64,000 nucleotides of DNA. Origin: Dokdonella sp. GTDB taxonomy: Bacteria; Pseudomonadota; Gammaproteobacteria; Xanthomonadales; Rhodanobacteraceae. The stretch covers positions 108,273 through 172,272 of the forward strand of contig JAHCAR010000007.1 in assembly GCA_019634795.1 (NCBI GenBank), written 5' to 3'. This document shows positions 1-64,000 of the stretch, one piece after another. The notes below the pieces were generated by a model. The model worked only from the letters and a program-made list of their open reading frames with translations. It had not been told where the DNA came from and ran no database searches. A program made the position numbers and the translations under genes. How positions within the stretch are numbered: position 1 is the stretch's first letter; each line of letters begins with the position of its first letter.

Positions 1-391
1 CAAATCCGACCGAATTCACGTCGGTTCCGACCCCTGGCATCTTTGTTGTGTAATCAATCTGCAGGTCGATAACACAAACATCGGGCTTGTCGCAAGTCGC
101 GCGGTAGGGCAAGACCCGGGTCCAGCGAATCGGCCGGTTGTTCATTTCCTTGGCGTATTCCTCGCGATTCTTGGTCGCGCGGAAGCCGGGGCTGAGGTAG
201 TCATAGGCTTTTTCGGCCTCATGCTTGATCAGGAATTCCCAGCGCTCGATCGCCCGCTTTTCGGCCACCTTGCCGTCAGGAGGGGCATCCGGCCGGGTTC
301 CATCACTGGCGCAACCGGCCAACAGGAGGCCAATAGCCAGGATTGCTGCTGCTCGACGTGCTAATGCTTGGATCAAGGTTGCATTCCTCAT
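1..391 (-). CDS. small lipoprotein coupled to gspD (3' end outside window)
   Basis: I do not recognise a named family. The N-terminus is a lipoprotein signal: basic residues (ARRA), a hydrophobic run and the lipobox LLAGC, so it is probably anchored in a membrane facing the periplasm. The rest visible (about 130 residues) is soluble and has an AIERWEFLIKHEAEKAYDYL-like stretch typical of NTF2-like or DUF4878-like lipoproteins; that fold is a guess. Two cysteines follow in a TCDKPDVC segment and could form a disulfide. The ATG at 391 overlaps the gspD stop as ATGA, so it is translated with the secretin and may be an accessory or pilotin-like factor. Its C-terminus lies beyond base 1. Confidence 0.7.
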   Translation of the reverse strand, partial: MRNATLIQALARRAAAILAIGLLLAGCASDGTRPDAPPDGKVAEKRAIERWEFLIKHEAEKAYDYLSPGFRATKNREEYAKEMNNRPIRWTRVLPYRATCDKPDVCVIDLQIDYTTKMPGVGTDVNSVGF

Positions 392-2685
392 TGTTGCGGC
401 TCTTCGGCAGTGGGTGGGGTCTTGCGCATCTGGGCGCGCAGGGGGGCCAGGCTCTGGAACTGGCGCTTGTATTCCTCGGTGACTTCACGCGCTTCGTCGG
501 AGTTGTTCACGACCTGGGGCGTGATCAGGACGATCAGTTCGGTGCGCTGGCGGCCCTTCTTGGTGCTGCCGAAAAGCTTCCCGAGTACCGGGATCCGGCT
601 CAGCCCCGGCACGCCGTCTTCGGTGGTCTGGTCGTCTTCGGAAATCAGCCCGCCGAGTAGGATCGTGTCGCCGCTCTGCACGGCAATGCTGGTGTCGAGG
701 GTCCGCGTATTGATCGGCGGATTGCCACTGGCACCGACTGCACCGGGTTTGCTGACTTCCTGCGACACCTCCATGTAAACGAGGCCGCCGGGATTGACCC
801 GGGGCTTGACCTGCAGGATCACGCCCGTATCGAGATAGGAGGTATTGCCGATACCCGTCTGCGTCGTGGTGTTGCCGGTACCGGTGTTGGTGACCGAACC
901 GAGCCCGATGATGCTTTGCGTCTGCACCGGAATCCGCGTACCGACATTTATCTGGGCTTCCTGGTTGTTCATGACCATGAGCGACGGCGCCGAAAGGACC
1001 TTGGCCTGGCCGCTGCTCTGCAACGCGCTCAGCGCGACCTGGAACTTGCTGTTCAGGTAGGAGGCGAAGATGTTCGAGCCTCCGGCGGTCGGCGTGGCCG
1101 CAGCGCCGCCGAGACCGCGGTGGCGGTCGAGCGGATTGGGGTAGACAGTGCCCTGGTCGTTCTCGTAGACGCCGCCGTAGCCCTCGCCGGTCAGGCCGGA
1201 AAACCACCACTTCACTCCGTACTGCAGATCGCCGGAAAGCGTCACTTCGAGGATCTTGGTTTCGATATGCACCTGCAGCGGCGTGATGTCGAGGCGTCGG
1301 ATCGCCGCCTGCATCGAATCCCATTCGGACGGCGTCGCCATCACCAGCAGCTGGTTGCTTTCCTCGACTGCGGTGATGCGGATGTCGGAATCGCCGCCAC
1401 TGATCGGGCCTGCCGACGCTCCGGTCGAGGCCCTGCTCGAACCGGCACCAAAGCGGCTCGAGCGCCGCGAACTGCCGCCGGCCCGGTTCGCGGTCGTATT
1501 CGTCGCGGCGGCATTGCCGACCGTGGCCGAGGCGAGGCCCGGCGCCACCGCGCCGGATGTGTCGGTGCGTCGCGAACCACTGCCGCCCGAACTGCCGAGG
1601 AAGATCTGGCCGAGGTAGTCGGCGAGATCGGTCGACTTGATGTTCTTGACGTCGTAGACGAAGAGCTGGGTCGCGCTTTCGTCACCGGCGCGATCGAGGC
1701 GCTTGAGCCACTCCTCGGCCTGTTTCAGGTACTCCGGCTGCGCGGTGATCGCAATGATCGCATTCGAGCGCTCGATCGGAATGAAGCGGAACATGCCGGC
1801 CAGCGGCGACTCGCCGGCCGAACCGAACACCTTCTCGAGCTCCGGCATCAGCGTGCCGACCTCTACGCGCTGCAAGGTGAACACGCCGATCGACATGCCC
1901 TTAAGCCAGTCGACGTCGAAGATCTCGATGGTCTGCGCATAGTTGCTGAGCTCCGAGGCCGTGCCGGCCAGGACCAGCATGCTGCGTGCCGTGTCGATGT
2001 TGATGAAGGCGTCGGGCTTGGCGTAGGGCTTGAGCAGCTTGGCCATCTCGCTCGGCGAGACGTAGCGCAGCGGGAACACGCGCACTTCGTAGCCGCGAGC
2101 CAGGTTCGGCGGCGAGATGCGCGGGGTCAGGTTGCCGGGCAAGGCATCCTTGATCTGCAGGACCGTGTAGCGGCCGTCCTTGTAAATGAGCGTGTTCCCG
2201 GTCCAGGACAGGAGCATTTCGAGGACCGACATGGCCTGGTCGGCGCGGATCGGCTTGGCGGTCGAGAACGAGACATTTCCACCGACATTCGGCGCAATCG
2301 TGTAATTCTGCTGAAGCAGGTCGCCGAGGATCGCCTTGACCACGGCCTGGATCGGGTTGTTCTCGAAATTGAAATCGACCTGGCCCTCGGCGCCCGGTCC
2401 CGGTATCGGCCGGCGCGCGGCCTCTTCGTCGATGAACTTGCCCGTGCCGACCTGGATTTCGGGCTTCGGCGGCTCGAAAGACTTTTCCTCGCCGGCATTC
2501 ATGTCGATGCCGCCATTGGTATTTTCGGTCCGCGAGGATGCCTTGGCGGCAAACGTTTCCGTGGTCAACGGGGCGGCGGAGGCGTCTGACCGCCCCGCAT
2601 CGCTGCGCGCAGCCGGCAAGGTCGAACAGCCGGAAAGCAGGGTGAACGCCAGAGCGATCGAGAGATAGATGATTCTTGAAGACAC
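388..2685 (-). CDS. gspD: type II secretion system secretin GspD (XpsD-type, lipoprotein)
   Basis: Outer-membrane secretin that forms the exit channel of the type II secretion system. The 765-residue product begins with a signal ending in the lipobox LLSGC (Cys20), as in Xanthomonas XpsD, so it is likely lipidated. Then come an N0 domain (FNFENNPIQAVVKAI), N1-N3 modules with a Ser/Gly-rich loop, and the C-terminal secretin core with VPGLSRIPVLGKLFG and ELIVLITPQVV, followed by a short S-domain-like tail. The GTG at 2685 is preferred because GGAG sits 8 nt upstream; the GTG at 2694 would be too close to it. It is last of the xps genes in the operon and overlaps a downstream lipoprotein gene by 4 nt. 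Confidence 0.95.
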   Translation of the reverse strand: MSSRIIYLSIALAFTLLSGCSTLPAARSDAGRSDASAAPLTTETFAAKASSRTENTNGGIDMNAGEEKSFEPPKPEIQVGTGKFIDEEAARRPIPGPGAEGQVDFNFENNPIQAVVKAILGDLLQQNYTIAPNVGGNVSFSTAKPIRADQAMSVLEMLLSWTGNTLIYKDGRYTVLQIKDALPGNLTPRISPPNLARGYEVRVFPLRYVSPSEMAKLLKPYAKPDAFINIDTARSMLVLAGTASELSNYAQTIEIFDVDWLKGMSIGVFTLQRVEVGTLMPELEKVFGSAGESPLAGMFRFIPIERSNAIIAITAQPEYLKQAEEWLKRLDRAGDESATQLFVYDVKNIKSTDLADYLGQIFLGSSGGSGSRRTDTSGAVAPGLASATVGNAAATNTTANRAGGSSRRSSRFGAGSSRASTGASAGPISGGDSDIRITAVEESNQLLVMATPSEWDSMQAAIRRLDITPLQVHIETKILEVTLSGDLQYGVKWWFSGLTGEGYGGVYENDQGTVYPNPLDRHRGLGGAAATPTAGGSNIFASYLNSKFQVALSALQSSGQAKVLSAPSLMVMNNQEAQINVGTRIPVQTQSIIGLGSVTNTGTGNTTTQTGIGNTSYLDTGVILQVKPRVNPGGLVYMEVSQEVSKPGAVGASGNPPINTRTLDTSIAVQSGDTILLGGLISEDDQTTEDGVPGLSRIPVLGKLFGSTKKGRQRTELIVLITPQVVNNSDEAREVTEEYKRQFQSLAPLRAQMRKTPPTAEEPQQ

Positions 2686-2698
2686 GTGGATCACTCCG

Positions 2699-3421
2699 TC
2701 AATTCTTCTGGTCGTTGGGCGAGCCGTTGCGTTGCGCGCGCAGGCGTTCGGCTTCTTCGCGCATCTGCCGGCGACGCTCTTCGATGCGCCGGGCCAGATC
2801 CGATTCAGCCGCGTTGTTGTCCTTGCCCGGAGCCACCGTGCCCGGCGCCGACGGGGCCACCGGCGGTGGACGCTCGACCTTCGGCGGCGGTGGCGCAGCC
2901 GCCGGATAGAGTTCGATTTCCGCCGTTTCGTCGTTGGCATTCCTGAACGTGGCCAAGCGTGGCGCCAATGCCACCAGCGTCCAGCCTGCCTGATCGCCAG
3001 TCAACGGCATTCCGACCTTCAAGGCCACCGATTCGTTCCGCATGTTGTCGCGCACCATGGCCATGCGCAACTCCGGGGTGGTCTCGGTCTTGCGCACGAG
3101 AATGACGCCGGTCAGGGTCACGTTGAGCGGCACGGGTGCCGGCCCCGCGTCGGCGACGTCGTCTTCGCTGACCGGTGTCGGCTTGCGGTCCTCGTTGAAC
3201 AGCGGGCGACCGTCGACCTCATGGAACGCCGAAAGCGGCGGCAGGCTGAACGGGTTGCGATCGATGTCGCCGGCGATCGCCGGGCCCGGCACGGGATCCG
3301 GAGGCAGCCAGCCGTAGCCGCGGCCATAGCCGGCCAACTGGACCATCGCCGTGACCGTGAGCAGGCCACAGGCGCCGGCCAGCACGAGGGTGATCATGCG
3401 CGCAACCTTGACGTCCATCAT
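2699..3421 (-). CDS. gspN: type II secretion system protein N (XpsN, GspC-like)
   Basis: Inner-membrane clamp protein that links the platform (L and M) to the secretin. It has a short cytoplasmic end, one transmembrane helix (ITLVLAGACGLLTVTAMV), a periplasmic homology region with the RNPFSLPP and PLNVTLTGVIL motifs, a proline-rich linker and a charged C-terminal helix rich in Arg/Glu. The homology region is that of GspC, and the position between M and D matches xanthomonad XpsN, which replaces GspC. The start at 3421 (ATGATGG) overlaps the gspM stop; 3418 is an alternative. It lacks the PDZ or coiled-coil end of some GspC proteins. Confidence 0.85.
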   Translation of the reverse strand: MMDVKVARMITLVLAGACGLLTVTAMVQLAGYGRGYGWLPPDPVPGPAIAGDIDRNPFSLPPLSAFHEVDGRPLFNEDRKPTPVSEDDVADAGPAPVPLNVTLTGVILVRKTETTPELRMAMVRDNMRNESVALKVGMPLTGDQAGWTLVALAPRLATFRNANDETAEIELYPAAAPPPPKVERPPPVAPSAPGTVAPGKDNNAAESDLARRIEERRRQMREEAERLRAQRNGSPNDQKN

Positions 3422-4026
3422 GGCGCAGCCTTCCCGGGCTCGCGCAGGTAGCCGGACAGATTGAAGCGCACGTCGAGCGGGCTGGCCACGCGCTTTGCGC
3501 CTGGCGGCACGTAGGTCTGCTGCTTGTAGATCATCAACTGGTCGACGAACAGATAGGGCTTGCCACTTTCCAGATCGTAGAGGATCGCCGCCAGCGACTC
3601 GAGATCGCAGCGCAGGCGCGCCTGCACGATGACGCTCTTGTACAACTCTTCCTGGCCGCCGCTGTACGGGGTGTTGCTGATCACCGAACAGCGCTTCGGA
3701 TCGGACTGGTCGGTCTGCGCCTGGCGCAGGCGGGTGATCAATCCGGCCGAGGCGGCATTCGCATCGGATTCGGAAAGGAAGGCCTGGTTGTTCTGCTCGT
3801 ACTCGCGAACCTCGGCCAGCTTGCGCTCGATCGCCGGCCGCTCAGAGATGACCCGACTGTAGCGCTGCTGCTGCTCGCGCAGGTCGGCCATCTGGCTGTA
3901 GTAGTCCAGATGTGGGGCGACGAACCACCAGTGCACGCCAAACAGGTAGATCGCCAGCAGGACGATCAGGAGCAGGGTGACGGCGAGCAGGCGACCGTCC
4001 TTGGGACGCAGTTCAAGGCGCGCCAT
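3418..4026 (-). CDS. gspM: type II secretion system protein M (XpsM)
   Basis: Inner-membrane platform protein, 202 residues. It has a short N-terminus, one transmembrane helix near residues 14-32 (VTLLLIVLLAIYLFGV), a coiled-coil-like stretch (MADLREQQQRYSRV) and a periplasmic ferredoxin-like domain of the PilO/GspM kind. Two cysteines (PKRCSV and RLRCDL) could be oxidised. The ATG at 4026 overlaps the gspL end by 14 nt and the stop overlaps gspN as ATGA, so it is coupled on both sides. The short family and weak sequence conservation make the call rest partly on position. Confidence 0.85.
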   Translation of the reverse strand: MARLELRPKDGRLLAVTLLLIVLLAIYLFGVHWWFVAPHLDYYSQMADLREQQQRYSRVISERPAIERKLAEVREYEQNNQAFLSESDANAASAGLITRLRQAQTDQSDPKRCSVISNTPYSGGQEELYKSVIVQARLRCDLESLAAILYDLESGKPYLFVDQLMIYKQQTYVPPGAKRVASPLDVRFNLSGYLREPGKAAP

Positions 4027-5239
4027 CGGCTTTCTCCTCCTTGGCCTCGACCTTGTCGGACGCCTCCTCCACCGCTTTCCCGTCAGTCCGCGCGACAGGG
4101 GCCGGCACGCGGTCGACCGGAACGTCCTTCGGTTCGGCGCTGATCGTGAAGCGGTCCTTGCCGGTGCGCGGATCGGGCTGGATCTGCCCCTCCAGCTTCG
4201 GGTTGGCGAGGAACGGCGAGGCACTGAGCACGCTGATCAGGCCCGCGGCCTCCTTGCTCTGGCCCTGCAACTGGATCTGGTTGTTCTCGATGCTCAGGCG
4301 TTCGAGGTAGGTGTCATCGTTGAGGCGGGCGGCGAGGTCGTCGAGCAGGGCGACGACTAGCGGACCGTTGCGCTTCTTTTCGGCCAGGAAGTTGGCGCCG
4401 TTGATCGAGTCCTGCAGGGTCTTCTTGAGCTCGAGCACCTCGCGTGCGGCAACCGCCGCCTTGTCCACTTCCGCCTGCATCGTCTCGACGGCGATGGCGC
4501 GATTGTCGAGCGATTCGGACATGTTGAAGACCAGCAGGATCAGGGCCAGCGCGAGCAGGCCCAGGTTGACCGGCAGGCGCATGTCGCGACGGCGCGCGCG
4601 ACGCTCGACGGGCAGCAGGTTGACCCCGCGCCGTGCCCCGCCTGCCGCGTCGTCGCTGCGCACGTCGACACCATCGAACTGGATCTGCTCACCGGCCACC
4701 GCGGCGAGCTGCGGATCGAGCAGCGACCTCGGCAGGACGACGAGTTCGACGCGCAGGCTGCGCGTGGCTGCGTCACGCGCCGCCACGCGGCTGTCGAAAT
4801 AGACCTGGTCGGCCTTGAACGGGGTCTGCCGGTCCATTTCGAAGGTCAGGACCTGGCGCAGGTTCTCCTCGGCCGCGGCCGGCAGGGTCATGGTCCGGGT
4901 CAGTGCCTTCGATTCGGGCAGGCAAAAGATCGTGCGCACACCCGGATTCTCGATGCGCGCCTGCAGCCGGCGGATCTCGGCGGCGCGCGCATCTTCGGGC
5001 AGGTCGAGGCCGACGCGGCCGAATTCGGAGACCGTCTGGTTGCGTTCGCGCAGGACGACGATGTCCTTGTCGCGCACCTCGAGCAGCAGGGCTTCGGAGT
5101 GACCGCCGAGGCGCTCGCGCCAGCGCTTCGGCAGGCAGGCAAGCAGCTCCGTTCCCCACCACGAGAAGAATCGCGGTAGCGGTGTCTTGGCAAGGCGCGT
5201 CCGCAGACGGGCCAACAGTCTGTCCAGGGCTTCTTTCAC
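4013..5239 (-). CDS. gspL: type II secretion system protein L (GspL)
   Basis: Bitopic platform protein that recruits the ATPase GspE to the inner membrane. The first ~225 residues form a PilM/actin-like cytoplasmic domain with the SEFGRVGLDLPE region. One transmembrane helix follows (LPVNLGLLALALILLVF), then a PilN-like periplasmic domain and a charged Lys/Glu-rich tail (KVEAKEEKADGAP). The 408-residue length is normal for the family. The gap to gspK is only 6 nt, and gspM begins inside its 3' end. Confidence 0.9.
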   Translation of the reverse strand: MKEALDRLLARLRTRLAKTPLPRFFSWWGTELLACLPKRWRERLGGHSEALLLEVRDKDIVVLRERNQTVSEFGRVGLDLPEDARAAEIRRLQARIENPGVRTIFCLPESKALTRTMTLPAAAEENLRQVLTFEMDRQTPFKADQVYFDSRVAARDAATRSLRVELVVLPRSLLDPQLAAVAGEQIQFDGVDVRSDDAAGGARRGVNLLPVERRARRRDMRLPVNLGLLALALILLVFNMSESLDNRAIAVETMQAEVDKAAVAAREVLELKKTLQDSINGANFLAEKKRNGPLVVALLDDLAARLNDDTYLERLSIENNQIQLQGQSKEAAGLISVLSASPFLANPKLEGQIQPDPRTGKDRFTISAEPKDVPVDRVPAPVARTDGKAVEEASDKVEAKEEKADGAP

Positions 5240-5245
5240 AGTGAT

Positions 5246-6172
5246 TTACGCGTTTTCATCATCACGCCAGCGAAGCACCACGAAGGGTCGCCCCGCCGAA
5301 TTCATGCCGCCCATGCGAATGGTCGCATCCAGCACGGTACTGGCTCCGTTCGGGAGCTTGGCACGGGATTTGACACTATACGTGAGGCCTCCACCGTCCG
5401 CCATGAGGGGGGTTCCATCGGGCAGGGTCAGGCCCGAGCCGCCCTGGTTCAGCAGGCCCGGGGCCAGTTGCTGGCGCTGCTCGATGAGCTGCTGGGCCAG
5501 ATCGGGGGTCATGCCGGGAATCGCCATCATCGCCTCCATCGGCGCATAGGCGGCACTCGGCGTGCTGCGCCCGGAAAACATCGTGATCGCCGGCTCGATC
5601 TTCGTGTACAGCTCGTAGTTCATGCCAAAGACCTGCTGGATCTCGGACAGGGTTTCGAAAGGCGCGTTGCGCGGGCTGTACGGTAGCCCCACTGCCCGAT
5701 AATCGTCGCGTTCCGCGCCATGCAGGGAGGTCAGGTCGTCCGGATCGCGCCAGTCCTGGATCGCATCGGCCAGTTCCTCGGCCTTTTCCTCCTCGACACC
5801 GACCCCGACGAAGAGGTTCTTCAGCGAAGCCGGGTCGGCGGCATTGATGTCGATCTTGCCGGAATCGTCGGTGATCGAGATCTCGACTTCGACATCATCG
5901 AAGACGAAGTGATAGGGGCGCCCGTCGGCCACCCACTTCTGCTGCGGATCGCCCTTGCTCAGCCCGTACACAGCCAGGTTGAGGCCGGCCTCTGCCGCAT
6001 AGCGCGCGGTGGTCGTATCGAACAGATGGCGCGACTGCAGGCCCTCGGTCCGTGCGACCAGGGCGAAGCTGCCGAGCAGCACCGAGAGCATCGCGATCGC
6101 CCACAGGACCAGGACGAAGGCGACTCCGCGGTCGCGCCGCGGCGATCCGGATGATGGCAGGCGCAGGTTCAT
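5246..6172 (-). CDS. gspK: type II secretion minor pseudopilin GspK (xps copy)
   Basis: Large minor pseudopilin that caps the pseudopilus tip together with I and J. The basic leader (SPRRDRG) precedes VAFVLVLWAIAMLSVLLGSFAL, the N-terminal hydrophobic helix; the residue after the cleavage Gly is V, and the usual Glu5 is not seen, as is common in GspK. A SAM-like region with two helix-hairpin-helix-like parts follows (DIDINAADPASL; GAERDDYRAV). It is 308 residues, in the family range. The start overlaps the gspJ stop as ATGA. Confidence 0.92.
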   Translation of the reverse strand: MNLRLPSSGSPRRDRGVAFVLVLWAIAMLSVLLGSFALVARTEGLQSRHLFDTTTARYAAEAGLNLAVYGLSKGDPQQKWVADGRPYHFVFDDVEVEISITDDSGKIDINAADPASLKNLFVGVGVEEEKAEELADAIQDWRDPDDLTSLHGAERDDYRAVGLPYSPRNAPFETLSEIQQVFGMNYELYTKIEPAITMFSGRSTPSAAYAPMEAMMAIPGMTPDLAQQLIEQRQQLAPGLLNQGGSGLTLPDGTPLMADGGGLTYSVKSRAKLPNGASTVLDATIRMGGMNSAGRPFVVLRWRDDENA

Positions 6173-6906
6173 CGGCTTGGCTTGACCCCGGCGGACTGCG
6201 CCTCGCCCGGTGTCGGCGGAGGCGGCGGCGGATCATCGAATCGGATCTGTCCGGACTGGCGCGCGGCGCCGACATCGAGGACCAGCGGAATCTCCATGTC
6301 CGGCCAGCCGACCAGTGCCTCTGGTTTCATTTTCAGCTCGATGCGGACCATCACGGGCGTCACGCTCGGATCGTCCCAGTCGTCCGACCAGTCTTCGAGT
6401 TCGCCCTGGTCGTCGAGCTTGCGGTACTGGAAACGGCCGCTGTCGACTTGGTCCATGAGGATGACCGGTTCCGCATCTTCCTTGCGCAGCTTCTTGAGAT
6501 CGAAACCATTCAACATGGCATGCGTGAACAGCAACTGCTTGCCGCCACGCGTATTCTTGAGTTCGAGGGTCTGCACGTAGGAGCCCCCGTTCGACAGGTA
6601 ACCCGGCATCGGCGCGACGAAGCGCATGAAATCGTGCTCACCCTGGAACAGGAAGTTGGCGCCGCTGCCGCTCTCCTGCCCGAACGGCAGCGGCAGGGCC
6701 CGGCTCAGCTGGTGACGGATGAACTCCTGGGCGACGCGCAGGCGATTGGTGCGGTCGATCAGCGCTTCGCCGACATCCATGCCCTTGACCGCGGAACGGA
6801 TGCCGCCGAACGCCGCCGCCAGCAGCACGCCGAGCAGCAGGATCGAGAGCATGACCTCGATCAGGGTGAAGCCCGTGCTCGGCAGGCGTTTCCGCGCGCG
6901 AATCAT
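6169..6906 (-). CDS. gspJ: type II secretion minor pseudopilin GspJ (xps copy)
   Basis: Minor pseudopilin of the tip complex. A basic leader (RARKRLPSTG) is followed by FTLIEVMLSILLLGVLLAAA, the type III signal cut after Gly by the prepilin peptidase. The soluble part is long and ends in a poly-proline run (DDPPPPPPTPGE), a tail not needed for the fold. The start is ATG at 6906, overlapping gspI by 4 nt; the stop overlaps gspK by 4 nt. The 245-residue length is typical for GspJ. Confidence 0.93.
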   Translation of the reverse strand: MIRARKRLPSTGFTLIEVMLSILLLGVLLAAAFGGIRSAVKGMDVGEALIDRTNRLRVAQEFIRHQLSRALPLPFGQESGSGANFLFQGEHDFMRFVAPMPGYLSNGGSYVQTLELKNTRGGKQLLFTHAMLNGFDLKKLRKEDAEPVILMDQVDSGRFQYRKLDDQGELEDWSDDWDDPSVTPVMVRIELKMKPEALVGWPDMEIPLVLDVGAARQSGQIRFDDPPPPPPTPGEAQSAGVKPSR

Positions 6907-7478
6907 CGTCGGCCCCCGCCCGCCGGATTGCGGGACTGCCCTGCCCGGTCGGTCGACATGCCGCGGTTGCTCCGCCCGCCGCTGAGATCGGCACCCGAAA
7001 TGCTGCCGGAATGGTTGGGGTCCGCCGTCGCCGTACGCAATGTGGAGAACTGCGCCTGGCGCTCGTGCGAGCCGTCGCCCCAGATCACGGTGAGGACCAC
7101 GTGGAAAAGATCGATCTGCGGAAGCAGGCCGGCGCCGGCCGCAGCGGCGGGCGCGCTGGCGGCATTGCCCGAGGGTTCGGTCGCGTCGGCGACGACCAGT
7201 TCCGGATCGATCTGGTCGATCTGCAGTTCCCAGCGATAGCTGCGATCGAATTCACCATGGCTGCTGCCAGCCTCGACCCGCTCGCCAACGCCGACGTTGT
7301 CGAGCAGGGTCTGCGCCCACAGTGCGGCGCGCGTCTCGTCGGCCGAACGCCGCGCATTGTTCATCGACATGGTCAGGATCTGCATCAGGGCGCCCACCGC
7401 GATCGCAAAGATCACGAACGCCGCGATCATCTCGATAAGGGTGAATCCCCGGGCACGCCCTGGCAGTGTCTTGCGCAT
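6903..7478 (-). CDS. gspI: type II secretion minor pseudopilin GspI (xps copy)
   Basis: Minor pseudopilin of the tip complex with the leader MRKTLPGRARG cut before FTLIEMIAAFVIFAIAVGAL. The start chosen is ATG at 7478, which gives an 11-residue basic leader of normal length. A GTG at 7517 overlaps the gspH stop as GTGA and would add 13 residues; since nearly all other joints in this operon are overlapping, that start is a real alternative. The C-terminal third is rich in Ser, Gly and Asn and of low complexity. Confidence 0.9.
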   Translation of the reverse strand: MRKTLPGRARGFTLIEMIAAFVIFAIAVGALMQILTMSMNNARRSADETRAALWAQTLLDNVGVGERVEAGSSHGEFDRSYRWELQIDQIDPELVVADATEPSGNAASAPAAAAGAGLLPQIDLFHVVLTVIWGDGSHERQAQFSTLRTATADPNHSGSISGADLSGGRSNRGMSTDRAGQSRNPAGGGRR

Positions 7479-7513
7479 GACACGCTGAGACCGCCGACTT
7501 GCGACCGAGTTCG

Positions 7514-8056
7514 TCACCGTTCGTTCTCGGGCTTGTCGAGGGTGATTTCGCCGGTCAGCCAACCGACGTTGATCTTCCACTCGCGTTCGCCGAGGACCAC
7601 GGCGATATTGCCGCCGGTCGAACTGCCGTCGGGGAAGAAGCGGATGCCTCCGGCTTTTTCGCCGGTCAGTTCCTTCTGCGCCGTGGTCAGGCGCAGGGCC
7701 ATGTCCTTGGGCAATTCGATTTCGTTGCGGCCCGGCGCCTGGTAGGTGTTCTTCTCGAGATCGAGGACCAGCACCTTCTGCTCGCCCTTGACGATGGCCT
7801 GGCCGCGCGTATAGCGCAGGGCCGCGACCAGATCGCGGCTGGCCGCCTGGATGCGCGCCCCGGAAAGGCTCTTTGCGAACGAGAACGCGACGACGCTGGC
7901 GACGATGCCGATCAGTACGATCACGACGATCAGCTCGATCATCGTGAAGCCCCTGGAGGAGCGGGGAATGGAGAATGGAGAATGGGGAATGGGAAGGGAC
8001 GAGCGTGGCGATACATCGCGAGGATCGGCCAGTTCGCGATGCGTCGAGTCCTCCAT
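7514..8056 (-). CDS. gspH: type II secretion pseudopilin GspH with repeat-derived leader (xps copy)
   Basis: Minor pseudopilin. The mature part starts at FTMIELIVVIVLIGIVASVV after a Gly. The sequence directly 5' of this point is the pyrimidine arm of the 7-nt repeat, read in frame as LPIPHSPFSIP, so the leader is 30-45 residues and unusually long. No ATG, GTG or TTG in frame lies nearer than the ATG at 8056; another ATG at 8095 lies in the other repeat arm. Neither has a clear Shine-Dalgarno. The mature domain looks intact. Either the long leader is tolerated or a non-standard start is used. Confidence 0.85.
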   Translation of the reverse strand: MEDSTHRELADPRDVSPRSSLPIPHSPFSIPRSSRGFTMIELIVVIVLIGIVASVVAFSFAKSLSGARIQAASRDLVAALRYTRGQAIVKGEQKVLVLDLEKNTYQAPGRNEIELPKDMALRLTTAQKELTGEKAGGIRFFPDGSSTGGNIAVVLGEREWKINVGWLTGEITLDKPENER

Positions 8057-8107
8057 CGGCAGCGTATTGCTCAACGCCGATTCCCTATTCTCCATTCCCT
8101 ATTCCCG
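7963..8107. repeat. inverted pair of 7-nt repeat arrays at the gspG-gspH joint
   Basis: Arms at 7963-7994 and 8081-8107 (GGGAATG and CCCATTC types with TAGGG variants) are complementary around an 86-nt middle. The gspH-side arm is read as protein in the GspH leader. In the xps operon this is one of two places where neighbouring genes do not overlap. Confidence 0.87.
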
Positions 8108-8112
8108 GCCTC

Positions 8113-8535
8113 TCATTCCCAACTCCCGTAATCCTTGTTCGTGCTGTCGCCGCCGGGCTTGCCATCCTTGCCGAGGAAGATGATGTCGAAGTCGCGGCCG
8201 GCATCGCCGGGCTTCTTGTAGAGGAACGGATGGCCGAACGGATCCTTGAGGTCGGTCTCCTTGGCGTAGGGACCGAGGCCATCGCGCTTGAGCAGGTCCT
8301 CGAGCGAATTCGGATACGAGCCGACGCTCATCTGGTACTGCTCGACCGATCCGGCCAGTTTCTTGACCTGGATCTCGCCGGCCTTGTACTTGCCGCCGCC
8401 GAAGGTGTCCATCATGCCGCCGCCGACGATCGTGATGACGATGCCGAGCAGGACGATCACGGCGATCATTTCCATCAGGGTGAAGCCCGCGGCGCGCGGG
8501 ATCGGGCGCAGGTTGCGCAGGGATCGGTTGTTCAT
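8113..8535 (-). CDS. gspG: type II secretion major pseudopilin GspG (xps copy)
   Basis: Main subunit of the pseudopilus. The leader MNNRSLRNLRPIPRAAG is cut before FTLMEMIAVIVLLGIVITIV. The C-terminus has the calcium-loop-like segment DGKPGGDSTNKDYGSW and an inner LKDPFGHPFLYKKPG motif typical of GspG. The ATG at 8535 is chosen because AGGAG lies 7 nt upstream; an ATG at 8550 overlaps the gspF stop as ATGA and may help coupling. It is 140 residues, the usual length, and differs clearly from the second GspG at 60538. Confidence 0.95.
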   Translation of the reverse strand: MNNRSLRNLRPIPRAAGFTLMEMIAVIVLLGIVITIVGGGMMDTFGGGKYKAGEIQVKKLAGSVEQYQMSVGSYPNSLEDLLKRDGLGPYAKETDLKDPFGHPFLYKKPGDAGRDFDIIFLGKDGKPGGDSTNKDYGSWE

Positions 8536-8546
8536 GATCGAACTCC

Positions 8547-9764
8547 TCATTGAATCGAACTGGTCAGTTTCAGGATCGGCAGAATGATCGCCATCATGAT
8601 GATCGCGACGACCACGGTCATGACCACGGTCGTCGCCGGCACCAGGGCGGCGAGCAGGCGCTCCAGCGTGTTGCGCACCTCGACGTCGAAGGTATCGGCG
8701 ACCTTGAGCAGCATCGTGTCGAGTTCGCCGGATTCCTCGCCGACGCTGATCATCTGCAGGGCCAGCTTCGGAAACTGCTTGGACTGGGACAGGGCGAAAC
8801 CGAGGCCGCTGCCGGTCTTCACTTCCTCGCTGGCCTTTTCGACAGCGATACCGAGGAAGGAGTTTCCCATGACGTTGCGGGCTACATGCAAGGCGCCGAG
8901 CAGGGGTACGCCGTTCTTGAGCAGGGTGCCGAGCGTGCGCGACAGGCGCGCGGTCTCGAGCTTGCGCACGAGTTCGCCGGCAATGCGCATGCGCAGCAGG
9001 CGCTCGTCGATGGCCAGGCGGCTGTCCGGATCGGCCAGCTTGCGCCGGAACCAGGCGATGAAGAAGACCAGTCCGGCCAGCATCAGCCACCAGAAATGCT
9101 GCAGGGTCGAGCCGACGCCGACGACGATGCGCGTGAGCAGCGGCAGCTCGACGTCCATGTCGGCGAACATCTGCTCGAACTGCGGCACGACGACGACGAG
9201 CAGGACGAACAATGAAACGAGGACCATGCCGACGAGGAAGGCCGGATAGATCAGGGCATTGATCACGCTCGACTTCAGCGCACGCGAACGCTCGAGATAG
9301 TCGGCCAGGCGCCGCAGCGTGTCTTCGAGCGAACCGCCGGCCTCGCCGGCGCGGACCATGTTGACATAGAGGCGTGAAAACGTGCCGCGCTCCGCTTCGA
9401 GCGCATCGGACAGGGTGGAACCGCCGCGGACCAGATCACGCACGCGTTCGAGCAGGTTGCGCGCCTTCTCGCTTTCCGGCAGGTCGAGCAGGATCTGCAG
9501 GGCGCGATCGAGCGGCTGGCCGGCGCCGAGCAGGGTCGCCAGCTGCTGGGTGAACTGGACAATCTGCGCCTCGCTCAGGGTCGGCCGCTTCATCAGCGCC
9601 GCGAGCAGGCCGCCAGAATCGACACTGTCGGCATCGCGCACGTCGAGCGGGATGTTGCCGGCGTCCTGCAGCTTGCTGATGACCTCCTCGTGCGAGGCCA
9701 CGTCCATCTGACCCTCGAGGGTCTCGCCGGACGGCGTGACGGCCTTGTAGTGGTAGAGGGTCAT
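8547..9764 (-). CDS. gspF: type II secretion inner-membrane protein GspF
   Basis: Polytopic platform protein around which the pseudopilus is assembled. Two GspF/PilC domains of about 120 residues are visible, the first near residues 70-190 and the second near 270-390, with hydrophobic segments at FLVGMVLVSLFVLLVVVVP, LMLAGLVFFIAWF and TVVMTVVVAIIMMAIILPIL. The 405-residue length is standard. The ATG at 9764 lies about 13 nt from a heptad repeat arm and has no purine-rich Shine-Dalgarno; the preceding bases are cytosine-rich. Confidence 0.95.
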   Translation of the reverse strand: MTLYHYKAVTPSGETLEGQMDVASHEEVISKLQDAGNIPLDVRDADSVDSGGLLAALMKRPTLSEAQIVQFTQQLATLLGAGQPLDRALQILLDLPESEKARNLLERVRDLVRGGSTLSDALEAERGTFSRLYVNMVRAGEAGGSLEDTLRRLADYLERSRALKSSVINALIYPAFLVGMVLVSLFVLLVVVVPQFEQMFADMDVELPLLTRIVVGVGSTLQHFWWLMLAGLVFFIAWFRRKLADPDSRLAIDERLLRMRIAGELVRKLETARLSRTLGTLLKNGVPLLGALHVARNVMGNSFLGIAVEKASEEVKTGSGLGFALSQSKQFPKLALQMISVGEESGELDTMLLKVADTFDVEVRNTLERLLAALVPATTVVMTVVVAIIMMAIILPILKLTSSIQ

Positions 9765-9777
9765 GGGATGGGAAGCC

Positions 9778-9943
9778 GGGATTCGGGATTCGGGATTCGG
9801 GATTCGTTTGTGCGCCGGGATTCGGGATGACCAGCCGTTCGGCTGTTGAAAGCCGAGATTCGGGATTCGTCAAAAAGAAAGACAATCGCAAGAGTGCGCG
9901 GTCGCGCTCCTGCGAATCCCGAATCTCGAATCCCGAATCCCGG
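9778..9943. repeat. inverted pair of 7-nt repeats (GGGATTC type) between gspE and gspF
   Basis: Arms 9778-9806 and 9913-9943, GGGATTC units with the complement GAATCCC, face each other across about 106 nt; additional single units stand at 9815 and 9852. This copy uses the ATTC variant while the others use AATG. It splits the operon between the ATPase and the platform gene. Confidence 0.87.
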
Positions 9944-9951
9944 CCTCACGA

Positions 9952-11697
<1,746 letters not shown>

Positions 11698-11700
11698 CAG

Positions 11701-12342
11701 TTACTCCTGCGCATCATCGTTTGGACCCGGCAAACCGGCCGCCGGTTCCGCAACAGGATGCACCAGGGACTCGATGAATGCTCGGTTCAGGCCGATCCAG
11801 AGCGCGACCGGCATCACCGCGGGCAGGATCAGATAACCGAATTGATAGGCCAGGGCGATGCTGTCCGGGGCGATTCCCGCGCCGACAATCGCATTGGCGC
11901 CGGCCGCTGCGGAGTCGAAGGCCAGCATCTTGAACGACTCGGCGATGACGCCGAAGGCCTGGGCCAGCCACATCACGCTGAGCGCGATCGCGAACTGCGC
12001 GAGCCGGCGTCGGATCGTGATCGGCGTGGCCATGGCCAGCCCGCTGAACAGCGGCAACGAATAGCCGTAGAGCAGCGGATTCTGCACGAGCACGAGCTCG
12101 CCGATGCCGCTGCGCCCATCCGGGGCAACCTGGTTGACCAGCAGGCGCGTGGTCACTTCCATGTTGTGGCCGTTCTGGACGACATCGGAAAACAGGTTCG
12201 GCCAGATCGACAGGAGGCCCAGCTTGGCCATCTGCACGACCGGCCAGACCAGCGGCGAGGCGAATGCGAACCAGATGAAGAAGCTCAGCGGCAGCCAAAG
12301 GACGGCGCGCAGGCCGAGGCCGCGGATCGGCGACATTTCCAT
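11701..12342 (-). CDS. multipass membrane protein, probably exosortase H-associated
   Basis: A 213-residue inner-membrane protein with about four hydrophobic segments: VLWLPLSFFIWFAFASPLV, LLYGYSLPLFSGLAMATP, LAQFAIALSVMWLAQAFGV and YLILPAVMPVALWIGL. It has no cysteine, so it is not itself an exosortase, which needs a catalytic Cys. The pattern agrees with what I remember of proteins annotated as exosortase H-associated in Lysobacterales; I cannot confirm this without a profile search. The ATG overlaps the purL stop as TGATG, and gspE starts 4 nt after its stop, so it is co-transcribed with both. An IPTL-CTERM protein, the usual exosortase H substrate, is encoded at 31705. Confidence 0.55.
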   Translation of the reverse strand: MEMSPIRGLGLRAVLWLPLSFFIWFAFASPLVWPVVQMAKLGLLSIWPNLFSDVVQNGHNMEVTTRLLVNQVAPDGRSGIGELVLVQNPLLYGYSLPLFSGLAMATPITIRRRLAQFAIALSVMWLAQAFGVIAESFKMLAFDSAAAGANAIVGAGIAPDSIALAYQFGYLILPAVMPVALWIGLNRAFIESLVHPVAEPAAGLPGPNDDAQE

Positions 12343-15300
12343 CAGTTGACCCACTCGCGTGCGTTGCGGAACAGGCGCAGCCAGGGCGAGGCTTCACCCC
12401 ATTCGCGCGGATGCCAGCTCATCTGCGAACTGCGGAAGACGCGCTCAGGATGCGGCATCAGGATCGTGATGCGACCGTCGGCGGCCGAATAGCCGGCCGC
12501 ACCGTCGGCCGAGCCGTTCGGGTTGAGCGGGAAGCGCTCGGTCGGCCGGCCGCTGTTATCGACATAGCGCAAACACGGCGTGGCCTTGCGCGCCGCCGCC
12601 GGGCTGTCGAAGACGACCCGGCCTTCGCCATGGGCAACCACCACCGGAATCCGCGAGCCGGCCATGCCGCGCAGGAAGATCGAGGGCGATTCGGACACAC
12701 CGAGGGTGACCAGTCGCGCTTCGTACTGCTCGGAGAGATTGCGCTCGAAACGCGGCCAGTGCTCGGCGCCCGGGATGATTTCCTTGAGTCCGGACAGCAT
12801 CTGGCAGCCATTGCAGACGCCGAGGGCGAAGTGCGATGGATCGGCGAAGAATTCGGCGAACTGCTCGCGCAGGGCCTCGTTGAACAGGATCGAGGCGGCC
12901 CAGCCGCGACCGGCGCCGAGCACGTCGCCGTAGCTGAAGCCGCCGCAGGCGGCGAGGCCGCGGAAGTCGGCCAGCTTCCGGCGCCCGCTCTTGAGGTCGC
13001 TCATGTGCACGTCGACCGCCTCGAAACCGGCGCGGGTGAAGGCAGCGGCCATCTCGACCTGGCCATTGACGCCCTGCTCGCGCAGGATCGCGACGCGCGG
13101 CCGGCTGCGACTGGCGACGAAGCGGGCGCACAGGTCCTCGTTGATGTCGAAGCTCAGACGCGGGCTGATGCCGGGGTCCGATTCGCTGGTCCGCCATTCC
13201 AGTTCGGCGTCGGCGCAGACCGGGTTGTCGCGCAGGCGCTGCATGGCATGGCTGGTCTCCGACCACATCGCCATCAGTTCGCTCCATTCCCAGCTGGCGA
13301 CACGTTCGCCGTCGTGGCGAATCTTCAGCTTCATGCGCGAATTCGGCTGGCCCACCCGCGCACAGAGCTTGGCCAGGCCGTGATGCTCGACCAGGGCAAG
13401 GAATGCACTGCGGTCGCGTTGGCGAATCTGCACGACCGCGCCGAGTTCTTCGTTGAACAGGCCACGCAGCATGTTGTCGGCCCAGCCGCCCAGTTCGATA
13501 TCGAGGCCGCAATGACCGGCCAGCGCCATCTCGATCAGGGTGACGATCGCGCCACCGTCGGAACGGTCGTGGTAGGCGAGCAGCAGGCCTTCGGCGTTGG
13601 CCTCCTGGATGGCATTGAAGAACGCGCGCAGGCGCGCCGGATCATCGACATCGGGCGGCAGGTCGCCGGCGCGCAGGAAGACCTGGGTCAGCACCGAGCC
13701 GCCGAGGCGGCCGCGGCGCGCACCGAGATCGATGATCCAGAGTTCGCTGTCGCCCTGATCCAGAATCAATTGCGGCGTCAGCGCGCGCCGGGCATCGCTG
13801 CTGCAGGCGAACGCGGTGGCGATCAGCGAGACCGGTGAAACGGTGTGCTGTTTCGACTCGCCCTGGGACCAGCCAACCTGCATCGACATCGAATCCTTGC
13901 CGACCGGGATCGAGATGCCGAGCGCCGGACACAACTCCATGCCGACCGCGCGCACCGCGTCGTAGAGGGCCACGTCTTCGCCCGGATGATCGATCGCCGC
14001 CATCCAGTTTGCCGACATACGCACCTCGTCGAGGCGTACCGGCGCCGCCGCCAGGTTGGTCAGGGCCTCGCCGACCGCCATGCGCGCCGAGGCGGACGCA
14101 TCGAGCAGGGCCAGCGGGGTGCGTTCACCGATCGCCATCGCCTCGCCGGCCTGGCCGCTGAAATCGTTGAGGGTCACCGCACAATCGGCCACCGGCACCT
14201 GCCAGGGACCGACCATCGGGTCGCGCGAGCACAATCCGCCGACGCTGCGATCGCCGATCGTGACGAGGAAGGACTTGCTGCCGACGGCCGGGAAGCGCAG
14301 CACGCGTTCGATCGCCTCGTGCAGTTCGATGCCCTCGGTATCGGCGATGATCGAGAGTTTCTCGACGATGCGCCGCGAGTCGCGCTGCATGCGCGGCGGC
14401 TTGCCGAACAGGACCTCGAGCGGCAGGTCGATCGGGTGATGACGGGAATCGGGAATGGGGAATCGGGAATCGGTGAGCACAAGCCTGCGTTCTTCGGTGG
14501 CATGGCCGACGACCGCGAACGGGCAGCGTTCGCGCGCGCAGATCGATTCGAACAGCGGCAGATCGGCGGGGCGCACGCCGAGCACGTAGCGTTCCTGCGA
14601 CTCGTTGCACCAGATCTGCATCGGCGACAGGTGCGGATCGTCGCTCGGAATGCGTTGCAGCTCGAGCTCGCCACCGACATTCGAGTCGTTGAGCAATTCG
14701 GGGATCGCATTGGACAGGCCGCCGGCGCCGACGTCGTGGATCGAGACCAGCGGATTGTCGGCGCCGCGCGCGCAGCAGGCGTCGATGACTTCCTGGCAGC
14801 GCCGCTGCATCTCGGCGTTGTCGCGTTGCACCGAGGCAAAGTCGAGCTCGGCCGAGCTGGTGCCGGCGGCCACCGAGGAGGCGGCGCCGCCACCGAGGCC
14901 GATCAGCATGGCCGGGCCGCCGAGCACGATCACGCAGTCTCCGGGCTGCAGAGTGCGCTTCTCCACATGCGAGGGGCGCAGGTTGGCCAGGCCGCCGGCG
15001 ATCATGATCGGCTTGTCGTAGCCGCGCAGCAGGCCGGTCTCGTCGGTGCCGTGCTCATAGGTGCGGAAATAGCCGCCCAGGCACGGACGACCGAATTCGT
15101 TGTTGAATGCGGCCGCGCCGATCGGTCCGTCGCGCATGATTTCATAGGCCGTGGCGAAGCGCGGCGGCAGCGCGCGCTCGGGCTCCCATGGACGCTGCAG
15201 CCCGGGAATGCGCAGGTGCGAGACGCTGAATCCGGTCAGGCCGGCCTTCGGCTTGCCGCCGCGGCCGGTCGCCCCCTCGTCACGGATCTCGCCGCCGGAC

Positions 15301-16211
15301 CCGGTTGCCGCACCGGCGTAGGGCGAAATCGCGGTCGGATGATTGTGCGTCTCGACCTTGATCGCGTAGGGCACGGCTTCGCTGGTCGCGGCGAACACGC
15401 CGGACTCGGGATCGGCGAAGAAACGCTTGCCGACATTGCCGGCGATCACCGCGGCATTGTCCTTGTAGGCGGACAGGGTATGCGCTGGCGATTGCTTGTG
15501 CGTGTTGCGGATCATCGCGAACAGCGACAGCGGCTGCTTCTCGCCATCGATCGTGAATTCGGCGTTGAACACCTTGTGCCGGCAGTGCTCGGAGTTGGCC
15601 TGGGCGAACATCATCAGCTCGGCATCGGTCGGATCGCGATCGAGCACGGCGTAGTTTTCGGCCAGGTAAGCAATCTCGTCGGCGGCCAGGGCCAGGCCGA
15701 GACGCCGGTTGGCCGCCTCGAGGGCGACCTGCGGATCATTGCCGAGTGCAATGCGCCCGAGCGGCAGGGCTGCACCGACGTCGAACAGCCGATCGAACTC
15801 GGCGAGCCGGGTCAGGATCGACTCGGTCATCGGATCATGCAGGATGCCAACCACCGCCTGCCATCCCGCCGACCCCGGTTGCGGAGCGCGTTCGAGCTCG
15901 ACCGCGAGTGCGCGTTCCACGCGGCGGATGGCGAAACCGCAGTCGTGCAGGATATCGGTGGCCTTGCTCGACCACGGCGAAATCGTGCCGACCCGAGGCA
16001 CCACCCAGAGCGCGGCCGGCTTCGACGGCCCGGACGCCTGCAGGATCTTCTGCAGCCTATCCAGGTCGACCGCGCCCTCGGCGTCGGCCGCCACGGCATA
16101 GACATGGCGCGCCGAACGCAGGCTGCAGCCGGCGGCGACGCCGGCGAGGGCCGCGTTCAGTCGTTCAATGCGAAAGGCGGAGAGGGCCGGCTGGCCGTCG
16201 AGGACGATCAT
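12342..16211 (-). CDS. purL: phosphoribosylformylglycinamidine synthase PurL (large type)
   Basis: ATP- and glutamine-dependent fourth step of purine synthesis, turning FGAR into FGAM. At 1289 residues it is the single-chain type: an N-terminal PurS-like part, two AIRS-type ATP domains (KVETHNHPTAISPY; GGxGLGG-like VIVLGGPAMLIGLGGG) and a C-terminal class I glutamine amidotransferase with nucleophile Cys in LGVCNGCQML. Near residues 580-590 it carries SRFPIPDSRH, encoded by a copy of the intergenic 7-nt repeat, just before PIDLPLEVLFG. The frame is kept. The start at 16211 gives the expected N-terminus. Confidence 0.97.
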   Translation of the reverse strand: MIVLDGQPALSAFRIERLNAALAGVAAGCSLRSARHVYAVAADAEGAVDLDRLQKILQASGPSKPAALWVVPRVGTISPWSSKATDILHDCGFAIRRVERALAVELERAPQPGSAGWQAVVGILHDPMTESILTRLAEFDRLFDVGAALPLGRIALGNDPQVALEAANRRLGLALAADEIAYLAENYAVLDRDPTDAELMMFAQANSEHCRHKVFNAEFTIDGEKQPLSLFAMIRNTHKQSPAHTLSAYKDNAAVIAGNVGKRFFADPESGVFAATSEAVPYAIKVETHNHPTAISPYAGAATGSGGEIRDEGATGRGGKPKAGLTGFSVSHLRIPGLQRPWEPERALPPRFATAYEIMRDGPIGAAAFNNEFGRPCLGGYFRTYEHGTDETGLLRGYDKPIMIAGGLANLRPSHVEKRTLQPGDCVIVLGGPAMLIGLGGGAASSVAAGTSSAELDFASVQRDNAEMQRRCQEVIDACCARGADNPLVSIHDVGAGGLSNAIPELLNDSNVGGELELQRIPSDDPHLSPMQIWCNESQERYVLGVRPADLPLFESICARERCPFAVVGHATEERRLVLTDSRFPIPDSRHHPIDLPLEVLFGKPPRMQRDSRRIVEKLSIIADTEGIELHEAIERVLRFPAVGSKSFLVTIGDRSVGGLCSRDPMVGPWQVPVADCAVTLNDFSGQAGEAMAIGERTPLALLDASASARMAVGEALTNLAAAPVRLDEVRMSANWMAAIDHPGEDVALYDAVRAVGMELCPALGISIPVGKDSMSMQVGWSQGESKQHTVSPVSLIATAFACSSDARRALTPQLILDQGDSELWIIDLGARRGRLGGSVLTQVFLRAGDLPPDVDDPARLRAFFNAIQEANAEGLLLAYHDRSDGGAIVTLIEMALAGHCGLDIELGGWADNMLRGLFNEELGAVVQIRQRDRSAFLALVEHHGLAKLCARVGQPNSRMKLKIRHDGERVASWEWSELMAMWSETSHAMQRLRDNPVCADAELEWRTSESDPGISPRLSFDINEDLCARFVASRSRPRVAILREQGVNGQVEMAAAFTRAGFEAVDVHMSDLKSGRRKLADFRGLAACGGFSYGDVLGAGRGWAASILFNEALREQFAEFFADPSHFALGVCNGCQMLSGLKEIIPGAEHWPRFERNLSEQYEARLVTLGVSESPSIFLRGMAGSRIPVVVAHGEGRVVFDSPAAARKATPCLRYVDNSGRPTERFPLNPNGSADGAAGYSAADGRITILMPHPERVFRSSQMSWHPREWGEASPWLRLFRNAREWVN
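14444..14472. repeat. 7-nt repeat array inside purL
   Basis: Four units GGGAATC/GGGAATG/GGGAATC/GGGAATC on the plus strand, the same family found between genes elsewhere in the window. Here it is read antisense as part of PurL and encodes most of SRFPIPDSRH. The array is 28-29 nt, not a multiple of three, so the insertion must have been compensated or replaced existing codons. From memory the matching loop in E. coli PurL is about 5 residues shorter. Confidence 0.85.
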
Positions 16212-16275
16212 GGCAGTCGGATTGCAAGGGTCGCGAATGATAGCCGAAGCCGCGCCCCGGCGAGAACCCGAGCAT

Positions 16276-16298
16276 CCGTGGCCGGCCCCCGGCCACGG
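16276..16298 (-). other. perfect hairpin between dsbC and purL
   Basis: CCGTGGCCGG pairs with CCGGCCACGG across a 3-nt loop, 25 nt beyond the stop of the last dsbC-like gene. There is no U-tract after it on the minus strand, so it is at best a weak terminator or an RNA stability element. Confidence 0.5.
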
Positions 16299-16323
16299 GC
16301 GTCGCCCCTGTGCGCCGGAACGC

Positions 16324-17064
16324 TCAGGCGCCGGGCTTTTCCTGCGCCGCGACGCGCTCGAGCTGGGCCTGCAGCTGGTCCGGGGTCAGATAGCCACCGA
16401 TCTTGCTGCCATCCGGAGCGAACACGGTCGGCGTGCCGTCCACGCCGACATCGATGCCGAGCTTGTACTCCTCGCTCACCGGGTTGTCGCATTGCAGCGG
16501 CGCCGGATCGCTGCCGGCCTTGGCGGCAGTGAATGCCGACTGGCGGTCCTTGGCGCACCAGACCGAAACGGCCTTGGCGAACGAAGGCGTGCCGGGACCG
16601 CTGCGCGGGAAGAACAGGTAGTCGACCTGGATGCCGCGCTCGTTGTACTCGGCAATGTGCGAATGCATCTTGCGACAATAGCCGCAGTCGATGTCGGTGA
16701 ACACGGTCACCTTGTACTTCGGCTTGGAAGTCGGCTTGAAGCTGATGCGCTTGGATTCCGGGTAGGCGTCGAGCTTGGCCACGTTGACGCGGGCGAGGCG
16801 CGCCGCGGTCAGGTCGAGCTTGGCGTCGGCGTCGTACAGGGTTCCCTGCAGGACGTAGCGGCCGTCGGCACTGACATAGAGCAGCTGGCTGCCGACCACG
16901 GCCTGGTAGTAGCCGTCGATCGGGGCCTTCTCGAGGGCCTCGATCTTGCGGTCCTGGACGAGTTTCTGAATCGCGTCGCGGGCCGCCTGGTCACCCTTGT
17001 CGGCGGCCTGGGCCAGCGGCACCACGGCGGAAAACACGAGCGCGGCAATGACGGGGAATTTCAT
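16324..17064 (-). CDS. dsbC: thiol:disulfide interchange protein DsbC, copy 1 (CGYC)
   Basis: Periplasmic disulfide isomerase. The 246-residue precursor has a signal peptide (FPVIAALVFSAVVPLAQAA), an N-terminal dimerisation domain with VVGSQLLYVSADGRYVLQG, and a thioredoxin domain with the active site C127-G-Y-C130 after TVFTDID. The second cysteine pair (SVWCAKD and LQCDNP) and cis-Pro region GVDGTPTVF are present. CGYC is the canonical DsbC motif. It is last of three tandem paralogues, 29 nt after copy 2. The start ATG at 17064 has GGTAACC upstream. Confidence 0.93.
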   Translation of the reverse strand: MKFPVIAALVFSAVVPLAQAADKGDQAARDAIQKLVQDRKIEALEKAPIDGYYQAVVGSQLLYVSADGRYVLQGTLYDADAKLDLTAARLARVNVAKLDAYPESKRISFKPTSKPKYKVTVFTDIDCGYCRKMHSHIAEYNERGIQVDYLFFPRSGPGTPSFAKAVSVWCAKDRQSAFTAAKAGSDPAPLQCDNPVSEEYKLGIDVGVDGTPTVFAPDGSKIGGYLTPDQLQAQLERVAAQEKPGA

Positions 17065-17093
17065 GATGGTTACCTTTGGGGTGAGTGCCGTGC

Positions 17094-17825
17094 TCAACGC
17101 GGCGCAACAGGATTCTTGGCCAGATGCTCGAGCTCGGCAACCAGCTTGTCCGGAGCCAGGGCGATCTGCGGTGCAACGCGCGAGCCATCGGAGGCGAGCA
17201 TGGTCGGGGTGCCGTTGATGCCGATCTGACGAGCGACCCGGGTCGACTCGGCAATTGGATTCTCGCAGGTCGCGTTGCCGGTCGGCGCACCGGTCATGGC
17301 TGCGCTGAAGGCGGTCTTGCGATCGATCGCGCACCACACGGCCTCGGCTTTCTTGTCGGCGCCGGGATGGATGTCGAGCGGCAGGAACACGTATTCGACG
17401 GCGATGCCGGCATCGTTGTAGGCCTGGATCTGCTGGTGGAAGCGGCGGCAGAACGGACAATCGATGTCGGTGAAGACGGTGACCGAGTATTTCGGATCCT
17501 TAGGCGCGAAGATGATCCGCTTGTCGGGACCGATCGCCTTCAGCGAGGCAAGCCGGGTCTTGGCCCGGGCCGCCTCGGTAATGTCACGACGGCTGTCGAC
17601 GTCGATCGCGCTGCCATCGAGGACGTAGCGGCCATCCTTGCTGACATAGATGAACTGGCTGCCGACGATGGCCTCGTAGAAGCCCGGAATCACCGACTCC
17701 TGGACCACGTCGATCTTGACCTGGGGGGCGAGCTTGCCCATGGCCGCCTGCACGGTTTCCTCGGGCGTGGCTGCGGAGGCACCAAAGGCGATGAGAAGCA
17801 GGGAAAGCAGGACGATGTGACGCAT
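17094..17825 (-). CDS. DsbC-like disulfide isomerase, copy 2 (CPFC)
   Basis: Periplasmic DsbC/DsbG-family protein of 243 residues with signal peptide RHIVLLSLLLIAFGASAA. The dimerisation domain has VVGSQFIYVSKDGRYVLDG, and the thioredoxin domain carries C123-P-F-C126 instead of CGYC. The structural pair AVWCAID and ATCENP and the cis-Pro loop INGTPTML are kept. The changed dipeptide should alter redox potential and substrate choice, but direction cannot be told from sequence. It lies 18 nt from copy 3 and 29 nt from copy 1, so the three form an operon. Confidence 0.9.
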   Translation of the reverse strand: MRHIVLLSLLLIAFGASAATPEETVQAAMGKLAPQVKIDVVQESVIPGFYEAIVGSQFIYVSKDGRYVLDGSAIDVDSRRDITEAARAKTRLASLKAIGPDKRIIFAPKDPKYSVTVFTDIDCPFCRRFHQQIQAYNDAGIAVEYVFLPLDIHPGADKKAEAVWCAIDRKTAFSAAMTGAPTGNATCENPIAESTRVARQIGINGTPTMLASDGSRVAPQIALAPDKLVAELEHLAKNPVAPR

Positions 17826-17843
17826 GGAATACCTCGGGAAGTC

Positions 17844-18605
17844 TCAACGACCAGCCGCGGATGCGGCCAGGGCGGATGGATCGGCAACGGCGGAAATTCG
17901 CTGCAGCTCGGCGAGCAGGCGCTGCGGCGACATGAGGATGGTCGAATCGATGACGCTGCCGTCCGCGGCGATCGCCGTCGGCGTCTGCACGACGCCGATC
18001 TCGCTGCCGGCATGGCGCATCTGGATCAGCGGGTTCGGGCAATCGCGCGTGCCGGGCGACTGCCCGCGCAGGGCCGCGGTGTAGGCCAGCTGTCGATCCG
18101 CCGAACACCAGACCGCGATCGACTTGAGGTCGGCGCCGGGATGGATGCTGAGCGGGAAGAACACGTAGTCGAAAGCGATGCCGAGCGCCTTGTAATCGTC
18201 GATACGCGAATGCAGCCGGCGGCAGAACGGGCAATCGACGTCGGTGAACACGGTAATGCGATACTTCGGTTTGGCCGGCGCGAAACTCAGGCGCTCTTCA
18301 GGACCGAGGGTTGCGAGCAGCTCGCGACGCTTGGCTGCCATGCTCGCCTCGCTCAGATTGATGCCCTTGTCGAGATCCTCGACCGTGCCGCGCACGAGGT
18401 AGCGCCCGTCTTCGCTGGCGTAGGCGACCTGGCCCGCGATGACGCCCTCGTAATAGCCGGGCAAGGCGGACTTGCGGAACGCGCTGACCTGCTGCATCGG
18501 CGCAATCTTCTGGATTGCCGCGCGTGCCGCATCGCCCTCGGCGGCCATGGCCTGGCCGAGGAAGACGCTGGATACGACGACGCAAAGCGCGCACAGAAAC
18601 TTCAT
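17844..18605 (-). CDS. DsbC-like disulfide isomerase, copy 3 (CPFC)
   Basis: First gene of the dsbC triplet, 253 residues. Signal peptide FLCALCVVVSSVFLGQAMAA, a dimerisation domain with EGVIAGQVAYASEDGRYLVRG, and an active site C125-P-F-C128 in FTDVDCPFC. Extra cysteines AVWCSAD and RDCPNP match the other copies. Where the other copies have a Gly-Thr-Pro cis-proline loop it has VQTPTAI, so Gly is replaced. The ATG at 18605 has GAGGAAA 12 nt upstream. The upstream neighbour xerD is a known partner of dsbC in many gammaproteobacteria. Confidence 0.9.
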   Translation of the reverse strand: MKFLCALCVVVSSVFLGQAMAAEGDAARAAIQKIAPMQQVSAFRKSALPGYYEGVIAGQVAYASEDGRYLVRGTVEDLDKGINLSEASMAAKRRELLATLGPEERLSFAPAKPKYRITVFTDVDCPFCRRLHSRIDDYKALGIAFDYVFFPLSIHPGADLKSIAVWCSADRQLAYTAALRGQSPGTRDCPNPLIQMRHAGSEIGVVQTPTAIAADGSVIDSTILMSPQRLLAELQRISAVADPSALAASAAGR

Positions 18606-18758
18606 CAGGCGGGAATTTCCTCGAACATCCGGTCCTCAAGGGACCCTCGGAACCGGCGATGGTTCCATTGCAGCCCTTGATTTTCGCATGGACAGCTGCC
18701 CTGAGGAACCCCGATCGGGCATGCCTGGCCGGATCGCACCGACCCGTCCTGACACCGT

Positions 18759-19709
18759 TCAGCCACGCGGATGATGCTGCGCATGCAGGCGCTTGAGGCC
18801 CTCCTTGGCGACCAGGGTGTAGATCTGGGTGGTCGACAGGGAGCTGTGCCCGAGAAGCATCTGCAAGGCGCGCAGATCAGCGCCGTGGTTGAGCAGATGA
18901 GTGGCGAAGGAGTGCCGCAGACCGTGCGGGGAGATGCGCTTGGCGGCGATGCCGGCGGTCAAGGCGTGCTTCTTGACCAGGTTCCAGAACATCTGCCGGG
19001 TCATGCCGCTGCGCCGCGCGGTCACGAACAGGGCATCGACGCGCGCGCCCTTGAGCAGGCCCATGCGCGACTCGCCGACATAGCGCAGCAGCCAGTGCTG
19101 CGCTTCGGCGCCGATCGGCACGAGGCGCTCCTTGCCGCCCTTGCCGGTCACGCGCAAGACGCCCTGGCGCAGGTTGACCTGGTCCGAGCGCAGACCGACC
19201 AGCTCGCTGACGCGCAAACCGGTCGCATACATCAGTTCGAGCATGGCCCGGTCGCGCAGGCCGAGCGGGGTTTCCGGCGGCGCCTTCAGGAGCGCCTCGA
19301 CCTCGCTCTCGGCGAGCGCCTTGGGCAGCCCGCGCGGCAGTCGTGGCGCGTCGATCAGCAGGGTCGGGTCCTCGAGGATGCCGCCTTCGCGTTGCAGGGC
19401 CCGGTAAAAGTGGCGCAGGGCCGAGAGCAGTCGCGCATTCGATCGCGCGCTGTAGCCACGTCCGCCGACACCCCCTTTCTGCGACCGCGCCGAAAGATAG
19501 CGATAGAGCAGCTCGCGCCCGCAGGCGGCCAGGCTCGACGCCTGGGCCGGCGCCGCCAGCCAGCGCGAGAAGGCTTCAAGATCGCGGCGATAGCCGGCCA
19601 GGGTATTGTCGGCCAGCCCGAGCTCGGACCAAGCACGCTCGAGGAAGCGCTCGATCAGGGCGCGATCGGCAGCCGATACTTCGCTGGGTCTGGATGCTTC
19701 GGCTGGCAC
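18759..19709 (-). CDS. xerD: tyrosine recombinase XerD
   Basis: Site-specific recombinase that resolves chromosome dimers at dif with XerC under FtsK control. It has an N-terminal SAM-like core-binding domain and a catalytic domain with Arg in TGLRVSEL, Lys in GKGGKERL, HGLRHSFATH, LGHSSLSTTQIY and the Tyr nucleophile in that last motif. The GTG at 19709 is preferred because GGGAG stands 10 nt upstream; a TTG at 19745 would give 12 more residues. XerD rather than XerC is chosen from the link to dsbC and general similarity. The RDD gene is divergent. Confidence 0.92.
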   Translation of the reverse strand: MPAEASRPSEVSAADRALIERFLERAWSELGLADNTLAGYRRDLEAFSRWLAAPAQASSLAACGRELLYRYLSARSQKGGVGGRGYSARSNARLLSALRHFYRALQREGGILEDPTLLIDAPRLPRGLPKALAESEVEALLKAPPETPLGLRDRAMLELMYATGLRVSELVGLRSDQVNLRQGVLRVTGKGGKERLVPIGAEAQHWLLRYVGESRMGLLKGARVDALFVTARRSGMTRQMFWNLVKKHALTAGIAAKRISPHGLRHSFATHLLNHGADLRALQMLLGHSSLSTTQIYTLVAKEGLKRLHAQHHPRG

Positions 19710-19782
19710 GTGCGAGGGGCTCCCGTCTTGCGCGGGGTTGCGCAAACCCGGAGGCTAGCGCGAATTTCCCCCGCGCACGATC

Positions 19783-20226
19783 ATGAACACTTTCGAATCC
19801 GCCCCGCTCTGGCGGCGCCTGGCCGCCCTGCTCTACGACGTCCTGGTCCTCGTCGCGATCTGGATGGTCGCGGCCGCACTGGTCCTGCTGGCCTTTCGCG
19901 GCGAGGTCGATGTCGCCCGCCAGCCGCCGCTCTACCACTTCGTCCTGCAAGGTGTCCTGCTGGCCCTGACCGCGCTCTATTTCGTCGTTTCCTGGAGCCG
20001 CGGCGGCCAGACCATCGGCATGCGCGCCTGGCGCGTCTCGATCCTCGATGCGCAGGGTCGTTTTCCCGATGCGCGCCGCTCGCTCGCGCGCTTCGCGCTC
20101 GCGACAGGCTCGACCCTGCTGCTCGGCAGCGGCTTCCTCTGGTGCCTGTTCGACCCCGACCGCCGCGCCCTGCACGACATCCTCGCGAAAACACGCATGG
20201 TTCGCCTGCCCAGATCAGCAACCTGA
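19783..20226 (+). CDS. RDD family membrane protein
   Basis: A 147-residue inner-membrane protein of the RDD family. Three hydrophobic segments are visible (YDVLVLVAIWMVAAALVLLAF, HFVLQGVLLALTALYFVVSW and FALATGSTLLLGSGFLWCLF). The family signature is present as RRLAALLYD near residue 11, GGQTIGMRAWRV in the middle and DPDRRALHDILAKTRMV at the end. Family roles include ion transport in some members, but for this protein no function is shown. It starts within 75 nt of xerD on the other strand and converges on lptG, a neighbour seen in other Lysobacterales. Confidence 0.85.
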   Translation: MNTFESAPLWRRLAALLYDVLVLVAIWMVAAALVLLAFRGEVDVARQPPLYHFVLQGVLLALTALYFVVSWSRGGQTIGMRAWRVSILDAQGRFPDARRSLARFALATGSTLLLGSGFLWCLFDPDRRALHDILAKTRMVRLPRSAT

Positions 20227-20285
20227 GCCAGAAAATCCACGGAATCTTTCGGCAAACCCGACGCTTGCGCCAAGCCGCGCGCCAC

Positions 20286-20317
20286 TATTCCCCATTCCCC
20301 ATTCCCCATTCCCGACC
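20286..20317. repeat. 7-nt repeat, single arm between RDD gene and lptG
   Basis: Four units of ATTCCCC/ATTCCCG-type sequence on the plus strand, in the 91-nt gap between two convergent genes. No matching inverted arm is seen nearby, unlike most copies. Confidence 0.85.
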
Positions 20318-21418
20318 CTAGGCAAACCGCCGGAACCAGGCAAAGGCCAGCGCGATCAGCAGTGTCGGCGGAATCACGTTGGCCAACGCCGGCGGCAATC
20401 CGTAAACCGCGCCGACATTGACCGCGGCGCGCTGCAGGAAGAAGAAGCCGATCGAGAGCACGATGCCGATGAACAGGCGCTTGGCCAGGCCGCCGCTGCG
20501 CAGGGCGCCGAACGCGAACGGCAACGCGCAGAAAGCCAGCACGAGCACGTTGAGCGGGTAGAACAGCCGCGCCCAGTAGGCTTCGCGGAAACTGCGCGAA
20601 TCCTGCCCGTTGCGCTCGAGGTAGGCGATGTTGCGCGACAGCTCGCGCAGGTTGAGGTAGTCGAGGTTGACGATGCTGAGCGCCAGGACGTCGGGATCGA
20701 GACCCGAAGGCCACTGCATTTCGGCACTCTCGGTACTCGTCGCCGAGGCCTCGGCGAAGACCGTGCGGCGCAGGTCGTACAGGGTCCATTGGCCGCCGGA
20801 ATGCTCGGCCCGCGCCGCCACCGACAGCGTGGTCAGCCGGCCGTCGTCGTCGAATTCGAAGACGCGCACGCGGCTCAGGTCGACGACTTCGCCGCTGGCG
20901 GTCTGCCGGGTGCGGCCACTTCCGGCATTGATGAAGGTATTGCCGTCGCGGGCCCAGATGCTGCCGCCCTTGGCCAGGCTGACATCCTTCGACTTCGCCG
21001 CCAGAGCCAGCGCCCGGGCACTCTGTTCACCAAGGGGCGCGAGGGTCTCGCCGAGCGCGACGACGAGCCCGGTCAACAGGACCAGGGTCAGCGCGACCGA
21101 AGCGCAGATGCGCAGCTTGGACATGCCGGCGGCACGCAGCGCGGTCAGCTCGCCGGTGCCGGCCAGCGCGCCGAGACCGGCCAGGCCGCCGATCAGGGCC
21201 GCATAGCCGAACATCTCGTAAAGCCGCCGCGGCACGGTCAGCAAGGTGTAGCTCGCGGCCTTGGCCAGGGTGTAGCTGCCACGACCGACGTCGTTGAGTT
21301 CGCCGACGAAGATCGTGAAGGCGTCGAAGCCGACCAGCACGAACCAGGTCAGGCCGACTGCGGCCAGCACCGAGATGCCGACCAGGCGGTCGACCCGCTT
21401 GAAACGCCAGCCGATCAT
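20318..21418 (-). CDS. lptG: LPS export permease LptG
   Basis: Transmembrane half of the LptB2FG ABC transporter that extracts lipopolysaccharide from the inner membrane. The 366-residue protein has three N-terminal helices (VLAAVGLTWFVLVGF; ALIGGLAGLGALAGTGELTALRAAGMS), a periplasmic beta-jellyroll domain in the middle and three C-terminal helices ending FRRFA. The ATG at 21418 overlaps the lptF stop as ATGA. LptG rather than LptF is judged from gene order and the longer middle domain with the GELxxLRAAGMS coupling-helix motif. Confidence 0.93.
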   Translation of the reverse strand: MIGWRFKRVDRLVGISVLAAVGLTWFVLVGFDAFTIFVGELNDVGRGSYTLAKAASYTLLTVPRRLYEMFGYAALIGGLAGLGALAGTGELTALRAAGMSKLRICASVALTLVLLTGLVVALGETLAPLGEQSARALALAAKSKDVSLAKGGSIWARDGNTFINAGSGRTRQTASGEVVDLSRVRVFEFDDDGRLTTLSVAARAEHSGGQWTLYDLRRTVFAEASATSTESAEMQWPSGLDPDVLALSIVNLDYLNLRELSRNIAYLERNGQDSRSFREAYWARLFYPLNVLVLAFCALPFAFGALRSGGLAKRLFIGIVLSIGFFFLQRAAVNVGAVYGLPPALANVIPPTLLIALAFAWFRRFA

Positions 21419-22524
21419 GCCGGCACCCGCCGGCGCCGCCGGCCGAGGCGCTGGCCGCGACGGATCAGCCAGAACGCGATCAGCAGGGTCGGCAGGTAGA
21501 CCCACCAGAGGCCGAAGGCCGGCGACAGCTTGCCGTGCGCGATCCACGAGCGGCCGAGGGCGAGGAAGTTCGCATAGGCGATATAGCCGAGCACGGCCAC
21601 GATCAGACTGGCATAGCGCGGCTGGCGCGGGTTGCTGCGCGACAGCGGCAGGGCCAGCAGGGCCAGGACCACGGTCGAAACCAGCGGTGCCAGCCGCCAG
21701 TGCAGTTCGGCGCGCTGCACGGTGTCAGTGCTGGTCCAGAGTTCCCGCGTCGGCGCCGCGCGCTTGACCGCGTCGGAATTGTCGACTGCGTCGTTGTCGG
21801 CGAGCTTGATGTCGTTGCGCTCGAAGCGCAGCAGGCGGAAATCGTCCTGGCCGGGCTGGCCCTCGACCCGGAAACCGTCCTTCAGCGAGAGGAAACGGTC
21901 GCCGCCCGAGGTATCGCGGTAGAGCTCGCCGCGGCGCGCCGTGATGATGTTGATGCGTGAGCTGCCGTCCTCGTCGAGGCGCTCGCTCTCGACGAACATG
22001 CGCTCGAATTTCGAGCCTTCGGGTGACATGTCGCCGACATAGATGATGCCCTCGCGTCCCGGAAGGGCGACGAAACGGCCCGGCTCGAGGCCGGCGATGA
22101 GCAGGGACCGGTTCGCCTCGTCGACCAGATGCTGGGAAAAGCGCACGGCCATCGGCGCGATCCAGAACCCGACCAGACCGAGGACCAGGGCCACCGGAAC
22201 CACGAGCAGGGCGAGCGGGCGCATGAGACCGCTGACGCGCAGCCCCGAGGTGCTGAGGACCGCCATTTCGCTGTCCCGGTAGAGCCGGCCATAGGCCAGC
22301 AGGATGCCGAGGAAGGTGGCCAGTGGCAGCAGCACGTTGAGGCTGTCGATCGCGCGCAGGCCGATCATCGCGACCAGCAGGTCGGCCGGCACGCGCCCGC
22401 GCGCGACCTGGTTGAGCACGGCGATCAGCGATTCGCCGATGCTGATCAGGAGCAGGACCGCGGCGATGGCGAGAAAGGCCAGCGCGAGTTCGCGGAGCAG
22501 GTAGCGGTCGATGATGCGCAGCAA
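21415..22524 (-). CDS. lptF: LPS export permease LptF
   Basis: Partner permease of LptG. It has the LptF/G fold: N-terminal helices (LALAFLAIAAVLLLISIGESLIAVL), the coupling segment DSEMAVLSTSGLRVSGLMRP, a jellyroll domain with PGREGIIYVGDMS, and C-terminal helices around LVSTVVLALLALPL. The 369-residue product starts with TTG at 22524: an in-frame TAG lies 9 nt upstream, so no earlier start is possible. It runs divergently from pepA, as in many gammaproteobacteria. Confidence 0.93.
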   Translation of the reverse strand: MLRIIDRYLLRELALAFLAIAAVLLLISIGESLIAVLNQVARGRVPADLLVAMIGLRAIDSLNVLLPLATFLGILLAYGRLYRDSEMAVLSTSGLRVSGLMRPLALLVVPVALVLGLVGFWIAPMAVRFSQHLVDEANRSLLIAGLEPGRFVALPGREGIIYVGDMSPEGSKFERMFVESERLDEDGSSRINIITARRGELYRDTSGGDRFLSLKDGFRVEGQPGQDDFRLLRFERNDIKLADNDAVDNSDAVKRAAPTRELWTSTDTVQRAELHWRLAPLVSTVVLALLALPLSRSNPRQPRYASLIVAVLGYIAYANFLALGRSWIAHGKLSPAFGLWWVYLPTLLIAFWLIRRGQRLGRRRRRVPA

Positions 22525-22654
22525 CGGGGTTCTCTATGCCTTAGAATGAGCGGTTTGGCGCCTCGAAAGAATCGCGCGCAGCCCCGCAAGTCTAACGGCC
22601 CGCACGGCGCCGCGCGTGGCTAACGCCATTTTTTTCCCGAATCCGGAACCCGCT

Positions 22655-24136
22655 ATGACCCTGACGTTCAGCTTGACCCGAGAGACATCCGAAACCAGCG
22701 AAACCCCCTGCGCGATCGTCGGCGCCTTCGCCGACGGCACCCTCAGCGCGGCAGCGGCGCGCATCGACGAAGCCTCCTCCGGCACCCTCAAGCGCCTGAT
22801 CGCCAATGGCGACATCACGGCCAAGCTCGGCAGCAGTTCGCTGCTGTTCGCGATGCCGGGAGTAAAGGCTGGGCGCGTCCTCGTGGTCGGTCTCGGCGAC
22901 AGGGACAAGTTCGACGCCGCGGCCTTCAACCGCGCCGCGCTCGAGGCCGGGCGCGCGCTGCGCGCGATGCCGGTCGCCTCGGCCAGCTCGTGGCTGAGCG
23001 AACTCGACGTGCCCGGCCGCGACGAGGCCTGGAAGCTGCGCACGGCCGCCCTCGCCGCCGACCAGCATGCCTACCGCTACACGGCCACATTCAAGCCGAA
23101 GGACAAGCCCAAGACCCCGCAACTCGAGTCGCTGGCCCTGGCCGGCGACGGCCAGCAGCGCGCCCTCAAGGAAGCCTTCGCGATGGCCAGCGGCGTGCGC
23201 TTCGCCCGCGAACTCGGCAACCTGCCGCCGAACATCTGCAACCCGACCCACATCGCCGCGCAGGCCAGGGCCTTCGCCGACGCCCACAAGGGCGTGGCCT
23301 GCGAGATCCTCGAGCGCGACGACATGGAAAAGCTCGGCATGGGCTCCCTGCTCGGCGTTGCCCGCGGCTCGGCGAATCCGCCCAAGCTCGTGGTCCTGCG
23401 CTGGAACGGCGGCGCCGAGGGCGCCAAGCCGTATGTGCTGGTCGGCAAGGGCATCACCTTCGACAGCGGCGGCATCTCGCTGAAGCCCGGCGCCGGCATG
23501 GAAGAAATGAAGTTCGACATGTGCGGCGCGGCCGGCATGCTCGGCACCTTCGTCGCCGCGGTCGAACTGGCCCTGCCGGTGAACCTGGTCTGCATCGCCG
23601 CGGCGGTCGAGAACATGCCCGACGGCAATGCCTACCGCCCCAGCGACGTGCTCACGAGCATGTCCGGCCAGACCATCGAGGTGCTCAACACCGACGCCGA
23701 GGGGCGCCTGATCCTGTGCGATGCGCTGACCTATGCGCAGCGCTTCGAACCCGAGGTCATCATCGACGCGGCGACCCTGACCGGCGCCTGCGTGGTCGCC
23801 CTCGGCAAGCACGCCAGCGGCCTGATGACCCAGGACGAGGAACTCGCCGGACAACTGCTCGATGCCGGCAACCAGACCCTCGACCGCGCCTGGCGCCTGC
23901 CACTCTGGGACGACTACCAGAGCGCGCTCGAATCGGCCTTCGCCGACGTCGCCAACCTCGGCGGCAAGTATGCCGGCGCGATCACCGCCGGCTGCTTCCT
24001 GTCGCGCTTCACGACCGGCTATCGCTGGGCCCACCTCGACATCGCCGGCACGGCCTGGAACGAGGGCCGCAAGGGCATGGCGACCGGGCGCCCGGTGCCG
24101 CTGCTGACCCAGTACCTGATCGATCGCTGCGCGTGA
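22655..24136 (+). CDS. pepA: leucyl aminopeptidase PepA
   Basis: M17 metallo-aminopeptidase that removes N-terminal leucine and similar residues; E. coli PepA also helps XerCD recombination. It has 493 residues with the metal-binding signature NTDAEGRL, the catalytic [15 protein letters not shown] and the [10 protein letters not shown] region. The ATG at 22655 is the first good start; a GTG at 22616 would add 13 residues that do not look like PepA. The 3' end overlaps the next gene as GTGA. Confidence 0.95.
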
Positions 24137-24555
24137 ACGAGATCGTCGACCAGAACCGCCGGGCCAAGCAGGTCGCCATCGCCGGCATGCTCGGCGTATC
24201 GCTGGTGACCGGCATCGTCGTCACCGCGATGGCGCCGGATCCGGCCGTCGTCGGAGTGCCGATGTGGGTGCAGTTCGTCGCCAACCTGGCCTTGTTGCTG
24301 CTCGGTTTTCGCTGGCTGCAGATCGACAGCGCCGAGCTAGACATCCGGCGCCCGCTGTGGCTCAACATCGGCATCATCCTGCTCGCCGCGGTGTTCGTGC
24401 CGTACTACTTCTACAAGACCCGGCCCGCCGGCGCGCGGGTCGTGCCGATACTGTCCTTCTTCGGACTGGTCATCGCCTGCGCCATGGCCTCGGCGATCGG
24501 TACGTTCCTGATGGCCGCCGTGCAGCCCGGCAATCCGCCCCCGTCGACGTTCTGA
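24133..24555 (+). CDS. small membrane protein between pepA and holC
   Basis: Unrecognised protein of 140 residues with four predicted transmembrane segments: [59 protein letters not shown] and [23 protein letters not shown]. The GTG at 24133 overlaps the pepA stop as GTGA, and holC begins 6 nt after its stop, so it belongs to a pepA-holC-valS operon. Its layout ([22 protein letters not shown]) resembles small membrane proteins annotated only as hypothetical. No function is claimed. Confidence 0.75.
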
Positions 24556-24560
24556 CCGAC

Positions 24561-24983
24561 ATGCCGCGCGCCGACTTCTACCTGATCGACAAGCCGCGCT
24601 TCCGCGAGGATCCGCTGCTGCTGGTCTGCGAGCTGGCGCGCAAGGCCTACACCAGCGAACAGCCGACCGTGATCTTCGCACGCTCGCAGGACCAGGCCGA
24701 AGCGATCGACGCGCGCCTGTGGGAATTCGATGAAGAGGCCTTCATTCCGCACCAGGTCGCCGGCGACGACGACGATGCGGTCACCGCCGTGCTGATCGTG
24801 CCGCCCGGCGTCGATGCCGGCGATCGCCCGCTGGCCATCAACCTGCGCGACGAATGCGCGCTCGGCAGCCACGAGCGCGTGCTCGAAGTCGTCGCCGCCG
24901 ATCCGGCCGAGCGCGACGGCTCGCGCAAGCGCTGGAGCGCCTACAAGCGGCTCGGCTATGAACTGAACAAGCACGATATGTGA
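24561..24983 (+). CDS. holC: DNA polymerase III subunit chi
   Basis: Accessory subunit of the replicase clamp loader that bridges to SSB. The 140-residue protein has the HolC opening [27 protein letters not shown], the middle [14 protein letters not shown] and the C-terminal [17 protein letters not shown]. Length and gene order pepA-(membrane protein)-holC-valS match the gammaproteobacterial pattern. The ATG at 24561 is 5 nt after the preceding stop. Confidence 0.92.
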
Positions 24984-24989
24984 CGGGGC

Positions 24990-25093
24990 GGGAATGGGGA
25001 ATGGAGAATGGGGAATGGAAGAAGCAAACTCCCCTGGTTCCCCGAGCTCTGCCCTTGATTTCCCCATTCCCTATTCCCCATTCCCGATTCCCG
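24990..25093. repeat. inverted pair of 7-nt repeat arrays before valS
   Basis: Left arm 24990-25019 (GGGAATG-type units) and right arm 25061-25093 (CCCATTC-type units) are complementary over about 28 nt, separated by a 41-nt middle. As RNA this would form a long stem-loop whose 3' side ends 3 nt before the valS start. The middle does not resemble those of the other copies. Confidence 0.88.
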
Positions 25094-25096
25094 TTT

Positions 25097-27925
25097 ATGG
25101 ACAAAAGTTTCGAACCCGGCCAGATCGAACCAAAGTGGTATGCGCAGTGGGAGGCCGCCGGCGCGTTCAAGCCGCACGGCAATGGCAGCCCGTATTGCAT
25201 CCTGCTGCCGCCGCCGAACGTGACCGGCACCCTGCACATGGGCCATGCCTTCCAGCAGACGATCATGGACGCGCTGTGCCGCTACCAGCGCATGCGTGGT
25301 TCACGCACGCTCTGGCAGGGCGGCACGGACCATGCCGGCATCGCCACCCAGAAGATCGTCGAGAACCAGCTCGCCGCCGAGGGCAAGACGCGCCACGACC
25401 TCGGCCGCGAGAAGTTCATCGAGCGGGTCTGGGAATGGAAGCAGGAGTCCGGTTCGACGATCAGCAACCAGATGCGTCGCCTCGGCGCCTCGATCGACTG
25501 GTCGCGCGAGCGCTTCACGATGGACGAGGGGCTCTCGGCCGCGGTGCGCCGCGTGTTCGTGCAGTGGTACCGCGACGGCCTGCTCTATCGCGGCCGTCGC
25601 CTGGTCAATTGGGACCCGGTGCTGATGACCGCGGTCTCGGACCTCGAGGTCAACAGCGAGGAAAAGGACGGCAGCCTGTGGTCGATCCGCTATCCGGCCA
25701 GTGATGGCGGGGAAGGCCTGGTGGTCGCCACGACCCGTCCGGAAACCATGCTCGGCGACGTCGCCGTGGCCGTGCATCCGGACGACGAGCGCTACCAGTC
25801 GCTGATCGGCAAGACCCTGAAGTTGCCGTTGACCAACCGCGAGATCCCGGTCATCGCCGACAGCTATGTCGAACGCGAGTTCGGCACCGGCTGCGTCAAG
25901 ATCACGCCGGCGCATGATTTCAACGACGCCCAGATCGGCGCCCGCCACAAGCTCGCGCCGATCGTCATCCTGACCCTCGACGCGAAGATCGTCGACGAGG
26001 CGCCGGAAGCCTATCGCGGCCTCGATCGCTTCGTCGCGCGCAAGAAGATCCTGGCCGACCTCGAAGCGCTCGGCCTGCTCGTCGAGACCAGGAAGCACAA
26101 GCTGCAGGTGCCGATCAGCCAGCGCACCGACGCGGTCATCGAGCCGATGCTGACCGACCAGTGGTTCCTCGACCTGACCAGCGACACGCGTGTCGACGGC
26201 AAGCCCGGTCCGGGCGGGCGCAAGGCGATCACCGAGCCGGCCCTGGCCGCCGTGCGCACGGGCGAAATCCGCTTCGTGCCGGAGAATTGGTCGAGCACCT
26301 ACACGCAGTGGCTCGACAACATCCAGGACTGGTGCGTCAGCCGCCAGCTCTGGTGGGGCCATCGCATCCCGGCCTGGTTCGACGAGGCCGGCAACATCTT
26401 TGTCGGCGAAGACGAGGCCGATGCCCTCGCCCATGCCGGGACCGAGCCGGTCGGCGCGCTGCGCCAGGACGAGGATGTCCTCGACACCTGGTTCTCTTCG
26501 GCGCTGTGGCCGTTCTCGACCATGGGCTGGCCGGCCAGCGGTCCGGTCAGCGAAGACGGCCACGTCGTCGCCGACTGGTCCAAGGACCAGGCCTTCATTC
26601 CGAGCGCGGTGCTCGTCACCGGCTTCGACATCATCTTCTTCTGGGTCGCGCGCATGGTCATGGCGACCCAGTACTTCACCGGCAAGGTGCCGTTCCGCGA
26701 GGTCTACATCAACGCCATCGTGCGCGACGCGGAAGGCCAGAAAATGTCGAAGTCGAAGGGCAACACGATCGACCCGCTCGACCTGATCGACGGCATCGAC
26801 CTCGAGTCGCTGGTGCGGAAATCGACCGCTTCGCTGCTCATCCCGCAGGTGCGCGAGAAGGTCGAAAAGCGCATCCGCAAGGACTATCCGGACGGCATCG
26901 CCGCGGTTGGCACCGACGCCATGCGCTTCACCTTTGCCGCGCTGGCCACCTACGGGCGCACCATCAACTTCGACCTCAAGCGCGCCGAGGGCTACAAGAA
27001 TTTCTGCAACAAGCTCTGGAACGCGGCGCGTTTCGTGCTGATGAACGTCGAATCGACCGAACCCGGCACGGCCCTGCCGGCGACGGCCGCCGAACAGTGG
27101 ATCCTGTCGCGCCTGGCGAGCACGCTCGAGGAAGTCGAAGCGCAGTTCGCGACCTATCGTTTCGACCTGGTCGCCCAGGCCCTCTACGAGTTCGTCTGGA
27201 ACGACTACTGCGACTGGTTCCTCGAACTGAGCAAGCCGGCCCTCAACGGCGGCGACGCCGAGGCGGTCCGCTCGACCCGGCACACCCTGATGCGCGTGCT
27301 CGAGGCGATCCTGCGCGCCCTGCACCCGATCACGCCGTTCATCACCGAGGAGATCTGGCACAACGTGGCCCCGCGCCTCGGCATCAGCGGCGATTCGGTT
27401 GCAAAACGCCCGTATCCGCGCAGCGTCGAATTCACCCCGGGTGTCGAGCCGGCTGCCGTGGCCGACATCGAGTGGCTGAAGTCGGTGCTCGGCGAAATCC
27501 GCCGCATCCGCAGCGAAATGAACATCGCCCCGGGCAAGCAGATTCCGCTGCTGTTCGCGCGCGGCAGCGCCGGCGATCGCCTGCGCATCGAGCGCTTCGC
27601 CAGCCAGATCGCCTTCCTGGCCCGCACCGAATCGCAGCGCTGGCTGGCCGAAGGCGAGCAGGAGCCGGCCTGTGCGTCGGCCATCGTCGGCGAGCTGCGC
27701 GTGCTGATTCCGCTGGCCGGCCTGATCGACCTCGAGGCCGAAAAGGCCCGCCTCGGCAAGGAAATCAAGCGCGTCGAAGGCGAGATCGCCAAGTGCAACG
27801 GCAAGCTCGGCAACGCGACCTTCGTCGCCAACGCACCGGCCGCCGTGGTCGAACAGGAACGCCAGCGCCTGGCCGATTTCACGACCACCCTGGACGGATT
27901 GCGCGAGCAGCTGGGGAGGCTCTGA
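25097..27925 (+). CDS. valS: valyl-tRNA synthetase
   Basis: Class Ia enzyme charging tRNA-Val, 942 residues. It has the HIGH-type motif HMGH near residue 46 ([10 protein letters not shown]), an editing domain, the KMSKSKGN motif near 548, an anticodon-binding domain and a C-terminal coiled-coil arm ([19 protein letters not shown]). The ATG at 25097 gives the normal MDKSFEPG start. The bases just upstream are the pyrimidine repeat arm (CCCGATTCCCGTTT), so there is no Shine-Dalgarno. Confidence 0.96.
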
Positions 27926-27931
27926 CGAGCC

Positions 27932-28085
27932 GGGAATAGGGAATGGGGAATGGGGAATGGGGAATGGGAACCGCGGGCTGAGGTCGGCTGCAGATCTGTT
28001 TCACCGCCCCTCGGCGTAAGGTCACCTCACGGTTGCCATTGCTTCCGGCATCTCCCCATTCCCCATTCCCTATTCCCCATTCCCG
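27932..28085. repeat. inverted pair of 7-nt repeat arrays before ettA
   Basis: Left arm 27932-27968 and right arm 28053-28085, about 30 nt each, complementary, around an 84-nt middle with no matches to the other copies. It lies in the 273-nt valS-ettA gap; the rest of the gap, 28086-28198, holds the ettA leader with a GGAG 5-8 nt before the start. Here the repeat does not touch the start codon. Confidence 0.88.
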
Positions 28086-28198
28086 AACCAGACATGACGC
28101 CCCGCCCCCGGATCGGCGATAATCCGCAGCCCCCTTTTTCCTGACCGACGGCCCTGGCCCCCTGGCCGCGTCGGTATCGACCCTATTCCGGAGTTGGC

Positions 28199-29860
<1,662 letters not shown>

Positions 29861-29864
29861 AGGC

Positions 29865-30143
29865 CGGGAATCGAGAATGGGGAACGGGGAATGGGAATTG
29901 AAAGAGCCCCTTCCCCATCGATCGAATCGCGAGTTGCTCGACGAACGCTTCGAAATCCGGAGGGCGCGCACGAGATGACATACATGGATGCACGAGCAGG
30001 CGCGTGCCTGGTGATCCGGAACATACTCGAGGCTCCCGATCGATATCGCCCGGTCGTCGCACTTGTCGCTGGCCTCGATACGAGCGCTACGGCATCGTCG
30101 TTGCGCGTCTTCCCATTCCCTATTCTCCATTCCCCATTCCCGG
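29865..30143. repeat. inverted pair of 7-nt repeat arrays before pyrF
   Basis: Left arm 29865-29896 and right arm 30110-30143 surround a middle of about 213 nt, the longest of the set. The whole 290-nt ettA-pyrF gap is taken up by it. Open frames in the middle run into the repeat arms and look non-coding. The right arm ends 7 nt before the pyrF start. Confidence 0.87.
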
Positions 30144-30150
30144 CCCCACC

Positions 30151-30978
30151 ATGACCTTCATCGAAAGCCTGCGCGCCGCCTGGCAACGGAACAACTCGCT
30201 GGTCTGCGTCGGGCTCGATCCGGAGCCGGCGCGTTTCCCGGCACGATTCGCCGGCGATGACGATGCCGTATTCGCTTTCTGCCGCGACATCGTCGACGCC
30301 ACGGCCGACCTGGTTTGCTGTTTCAAGCCGCAAATCGCGCATTTCGCGGCGCTCGGGGCGGAAGACGCACTGCAGCGCCTGATCGCCCACATCCGTGCAC
30401 AGCAGCCCGGGGTGCCGGTCATCCTCGATGCCAAGCGCGGCGATATCGGCTCGACCGCCGAGCACTATGCGCGCGAAGCCTTCGAGCGCTACGAGGCCGA
30501 CGCGGTGACGCTCAATCCCTATCTCGGCCGCGACAGCCTGCGGCCCTTCCTCGATCGCGCCGACAAGGGCGCGGTGATCCTTTGCCGCACCTCGAACCCC
30601 GGTGCCGGCGACCTGCAGGATCTCGATGTCGGCGGCATGCCTTTGTACCAGCGTGTGGCCGAGCGCGTGGCCCGGGAATGGAACGGCAACGGCAACTGCC
30701 TGCTGGTGACTGGCGCGACCTACCCTGCACAGCTTGCCGAAGTGCGCCGCATCGTCGGCGACTTGCCCCTGCTCGTGCCGGGCATCGGCGCCCAGGGCGG
30801 CGATGTCGAAGCCGTGCTCGAGCACGGCCAGGCCAGTGACGGCGCAGGCCTGCTGATCAGCTCATCGCGCGCCATCCTCTACGCAAGCGCCGCAGACGAC
30901 TTCACCGATGCGGCACGCCAGGCCACGCTCGCCTTGCGCGACCAGATCAATCGCCACCGCCGCCTGCCCACTGAATAG
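30151..30978 (+). CDS. pyrF: orotidine 5'-phosphate decarboxylase (type 2)
   Basis: Last step of UMP synthesis: decarboxylation of OMP. The 275 residues exceed the ~235 of the E. coli enzyme and match the longer PyrF group. The catalytic segment is DAKRGDIG, and the phosphate end has [11 protein letters not shown]. The ATG at 30151 is preceded by CCCATTCCCGGCCCCACC, part of a repeat arm, so there is no Shine-Dalgarno. coaE follows after 9 nt. Confidence 0.93.
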
Positions 30979-30987
30979 GTCGTCCGC

Positions 30988-31581
30988 ATGTTTACCGTAG
31001 CCCTGACCGGCGGCATCGCCTCGGGAAAGTCGACCGTCGAACGACGTTTCGCCCTGCGCGGGGTCGGCATCATCGATGCCGACGTCCTCGCCCACGAGGT
31101 GGTCGCGCCCGGGACACCCGGGCTGGCCGAGATCGTCGCGGCCTTCGGCGAAGGCGTCCTCGCGGCGGATGGCTCGCTCGACCGCAAGGCCATGCGCGAG
31201 CGCGTTTTCGCCGACCCGGATGCGCGTCGTCGGCTCGAAGGCATCGTGCATCCGCGTGTCCGCCACGCCATGCAGGGTGCGCTCGGCAACATGCGCGGGA
31301 CCTACTGCCTGGTGGTGGTTCCGCTGTTCGTCGAATCGGGCGAATACGGCTGGGTCGATCGTGTGCTCGTGGTCGACGTCGATCGCCAGACCCAGATCGA
31401 CCGCCTGCTCAAGCGCGACGGCATCACGCCCGAGCTTGCCGAGGCGATGCTCGATGCCCAGGCCACGCGTGAACAGCGCCTGGCGGTAGCCGATGATGTC
31501 ATCGACAACACCTCCGACCTCGAAACGCTCGACGCCACCGTCGATGCACTGCACGAGAAGTACCTCGTGCTGGCCGACTGA
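30988..31581 (+). CDS. coaE: dephospho-CoA kinase
   Basis: Last step of coenzyme A synthesis: phosphorylation of the 3'-hydroxyl of dephospho-CoA. The 197-residue cytoplasmic enzyme has the P-loop GGIASGKS at the N-terminus, DADVLAHEVVAPG, HPRVR and VPLFVESG, in the family order. The start at 30988 is 9 nt after pyrF. In Pseudomonas and many relatives coaE sits with pilD; here it follows pyrF instead. Confidence 0.94.
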   Translation: MFTVALTGGIASGKSTVERRFALRGVGIIDADVLAHEVVAPGTPGLAEIVAAFGEGVLAADGSLDRKAMRERVFADPDARRRLEGIVHPRVRHAMQGALGNMRGTYCLVVVPLFVESGEYGWVDRVLVVDVDRQTQIDRLLKRDGITPELAEAMLDAQATREQRLAVADDVIDNTSDLETLDATVDALHEKYLVLAD

Positions 31582-31643
31582 CCTGCTCTATCCGCTCGCA
31601 AACCGGCATTCGACGACGCCGGCAGCCCCGGCGGAAATCCCCC

Positions 31644-31677
31644 AAGAAAAAGGCCAGGCATCCGAAGATGCCTGGCC
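31644..31677 (-). terminator. rho-independent terminator of the IPTL-CTERM gene
   Basis: A perfect 11-bp stem, GGCCAGGCATC with GATGCCTGGCC and a CGAA tetraloop (31652-31677), lies 27 nt beyond the gene's stop at 31705. Read on the minus strand the hairpin is followed by TTTTTCTTGGG, a U-tract. On the plus strand there is no U-tract, so for coaE it would not end transcription as efficiently. Confidence 0.88.
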
Positions 31678-31704
31678 GTCTAGCCCTGGCGGATTGCGCC
31701 CGCC

Positions 31705-34308
31705 TTATCGGCGCAGTATGCGCTCGCGCCGGTACCAGATCGCGATCAGGCCGATCGTCAGCAGGAACAGACCGACCGGTCCCAGCGTCGGAATGTTCTG
31801 TGCAATCAGGAACCCGGTCGGATCGGCCGGCCCCGGCGCGGCCGGATTGTCGGTCAGGGCACTGGCATCGTTGCTGCCGTCGCCGTTGGTGTCGTAGTTG
31901 ATCGTGCCCTGGTTGTTGATCTGGCCGAAGGCGCCGGCATTGACCGTCGCATTGATCGTGATCGTGACGCTGCCACTCGCCGCGATCGCACCGTTCCAGC
32001 TCACCGTGTTGCCGGCGTTGGAGACCGTGCCCGAACTGGCCGAGGCCGAATCGAACGTGACCTGGCTCGGCAGGACATCGATGAACTCGTCGCCCGGATT
32101 GTCGGCCTGTGGCCCCGGCCCGGCGTTGTTCAGGATGATGGTGTAGACGATCGCACCACCCGGAATGGTCGAGCCGGCAACCGTCTTGGTGCCGGAGACG
32201 CCGGACCCGGCAATGACCGTGGTCGTGTCGTTCGCGGAATTGTTTCCGGGCACCGGATCACTGGAACCGCCGGCAACCGCGACATTGGCGGTATTGCTGA
32301 TCACCGTGCCGTTCACGGTGCCGGGCGCGACCGTGCAATTGGCCGTGTAGGTCACGCTGGACCCGGCCGGTAGGTTGACGACGTCATTGATGTTGCCGCC
32401 GCCCGATGCCGTGCAGCTCCCGCCGCCGCCGACACAGGTCCAGCTGCAGGTCAGAGCCGCCGGGAACGTATCGGCGACGGTGCTGCCGGCCGCATCGCTC
32501 GGACCTGCATTGCTGGCCACGATCGTGTAGGTCAGCGCGCCACCGGCGACGACCGAGGTGACGCCATCGGTCTTGGTCACCGAGAGGTCGGAAGAGACGA
32601 TCGTGGTATCGGTATCGGTGGCGCTGTTGTTGCCCGGGACCGGATCCGGAATGGGCGACGAGACAGTCGCGGTATTGGCGATGTTGACGCCGGCCGCGGT
32701 CGACGCCGGCACGGTGCAGGTCGCCGTGTAGGTCACCGAACCGCCGTTCGGCAGATTGACGCTGTCGGCGATGTTGCCGGCGCCGGATGCCGTGCAGGTG
32801 CCACCACCGGCACCGCTACAGGTCCAGCTGCAAGCGGCCAGCGGTGCCGGGAAGGTATCGGTCACCTGGCTGGCCGGCGCATCGGTCGGGCCGGCGTTGC
32901 TGGCCGTGATCGTGTAGGTCGTCGACTGGCCGGCCGCGACGTTGGTGATGCCGTCGGTCTTGGTGATGGCCAGGTCGGCCGATTCGCAAGTGAACGTCTG
33001 GATGTCCAACGACCAGCTGTCGAGACTGCCGCCGTCGCCGGCGAGATCATCGGAGATCGTCAGCGTCCAGGTGCCGTTGGGGTCCTCGCCGATGAATGCC
33101 GCCATGGCCTCTTCGGGGACCAGCGGTGTCGCCGTGGTCAGGTTGACGTAGGCCTGGTCGGTCACGAGGCCATTGTTGGTCGTATAGGGCACCTGTCCGC
33201 CCGGGTTGGCGCTGTCGTCCCAGAGCGTGCCGTTGAAGACATTGTCGTTGCCGGCACCATTGTCGGTGGTCAGGGTGACCACGGTTCCGGCTGGCGAGGT
33301 CAGCGTGACATCGAGGTCGGCGGCAAACGTGTGCGTGATGAAGGTCGTCGCGTTGACATCGAGAATGGCAGTGCCGGCGCCGGCGACGACGATGGTCGAG
33401 CTCACCACGGCCGGGCCGGTCGGAATCGCCACGGGCGTCGTCTGGGTCAGGGTCGGCTCGGTCGCGGTGATCGGCGCGTTCGGCAGTGTCGTCACGTCGA
33501 GCGACCAGGCATTCAGATTGCCGCCGTCACCGGCCAGATCGTCGGAAATGGTCAGGGTCCAGGTACCGTTCGGGTCCTCGCCGATGAACGCACCCATGGC
33601 CTCTTCGGGCACCAGCGGGGTCGCCGTGGTCAGGTTGACGTAGGCCTGATCGGTGACCAGTCCATTGTTGGTCGTGTAGGGCACCTGTCCGCCCAGATTG
33701 GCGGAATCGTCCCACAACGTGCCGTTGAAGACGTCGTCGTTGCCGGCGCCGTTGTCGGTGGTGATCGTCACCACCGTGCCGGCCGGCGAGGTCAGCGTAA
33801 TGTCGAGATCCGCCGAGAATGTATGCTGGATCTGGGTGGTCATGTTCAGATCGAGCAGATACGGTGAGGCGCCCGACACCACGATCGTCGAGGTCACCAC
33901 ACCAGGGCCGGTCGGGATCGCGACAGGCGTGGTATTGGCGAAATTGGTCGTCGTGGTATTGCAACCTGCCGGCAACCCACCGAAGGTGCCGGCGGCCGAC
34001 GGGCGCACTTCCGACTGTACGACCGGATGCGCGATCTGCGCAGGATCGTCGCCGCCCATCGCCAGTGAAAGCTCGAGATAGCGGTCCATGGCGGTTTGGT
34101 AGGCCAGGGCCGAAGCCTGATTCCCCGCCACTAGCGGTTTCAGCGCGCCAAGTTGCTGGCCAAGATTGGCCATTTCGGCGTAGCTGGCGCCCTTGTCGAC
34201 ATCGGCCGCGGCCTGCCCTGCGCCGGCCAGCAGGCTGAGCACGACCAGGACCATGCTGGTCCGCCAGGAAAAGCGGGACGTTCCGCCAGCCCAAGAAACA
34301 TTCTTCAT
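31705..34308 (-). CDS. IPTL-CTERM surface protein with duplicated P-domains and DUF11 repeats
   Basis: Exported protein of 867 residues. Signal peptide up to about residue 35 (LSLLAGAGQAAA). Then two proprotein-convertase P-like domains, about residues 119-276 and 293-436, nearly identical and marked by EDPNGTWTLTISDDLAGDGG. Three DUF11-type repeats follow, about 441-556, 569-696 and 698-820, with SNAGP and VPGNNSA motifs and paired cysteines (CSWTC). The C-terminus is IPTLGPVG at 839-846, a hydrophobic helix and an RRERILRR basic tail: the IPTL-CTERM signal cut by exosortase H. The ATG at 34308 has GGGAG 9 nt upstream. It is monocistronic, with a strong terminator. Function unknown; adhesion or cell-surface display is a guess. 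Confidence 0.88.
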   Translation of the reverse strand: MKNVSWAGGTSRFSWRTSMVLVVLSLLAGAGQAAADVDKGASYAEMANLGQQLGALKPLVAGNQASALAYQTAMDRYLELSLAMGGDDPAQIAHPVVQSEVRPSAAGTFGGLPAGCNTTTTNFANTTPVAIPTGPGVVTSTIVVSGASPYLLDLNMTTQIQHTFSADLDITLTSPAGTVVTITTDNGAGNDDVFNGTLWDDSANLGGQVPYTTNNGLVTDQAYVNLTTATPLVPEEAMGAFIGEDPNGTWTLTISDDLAGDGGNLNAWSLDVTTLPNAPITATEPTLTQTTPVAIPTGPAVVSSTIVVAGAGTAILDVNATTFITHTFAADLDVTLTSPAGTVVTLTTDNGAGNDNVFNGTLWDDSANPGGQVPYTTNNGLVTDQAYVNLTTATPLVPEEAMAAFIGEDPNGTWTLTISDDLAGDGGSLDSWSLDIQTFTCESADLAITKTDGITNVAAGQSTTYTITASNAGPTDAPASQVTDTFPAPLAACSWTCSGAGGGTCTASGAGNIADSVNLPNGGSVTYTATCTVPASTAAGVNIANTATVSSPIPDPVPGNNSATDTDTTIVSSDLSVTKTDGVTSVVAGGALTYTIVASNAGPSDAAGSTVADTFPAALTCSWTCVGGGGSCTASGGGNINDVVNLPAGSSVTYTANCTVAPGTVNGTVISNTANVAVAGGSSDPVPGNNSANDTTTVIAGSGVSGTKTVAGSTIPGGAIVYTIILNNAGPGPQADNPGDEFIDVLPSQVTFDSASASSGTVSNAGNTVSWNGAIAASGSVTITINATVNAGAFGQINNQGTINYDTNGDGSNDASALTDNPAAPGPADPTGFLIAQNIPTLGPVGLFLLTIGLIAIWYRRERILRR
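33040..33810 (-). repeat. in-gene duplication of the P-domain coding sequence
   Basis: Two copies of a roughly 270-nt segment, about 33040-33315 and 33532-33810, are offset by 492 nt (164 codons) and nearly identical at the DNA level, with few silent or conservative changes. This suggests a recent duplication or ongoing gene conversion inside the coding sequence. Confidence 0.8.
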
Positions 34309-34589
34309 GGAAGCCATCTCCCTACCCCGTGATTGATATGGGCCGCGGGCTCGTCGTGCGACGAGCCCGGTACCCACGTGTCGTGGCGCGAATTCAAGAA
34401 GTGATGCCAGCCGCAGTCCCCTCGACCACAGCGAACGATTTGGCGGACCTTCCCCTGCCGCATGGTTCCGGCCCTGGTTGCGGCCGTCGCGGTTCAAGTA
34501 GTCGGCCCACGCACCCCCCGATAGTGTGACCTGTCTGACAAAAATAGTCCGAAGCGGGACCAAAGTCGAGTCCGCCGTTTGCGGAATCG
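34309..34589. other. intergenic region upstream of the IPTL-CTERM gene
   Basis: The 281-nt space holds the promoter and leader of the downstream minus-strand gene. A perfect 11-bp hairpin (CGGGCTCGTCG with CGACGAGCCCG, 34346-34369) lies 38 nt before the start codon, in the 5' UTR, where it could affect mRNA stability. I see no convincing -10/-35 pair and no U-tract after the preceding Nudix gene. Confidence 0.6.
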
Positions 34590-35555
34590 TCAGAGGGCAG
34601 CCCGCGGGCGCCAGAGGGCCCTGATCGCGGCAATGCCCTGAAAGCCCGCGTCGAGTGCGCGCCTGCTCTGCTCGGCCCCGAGGCCACCAAGGGCATAGAC
34701 CGGCAAGCCGGCCCCGGCCAGCAAGGCACTGGCCGCCTCCCACCCCAGCGCAGCGGCCCGCGGATGGCTGTCGGTCGGTTCGATCGGCGAAAGGGTCGCG
34801 AAATCGGCGCCGATTTCTGCCGCATGGCGCAATTCGTCGGCGTCATGGCAGGACACCGCCACCAGCAGGCCGTGGCCCGCAGGACGACTGGCCAGCGCGC
34901 AGGCAACGCGCGCGGGCAGGTGCACGCCGTCGAGACCGAGGATGGCGGCGAGGCGCCAGTCTGCATTGAGCAGGACCCGCGCCCGGCTTCCCCTGCACGC
35001 ATCGCGCACGCGCCGGGCCAGCGCCGCCACGCGCGTCACGGGCCAGCCGGGCAGTCGTAGCTGGATCAGCTCGATTCCGTCCTGCAGGGCCGACTCGATG
35101 GCCGAAAGAAACGCGACTTCCCGCCCTTCTTCGGGTAGCGGCGTAATCAGATAGCGGTCGGGAAGGCACAGCGAGGTCAATGCCGGCCGGTCGGCGGGCG
35201 GCAGCAGGGCGCGGTCGACCTGCTCCGGTTCGACCCAGCGCAGACGCTGATGTTCGTGGGATTCCGGTTGTCCGTCGAAGGATTCGATTTCGCGCACGTC
35301 GAGCAGGATCGGGCCGTGCGGAATCGCGATCCGGCGGCGACCGACGCGCACGCGAATGCCCAGTTCCTCGTGAAGTTCGCGGGCCAGGGCTGCCTCGGGC
35401 GTTTCCGCCGGTTCGACCTTGCCGCCGGGAAACTCCCAGTAGCCGGCGTGCGGCTTGCCTTCGGGCCGCTGGGCGAGCAGGACACGCCCGCGTGGATCGC
35501 GCAGGATGCCCGCGACGACATGGACCAGGGACGAACTGTCGGCGCGGTCAGCCAT
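34590..35555 (-). CDS. Nudix hydrolase (MutT-type) fused to a ThiE-like domain
   Basis: Two-domain protein of 321 residues. The first ~130 form a Nudix hydrolase with the box GGKVEPAETPEAALARELHEELGI, the MutT consensus for 8-oxo-dGTP hydrolysis. The rest is thiamine-phosphate synthase-like: IELIQLRLPGWP, RVLLNADWRLA, DGVHLPARV and VYALGGLGAEQ. ThiE needs specific HMP-PP and phosphate-binding residues that cannot be checked here, so the activity may be lost. Such fusions occur in Pseudomonas and relatives. The ATG at 35555 has GACGAGG in front; a TTG at 35570 is an alternative. It follows secA. Confidence 0.88.
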   Translation of the reverse strand: MADRADSSSLVHVVAGILRDPRGRVLLAQRPEGKPHAGYWEFPGGKVEPAETPEAALARELHEELGIRVRVGRRRIAIPHGPILLDVREIESFDGQPESHEHQRLRWVEPEQVDRALLPPADRPALTSLCLPDRYLITPLPEEGREVAFLSAIESALQDGIELIQLRLPGWPVTRVAALARRVRDACRGSRARVLLNADWRLAAILGLDGVHLPARVACALASRPAGHGLLVAVSCHDADELRHAAEIGADFATLSPIEPTDSHPRAAALGWEAASALLAGAGLPVYALGGLGAEQSRRALDAGFQGIAAIRALWRPRAAL

Positions 35556-35640
35556 GCGCCTCGTCGGCAATCATCGCGCGCATCGGGCTCAGTTCGATGC
35601 GCGCGCCTGGGTGCCCCGTTTCATCAGCGGAAATGCCGGC

Positions 35641-38373
<2,733 letters not shown>

Positions 38374-38435
38374 CGGTCTTGTTTATCCGGATAGGGCCCG
38401 GAAACCCGCGCAAAGCGGGCTGGGCAGAAAAGCGA

Positions 38436-38459
38436 AGGCCGCCGATGATACGGCGGCCT
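38436..38459 (-). terminator. hairpin after the M23 peptidase gene
   Basis: A perfect 9-bp stem, AGGCCGCCG with CGGCGGCCT and a 6-nt loop, lies 69 nt past the stop of the M23 gene. On the minus strand it is followed by TCGCTTTTCTG, a weak, slightly delayed U-tract. A probable terminator, lying before secA on the same strand. Confidence 0.55.
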
Positions 38460-38528
38460 CGGCATATCACCAAGCGAGATGGCGTTCAGATGGACCGATT
38501 CAAGGCCTGCAGGTTCCCGAAAGGCGGC

Positions 38529-39470
38529 TCAGATGCGGGTGGCCCGCGTCGAGCGCACATAGGCCATCGGATTGACCGGACGACCGTTCAACCAGACCTC
38601 GAAATGGCAGTGCGGACCGGTCGAACGCCCGCTCGAACCGACCTTGGCGATGACCTGACCGACGTGGACGCGGGTACCGACCTCGACGACGTTGCGCGAA
38701 TTGTGCGCATAGCGGGTCATGTAGCCGTTGCCGTGGTCGATTTCGACCACGTTGCCGTAGCCGTTGCGGACAGCGGAGTAGGTGACCACGCCTTCGGCCA
38801 CGGCCAGCACGTCGCTGCCCATCGGCACGTCGAAGTCGACACCGAGGTGGACGGCCTGGCGGCCGGTGATCGGATCGGTGCGGGTTCCGTATCCGGAAGC
38901 GATGTAGCCATGCGCGACCGGCATGCCGGTGGGCAGCAGGGCGTTGTCGATCTTGCGGTCGAAGAGCAGGTTCTCGAGAACGCCGAGCTGGGCCTCCTGG
39001 CGCTCGAATTCGGCGCGCAGGCTGTTGATGTCGTTGCCGAGCGGCAGCGGCGAGTCGGTCGCCGCGAGCGTTTCCTCGGGGCCACCGAGGGCAGGCTCCG
39101 CAGCGAAATCGAACTCGCCGTCTTCGAGCTTGCCGACCTGGGTCAGGCGGTCGCCGAGCGCGTTGAGTCGGGTCGCCTGGGCGCGCAACTGGCCGATCTG
39201 CATGGCCAGCGCATCGAGATTCCGGCGTGAATCGCTTTCGAGATTGCCGAGCTCGCCCTTCTGCACGCTGATCTGGGTGCGCAGCGCACTGAGCTCGCGC
39301 ATGGCCGCATCGCGGGGATTGACCGTCAGCAGTGCAACGATGAAGCCGATGCCGGCAAAAAGCAGAAAGGTCGCGCCGATCAGCGATCCGGCAAGCATGC
39401 GGCCTCGATTGCTGCCAAGATCGATACAGCGCGGGGTCGAATGGGATTTCGCGACTAAAATGATGTTCAT
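38529..39470 (-). CDS. M23 family metallopeptidase
   Basis: Probable periplasmic peptidoglycan endopeptidase or LytM-type regulator, 313 residues. The N-terminus has one membrane helix (MLAGSLIGATFLLFAGIGFIVALL), then a coiled coil (MRELSALRTQISVQKGELG) and a LytM domain with HLGVDF, HGNGYMTRYAH and GPHCHFEVW, which hold the zinc ligands. The domain appears active. The start at 39470 is only 14 nt from the likely dciA start on the other strand. The arrangement lpxC-dciA-M23-secA is common in gammaproteobacteria. Confidence 0.9.
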   Translation of the reverse strand: MNIILVAKSHSTPRCIDLGSNRGRMLAGSLIGATFLLFAGIGFIVALLTVNPRDAAMRELSALRTQISVQKGELGNLESDSRRNLDALAMQIGQLRAQATRLNALGDRLTQVGKLEDGEFDFAAEPALGGPEETLAATDSPLPLGNDINSLRAEFERQEAQLGVLENLLFDRKIDNALLPTGMPVAHGYIASGYGTRTDPITGRQAVHLGVDFDVPMGSDVLAVAEGVVTYSAVRNGYGNVVEIDHGNGYMTRYAHNSRNVVEVGTRVHVGQVIAKVGSSGRSTGPHCHFEVWLNGRPVNPMAYVRSTRATRI

Positions 39471-39484
39471 TGACTATTCGCCGA

Positions 39485-39970
39485 ATGGGTTCTGCCATGC
39501 AGCAAGGTCGTCCGTCACGCAGGTCATCAGCCGGCACCCTGGTACCGGCAGCCGAGTGCGTCTCCCTCGACGCGCTCGCCGAGCGCGCTCGCGCGCTCAA
39601 CCTGCTTGATGGAAAACTTCGCCACCACTTGCCCGATACCCTCGCCCGCGAATGTCGGCTCGCGGACTTGCGCAACGGACGGCTTGTTTTTCTAGCGACG
39701 AGTCCGACCTGGGCCACGCGTCTGAGATTGCACCAGGCAACCCTGCTCGCCGAGGCCCGCGCCACCTGTGGCGACGCCGTCAGACTCTTCGTTGTGAAAG
39801 TGGCCGCCCTTCCGCCCGTTCCCCCGGAACCGGTCAGGTCAAAACCTCTCTCTGCCACCGCCGCAAACCATCTGCGCTCGGCAGCAAAAACCATGTCGGA
39901 CCCCGAACTTCAGGCCCTCTACCTGCAACTGGCGTCCCTCGCCTCTAGTGATTCCCCGCCGGAAGCCTGA
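39485..39970 (+). CDS. dciA: DciA-type replicative helicase loader (DUF721)
   Basis: A 161-residue protein of the DUF721 family, DciA, which loads DnaB onto origins in bacteria without DnaC. The DciA core is LDGKLRHHLPDTLARECRLADLRNGRLVFLATSPTWATRLRLHQATLL. The basic N-terminal tail and the Pro/Ser-rich linker are typical. The start is uncertain: ATG at 39485 or 39497, both without a good Shine-Dalgarno, and a TTG lies at 39470. The gene converges with lpxC. Confidence 0.82.
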   Translation: MGSAMQQGRPSRRSSAGTLVPAAECVSLDALAERARALNLLDGKLRHHLPDTLARECRLADLRNGRLVFLATSPTWATRLRLHQATLLAEARATCGDAVRLFVVKVAALPPVPPEPVRSKPLSATAANHLRSAAKTMSDPELQALYLQLASLASSDSPPEA

Positions 39971-40034
39971 CGGCTTCCTTTCCCCTGTGACGGAAGACCC
40001 CGGGGCGGAGTCTTCGCCGCAACGTGTCTTGCCG

Positions 40035-40946
40035 CTACAAAGCCTGCGCCGGATGGGCGTAGGAAATCGGTGCCTTGGACTCGTCGTCGAAGCTGACCTC
40101 CTCCCAAGCCGTCCTGTCCGCCAGCAGGGCTCGCAACAGCGTGTTGTTGAGCGCGTGGCCGGACTTGTAGCCGTAGAATGCACCAATCAGGCTGTGGCCA
40201 AGGAGATACAGGTCACCAATTGCGTCGAGGATCTTGTGTTTGACGAACTCGTCCTCGTAACGCAGACCATCCTCGTTCAGCACCCGGTAGTCGTCGAGCA
40301 CGATCGAGTTGTCCATCGAGCCGCCGAGGGCGAGGTTGCGCTCGCGCAGCATTTCGATGTCGCGCATGAAACCGAAAGTGCGCGCCCGGCTGACTTCCTT
40401 GACGAAGGAAGTCGTCGAAAAGTCGATTTCGCTGGTCGATGTGCGCTTGGCGAACATCGGATGATCGAAATCGATCGAAAAGCCGACCTTGAAGCCGTCG
40501 AAAGGCTCGAATCGCGCCCACTTGTCGCCGTCGCGGACGGTGACCGACTTCTTGATGCGGACGAAGCGCTTGGCCTTGGCCTGCTCCTCGATGCCGGCCG
40601 ACTGCAAGAGGAACACGAAGGGACCCGCGCTGCCGTCCATGATCGGTACTTCGGGGGCGGACAGGTCGACATAGGCATTGTCGATGCCGAGTCCGGCGAT
40701 CGCCGAGAGCAGGTGCTCGATCGTGGCGATGCGCACATCGCCCTTGACCAGGGTCGTCGACAGACGCGTATCGCCTACGTTTTCGCAACAGGAACGAATT
40801 TCCACCGGCTCGGCAAGATCCACGCGCCGAAACACAATCCCTGTATCAACCGCAGCAGGACGCAAGGTCATATAGACCTTGTCACCCGTGTGGAGACCTA
40901 CGCCTGTCGCCCTTATTACATTTTTGAGCGTGCGTTGTTTGATCAT
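40035..40946 (-). CDS. lpxC: UDP-3-O-acyl-N-acetylglucosamine deacetylase LpxC
   Basis: Zinc enzyme for the committed step of lipid A synthesis, 303 residues. It has both repeats of the LpxC fold, the [14 protein letters not shown] segment with a zinc ligand, [10 protein letters not shown] and [14 protein letters not shown] with the other metal ligands, and HxxxxxLLRAL at the end ([12 protein letters not shown]). The start MIKQRTLKN at 40946 is typical. It follows ftsZ in the dcw cluster, from which it is separated by 360 nt with hairpins. Confidence 0.96.
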
Positions 40947-41306
40947 TTTCTTTGGTCTGACCCCTGGGGCAGGAGCATCAAAACGCCGGGGAGAGTAGCA
41001 CAGCAAATCAGTCAGCGATAGTTAAGCCGACGTCAAAATCAGACATTTGTTGTACTTTAGCAACAGCCCCGGAATCGACCTGGAATACAGCTTTTGCGCC
41101 CCGTCGAGGCGCCCCCGGGCGCCTCGACCGAGGACCCAGGGCGCCTGACGATCGGCGACGACAGAGCCGCTGCGACGCCACGCAGCGGCCCGGGGATCCT
41201 GCCCGACCGTGTCTCCCGACAGCGCTGGGCGGATCATCCGGCCATGTTGGAATGGCCGGGGATGGCGGATGGATGTTGGCCAGATGGCGTGTTCGGTCGA
41301 TTCTCC
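40947..41306. other. ftsZ-lpxC intergenic region with two perfect hairpins
   Basis: This 360-nt gap contains no gene. Two perfect hairpins lie in it: GTCGAGGCGCCC with GGGCGCCTCGAC (41103-41128), and GCCGCTGCG with CGCAGCGGC around a 6-nt loop (41166-41189). Neither is followed by a U-tract on the minus strand. They may end or slow the ftsZ transcript. The AT-rich part, about 41015-41075, is the likely place of an lpxC promoter, but no clean -35/-10 pair is visible. Confidence 0.6.
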
Positions 41307-42497
<1,191 letters not shown>

Positions 42498-42575
42498 GTT
42501 CCCATCCTCCGTCGGCTTAAGCCGTATTGATTTGACCAACCCGCCGGCCGGGCAACCCTGCCCTGCCTGCGTCTT

Positions 42576-42619
42576 GCCCGGAACTGGCGCGTTCCGGGCC
42601 GAGCAACCGTTTCGGTTGC
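42576..42619 (-). other. two adjacent hairpins between ftsA and ftsZ
   Basis: GCCCGGAAC pairs with GTTCCGGGC around a 6-nt loop (42576-42599), and GCAACCG pairs with CGGTTGC around 3 nt (42603-42619). They lie in the 180-nt ftsA-ftsZ gap, the largest gap inside the operon apart from ftsL-ftsI. There is no U-tract, so they may act on mRNA processing or stability rather than termination. Confidence 0.6.
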
Positions 42620-42677
42620 GCCGCCGCGCCTCCTGCGCAGCGGATCTTGCCGATGGCGCGGCGGCCGCCGCCTGCGC

Positions 42678-43907
42678 CTAGAAGTTTCCCTTGAACCAGC
42701 TCGACACCTTGTCCCAGACCCCGCCGACCGCCTCGACCCCGCGGCGCGGCCCTTGCACGCTCTGCCGGCTGCCGTAGAGCAGCAGGCCGACGCCGGTGGC
42801 ATGAATCTGGTTCGAGACGACGTCGGCCAGGCCGGTCACGTGCTGCGGCGTGCCGAGGCGCACCGGCATGTGGAAGACTTCTTCGGCGAGATCGACCACG
42901 CCTTCCATCTTCGAGGCGCCGCCGGTCAGCACGATGCCGGCGGCGACGAGGTTCTCGTAGCCGGAACGGCGCAGTTCGGCCTGGGCCAGCGAGAACAGTT
43001 CCTCGTATCGCGGCTGCACCACTTCGGCCAGGGTCTGCCGGGCAAGTCGCCGTGGCGGCCGGTCGCCGACGCTGGGCACCTGTATGGTTTCCTCGGCATG
43101 CGCGAGCTGGGCCAGCGCGCAGGCGTACTTGACCTTGATCTCCTCGGCATGCGCGGTCGGCGTGCGCAGGGCCACGGCGATGTCGTTGGTGACCTGGTCG
43201 CCGGCGATCGGCAGCGAGGCGGTATGGCGGATCGCGCCCTGGGTGAAGATCGCGATGTCGGTGGTGCCGGCGCCGATGTCGACCAGGCAGACGCCGAGTT
43301 CGCGCTCGTCCTGGGTCAGCACGGCGAAGCTCGAGGCGACCTGCTGCGGAACGAGGTCGTCGACGCGCAGGCCGCAGCGCGACACACACTTGCGGATGTT
43401 GGCCGCGGCGCTCATCGCCCCGGTGACCAGGTGCACGCGCGCCTCGAGGCGCACGCCGCACATGCCGATCGGATGGCGGATGCCTTCCTGGCCGTCGATG
43501 ACGTAATCCTGCGGCTCGAGGTAGAGGCGTTCCTGGTCGGCCGGAATCGCCACCGCGCGGGCCGCCTCGATGACGTGCTCGCGATCGGCCTCGGTCACCT
43601 CCTTGTCGCGGATCGGCACGATGCCGTGCGAGTTGAGGCAGCGGATATGGCTGCCTGCGATGCCGGCATAGACCGAGCGGATTTCGCAGCCGGCCATCAG
43701 CTCGGCCTCCTCGATCGCGCGCTGGATCGACTGCACGGTCGACTCGATGTCGACGACCACGCCGCGCTTGAGTCCGTGCGAGGGATGCGAGCCGATGCCC
43801 ATGATCTCGACCGGCTGGCCGGGCTCATGTTCGCCGACGATCGCGACGATCTTGGAGGTGCCGATATCGAGACCGACGATCAGGTTTTTTTCGGACTTTC
43901 GGTTCAT
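42678..43907 (-). CDS. ftsA: cell division protein FtsA
   Basis: Actin-like protein that tethers FtsZ to the inner membrane, 409 residues. It has the ATP-binding motifs GLDIGTSKIVAIVGE, the 1C domain, LVDIGAGTTDIAIF and VLTGGASKMEGVVDL. The C-terminus VWDKVSSWFKGNF is the amphipathic membrane-targeting helix. The start ATG lies 6 nt after the ftsQ stop. Confidence 0.97.
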   Translation of the reverse strand: MNRKSEKNLIVGLDIGTSKIVAIVGEHEPGQPVEIMGIGSHPSHGLKRGVVVDIESTVQSIQRAIEEAELMAGCEIRSVYAGIAGSHIRCLNSHGIVPIRDKEVTEADREHVIEAARAVAIPADQERLYLEPQDYVIDGQEGIRHPIGMCGVRLEARVHLVTGAMSAAANIRKCVSRCGLRVDDLVPQQVASSFAVLTQDERELGVCLVDIGAGTTDIAIFTQGAIRHTASLPIAGDQVTNDIAVALRTPTAHAEEIKVKYACALAQLAHAEETIQVPSVGDRPPRRLARQTLAEVVQPRYEELFSLAQAELRRSGYENLVAAGIVLTGGASKMEGVVDLAEEVFHMPVRLGTPQHVTGLADVVSNQIHATGVGLLLYGSRQSVQGPRRGVEAVGGVWDKVSSWFKGNF

Positions 43908-43913
43908 CGTTGC

Positions 43914-44669
43914 TCAGGCTCGGCCGGCCGGTGCGGGACCGGGTGACGGGGAGGAAACCGGCGCCTCGGGCAGGGCCCAGCGCATCGCGAATCCGTTTTC
44001 GTAGCGAAGATCGACATACACGGGTGGGCCGTTGCTGGCGGCGGCAAGCTTCGGCCAGACATCGAGAAAGCGTTGCAGGCGGCGGCGCGCATCGACGCGG
44101 CCGATCTCGATCAGTGCACCGCTGGCCAGGGTCAGGCGCCAGCTGCCACGCGCGCTCAGATCGACCGCGCGCACCGACAGGCCGCTGCCCGCGAATTCGC
44201 GCATGCATTCGGCATGGAAGGCGATCACCTCGGCCAGACGCTCGTCGGGGCCGGACAGCTGCGGCAGGCCCTGCATGGTTTCCGCGCCGGGCACTTCGAA
44301 GATCTCGCCGCTGCGGCTGATCAGGCGCTTCTCGCCCCAGTGTGCGAACGGCTGGCGCTCGTAGACGGTCAGGCGCAAGGTATCGGGCCACTGCTTGCGT
44401 GCTTCGACGCGCTCGACCCAGGGCAACTCGGCGACCGCCTTCTGCACGTCGGCCAGCTGCACGGCGAAGAAGCCCTTGGCCAGGTGCGTCTCGACCGTGG
44501 CCCGGATCTGTTCGGCGCTGACGTGGGCATACTCGGCGCGCAGCTCGATCTTGCGCACCGGCCAGCGCTGCGAGGCGAACCAGCCATTCAGCACGCCGAC
44601 GATCGGCAGCGCGATCAGGCTCAGGGCGATCCCCCAGGCCAGCCACTTCAGCGGCAATGGACCCCTCAC
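43914..44669 (-). CDS. ftsQ: cell division protein FtsQ
   Basis: Bitopic divisome protein linking early and late division proteins, 251 residues. A short cytoplasmic end is followed by one transmembrane helix ([21 protein letters not shown]), a POTRA domain ([18 protein letters not shown]) and the FtsQ beta domain ([26 protein letters not shown]). It starts with GTG at 44669, overlapping the ddl stop as GTGA. A Pro/Ala-rich tail ([13 protein letters not shown]) ends it. Confidence 0.94.
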
Positions 44670-45607
44670 GTGGCGTCCCTCCCGAGCGAGGTCTCGAGAA
44701 TCTTCCAGCACAGGCTCTCGAAATCGATGCCGACCGCGCGTGCCGCCTTCGGCACCAGCGAGTGACTGGTCATGCCCGGTGTCGTGTTGACCTCGAGCAG
44801 GAAGTTGCCGCCGCGCGCGTCGCGCATGACATCGACGCGGCCCCAGCCCGAGCAGCCGGCCGCGTCGAACGCGGCCAGGGCCAGCGCCCGGATCGACGCC
44901 TCGGCCTCGCCATCGAGGCCGGGACACAGGTACTCGGTATCTTCGGCGATGTACTTGGCGTGGTAGTCGTAATAGGCACCCTTCGGCACGATCCGAATCG
45001 ATGGCAGGGCCTCGCGGCCGAGGATGCCGACGGTCAGCTCGGCGCCTTCGATCAGTTCCTCGATCAGCAGTTCGCCGTCGTAGCGCGTGGCCAGTTCGAT
45101 CGCGGCCTCGAGATCAGCCGCCGAGAACACGCGGGTGATGCCGACGCTCGAACCTTCGTGGGACGGCTTGACGATGGCCGGGTAGCCGATCGACGCGATC
45201 GCCGCGCCGAGGTCCTCGCCGGGGCGATAGGAAGCGAAGCGCGGCGTCGGCAGTCCGATCGCCTGCCAGACCTGCTTGGTGCGGACCTTGTCCATGGCCA
45301 GAGCCGAGCCGAGGATGCCGCTGCCGGTATACGGCACGCGCAGGGCGTCGAGCGCGCCCTGCAGCATGCCGTCCTCGCCGCCGCGCCCGTGCAGGATGTT
45401 GAACACGCGAGCGTAATGGCCGGCGCGCAGGGCGTCGAGCAGGGCCGGAATGCCGTCGACCGGATGCGCGTCGACGCCGCGCGCGCGCAAGGCCTCGAGC
45501 ACATTGCGACCCGAGTCGAGCGAGACCTCGCGTTCGGCCGAGGTGCCGCCGCAGGCAACGGCGACGCGACCGAAGCGGCGCGGGTCGGTGGTCTGCGGGC
45601 GCTTCAT
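44666..45607 (-). CDS. ddl: D-alanine--D-alanine ligase
   Basis: ATP-grasp ligase making the D-Ala-D-Ala end of the peptidoglycan peptide, cytoplasmic, 313 residues. The motifs [11 protein letters not shown] (N-terminal), [29 protein letters not shown] and the metal site [14 protein letters not shown] are all present. Gene position between murC and ftsQ is that of ddlB. It overlaps both neighbours by 4 nt. Confidence 0.97.
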
Positions 45608-47040
45608 CGACGCATCCTCAGGTCTGGATCGTTGGCCAGGTCGGTCGCCGTGGCGCCGATGTCGCCGGCGCCGAGCAGCATCAGCAGGTCGCCATCCTCG
45701 AGCAGGCTCGGCAAGGCCGCGCGCAGGTTGCGTGGATGCTCGACCAGCACCGGATCGACCTTGCCGCGGGCCCGCACGGCGCGTGCCAGGGCGCGCGCGT
45801 CGGCATTCGCGATCGGCGCCTCGCCGGCCGGATAGACCTCGGTCAGGACCAGCACGTCGACGTCGGCCAGGACCCGCGAGAAGTCGTCGAGCAAATCGCG
45901 CGTGCGCGAGTAGCGATGCGGTTGGAACGCGACCACGAGGCGACGGTCCGGCCAGCCGCCGCGGGCAGCCGCGAACACGGCGGCGAGTTCGCTCGGATGG
46001 TGGCCGTAGTCGTCGACCAGCTGCACCCGGCCCTGGTCGAGCAGCAGTTCGCCGCGCATCGAGAAGCGCCGGCCGACGCCCTGGAAATGTGCGAGTGCAG
46101 ATTGCATCGCCGCCGGGTCGACGCCGAGCTGCCAGCCGATCGCGCAGGCGGCCAGTGCATTCAGGACGTTATGCCGACCCGGGATGTTCAGGGTCACCGG
46201 TAGCGCTGCGGCGACATCGGGAAGATGCAGGTCGAACTGCATCTGCGCGCCGGCCTGGCGCACCTTGCTGGCGCGCACGTCGGCGTCGCGGTCGATCGCA
46301 TAGGTCAAGGTTCGCCGCGTCGTCTGCGCGGCCAGGGCGGCGACCTCGGCATCGTCGACGCAGAGCACGGCGACGCCGTAGAACGGCAGCCGGTGCAGGA
46401 ACTGGTCGAAGGCCGCCTTGACCTGGTCGAAATCGCCGCCGTAGTTCTCGAGATGGTCGACGTCGATGTTGGTGACCACGGCCAGCACTGGCGACAGCAT
46501 CAGGAACGAGCCGTCCGATTCGTCCGCTTCGGCGACCAGGTATTCGCCGGTGCCGAGACGCGCGTTGGCACCGGCGGCGGTGAGCTGGCCGCCGATGACG
46601 AAGGTCGGATCGAGACCGGCCTCGGCGAGCACGCTCGCGGTCAGGCTCGTCGTCGTGGTCTTGCCGTGGGTGCCGGCGACCGCGATACCGCGCCGGAAGC
46701 GCATCAGTTCGCCGAGCATTTCGGCGCGCGGCACGACCGGAATCCGCAAGGCGCGTGCCGCGACCACCTCGGGATTGTCGTCGCGGATCGCACTGGAACG
46801 CACCAGCACGTCGACGTCGGCCACGTTTTCCGCCACGTGCTGGCGGTGCACGACGATGCCCAGCGAGGTCAGCCGGCGCGTGGTCGTCGAATCGACGCGA
46901 TCCGAGCCGGTCACCGTATAGCCGAGATTGTGCAGGACCTCGGCGATGCCGCTCATGCCGGCGCCGCCGATACCGACGAAATGGACGCGGCGGAAGTCCT
47001 GCATGATGTCGTCGTGGCGACGCAGCCGTTGCGGAGTCAT
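45604..47040 (-). CDS. murC: UDP-N-acetylmuramate--L-alanine ligase MurC
   Basis: Adds L-Ala to UDP-MurNAc, the first Mur ligase step, cytoplasmic, 478 residues. It has [17 protein letters not shown] (UDP-MurNAc site), the P-loop [10 protein letters not shown], the middle domain signature EADESDGSF and the C-terminal [10 protein letters not shown] with [12 protein letters not shown]. The start ATG at 47040 overlaps murG as ATGA; an ATG 36 nt downstream (MQDFRRV) is possible. No murB follows. Confidence 0.97.
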
Positions 47041-48104
47041 GCGGCCACCTCGAGGCAGATGTCGGCGATGCGGACGGCGGCATCGGGTCGCGCCAGGCCG
47101 CGGGCGCAGGCGGCCATCTTCAGGAGGCGCGGCCGATCGCGATCGAGTTCGTCGAGACTCGTGCCGAGGCGCTTGACGAAGCCGTCGCCCTCGGCGACGA
47201 GAATCGCCGCGCCGGCATCGACGAGGACTTCGGCGTTGCGCGTCTGGTGATCGTCCACGGCGGCCGGGAACGGCACCAGGATCGACGCGCAGCCGGCCGC
47301 GCACAGTTCGGCCAGGGTCAGCGCGCCGGCGCGACAGATGACGAGATCGGCCCAGGCATAGGCCGCCGCCATGTCCTTGATGAACGGCACGATCTCGGCT
47401 TCGACGTCGGCCGCCGAGTAGAGTTCGCGAGTCTTGTCGAGATGGCGCTCGCCACACTGGTGGCGCACCTGCAAGGCGACCCGGTCGCCACGGCGGCGGA
47501 TCAGCTCGGGCAGGATCACATTGAGGCTCCGTGCGCCCTGGCTGCCGCCGAGCACGAGAATGCGCACCGGACCTTCGCGACCGGCCAGGCGCTGCTGCGG
47601 CGCAGGCAGCCGCCCGATCTCGTCGCGGACCGGGTTGCCGACCCAGAGCGCGCCGTCGAGGCTGCCGGAGAAGCCTTCGAGCACGCGCCGGGCGAAGCGG
47701 CGCAGCAACCGGTTGGTGAAGCCCGGCACGCGGTTCTGTTCGTGCACGACCAGCGGAACGCGGCTCAGCCAGGCCGCGATGCCTCCCGGTGCCGCGGCAT
47801 AGCCGCCCATCGAGAGCACGCAGCGCGGGCGCAGCCGGCGCAGGATCCGGCGCGCGGCGAGCACCGCGCGCAGCAGGCGCAGCGGAGCGGCCAGCAGGGT
47901 CAGCGCACCCTTGCCGCGCACTCCGGAAAACGCGATCGACTCGAGCGCGATGCCGGCCTCGGGCACGAGGCGCGACTCGAGGCCGGCGCTGCCGCCGAGC
48001 CAGGCCACCGGGATGTTGCGCCGGCGCAGGTCGGCAGCCACGGCAATGCCGGGGAAGATGTGGCCACCGGTGCCGCCGGCCATGATCAGGACCGGCGCGC
48101 TCAT
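47037..48104 (-). CDS. murG: UDP-GlcNAc--lipid I transferase MurG
   Basis: Glycosyltransferase at the cytoplasmic side of the inner membrane, converting lipid I to lipid II. It has the GT28 Gly-rich loop [15 protein letters not shown], the second loop [12 protein letters not shown], and the donor site [16 protein letters not shown]. Length 355 residues is normal. It overlaps ftsW and murC by 4 nt each. Confidence 0.97.
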
Positions 48105-49303
48105 GCCGGCTCCCCTTCATCGAACGGAGCGACCACGGCCTGGGCGGCGGCATTCTCGGCGCGGGTCAGCTCGTAGCTGACCCGCGCCAGCAGGCCGATC
48201 GCCACGCAGGTCATCATCACGCTCGATCCACCCGAACTGATCAGCGGCAGGGTCAGGCCCTTGGTCGGCAGCACGCCGAGATTGACGCCGATCGAAACGA
48301 GGGCCTGGAACGCCAGCATCAGCGAGATGCCGAACGCGCAGTAGCCGGCAAAGCGCTGGCCGCGCTCCATCGCGCGCAGGCCGATGCGAAAACCGCTGCC
48401 GACCAGCCAGGCAAACAGGCCGAGGACGAGCAGGATGCCGGCGAAGCCGAGTTCCTCGGCGATCACCGCGAGAATGAAATCGGTGTGCGCTTCGGGCAGG
48501 TAGAACAGCTTCTGTACGCTGGCGCCGAGGCCGACGCCGAACCATTCGCCGCGCCCGATTGCGATCAGGGCCTGGGTCAGCTGGAAGCCTTCGTTGAACG
48601 GATCGGCCCAGGGATCGAGGAACGATTTCAGGCGCTTCAGCCGGTAGTCCTCGAACAATGCGGCCCAGGCCAGGGCCGGCATCGCCATCGCGGCGAGCAG
48701 GCCGAGATTGCGCAGGCGGGCGCCGCCGAGCCAGATCATGCCGAGGGTAACCGCCAGCAACAGCGTCGCGCTGCCGAAGTCGGGCTGGGCCAGCAACAGG
48801 CCGACCAGCAGCACGGCGACACCGAGCGGCTTGCAGACACCGAGCATGCGCGCATGCACGGCATCGCGGTGACGCACCAGGTAGCTGGCCAGGTAGACGA
48901 TCAGGATCAGCTTGACGATCTCGACCGACTGGAATCCCGACACGCCGAGGTTGATCCAGCGCCGTGCGCCGTTGACGCGCATGCCGATGCCCGGCACGAA
49001 CACGAGCAGGAGCAAGATGAAGGCGACCAGCAGGAGCAGGAAGGCGTGCTTCTCGACCACGGCCAGTTCGGTACGGGCGACGGCCACGGCCAAGCCGATG
49101 CCGAGGGCGAGGAACAGGATGTGCCGGGTCAGGTAGTGGAAGGCGCCGATCTGCTGATTGTCGGCGATCGAGATCGAGCTCGAGGCGACCATGATCAGGC
49201 CGAGGCTGGCCAGCCCGATCGCCGAGTAGAGCACGCCGGCGTCGTAGCGCCCTTGCGGGGCGCTGCGCCGGGTGGCCTGGGTGCTGGTCGACAGGCCGAG
49301 CAT
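48101..49303 (-). CDS. ftsW: septal peptidoglycan polymerase FtsW
   Basis: SEDS-family glycosyltransferase that makes septal glycan with FtsI, 400 residues with about ten membrane helices. It has family sequences such as [37 protein letters not shown] and [14 protein letters not shown]. The TGATG overlap with mraY leaves no room for murD, which most dcw clusters carry here. MurG follows at a 4-nt overlap. Confidence 0.96.
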
Positions 49304-50385
49304 CAGCGCACCTTCAGCGTGGCGAGGCCGACGAGCACAAGGACCACGCTGATGATCCAGAAGCGCACGATCACGCGCGGCTCCGGCCAGCCCTTGAGCT
49401 CGAAGTGGTGGTGGATGGGCGCCATGCGGAAGATGCGCCGGCCGGTCAGCTTGAAGCTGGCTACCTGCAGCATCACCGAGGCCGTCTCGAGGACGAAGAT
49501 GCCGCCCATGATCAGCAGCACGATTTCCTGGCGCACGATCACCGCGATCGTGCCGAGCGCACCGCCGACCGCGAGGGCGCCGATGTCGCCCATGAAGACC
49601 TGGGCCGGATAGGTGTTGAACCAGAGGAAACCGAGCCCGGCGCCGGCCAGCGCACCACAGAAGATCACCAGTTCGCCCGCACCCGGAATCGAGGGAATCT
49701 GCAGGTAGCTCGAGAACACCGCATTGCCGGCCAGGTAGGCGAAGGCACCGAGCGCGGTGACCACGAGCACGCTCGGCATGATCGCCAGGCCGTCGAGGCC
49801 GTCGGTCAGGTTCACCGCGTTGGAGAAGCCGACGATCATGAAGTAGGCCAGCGGGATGAACATCAGGCCGAGCGGAATGGCGACCGTCTTGAATACCGGC
49901 AGGTAGAGCGCGGTATGTGCCGGCAGGTCGGCACCGTGATAGAGGATCACGGCGACGGCGAGGCCGAAGACCGACTGCCAGAAGTATTTCCAGCGCGAGG
50001 CCAGGCCGCGGCTGTCGCGCAGCACGAGCTTCTTGTAGTCGTCGTAGAAGCCGATGCCGCCGAAGGCCAGGGTCACGCCGAGCACGAGCCAGACGTAGCC
50101 GTTGCGCAGGTCCATCCAGAGCACGGTGGCGATGGCCACGGCGAGCAGGATCAGCAGGCCGCCCATGGTCGGCGTGCCGGCCTTGGCCAGATGGGTCTGC
50201 GGACCGTCCGAGCGGATCACCTGGCCGGCCTTGACGTCGGCCAGCTTGCGGATCACGGCAGGCCCGATCAGCAACGAGACTGCGAGCGCGGTCAGGGTGC
50301 TCATGATGGCGCGGAAGGTCAGGTACTGGAACAGGTGGAACCCGCTGTACCAGCCACGCAGCAGATCGGCGAGCTCAAGCAGCAT
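49303..50385 (-). CDS. mraY: phospho-MurNAc-pentapeptide-transferase MraY
   Basis: Polytopic inner-membrane enzyme making lipid I, 360 residues with ten helices. The signature segments [37 protein letters not shown] and [19 protein letters not shown] hold the catalytic aspartates. The ATG at 50385 lies inside the last 11 nt of murF. It is followed at once by ftsW. Confidence 0.97.
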
Positions 50386-51745
50386 GGCGCCCTCCGTTTC
50401 CGCTTTCGTCCGCGAACAGGGCACCGACGACCTTGTCCATGGCCGAACCGCGCGAGCCCTTGACCAGCAGGGTTGCGCCGGCGACGAGTTCGCTGCGCAG
50501 CGCGGCGATCAATCCGGCCTGGTCGGAAAAATGCCGGGCCTGCTCGCCGAACGCTTGCGCCGCGGCACCGCTCAGCTCGCCGACCGCGTACAGGCGATCG
50601 ATGCCCTGGTGGCGGGCCAGCGCACCGATGTCGGCATGCAGGCGCCGCGCCTCGCGGCCGAGCTCGCGCATGTCGCCGATGACGAGGATCTTCACACCCG
50701 CGCTTTCGGCCAGGGTGTCGATCGCCGCCGCGAAAGAGGCCGGATTGGCGTTGTAGGTGTCGTCGATGATCATGGCTCCGCTGGCATGCTCGCGCCGCGA
50801 GGTGCGGCCGGCGACGGCAACGGCGACTTCGAGACCGCTGCGGATCGTCGCCAGCGGCACGCCGGCGGCCAGCGCCAGGCTCGCTGCGGCCAGCGCGTTG
50901 AGTACGTTGTGGCGGCCCTGCAGCGGCAGGTCGACGCGAACCTCGCCGCCTCGGGTGACCAGGGTGAAGCAGGATTCGACCGTATCGCCGCTGAAGCGGG
51001 CGCTGACGTCGGCGCCCGCGTCGAGACCGAAGCGAATCACGCGGCGCTCGCCGGCCAGCGAGGCAAAATACGCGGCGAAGGCGTCACCGGCATTGATCAC
51101 GGCGATGCCGTCAGCCGGCAGTCCGGAATACAGGGCGCCCTTGGTCTCGGCGATGCCCTCGATCGAACCCATGCGTTCGAGATGGGCCGGTGCGATGTTG
51201 TTGACCAGTCCGATCTGGGGCTGCGCGATGCGCACGAGGTAATCGATGTCGCCGGGCTTGCCCGCGCCCATCTCGAGTACGACGTAGCGGCAGTCCTCCG
51301 GCGTCGCCAGCAGGGTCAACGGCAGGCCGATCTCGTTGTTGTAGCTGCCCGCACTGAAGTGGGTCGGCGCATGCCGGGAAAGAATGCCGGCGAGCAGGCT
51401 CTTGACCGTGGTCTTGCCATTCGAGCCGGTGATGCCGATCACGCAGAGCTGACGCTGGCGCCGGACATGGGCGGCGATGTCGCCGAGCGCGCGCTGGCTG
51501 TCGGCGACGATCACCTGGGGCAAAGCGCAATCCACCGCGCGCTCGACCACGGCGGCGACGGCGCCGGCTTGGGCCGCCGCACCGAGAAAATCGTGGGCGT
51601 CATGGCGCTCGCCGCGCAGGGCCACGAACAACGCCCCATCGGCCAGCTTGCGCGTGTCGGTCGAGACCGAGCTGATGCGCAGGTCTAAACCCCGCAGCGT
51701 TCCGCCCGTGCAGGCTGCAATCGTGCCCAGGTCGAGATTCAGCAT
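50375..51745 (-). CDS. murF: UDP-MurNAc-tripeptide D-Ala-D-Ala ligase MurF
   Basis: Last cytoplasmic Mur ligase, adding D-Ala-D-Ala, 456 residues. It has the P-loop [16 protein letters not shown], the middle domain [12 protein letters not shown] and [12 protein letters not shown], and the C-terminal [18 protein letters not shown]. Overlaps: 7 nt with murE upstream and 11 nt with mraY downstream, signs of tight coupling. Confidence 0.97.
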
Positions 51746-53226
51746 GGACGCGCCTCCAGTGCCTGGCGGGCGACCTCGCGGTCGTCGAAAGGCAGCCGAC
51801 GGCCGCTGATTTCCTGGTAAGGCTCGTGGCCCTTGCCGGCGACGAGGACGATGTCATCGGCGCGGGCCTCGGCGATGGCGCGATGGATGGCCCGATGGCG
51901 GTCGCGTTCGACCACGATCGCCGTCGGGTCGCGGAAACCCTGCATGATGGCGGCGACGATCGCGTCGCCATCCTCGGCACGCGGATTGTCGTCGGTGACG
52001 ATGACGCGGTCGGCCAGGCGCTCGGCGATCGCGGCCATCTGCGGGCGCTTGCCGGCGTCGCGTTCGCCGCCGCAGCCGAACACGCAGACGAGGACACCGG
52101 CGCAGTGCGCGCGGACGCTGGCCAGGGCTTGTTCGAGCGCATCGGGGGTGTGCGCGTAGTCGACCACGACGAGCGGCCGCCCGGCCTCTCCGCCGAGTCG
52201 GCTCATGCGCCCGCTGACCGGCTCGAGCGCACCGAGAACCGAGCGGATTTCGGCGAATTCGTGCCCGAGTGCGCCGAGGCTGGCGGCGACCGCGAGCAGG
52301 TTGGAAACGTTGAAGCGTCCGAGCAGGGGCGACTCGATGCGCGCCTCGCCCCAGGGCGTATGCAGGTCGAAGCGCAGGCCATGCGCATGCGCCTCGATGC
52401 CGGTGGCGCGCACGTCGGCTTCGACCTGGTCGATGGCGAAGCCGAGCCTGGCGACGGTGGCTGGCAGCGACGCGGCCAGGCGTCGCCCGAAGGCGTCATC
52501 GACATTGATCACCGCCGCGGCGAGGCCGGGCCACTCGAACAGGCGCTGCTTGGCCGCGCCGTAGGCCTCCATGCTGCCGTGGTAATCGAGGTGGTCGCGG
52601 GTCAGGTTGGTGAACACCGCGAGGCGGAATTGCACGCCGTCGACGCGCCCCTGATCGAGCGCGTGCGAGGAGACTTCCATGGCGATGTCGGTGGCGCCTT
52701 CGGCGAGGAAGCGAGCCAGCAGCCGCTGCACGCTGATCACATCGGGCGTGGTCCGCTCACCGACGTAGAGGGATCCGGCAAAGCCCGCGCCGAGCGTGCC
52801 GATCGTCGCCGCGCGCCGGCCGAGGCGGTCGAGCGCCTGGCCGAGCAGCTGCACGGTCGAGGTCTTGCCGTTGGTCCCGGTGACGCCACTGACGCGCAGG
52901 CGCCGCGAGGCGTCGCCATGGAAGCGCGCGGCGATGCCGCCCAGCTTCGCGCGCAGGTCGTCGACCGCGATCACACGGTTCGCAAAAGAGGCATCGAGCC
53001 GCGCCAACTCAGGCCCGGCCTCGGCGATGACCGCAACGGCACCGTGCTCGAGAGCGCTGGCCGCATGGGCAATGCCGTGTTCGCGGCCGCCGCGCAGGGC
53101 GACATGGAGATCGCCGGCCTTGATCGTACGCGAGTCGAGGCTCAGCCCGTGCACGCGCAGATCGGCCAGCGCGCCGGGGTCGGCGTATCCGGCCAGCAGG
53201 TCGCCGAGGCGCATCGGCTCGCTCAT
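51739..53226 (-). CDS. murE: UDP-MurNAc-tripeptide synthetase MurE (meso-DAP type)
   Basis: Adds the third amino acid of the stem peptide, 495 residues. It has the P-loop GVTGTNGKTSTVQLLGQAL, TNLTRDHLDYHGSMEAY and the DNPR motif (TDDNPRAEDGD), which marks meso-diaminopimelate as substrate. The ATG at 53226 overlaps the ftsI stop as TGATG; a GTG just before it is an alternative. If, as in Xanthomonas, stem-peptide Glu is made by MurD2/MurL, MurE still uses the D-Glu product. Confidence 0.96.
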   Translation of the reverse strand: MSEPMRLGDLLAGYADPGALADLRVHGLSLDSRTIKAGDLHVALRGGREHGIAHAASALEHGAVAVIAEAGPELARLDASFANRVIAVDDLRAKLGGIAARFHGDASRRLRVSGVTGTNGKTSTVQLLGQALDRLGRRAATIGTLGAGFAGSLYVGERTTPDVISVQRLLARFLAEGATDIAMEVSSHALDQGRVDGVQFRLAVFTNLTRDHLDYHGSMEAYGAAKQRLFEWPGLAAAVINVDDAFGRRLAASLPATVARLGFAIDQVEADVRATGIEAHAHGLRFDLHTPWGEARIESPLLGRFNVSNLLAVAASLGALGHEFAEIRSVLGALEPVSGRMSRLGGEAGRPLVVVDYAHTPDALEQALASVRAHCAGVLVCVFGCGGERDAGKRPQMAAIAERLADRVIVTDDNPRAEDGDAIVAAIMQGFRDPTAIVVERDRHRAIHRAIAEARADDIVLVAGKGHEPYQEISGRRLPFDDREVARQALEARPC

Positions 53227-55004
53227 CACGGCACCGCCTCTTCATAGTTGGGCTGGTCGGCGGGATAGGTGGGCGGTTCGCTGGCCGGGCCGATCGGATG
53301 GCCGACGTCGGGCGACCCGGCGTACCAGCGCTGCACGTTGTCGGGCGCGACGTCGAGCAGGCGCAGCGCATTGGCCATGACCTTGCTGAATACCGGCGCC
53401 GAGACGAGGCCGCCGAAATAGGCGCCCTGGCCCTGGCCCGGATCGTTGATGACGACCACGCCGACCAGGCGCGGGTTGCTCGCCGGGACCATTCCGGCGA
53501 ACAGAGAGACATAGCGCTTCTCGTAACCTCCGGCGATCGCCCGGCGCGAGGTTCCGGTCTTGCCGGCGACCCGGTAGTTCGGCACGGCCGCGGCCAGGCC
53601 CGAGCCTTCCGGGGAAATCACGGTTTCGAGCATGCTGCGCACGTTGGCGGCGATCTGCGGGTCGATCACCGCGCTGTCGGGGTTGACCGCGCCCTTGACG
53701 AAACCGGGCTGGCGCAGGCGCCCGCCATTGGCCAGCGCAGCATAGGCCTGGGCAATCTGCATCGGCGTCACGCTGAGGCCGTAGCCGTAGGAGATGGTCG
53801 CCTTCTCGACCGGTCCCCAGCTCCTCGAGATCGGCAGGAAGCCGGGCGACTCGCCGGGGAAACCGCAGCCGCTGACCTCGCCGAAGCCGAAGCGGTGGAA
53901 CACGTCGTACATGTGTTCGCTGCTCAGCGACGAGGCGATCTTGGCCGCGCCGACGTTGCTCGACTTGGTGATCACGCGGGTGACATTGATCAGGCCGTAG
54001 TTGCGATGGTCGCTGATCGTGTAGCCGCCGGGCAGCATCAGCGTACCAGGGGTCGTATCGATCGGGCTGTCGGCCTTCCAGTGGCCGCTTTCGAGTGCAG
54101 CGGCGATCGTGAAGGGCTTCATCGTCGAACCGGGCTCGACCACGTCGGTGACCGCCCGGTTGCGGCGGTAGGCCGGATCGATCGCCGCGCGCGAGTTCGG
54201 GTTGAACGAAGGCTGGTTGACCATGGCCAGCACTTCGCCGTTGCTGACATCGAGGATCACCATCGAGCCCGACGAAGCATGGTGGTCGATGATCGCCGCC
54301 TTCAGTTCGCGGTAGGCGAGGTACTGGATGCGGCGGTCGATCGAGAGGATCAGGTCGCGGCCCGGCTGGGCTTCCTGCAGCAGCTCGACGTTCTCGACAA
54401 CGTGGCCGAGGCGATCGCGGATGACCCGCTTGAGGCCCGGCTTGCCGGCCAGCCAGTCGTCGAAGGCCAGCTCGAGTCCCTCCTGGCCGCGATCGTCGAT
54501 GTTGGTGATGCCGAGGGCATGGGCGAGGATCTCGCCACTCGGATAGTAACGACGGAACGCGCGCTCGCTGGCGACGCCGGGAATCTTCAGGGCCAGGATG
54601 TCGCGCGCGGCCTCCGGGTCGACCGGGCGCTTGAGGTAGAGGAATTCCTTGTCCTTGCGCTGGACCAGGCGCTCGGTCAGGTCGGCCGTGGTCACGCCGA
54701 GCGCCTTGGCCAGCACCGGCAACTGGTCCGGATTGGCCAGCAGTTCCTGCGGATTGCCCCAGATCGATTCGACCGGGGTCGATACCGCGAGCGGTTCGCC
54801 GTTGCGGTCGAAGATCGTGCCGCGCGAAACCGGGATCGGGATGTCGCGCAGGTAGCGGGCGTCGCCCTCGCCCTGGTAGAAGTCCTTGCGCACGACCTGC
54901 AGGTCGACCGCGCGCACGACCAGCGCGGTCGAGGCCAGCACGAGCACCATCAGCACCGTGTACAGGCGCGCACGCAGGTTGGCCGGCTTCGCTCTCGGCG
55001 TCAT
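53226..55004 (-). CDS. ftsI: division transpeptidase FtsI (PBP3)
   Basis: Septal peptidoglycan transpeptidase, bitopic, working with FtsW; 592 residues. One N-terminal helix (LMVLVLASTALVVRAVDL), a pedestal domain (SRGTIFDRNGEPLAVS) and a penicillin-binding domain with SxxK in GSTMKPF, SSN in TKSSNVGAAK and KTGT in VAGKTGTSRR. The ATG at 55004 is used; a GTG at 55016 adds 4 residues. A 143-nt gap with a 39-residue open frame separates it from ftsL. Confidence 0.96.
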   Translation of the reverse strand: MTPRAKPANLRARLYTVLMVLVLASTALVVRAVDLQVVRKDFYQGEGDARYLRDIPIPVSRGTIFDRNGEPLAVSTPVESIWGNPQELLANPDQLPVLAKALGVTTADLTERLVQRKDKEFLYLKRPVDPEAARDILALKIPGVASERAFRRYYPSGEILAHALGITNIDDRGQEGLELAFDDWLAGKPGLKRVIRDRLGHVVENVELLQEAQPGRDLILSIDRRIQYLAYRELKAAIIDHHASSGSMVILDVSNGEVLAMVNQPSFNPNSRAAIDPAYRRNRAVTDVVEPGSTMKPFTIAAALESGHWKADSPIDTTPGTLMLPGGYTISDHRNYGLINVTRVITKSSNVGAAKIASSLSSEHMYDVFHRFGFGEVSGCGFPGESPGFLPISRSWGPVEKATISYGYGLSVTPMQIAQAYAALANGGRLRQPGFVKGAVNPDSAVIDPQIAANVRSMLETVISPEGSGLAAAVPNYRVAGKTGTSRRAIAGGYEKRYVSLFAGMVPASNPRLVGVVVINDPGQGQGAYFGGLVSAPVFSKVMANALRLLDVAPDNVQRWYAGSPDVGHPIGPASEPPTYPADQPNYEEAVP

Positions 55005-55120
55005 GGCCGCATCCACCGGGCGCAGGCAGGCGCGCCCGTCTGCGCCTTCGCGCAGCTGCGTGCAGGCCTGGCCGAGGCCGGGCCGCCGGTTGCCATCCTT
55101 GCGGACTTGCGACCGTTCAT
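55001..55120 (-). CDS. possible 39-residue leader frame between ftsL and ftsI
   Basis: An ATG at 55120 with GAGGGGG 12 nt upstream opens a frame of 39 codons (start MNGRKSARMATGG) whose stop overlaps the ftsI ATG as ATGA. It is rich in Arg and Ala, and I know no relative. It could be a translated coupling leader for ftsI, or a remnant of an ancestral FtsI N-terminus in a shifted frame, or chance. The GTGAG/CTCAC palindrome around the Shine-Dalgarno might hide it. Confidence 0.3.
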   Translation of the reverse strand: MNGRKSARMATGGPASARPARSCAKAQTGAPACARWMRP

Positions 55121-55147
55121 GACTGTGAGTTCCCCCTCACTGCCGGA

Positions 55148-55417
55148 TCACCTTGTTGTGACGACCATCTCCGCGGCGCCCGGCGATACCATGCCGAGAC
55201 GACCGCGTGCGATCTGTTCTATTCGATTGTTTTCAGCCCAGGTCGCCTGCTCCAGTTGCAGGCGCCCGAATTCGAAATTCAGGTTGTCGCGCTCGTTCGT
55301 CAGCCGGTTCAGCTCGACGAAATGCCGCCGGCTCTCGTGCCGCGCATAGACCACGCCGACCGCACTGGCGATGACGGCGACGATCAGCAGCAGCATGGCG
55401 AACACGCGCAGCTTCAT
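55148..55417 (-). CDS. ftsL: cell division protein FtsL
   Basis: Small bitopic divisome protein that forms a complex with FtsB and FtsQ, 89 residues. One transmembrane helix (VFAMLLLIVAVIASAVGVVY) is followed by a leucine-zipper-like coiled coil (LNRLTNERDNLNFEFGRLQ) and a periplasmic end (ARGRLGMVSP). The size and position between rsmH and ftsI confirm a weakly conserved sequence. The start overlaps the rsmH stop as ATGA. Confidence 0.92.
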   Translation of the reverse strand: MKLRVFAMLLLIVAVIASAVGVVYARHESRRHFVELNRLTNERDNLNFEFGRLQLEQATWAENNRIEQIARGRLGMVSPGAAEMVVTTR

Positions 55418-56337
55418 GGCCGCTTCTCCGCAATGCGCAGCACGGCACTGCGCGATCTCGGATTCGCCGCCAGTTCGGCAGCGCCGGCGAAATGCTTGCC
55501 GAGCGCCCGCATCCTCGATGGCGGCGCTTCGAGCGGCGGCAGGTTGCGCCGGTTGCCCGGCTGCGCTGCCTGTTCGCGCATGAAGTGCTTGACCACGCGG
55601 TCCTCCAGCGAATGGAAACTGATCACGACCAGTCGCCCACCCGGCTTCAGACCCTCCAACGCCGCTTCCAGTCCGGCTTCCAGCGCCCCCAGTTCGTCGT
55701 TGACCTGGATGCGCAGCGCCTGGAACGTCCGCGTCGCCGGGTGCTTGTTGCGCTCACGGTGTCCGATCGTGCGGACCACGAGCTCGGCCAATTGCGCCGT
55801 CGACTGCAACGGCTGCTGTTCGCGCCGCTCGACAATCGCCCTGGCAATCCGTCGGCTCAGACGTTCCTCTCCGTAGCGCCACAACACGTCCGCAATCTCG
55901 GCCTCGGTCGCTGCAGCCAGCCATTCGGCGGCGCTGCGGCCCGAACCCGGATCCATGCGCATGTCCAAGGGACCATCCGCCTGGAAGCTGAATCCGCGGC
56001 TGGCGTCGTCAAGTTGCGGCGACGACACGCCGAGATCCAGAAATACGCCATCCATGCCCTGCCTCGCCTCGTCCCACTCGCCCATCGCGGCGAAATTGCC
56101 CTGCCGGATGCGCACGCGGGCATCGTTGCCGAACTCCCTGGCCGCCTGCGCGATCGCGCTCGGGTCGCGATCCATCAGCAACAAGCGCCCATTCGCGCCC
56201 AGCCGGGCCAGCAACTGCCGCGCATGCCCGCCGCGGCCGAACGTGCCGTCGAGATAGACCCCTTCGGGCCGAACCTGCATTGCCTCGATCACCTCCGCCA
56301 GCATGACCGGCGCATGCGTGAACTCCGCTTCCGCCAT
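55414..56337 (-). CDS. rsmH: 16S rRNA (cytosine1402-N4) methyltransferase RsmH (MraW)
   Basis: SAM-dependent enzyme methylating C1402 of 16S rRNA, 307 residues. It opens with FTHAPVMLAEVIEAM, the SAM site DGTFGRGGHA, then DLGVSSPQLDDASRGFSF and ends with the FHSLEDRVVKHFMR motif. The ATG at 56337 is 13 nt after mraZ. The gene overlaps ftsL. Confidence 0.97.
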   Translation of the reverse strand: MAEAEFTHAPVMLAEVIEAMQVRPEGVYLDGTFGRGGHARQLLARLGANGRLLLMDRDPSAIAQAAREFGNDARVRIRQGNFAAMGEWDEARQGMDGVFLDLGVSSPQLDDASRGFSFQADGPLDMRMDPGSGRSAAEWLAAATEAEIADVLWRYGEERLSRRIARAIVERREQQPLQSTAQLAELVVRTIGHRERNKHPATRTFQALRIQVNDELGALEAGLEAALEGLKPGGRLVVISFHSLEDRVVKHFMREQAAQPGNRRNLPPLEAPPSRMRALGKHFAGAAELAANPRSRSAVLRIAEKRP

Positions 56338-56350
56338 GGTTCCTTCTCGA

Positions 56351-56797
56351 CTAGAACTTGAGATCGAGCATGTCCTCGGTGATTTGCTCCTCGTTGATCG
56401 TTTCGCGGATCTTGGCCAGGTGGGCCTGCTCGCTCCAGAGCTCGAGCTTGTTGCCCATGCCGAGCAGGACCGCCTTCTTCTCGATACCGGCCGCGCTGCG
56501 CTGGCTGGCCGGCAGCAGGACACGTCCGTTGCCGTCCGGCTCGAGCGGGGTGGCCGCGCCGACCAGCTTCATCTGCAGGTTGCGATGCACGGTCTTGGCC
56601 TTGCTCAGCGCATTCACCTCGTCGCGCAACTGTTCCCACTCCTTTTCCGGGAACAGCCACAGACAGCCATGTTCAAACGGGTTGTAGGTGGCGACGAGGC
56701 GGTTTCCACTGAGCTTGGACACGGCTTCACGATGGGTCGCGGGAATGGATACCCGACCCTTGTCGTCCAGCGTGACTGCCGTTTCGCCCTGGAACAT
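56351..56797 (-). CDS. mraZ: transcriptional regulator MraZ
   Basis: AbrB-like DNA-binding protein at the head of the dcw cluster, 148 residues. Two SpoVT/AbrB domains are seen: MFQGETAVTLDDKGRVSIPATHRE and the second around EPDGNGRVLLPASQRSAAGI, with the MraZ core GCLWLFPEKEWEQL. It probably represses its own operon by binding four GTGG-type repeats directly before its start codon. The ATG at 56797 gives the conserved start. Confidence 0.97.
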   Translation of the reverse strand: MFQGETAVTLDDKGRVSIPATHREAVSKLSGNRLVATYNPFEHGCLWLFPEKEWEQLRDEVNALSKAKTVHRNLQMKLVGAATPLEPDGNGRVLLPASQRSAAGIEKKAVLLGMGNKLELWSEQAHLAKIRETINEEQITEDMLDLKF

Positions 56798-56799
56798 GA

Positions 56800-56834
56800 C
56801 CACCAAACACCACGAAAACCCACCGAAACCCACC
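56800..56834 (-). promoter_or_regulatory. MraZ operator: four GTGG repeats with 10-nt spacing
   Basis: On the minus strand GTGGG-TTTCG-GTGGG-TTTTC-GTGGT-GTTTG-GTGGT runs from 56834 to 56800, four boxes each 10 nt apart, so on the same face of the helix. MraZ boxes in other bacteria are direct TGGGN repeats with 5-nt spacers. The last box ends 2 nt before the start codon. This would cover the +1 and the ribosome site, allowing repression. Confidence 0.93.
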
Positions 56835-56860
56835 TTATGCCGCCGCCCATGGGCTGTCAA
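56832..56860 (-). promoter_or_regulatory. dcw promoter (mraZ promoter), sigma70 type
   Basis: TTGACA at 56860-56855, a perfect -35, then exactly 17 nt and TAAGGT at 56837-56832 as the -10. The predicted transcription start is about 56825, inside the first GTGGG repeats, so MraZ binding would block RNA polymerase. This is the best promoter visible in the window. Confidence 0.9.
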
Positions 56861-56995
56861 GGAGATTCCGCAGGCTCAATTCGCCGCTTTTGGCAGCCCG
56901 ATCACGCCTGAATCGAAGCAGGGAGGCGTGTCATCGGGACCGACACCGGGTTGCGGAGATGCCCGTGCCGGCATGGCGCTGCCCGGATTGGGCTG

Positions 56996-57661
56996 TCAGG
57001 TGCGTTCGCCGACCAGGATCAACGAGAGCGGCACGAACGTGCGGGGGTGCATCGGCTCGCGCAGCGATTCGATGCGCAATCCCGAATCGACGAACAGGCG
57101 CACCCAGGATTCGACGGTGCGGAAGTACCACGGCGCTGGCGCCTGGAAGTCCGCGTCGATGCCGCACCACGAGCCTTCGCGCCAGCCATCGCGATAGGGT
57201 TGCGCGGCATCCACCGTCGGCGGATGCAGGGTCTGCACGATGAGCGCGCCGCCAGCGGTGAGCAAATCCGGCATCTTCGCCAGGAGCCTGTCGACCGAGG
57301 CTTCGCCGAGCAGTGAAAAATTGCAAACGCAGACATCGAAGCGTTCGTCGAGCACGCCTTCGGCAAGCGCCTCGTGGCTGAACACCTCGAAGCGACCGCC
57401 GCCGGCGCGGCGCGCCTGCTCGACCAGGTCGGCGACCGCGTCGACACCGAGCACCTCGATGCCTTGCGCAGCGAGCGCGCGTGCCAGCCAACCCTCGCCA
57501 CAGCCGATGTCGAGCACCCTCGCCGGCTTGCGCGCGAGCACGGCTTCGACGACGGCGGCGTCGGTCGCCAGCAGCCGGCTGCCGATGCGGCCCTCGCGGA
57601 CCGCGCGCGTCCACGGTTCGCTGTTGGCTCGCCAGCGTTCGATGATCTCGGCGTCGTTCAC
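56996..57661 (-). CDS. class I SAM-dependent methyltransferase
   Basis: A 221-residue methyltransferase with the SAM motif VLDIGCGEGWLARAL and the following acidic residue in VLGVDAVADLVEQAR, motif DVCVCNFSLLGE and TLHPPTV. The target is unknown. The GTG at 57661 overlaps the stop of the gspK-like gene as GTGA, which places it in the same operon, and the mraZ promoter lies 135 nt beyond its end. A dcw-linked methyltransferase is common in Lysobacterales, but the secretion link here is notable. Confidence 0.85.
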   Translation of the reverse strand: MNDAEIIERWRANSEPWTRAVREGRIGSRLLATDAAVVEAVLARKPARVLDIGCGEGWLARALAAQGIEVLGVDAVADLVEQARRAGGGRFEVFSHEALAEGVLDERFDVCVCNFSLLGEASVDRLLAKMPDLLTAGGALIVQTLHPPTVDAAQPYRDGWREGSWCGIDADFQAPAPWYFRTVESWVRLFVDSGLRIESLREPMHPRTFVPLSLILVGERT

Positions 57662-58659
57662 CGGTTCGCCCGCGAAGTCAGCTTGCGGGCGAGGGCGGGA
57701 TTCGGCGCGTCCTCGGCGCCGCGACTGCGCTCGAGGACATGGACGCCGCCGCGCGCAGTACCGGTGACGCGTTCGAGCAGGCTGGAAAACGAGAACGGAA
57801 TGTCGTCGAGCGTGATCTCGCCACGGGCCAGGAAATAGCTGCTGGTGACGCCGAGACCAAGGCGATTTTCTGGCGGAATCCTGACGCCCTGGTTCTCGGC
57901 TTCGTTGAGGGCATTCTCGACCGAGATCCAGCGCGCCTGCCCGTTCTGACGGATGCGCAAGGCCAGGGCCTGGGTCATGCGCGAATCGAGGCTCATCAGC
58001 AAGGCCGCAGAGGCGGTATTGAGATTGAGCGCGGTCCCGGGCGGCAATGCACAGACTTCGGGCGCGAGGCGCGCATAGACCTCGTTGCTGATGCCGCGCA
58101 CGAGGCGCAGCTCGGAGACGTGGGCGAACACGCGGTTGGCGGTCCTGTATGGCACCGGTTGGGCCAGGTAGGCGCTGTCCTCGGCGCCGCCTTCGTTGTC
58201 GATGCTGCCATCGGCATCGAGCCAGTCGACGATCGCGCCGACCAGCGCGGGGTCGAGTTCGAGCGCGACCAGCAGGTTGTCGAGACGCCTGCGCCAGAGC
58301 GCGCGTTCGGCGGTCGAGGGTGACACGAGATTGTTCAGATTGAAGCAGCCGTTGAGGTCGGTCATGCGTGCGCTGAGCGTGCCGCCCGGCACCTGCTGTG
58401 GCGGCAACGGGATCGCCCAGCTGTCGCTGAAGGTGTCGAGATTCGGGCTCTCGTCGAGATCGCGCATCAGGACCTGGGCAGCGAACGCTTCGAGTCCCTC
58501 CGAATAGGCGATCGCCTGCTCGCCGCGCAGTACGTTGCGTGTGCGCGCCAGGGCGAGCTCGCCCCGATCGAGCAGCGACCCGATCAGGACCAGGGCCAGG
58601 GCCACGGCCAGCAGGGCAATCAGCAGGGCGACTCCGCGCTGTCGATGCGGGCCGTTCAC
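57658..58659 (-). CDS. gspK: type II secretion minor pseudopilin GspK, second set
   Basis: 333-residue GspK-like pseudopilin. Leader MNGPHRQRG, then VALLIALLAVALALVLIGSLLDRGELA, with the family SAM-like domain (DLNGCFNLNNLV, VDWLDADGSIDNEGGAEDSAYL) that binds calcium in other GspK proteins. The C-terminal half has LNLNTASAALLMSL. The sequence diverges strongly from the xps GspK at 5246, so this set is not a recent duplicate. The start overlaps gspJ of the same set. Confidence 0.9.
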   Translation of the reverse strand: MNGPHRQRGVALLIALLAVALALVLIGSLLDRGELALARTRNVLRGEQAIAYSEGLEAFAAQVLMRDLDESPNLDTFSDSWAIPLPPQQVPGGTLSARMTDLNGCFNLNNLVSPSTAERALWRRRLDNLLVALELDPALVGAIVDWLDADGSIDNEGGAEDSAYLAQPVPYRTANRVFAHVSELRLVRGISNEVYARLAPEVCALPPGTALNLNTASAALLMSLDSRMTQALALRIRQNGQARWISVENALNEAENQGVRIPPENRLGLGVTSSYFLARGEITLDDIPFSFSSLLERVTGTARGGVHVLERSRGAEDAPNPALARKLTSRANR

Positions 58660-59375
58660 GGGGTCGCTCCCGGCGGCACGCTGACGGTGCCCGGCACGGC
58701 CTGCGGAACGATGCCGGGAGTGCCCGGTGCGACCGAACCGCTGCCGCCGATGCCCTTCGGAGGCAAAGTCGATGGCAATGCCACGACACGGCGCAATTCA
58801 CCGAAGTCCTCGAGCACGAGTCGGAACTCGACCGCGCGCGGCAAGGCCTCGACGGCGGACTCGCGTGGCGGCCACTGGTCGCTCCAGTTGCCATTGGTGT
58901 CGAGGTAGCGCAGGCGCCACGCGCTGACCCGATCGACCAGTTCGCGCCATTGCGGAACGCTGCCGGCGGCGCGGTCGAGCACCGCATAGCGGCCGCGGCG
59001 CAGGCGCTTGTCATCGATCGCATAGAGCACGCGCTCGATGTTGCTGCGTGGTTCGGCGAGCGGGTTGGCGTAGCCGAGCCGGCTCAGCTCGATGCGCTCG
59101 CCGCTGCCGAGCAGGGCCGGCTGCAGCTCGCCGTAGTTGCCGCGCAAGGGCCGCGAGATGGCCTGGCGCAGGTCGCGTTCGAGATCGCCCATGCTGCGCA
59201 CGATCACAGCGAAGCGTTCCTGCTCGACGGCCAGCGCGGATCGCGCGCGCGCGATCTGCCCGAGCGCGCCCCAGGTGATCGCGGCCATCGCCGCGAACAC
59301 GACCAGGGCGACCAGGATCTCGATCAGGGTAAAGCCACGGTTCAGCGCGCGCCGTGGGCTCGCGGCGGTCTTCAT
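58656..59375 (-). CDS. gspJ: type II secretion minor pseudopilin GspJ, second set
   Basis: 239-residue GspJ-like pseudopilin: leader SPRRALNRG cut before FTLIEILVALVVFAAMAAITWGAL. The middle has SRPLRGNYGELQPAL and RYLDTNGNWSDQWPP, GspJ-like. The C-terminus is rich in Pro/Gly/Val (PGTPGIVPQAVPGTVSVPPG), an odd tail not part of the fold. It overlaps gspI and gspK of the set by 4 nt. Confidence 0.9.
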   Translation of the reverse strand: MKTAASPRRALNRGFTLIEILVALVVFAAMAAITWGALGQIARARSALAVEQERFAVIVRSMGDLERDLRQAISRPLRGNYGELQPALLGSGERIELSRLGYANPLAEPRSNIERVLYAIDDKRLRRGRYAVLDRAAGSVPQWRELVDRVSAWRLRYLDTNGNWSDQWPPRESAVEALPRAVEFRLVLEDFGELRRVVALPSTLPPKGIGGSGSVAPGTPGIVPQAVPGTVSVPPGATP

Positions 59376-59743
59376 GGCGAGGGTTGCTCGCTGCCGAAGC
59401 CGGTCAGGCTCGCGCTCGGCTGGTCCGAATCGGCGGCAAAGACCTGCACATCGAGACGGCGCATGTCGGGATCATCGGTCGCCTTCACTTCGAGCTGCCA
59501 GCGCCATTCGCGATTGGCCAGGCGGACCCGTCCGTCGCGCTTGCCAATAGCCGGCAACGGCGTGGCGATCCGGGTTTCGCTGAGCACGTTGGCCGCCACC
59601 CAGCCGGCCAGGGTGCGCTCGCGCAGGGCGTCGAAACTGCGCACCTGGCCACCGGCCGTGCGCGTCAGCGCGAGCAGGGCCAGGGCCACCACGACCAGGG
59701 CGATCAGCACTTCGAGCAGGGTGAAACCGCGCCGGCGATTCAT
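59372..59743 (-). CDS. gspI: type II secretion minor pseudopilin GspI, second set
   Basis: 123 residues, the usual GspI size, with leader MNRRRG cut before FTLLEVLIALVVVALALLAL. The middle contains VRSFDALRERTLAGWVAANVLSETR, a GspI hallmark. It overlaps gspH and gspJ by 4 nt. The C-terminus is Ser/Gly-rich. Confidence 0.92.
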   Translation of the reverse strand: MNRRRGFTLLEVLIALVVVALALLALTRTAGGQVRSFDALRERTLAGWVAANVLSETRIATPLPAIGKRDGRVRLANREWRWQLEVKATDDPDMRRLDVQVFAADSDQPSASLTGFGSEQPSP

Positions 59744-60306
59744 GGCCTGATGGCGACCCGGTCGAGCACGATGTGGCCGTCGGCTTCGCCGCGCAGCTCA
59801 TAGCGATTGGCGACATCGCCGAGTTGCAGGCGCAGCAGGAATGGCGACAGTTCGCCCGAGCTGAAGCAGACGATCTGCGGCGGTTCGCTGTCGCTTTCGG
59901 CCAGGCGCAGATCGCGACCATCGCGCAAGATTTCGACGCCCAGGCCGGGGACCCAGCTGCGCGGCCGCAGTTCGTTCTCGAGCGCGTCGCTACTCCAGCC
60001 GTCGAAGCCGAGACGGGTGAAGGCATAACCCCGCCCGTCCAGGCGCAGGCCGATCTCGCGCCCGGTCAGCTCGGCCTGGTGACAGGCGAAGTCGATCAGG
60101 CCCTGCAGGCGCTCCGACTCACGCGCCAGTTGCCGCTCGCCACTGGCCGTGGCGATGCTGATCGTGACCGCCAGTGCCAACACACCCACGATGACGACCG
60201 CGACGAGGATTTCGATCAGGGTGAATCCAACAATCACGGTATCAGGCGCAAAGCAACGGCGAAACCGGGTACCGACACGAGTGGCCCTTTGCTCTTGCAC
60301 CGGCAC
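59740..60306 (-). CDS. gspH: type II secretion pseudopilin GspH, second set
   Basis: GspH-like pseudopilin whose mature part starts at FTLIEILVAVVIVGVLALAV. The start is unclear: a GTG at 60237 leaves only a MIVG leader, unusually short and without basic residues; GTG at 60306 gives a 27-residue leader with several Arg; the open frame runs on to ATG at 60510. I chose 60306. The extra sequence to 60510 looks non-coding. The stop overlaps the gspI start as ATGA. Confidence 0.75.
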   Translation of the reverse strand: MPVQEQRATRVGTRFRRCFAPDTVIVGFTLIEILVAVVIVGVLALAVTISIATASGERQLARESERLQGLIDFACHQAELTGREIGLRLDGRGYAFTRLGFDGWSSDALENELRPRSWVPGLGVEILRDGRDLRLAESDSEPPQIVCFSSGELSPFLLRLQLGDVANRYELRGEADGHIVLDRVAIRP

Positions 60307-60537
60307 GCCATCAGGCGCAACACTTCGGACAGGCAGCGCAGAGGGACAAGCACGCCATTCCGTCCCGGTTAGCGGTGCGGGAACCACCGCAGAAAGTTCG
60401 ACGGGCAGCGCGATATCGGAACACTCGATACGGGGCGCCGACGTCCGGTTAACGCCATCAGGCAATTGTGATGGCGACGCGCTGCCGGCCCGGGTCCAAT
60501 TCATTGCCATGCCCCGCCAATCGCAGTGTCAACAGGC

Positions 60538-61050
60538 TCAGTTGTCCCAGTTTCCGATATCAGCAGCATCGCCATCGCCACCCGGTCGCCCGTCCGAGCC
60601 ATAGCTGTAGAGATCGACCTCACCATGCTGGCCGGGCTGCTGGTACTGATAGGGCTTGGACCAGGGATCCATCGGCAGGCGGTCGAGATAGGGTCCTTTC
60701 CAGTTCGGCGCCTCGGGTGAGCCCGAGGGCTTGGCGACCAGTGCCTGCAGGCCCTGTTCGTTGCTCGGGTAGCGGAAATTGTCCAGTTTATAAAGATTCA
60801 GCGCGGTGACGATGCCCTGCAGGTCCTGCTTGACCCGGGTGACGCGGGCCTCGGCGGGGCGCTCCATCACGCGCGGCACGACGATCGCGGCCAGGATGCC
60901 GAGGATGACTACGACGACGAGGATCTCGATCAGGGTGAAGCCGCGGGTGCGGCCGGGAATGGGGAATGGGGAATGGGGAATCGACAGAAGCGGCGCTGAC
61001 CTCAACGACTGCGTGGCAGGCGGGGCCAACTGCAAATCGCTGCCCGACAT
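60538..61050 (-). CDS. gspG: type II secretion major pseudopilin GspG, second set
   Basis: Main pseudopilin of the second set, with the classic GspG features: FTLIEILVVVVILGILAAIVVPRVM, RYPSNEQGLQALV, PMDPWSKPYQY and the calcium site GGDGDAADIGNWDN. This is the Xcs/Gsp type, more canonical than the xps copy. The leader is partly encoded by the 7-nt repeat ([11 protein letters not shown]), so the start is uncertain: ATG at 61050 is given, a TTG nearer at about 60999, and an ATG at 61101 are options. bioA is divergent. Confidence 0.85.
   Translation of the reverse strand: MSGSDLQLAPPATQSLRSAPLLSIPHSPFPIPGRTRGFTLIEILVVVVILGILAAIVVPRVMERPAEARVTRVKQDLQGIVTALNLYKLDNFRYPSNEQGLQALVAKPSGSPEAPNWKGPYLDRLPMDPWSKPYQYQQPGQHGEVDLYSYGSDGRPGGDGDAADIGNWDN
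60955..60982. repeat. 7-nt repeat array in the leader of the second gspG
   Basis: Four units GGGAATG/GGGAATG/GGGAATG/GGGAATC on the plus strand. It is read antisense as IPHSPFPIP just before the mature GspG sequence. No second arm is seen between it and bioA. Confidence 0.85.
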
Positions 61051-61149
61051 ATGGAACCAGGCAGAAACGGCGCAATTTGAGGTTTGAGACTGCTCTGGCA
61101 TGGTGGTGGCTTGTGCGGGGGAGGACTGGGCGTCGATCATAGCAAAGCC

Positions 61150-62514
61150 ATGTCCGACTCCCCTGCCCCCTTTGCATCCCTGCTGGCCGCGCGCGATCTC
61201 GCCGTGGTCTGGCATCCGTGCACGCAGATGCACGATCACGAAACGCTGCCGATGCTGGCCATCGAGCGCGCCGAAGGCGCCTGGCTGTATGCCACGGATG
61301 GCCGCCGCTACCTCGATGCGGTCAGCTCATGGTGGACCAACGTGTTCGGCCATCGCCATCCACGCATCGTCGCCGGACTCAAGGACCAGCTCGATCGTCT
61401 CGACCACATCATGCTCGCCGGCATGACCCATGAACCGGCCGTAGCCCTGGCCGAAAAGCTGGTCCGGCGCGCGCCGACCGGACTGACCCGGGTGTTCTAT
61501 GCGGACAATGGCTCGAGCGCCATCGAAGTCGCATTGAAGATGAGCTTCCACTACTGGCGGAACCAGGGACGGCCAGAGCGCAACCGCTTCATCGCCCTGC
61601 GCGGCGGCTACCACGGCGAGACCCTCGGCGCGCTGTCGGTCACCGACGTGCCGCTGTACCGCGTGACCTATGCGCCGCTGCTGTTCGAGCCGATTCTCGC
61701 GCCATCGCCGGATGCCTACCTGCGCGCGACCGGCAGCACGCCGCAGCAGCATGCGGCAAGCTGCCTCGCCGACATGCGGCGCCTGCTCGAGGAATCGGCC
61801 GCGCGGGTCTGCGCCGTCGTGCTCGAGCCGCTGGTCCAGTGCGCGGGCGGCATGCGCATGCACCATCCGGACTACATCTCGGGCCTGCGCAGGCTTTGCG
61901 ATAAGTTCGAGGTGCACCTCATCGCTGACGAAATCGCCGTTGGGTTCGGCCGCACGGGCACCCTGTTCGCCTGCGAACAGGCCGCGGTCTCACCCGATTT
62001 CCTGTGCCTGTCGAAAGGCCTGACCGGCGGCACCCTGCCGCTCTCCGCCGTGCTCACGACCGAAGCGGTGCATGCGGCGTTCTACGCGGAGTACAGCACC
62101 GGCAGGGCCTTCCTGCATTCACACAGCTATACCGGCAACGCATTGGCCTGCCGGGCCGCGCTCGAAACGCTGGCGATCTTCGACTCCGAGCCCGTCCTCG
62201 AGCGTAACCGTGTGCTGGCGGACCGCCTATGCGCGCGACTGCGCGCCCTCGAGAGGCATCCCCATGTTGCCGACATCCGTCAGACCGGCATGATCGCGGC
62301 GATCGAACTGGTGCGCGACCGCGAAAGCCGCGACCCGTTCCCGGCCGACGAACGCCGCGGCCTGCGCGTCTACCTGCACGGCCTCTCGCGCGGCGTGATC
62401 CTGCGTCCGCTCGGCAACGTCGTCTATTTCATGCCGCCGTATTGCGTGACGGCGGAGGAAATCGACCTGATGGTCGATGTCGCGATCGAAGGCATCGAGC
62501 GCGCCGTGGCCTGA
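61150..62514 (+). CDS. bioA: adenosylmethionine-8-amino-7-oxononanoate aminotransferase BioA
   Basis: PLP enzyme of biotin synthesis converting KAPA to DAPA with SAM as amino donor, 454 residues. It has the opening WHPCTQMHDHETLPML, the cofactor region FYADNGSSAIEVALKM, the DEIAVGFGRTG Asp and the catalytic Lys in LCLSKGLTGG. The ATG at 61150 is used; no good Shine-Dalgarno stands before it. It runs divergently from the pseudopilin operon, and rsmE follows after 20 nt. Confidence 0.95.
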   Translation: MSDSPAPFASLLAARDLAVVWHPCTQMHDHETLPMLAIERAEGAWLYATDGRRYLDAVSSWWTNVFGHRHPRIVAGLKDQLDRLDHIMLAGMTHEPAVALAEKLVRRAPTGLTRVFYADNGSSAIEVALKMSFHYWRNQGRPERNRFIALRGGYHGETLGALSVTDVPLYRVTYAPLLFEPILAPSPDAYLRATGSTPQQHAASCLADMRRLLEESAARVCAVVLEPLVQCAGGMRMHHPDYISGLRRLCDKFEVHLIADEIAVGFGRTGTLFACEQAAVSPDFLCLSKGLTGGTLPLSAVLTTEAVHAAFYAEYSTGRAFLHSHSYTGNALACRAALETLAIFDSEPVLERNRVLADRLCARLRALERHPHVADIRQTGMIAAIELVRDRESRDPFPADERRGLRVYLHGLSRGVILRPLGNVVYFMPPYCVTAEEIDLMVDVAIEGIERAVA

Positions 62515-62534
62515 ACACGCGCTAGAATCGCTGC

Positions 62535-63299
62535 ATGCGCATTCCACGTATCTGCGTTTTCGAGGCACTGTCGAACGGCGCCGAAATCCTGCTTCCCGCC
62601 CAGGCCGGCGAGCACCTGGCCCGGGTCCTGCGCCTCGAACGCGGCCATCCGATCGTCCTGTTCAACGGCAACGGTCGCGACTACCGGGCGGAAATAAGCC
62701 AGCTCGCCAAGCGCGCGGTCAGCGCCCGCGTCCTTGACGACGGCGAGGCCGTCAGTCGAGAGAGTCCGCTGCGGCTGACGCTCGCGCAAGGCGTTGCGCG
62801 CGGTGAAAAGATGGACCTGATCCTGCAGAAGGCGACCGAACTCGGCGTCGCGCGCATCGTGCCGGTCGCGATGGAGCGCAGTGTCGTGCGATTCGCGGGC
62901 GACGAGCGCGCGGATCGCAGGCTCGCGCATTGGCAGGCCGTTGCCGCCGCGGCCTGCGAGCAATGCGGCCGCAACCGCCTGCCCGCGATCGATGCGCCGA
63001 TGGATCTCCTGGCGGCGCTGGCGATTGCCGAGGCGAGCGCCGACCTGCGCCTGCTGCTCTCGCCGCAGGGCGAGGATTCACTCGCGACGGCCGCGCCGTC
63101 GGCCGGCGTCGCGCTGCTGGTCGGCCCGGAAGGCGGCTTCGAGGAACGCGAGGTCGACGCAGCACTGCGCCACGGATTCCGGGCGGTGCGCTTCGGCCCG
63201 CGGGTGCTGCGCACCGAAACCGCGGCCGTGGCCGCGATCACCGCACTGCAGGTGCTCGCGGGCGATCTTCGGGGCGTCGCTACGGCCGATAGCGGCTGA
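62535..63299 (+). CDS. rsmE: 16S rRNA (uracil1498-N3) methyltransferase RsmE
   Basis: SPOUT-family methyltransferase of 16S rRNA U1498, 254 residues. An N-terminal PUA-like domain (LLPAQAGEHLARVLRLERG) and the knot domain with LQKATELGVARIVPV, LVGPEGGFEEREV and FGPRVLRTETAAVAAITAL, the SAM site. Order bioA-rsmE is found in relatives. Its last 20 nt overlap the convergent P460 gene. Confidence 0.96.
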   Translation: MRIPRICVFEALSNGAEILLPAQAGEHLARVLRLERGHPIVLFNGNGRDYRAEISQLAKRAVSARVLDDGEAVSRESPLRLTLAQGVARGEKMDLILQKATELGVARIVPVAMERSVVRFAGDERADRRLAHWQAVAAAACEQCGRNRLPAIDAPMDLLAALAIAEASADLRLLLSPQGEDSLATAAPSAGVALLVGPEGGFEEREVDAALRHGFRAVRFGPRVLRTETAAVAAITALQVLAGDLRGVATADSG

Positions 63300-63771
63300 A
63301 GACGTACTCGTGGTCCTTCTGCGGCGCGTGGCAGCTGAAGCAGGCACTCGCCGCCTTGGCACCGACGGCGCGCTCGGTGGTGCTGTCGCCGGCGAAGCCC
63401 TCGAAGCCCCAGCCGCCGGTCTCTGCGTATTTCTTCGCATCCCGGTGCATCACGCCGACGACCTTGCGCTTGCCTTCCGTGACCGCATGGTCGGCGGACA
63501 CGGCCTCCAGCAGGTCGAACACGATCACGGCGCCGTCCTGAAAGTGCCCGCTCGCGTAGCCCTCCATCGCCTTTTCGTTCGCATAGAGATGGTGGATGCC
63601 GCCGAACGCGGCGTAGAGCGCGTGGCCGGGCTCGATCACCATGCTCTTAACGTGCTGCCACGCGCGATAACCCGCCGGATAGGGAACCGCGGCATCGCCG
63701 GCACTCACTGCCACGCCGGTGACGATCGCGGCGACGAGTGCGGCACCCGCCGCGAGGTGACGTGCGTTCAT
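63280..63771 (-). CDS. cytochrome P460 family c-type heme protein
   Basis: Periplasmic heme protein, 163 residues, with a signal peptide (ARHLAAGAALVAAIVTGVAVSA) and a C-terminal heme site CFSCH near the end (ASACFSCHAPQ). The body has PAGYRAWQHVKSMV, MHRDAKKYAETGGWGFEGF, matching the P460 or cytochrome c'-beta family. Members oxidise hydroxylamine or bind nitric oxide; which applies here depends on a cross-linked Lys that cannot be identified by reading. The start ATG at 63771 is next to a divergent HxlR regulator. Confidence 0.85.
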   Translation of the reverse strand: MNARHLAAGAALVAAIVTGVAVSAGDAAVPYPAGYRAWQHVKSMVIEPGHALYAAFGGIHHLYANEKAMEGYASGHFQDGAVIVFDLLEAVSADHAVTEGKRKVVGVMHRDAKKYAETGGWGFEGFAGDSTTERAVGAKAASACFSCHAPQKDHEYVFSRYRP

Positions 63772-63817
63772 CGAGGGTCTCCCTGGTGCTGGCCATGTCG
63801 GCCTGGTGCGTGACAAT

Positions 63818-63865
63818 CTAGGCACGATCGCGCGGGCGCAGAAGTCTGCACCCCGCGGTGCCTAG
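63818..63865. promoter_or_regulatory. inverted repeat between P460 and HxlR genes
   Basis: CTAGGCAC (63818-63825) and GTGCCTAG (63858-63865) are perfect inverted repeats across 32 nt, in the 115-nt divergent gap. It may be the operator of the HxlR-type regulator, controlling both genes, but the wide spacing is unusual for that family. Confidence 0.5.
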
Positions 63866-63886
63866 CTCACCTTTCGGTGCAAATTG

Positions 63887-64000
63887 ATGGCTACGCTCGG
63901 GAAAAGAAAATCCGCGACTGCCCCGCCGCCGGTGGCGCGCATGGTGGAGGACATCGTCGGCTGCAAGTGGTCGCTGATCGTGCTCGACCTCGTGGCGCGC
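63887..64000 (+). CDS. HxlR-type transcriptional regulator (5' part)
   Basis: The first 38 codons of a winged-helix regulator. The sequence VGCKWSLIVLDLVAR matches the HxlR helix opening (typically GGKWTLLIL). This family often senses aldehydes, oxidants or electrophiles through cysteines; Cys in GCKW is at the position common in such members. It is divergent from the P460 gene and may control it. The rest lies beyond the window. Confidence 0.75.
   Translation, partial: MATLGKRKSATAPPPVARMVEDIVGCKWSLIVLDLVAR

Follow-up and report, generated by a model that had tools for sequence, protein, structure and literature searches.

Inverted pairs of like-type heptamer arrays in Dokdonella belong to the Xanthomonas GGGAATC repeat family and may be REPIN-like

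What are the heptamer arrays that recur between and within the genes of this 64-kb stretch of DNA (the window, that is, the whole stretch analysed), and does their orientation reveal what they do? A preliminary description had placed arrays of GGGAATG or GGGATTC units at eight loci, five of them with two complementary arms, and all eight carry arrays where it had put them (Table 1). The window holds 13 arrays of at least three units, compared with none (maximum 0) in 50 first-order Markov controls, and 16 arrays of at least two units, compared with a mean of 0.62 in the same controls. The five pairs are present, with middles near the 41-213 nt first given, and three arrays are unpaired. The gene names also stood, as NCBIfam matches fit XpsH/GspH, GspG, GspF, GspE, PurL, LptG, HolC, ValS, PyrF, the second GspG and EttA. 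A search of the window found no Rfam family at gathering score. The G-arm side of the first pair immediately precedes the prepilin GF..IE motif of gspH, and an extra C array of two units ends nearby at 8127; the array in the second gspG likewise lies immediately ahead of a GF..E prepilin motif. The middle of the gspF/gspE pair contains two additional 2-unit GGGATT stretches and one GACCAGCCGTTCGGCTG palindrome, and the GGGATTC arms of this pair have a weak purine bias (0.57 vs 0.43). The array within purL encodes DSRFPIPDSR.

Table 1. Heptamer array elements of the window (type A, GGGAAT; type T, GGGATT; middles measured between our array limits)
Element	Position	Strand	G arm	C arm	Middle (nt)	Gene context
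Type A inverted pair	7964..8106		7964-7990	8080-8106	89	gspG/gspH joint
Type T inverted pair	9778..9941		9778-9804	9915-9941	110	between gspF and gspE
Single type A array	14444..14470	+				within purL (gene on minus strand)
Single type A array	20287..20313	- (C-rich on +)				beside lptG, 6 nt from its stop codon
Type A inverted pair	24990..25092		24990-25016	about 25060-25092	42	holC (stop 24983) / valS (ATG 25097) gap
Type A inverted pair	27932..28084		27932-27965 (5 units)	28058-28084	92	valS (stop 27925) / ettA gap
Type A inverted pair	29866..30141		29866-29899 (imperfect)	30115-30141	215	ettA (stop 29860) / pyrF gap
Single type A array	60955..60981	+				5' part of second gspG (gene on minus strand)

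The five pairs had been thought to keep a fixed polarity to the downstream gene, purine-rich arm first, which suggested a function in RNA or strand-biased insertion by a mobile element. The polarity is literally true in five of five pairs, but it is uninformative. When the same pairs are read on the opposite strand, the G-rich arm again comes first and the C-rich arm last. An inverted pair of a G arm followed by a C arm is its own reverse complement, and therefore every gene will show this polarity, whichever strand it is on. A fixed orientation to genes was rejected on this symmetry, and a bias of insertion is unreadable from a symmetric element. As a general caution, strand bias can never be deduced from how an inverted pair is oriented relative to genes.

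The actual regularity is convergence. We collected 44 segments of the own genome (G000, 85% complete), amounting to 241 kb of 3.87 Mb with the window included and picked for exact three-unit arrays among the matches listed; they contain 136 arrays and 55 pairs, so that the genome total is at least this. Neighbouring arrays are arranged as GC in 55 cases and as CG in one, and this sole CG neighbour falls between two pairs. Double arms of the same orientation are found twice as GG and three times as CC, and three times each in a further 49-pair set (43 TT and 6 AA, mostly chosen by similarity to a type T element), as nested insertion would give. Pairs are much commoner than single arms: 110 of the 136 arrays stand in GC pairs and 26 do not. 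These results support a single dispersed family with pairing arms in which G arms lie ahead of C arms.

Exactly four units make up 98 of the 136 arrays. Read inwards, the arm consensus is GCC-(GRGAWTN)4-GNAARAGC, with the outer C at -1 conserved in 120 of 136 arrays and an inner motif G-N-W-A-R-A-G-C. Of the 136 arrays, 59 have an A[AG]AGC/AA[R]RGC string in the 15 nt on the inner side of the arm, compared with 90 of 2584 control 15-mers. The loop is locus-specific; compact copies have one of about 15-25 nt, other copies a longer one, and comparison by eye revealed no likeness between the loops of different copies. In the own genome all 55 pairs have two arms of like type, whereas independent arms would give about 63% (p 1e-11). 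Over all genomes compared, a set picked in part by similarity, the arms agree in type in 115 of 116 elements. Mixed elements comprise the remaining one, the holC-valS element of G030 (found by looser detection) and a degenerate one in G073.

Among relatives the family is patchy, with four-unit arrays in 42 of 147 family genomes and in 7 of 10 within the genus. The closest relative, G059, is occupied at each of the 17 G000 sites compared, and G073 at 15 of 16; conversely, of 48 sites in five relatives that have an orthologue in the G000 data, G000 is occupied at 44. Site occupancy in G059 and the five relatives gives no sign of recent mobility. The holC-valS anchors are 7 bp apart in the array-less congeners G004 and G099, compared with 115 in the window; in array-less G121 the gap is 91 bp, so the absence of arrays does not always go with short gaps. 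In same-type G000/G059 orthologues, columns 1, 3, 4 and 6 of the unit are unchanged (0/208), while column 2 changed in 7/52 and column 7 in 9/52. That these four columns are fixed while columns 2 and 7 vary argues for sequence recognition rather than drift.

What changes at a kept site is the type. It differs between G000 and G059 at 7 of the 17 sites, two of the seven being tuf-linked sites that are not independent and whose elements nearly duplicate each other. Three-unit windows of type A and type T number 126 and 28 in G000 and 72 and 183 in G059, where a few long arrays weigh on the A count. Long arrays do exist, for example as 13 consecutive overlapping 3-unit matches at G059 C38:88362. 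The lptG site bears in relatives a T single, an A/A pair, a T/T pair, a GAGATC-like pair (by eye) or nothing. At the orthologous locus L185/L265, G000 has GGGAAT in both arms and G059 has GGGATT in both; homology persists in the outer flanks (best 95%) and in the middle of roughly 160 nt (68%, z 7.9). An apparent gene start lies inside this middle. The middles of other type-switched orthologues mostly align poorly, and in short middles the conserved inner motifs at either end inflate z. Across 23 switched arm pairs of G000 and G059 (four units in both arms, flank identity at least 85%), column 2 matched in 78 of 92 units against 72.6 expected (reached by 80 of 5000 shuffles) and GAG units were shared 4 times against 1.31 (105 of 5000 shuffles), and column 7 showed no such matching (29 against 31.6 expected). 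The column 2 and GAG signal is at most a weak indication that the type may change by point substitution in an otherwise kept arm.

Then, what kind of element is this? We tentatively favour, at a probability of roughly 45%, REPIN-like non-autonomous hairpins read by a putative type-specific factor. The unit is the inverted pair with one type in both arms, as observed above, and the four heptamers together with AARAGC would serve as the recognition sequence of a putative trans-acting, type-preferring factor that requires two like ends. Elements would settle in gene gaps where they are harmless and then be inherited vertically, with occasional replacement or rewriting in place by the other type, a process we infer from finding the other type at the same site. 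If elements terminate or stabilise neighbouring transcripts, this would be a side effect or a function acquired later. Against a mobile hairpin stands the purL array, which arose without a change of length relative to four relatives and is therefore not an insertion, and no target-site duplication was found at the elements. A RAYT partner was rejected: Y1_Tnp genes are present in 9 of 10 congeners, three array-less ones included, and missing in array-bearing G110, so that their presence does not follow the arrays, and the retrieved flanks of 19 Y1_Tnp loci contain no array. A reverse transcriptase partner was rejected as well, RVT_1 being present in 2 of 10 genomes (G073 and array-less G099).

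In a more far-reaching reading, type-specific trans-acting machinery would rewrite both arms together in place from one type to the other, with each species drifting to its own dominant type. L185/L265 is the clearest case for such concerted rewriting, which we consider rather improbable; if true, dispersed hairpins would evolve in concert by a new process. RVT_1 is an unlikely agent of it, because neither G000 nor G059 has one. A different explanation, which we consider unlikely, is that the host keeps a stable stem behind the stop codon or between genes to end or protect transcripts, the hairpin being retained and its sequence free, so that types and other hairpins interchange. The persistence of sites in G059 and G073 agrees with this, as does the placement of several elements between tRNA, tuf and ribosomal genes. 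By a crude gene caller, which took a minus-strand ORF instead of ettA and makes all such counts rough, a stop codon is the nearest outer boundary for 49 of 136 arms, at a median of 6 nt and at 1-10 nt in 29 of the 49. At several G030 and G110 sites without heptamers other palindromes directly follow the stop (judged from the sequence by eye), and the available text of Rehm 2015 (PMC4692102) reports transcript starts and stops to be more frequent at arrays with four G-tracts. However, a start is the nearest outer boundary for 47 arms, and the equally rough contexts of the 55 pairs are stop/stop in 10, start/stop in 10, stop/start in 8 and start/start in 8, with the remaining 19 unclear. Moreover, a plain hairpin would need neither these four heptamers at every site nor invariant columns 1, 3, 4 and 6. 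The predicted stems are very stable (z -4.7 to -13.5 in 7 elements), but selection on pairing itself left no sign: in the variable columns partner arms match no better (24.27 of 28) than arms shuffled among elements of their type (24.59), and C-to-T changes, which leave a G-U pair (11/73 in the 3' arm), are not commoner than pair-breaking G-to-A changes (9/78 in the 5' arm). RNA covariation was rejected for lack of excess matching. The same result bears on the long stem close to a gene's 5' end that the preliminary description had suggested, read here as controlling that downstream gene. Its stable folds and the location of all five window pairs before or at a gene start speak for it; with orientation uninformative, the ten roughly called stop/stop pairs lying between convergent gene ends and pairing apparently not selected, we regard it as very improbable.

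In the published view, the four G-tracts of each arm form G-quadruplex DNA or RNA that regulates neighbours. The preference for four units, seen here and in Rehm 2015 (PMC4692102), and the CD spectra in the available part of that paper accord with this view. The middle G of GGG, however, is the most variable core column, with 68 variants among 557 units as compared with 1, 5, 1 and 7 in columns 1, 3, 4 and 6, and its freedom beside fixed neighbours speaks directly against the quadruplex as the selected feature. Four intact GGG tracts are kept in only 47 of 98 own-genome four-unit arrays and in 97 of 214 over all genomes compared, A4 and T6 are nearly invariant although a quadruplex does not need them, and the equal type of both arms is not predicted. 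We therefore hold the published view to be improbable. A similarly low probability falls to slippage and gene conversion, by which arrays would grow, shrink and become uniform, both within a locus and from locus to locus, without a dedicated factor. Unit number is unequal in 54 of 155 orthologous arm pairs (arms less than 160 bp from a segment end and duplicates left out), C-G exchange accounts for 36 of 67 column 7 changes, as expected from unit shuffling, and the long arrays, the in-place origin of the purL array and the near-copied tuf-linked elements fit as well. Such a process does not explain the sharp four-unit peak, private variants that partner arms do not share, the conservation of type and of the AARAGC motif, or the scarcity of hybrid arms (by eye).

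How, finally, do the elements compare with known systems? The preliminary description knew no named family, whereas the window elements are members of the Xanthomonas GGGAATC repeat family of Rehm 2015 (PMC4692102), the only earlier description found in a literature search. In the available text of that paper, the repeats form convergent inverted pairs (70 in Xcc and 75 in Xac), lie close to stop codons when on the coding strand and close to start codons when on the opposite one, and are common to two species in 83% of cases. They share with ours the heptamer, four-unit preference, genome-wide dispersal, convergent pairs and start/stop placement. By the rule given there, a repeat consists of at least two tandem GGGANTN heptamers, one or more of them GGGAATC; type A arrays that contain GGGAATC satisfy it, and the many window arrays of GGGAATG only and the GGGATTC arrays of type T fit GGGANTN and not the strict one-GGGAATC rule. 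Among 13 X. hortorum loci examined of 30 retrieved, many overlapping, we counted 8 GC pairs and 0 CG, and the inner CGNAARAGC motif is present there too. The repeats are reported absent from other gammaproteobacteria in the text available, in contrast to the 42 family genomes above. The inner and outer motifs, like-type arms, in-place type change and variable middle G go unmentioned in the same text. Ten years after its publication the family still has no assigned function, and our results turn a vague question into ones that can be tested: what factor recognises G-GAWT four times over, why the ends must be alike, and how a whole element switches type in place.

According to the accessible portions of PMC4679880, the TAACTGA repeats of Beggiatoaceae are likewise intergenic 7-nt tandem repeats but are direct, with one indirect reported, and have another unit. 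The GTAG/CGTC palindromic repeats, as far as PMC3733652 is accessible, resemble ours in forming dimers near coding regions, in termini that give a stop codon and in copies within ORFs, and differ in being tagged 20-40 bp stem-loops with no heptamer arrays. Palindromes of this kind, GTAGGAGC, occur here as separate repeats in middles. As for REPINs (Bertels and Rainey 2011, PMC3116915, as available), their arms are a 16-mer with REP instead of arrays of four 7-nt units, and a RAYT flanked by repeats was not seen among the Y1_Tnp loci of the congeners. In that account REPINs are short extragenic inverted doublets with a less conserved spacer that form a hairpin, fall into several sequence groups per genome and are commoner as pairs than as singlets, and the inverted doublet with spacer, predicted hairpin and high copy number is what the heptamer elements display.

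All eight loci named in the preliminary description carry the heptamer arrays at the places claimed, with gene names that agree wherever they were checked, and 13 arrays of at least three units were found in the window as against 0 in 50 Markov controls. Five of the loci are inverted pairs and the remaining three are single arrays, as described. The fixed polarity relative to the downstream gene did not stand. On either strand, all five pairs open with a G-rich arm (G arm) and close with a C-rich arm (C arm). Reverse-complementing (GGGAATG)n...(CATTCCC)n gives back the same arrangement, and the polarity rule is true of all five pairs, two flanking minus-strand and three flanking plus-strand genes, because it cannot fail. 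The sole informative alternative, a C arm preceding a G arm, was checked in 44 segments of the window's own genome (241 kb, window included), chosen for exact three-unit arrays among the matches listed. Array neighbours at most 400 bp apart were ordered GC in 55 cases, CG in 1, GG in 2 and CC in 3, and the single CG case bridges two separate pairs. Pairs are also commoner than single arms, in keeping with the preliminary description, since 110 of the 136 arrays sit in GC pairs and 26 outside them. The pairing and convergence of the arms are therefore real; the orientation to genes is not.

In the same segments, exactly four units make up 98 of the 136 arrays. Departures from the consensus G-G-G-A-W-T-N over 557 units numbered 1, 68, 5, 1, 23 and 7 at columns 1-6, and column 7 is free. 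The outer flank of the arms is GCC (C at -1 in 120/136, C at -2 in 77/136, G at -3 in 96/136) and the inner flank is G-N-W-A-R-A-G-C, with G at the first place past the last unit in 131/136. Of the 136 arms, 59 have A[AG]AGC or AA[R]RGC no more than 15 nt away on the inner side, compared with 90 of 2584 control 15-mers. Compact copies are hairpins of about 80-105 bp, the loop of which varies from site to site. The predicted folds of all seven elements folded are very stable.

Each arm belongs to type A (GGGAAT) or type T (GGGATT), and the two arms are alike in all 55 own-genome pairs (44 AA, 11 TT; p about 1e-11 if arms were independent). Over all genomes compared, a set of 116 elements, chosen in part for similarity to a type T element, held 61 TT, 54 AA and 1 mixed. 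Looser detection gave further mixed elements, namely the holC-valS pair of compared genome G030 and a degenerate one in G073. Partner arms have no excess of common private variants (24.27 of 28 positions match, versus 24.59 of 28 for shuffled same-type partners, in 33 four-by-four pairs). Recent arm-to-arm copying and selected base pairing were therefore both rejected as sources of the likeness in type. By eye, similar pairs in G131 and G086 are built from a third kind of unit, near GAGATC.

The elements persist at the same sites. Each of the 17 own-genome sites compared, which come from the window and two more segments, is occupied in G059, the closest of the relatives compared, as are 15 of 16 in G073. 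The lack of any own-genome-only site among these 17 is the clearest argument against recent transposition. For sites of five relatives, 44 of the 48 with an available own-genome orthologue are occupied, and 5 further sites have none. The anchor spacing at holC-valS is 7 bp in array-less G004 and G099, 115 in the window and 91 in array-less G121. The type at a site can change: G059 has the other type at 7 of the 17 sites (two of them tuf-linked and not independent), and type differs in 71 of 155 orthologous arm pairs. Between the segments L185 and L265 both arms differ in type, yet the middles are homologous (162 vs 160 nt, 68%, z 7.9), so here at least the arms changed without the middle being replaced. 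The middles of the remaining type-switched elements mostly align poorly. Gene conversion between the tuf genes probably takes the tuf-linked element along.

The purL stretch has the same length in five genomes and holds the array in three, and the variable hinge of valS holds a type A arm with inner GAAAGAGC in G086, a type T arm in G073 and no arm in the window and G059. Tolerant parts of a protein can therefore gain an array in frame, and the one in purL brought no extra length. Since two window arrays abut a prepilin motif, gspH and the second gspG merit re-annotation of their start codons and leader peptides. The long arrays of G059 and G073 are probably slippage expansions and possible markers for strain typing.

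Coordinates of individual features in the window, own-genome segments (L170, L171) and relatives
Feature	Source	Position	Observation
Array at gspH	window	7964-7990	directly precedes prepilin GF..E motif
Array at second gspG	window	60955-60981	directly precedes prepilin GF..E motif
Element middle	window	9817-9868	palindromes GGGATGACCAGCCGTTCGGCTGTTGAAA and GTAGGAGC, plus other REP-like repeats; also inside some middles at several loci in relatives
ValS variable hinge	window	~27019-27100	differing in-frame repeat-like inserts, CTCTCCCGCCGGGAGA-like, in G030, G110, G131
tuf (EF-Tu)	L170	5768-7044	type A element behind gene, near-identical to that of L171, sequences diverge beyond; type T in G059
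tuf (EF-Tu)	L171	344-1620	as for L170; type T in G059
Array, at least 10 units	G059 contig C38	88362-88486	
Array, at least 10 units	G059 contig C52	90984-91066	
Array, at least 10 units	G073 contig C23	93579-93654	
Gap past ettA	L041, Rhodanobacter sp. T12-5	~11660-11776	purine-rich GAGTGAG-like array, GATAAAGC, pyrimidine-rich array, then pyrF (by eye)

We tentatively prefer, at a probability of about 0.45, REPIN-like hairpin elements that would be read by a putative type-specific factor; the elements may be mobile or rewritten, and host effects would be secondary. The main rival mechanism, a gene-end hairpin kept by the host, is less likely. By a rough gene caller a stop codon is the nearest boundary for 49 arms (29 at 1-10 nt, median 6), the G arm mostly starting a few nt past it; by the same caller a start is nearest for 47 other arms, and 36 lie within genes. 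As to partners for the hairpin elements, Y1_Tnp genes occur in 9 of 10 congeners, all 3 array-less ones included, and no array was found near the 19 Y1_Tnp loci of congeners. RVT_1 occurs in 2 of 10 congener genomes and was not found in the own genome or G059.

A G-quadruplex would draw on intact G tracts, and four of these are kept in only 47 of the 98 four-unit arrays. Between the own genome and G059, 13 pairs of same-type orthologous arms (52 units) show 0/208 changes in columns 1, 3, 4 and 6, 7/52 in column 2 (Fisher p 9e-6 against those four columns) and 9/52 in column 7. Over all congeners the changes, which are not independent, number 28/928, 34/232 and 67/232, respectively. Within the core, the free position is therefore the middle G of each tract, and recognition of a G-GAWT sequence fits the column constraint better than a quadruplex.

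Four-unit GGGAAT arrays occur in 42 of 147 genomes of the organism's family and 7 of 10 of its genus. Four-unit GRGAWT arrays occur in 10 of 369 genomes across the class, namely the own genome, G014 of the same family and eight that belong elsewhere. G480, which also lies outside the family, has an abundance of these arrays (22 and 64 hits). In the ettA-pyrF gap of Rhodanobacter sp. T12-5 the layout, by eye, is that of the window elements with a different unit. The preliminary description knew no named family, but the repeats are already published as GGGAATC repeats (Rehm et al. 2015, PMC4692102). That article reports 186 and 183 of them in two Xanthomonas genomes, with four units preferred, and counts 70 and 75 inverted pairs that converge. 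On the coding strand it places the repeats near stop codons, on the other strand near starts, and it proposes G-quadruplexes, a function not having been found. In the 13 X. hortorum loci that we examined there are 8 GC pairs, and the elements share with those of the window both the arms and the inner motif.
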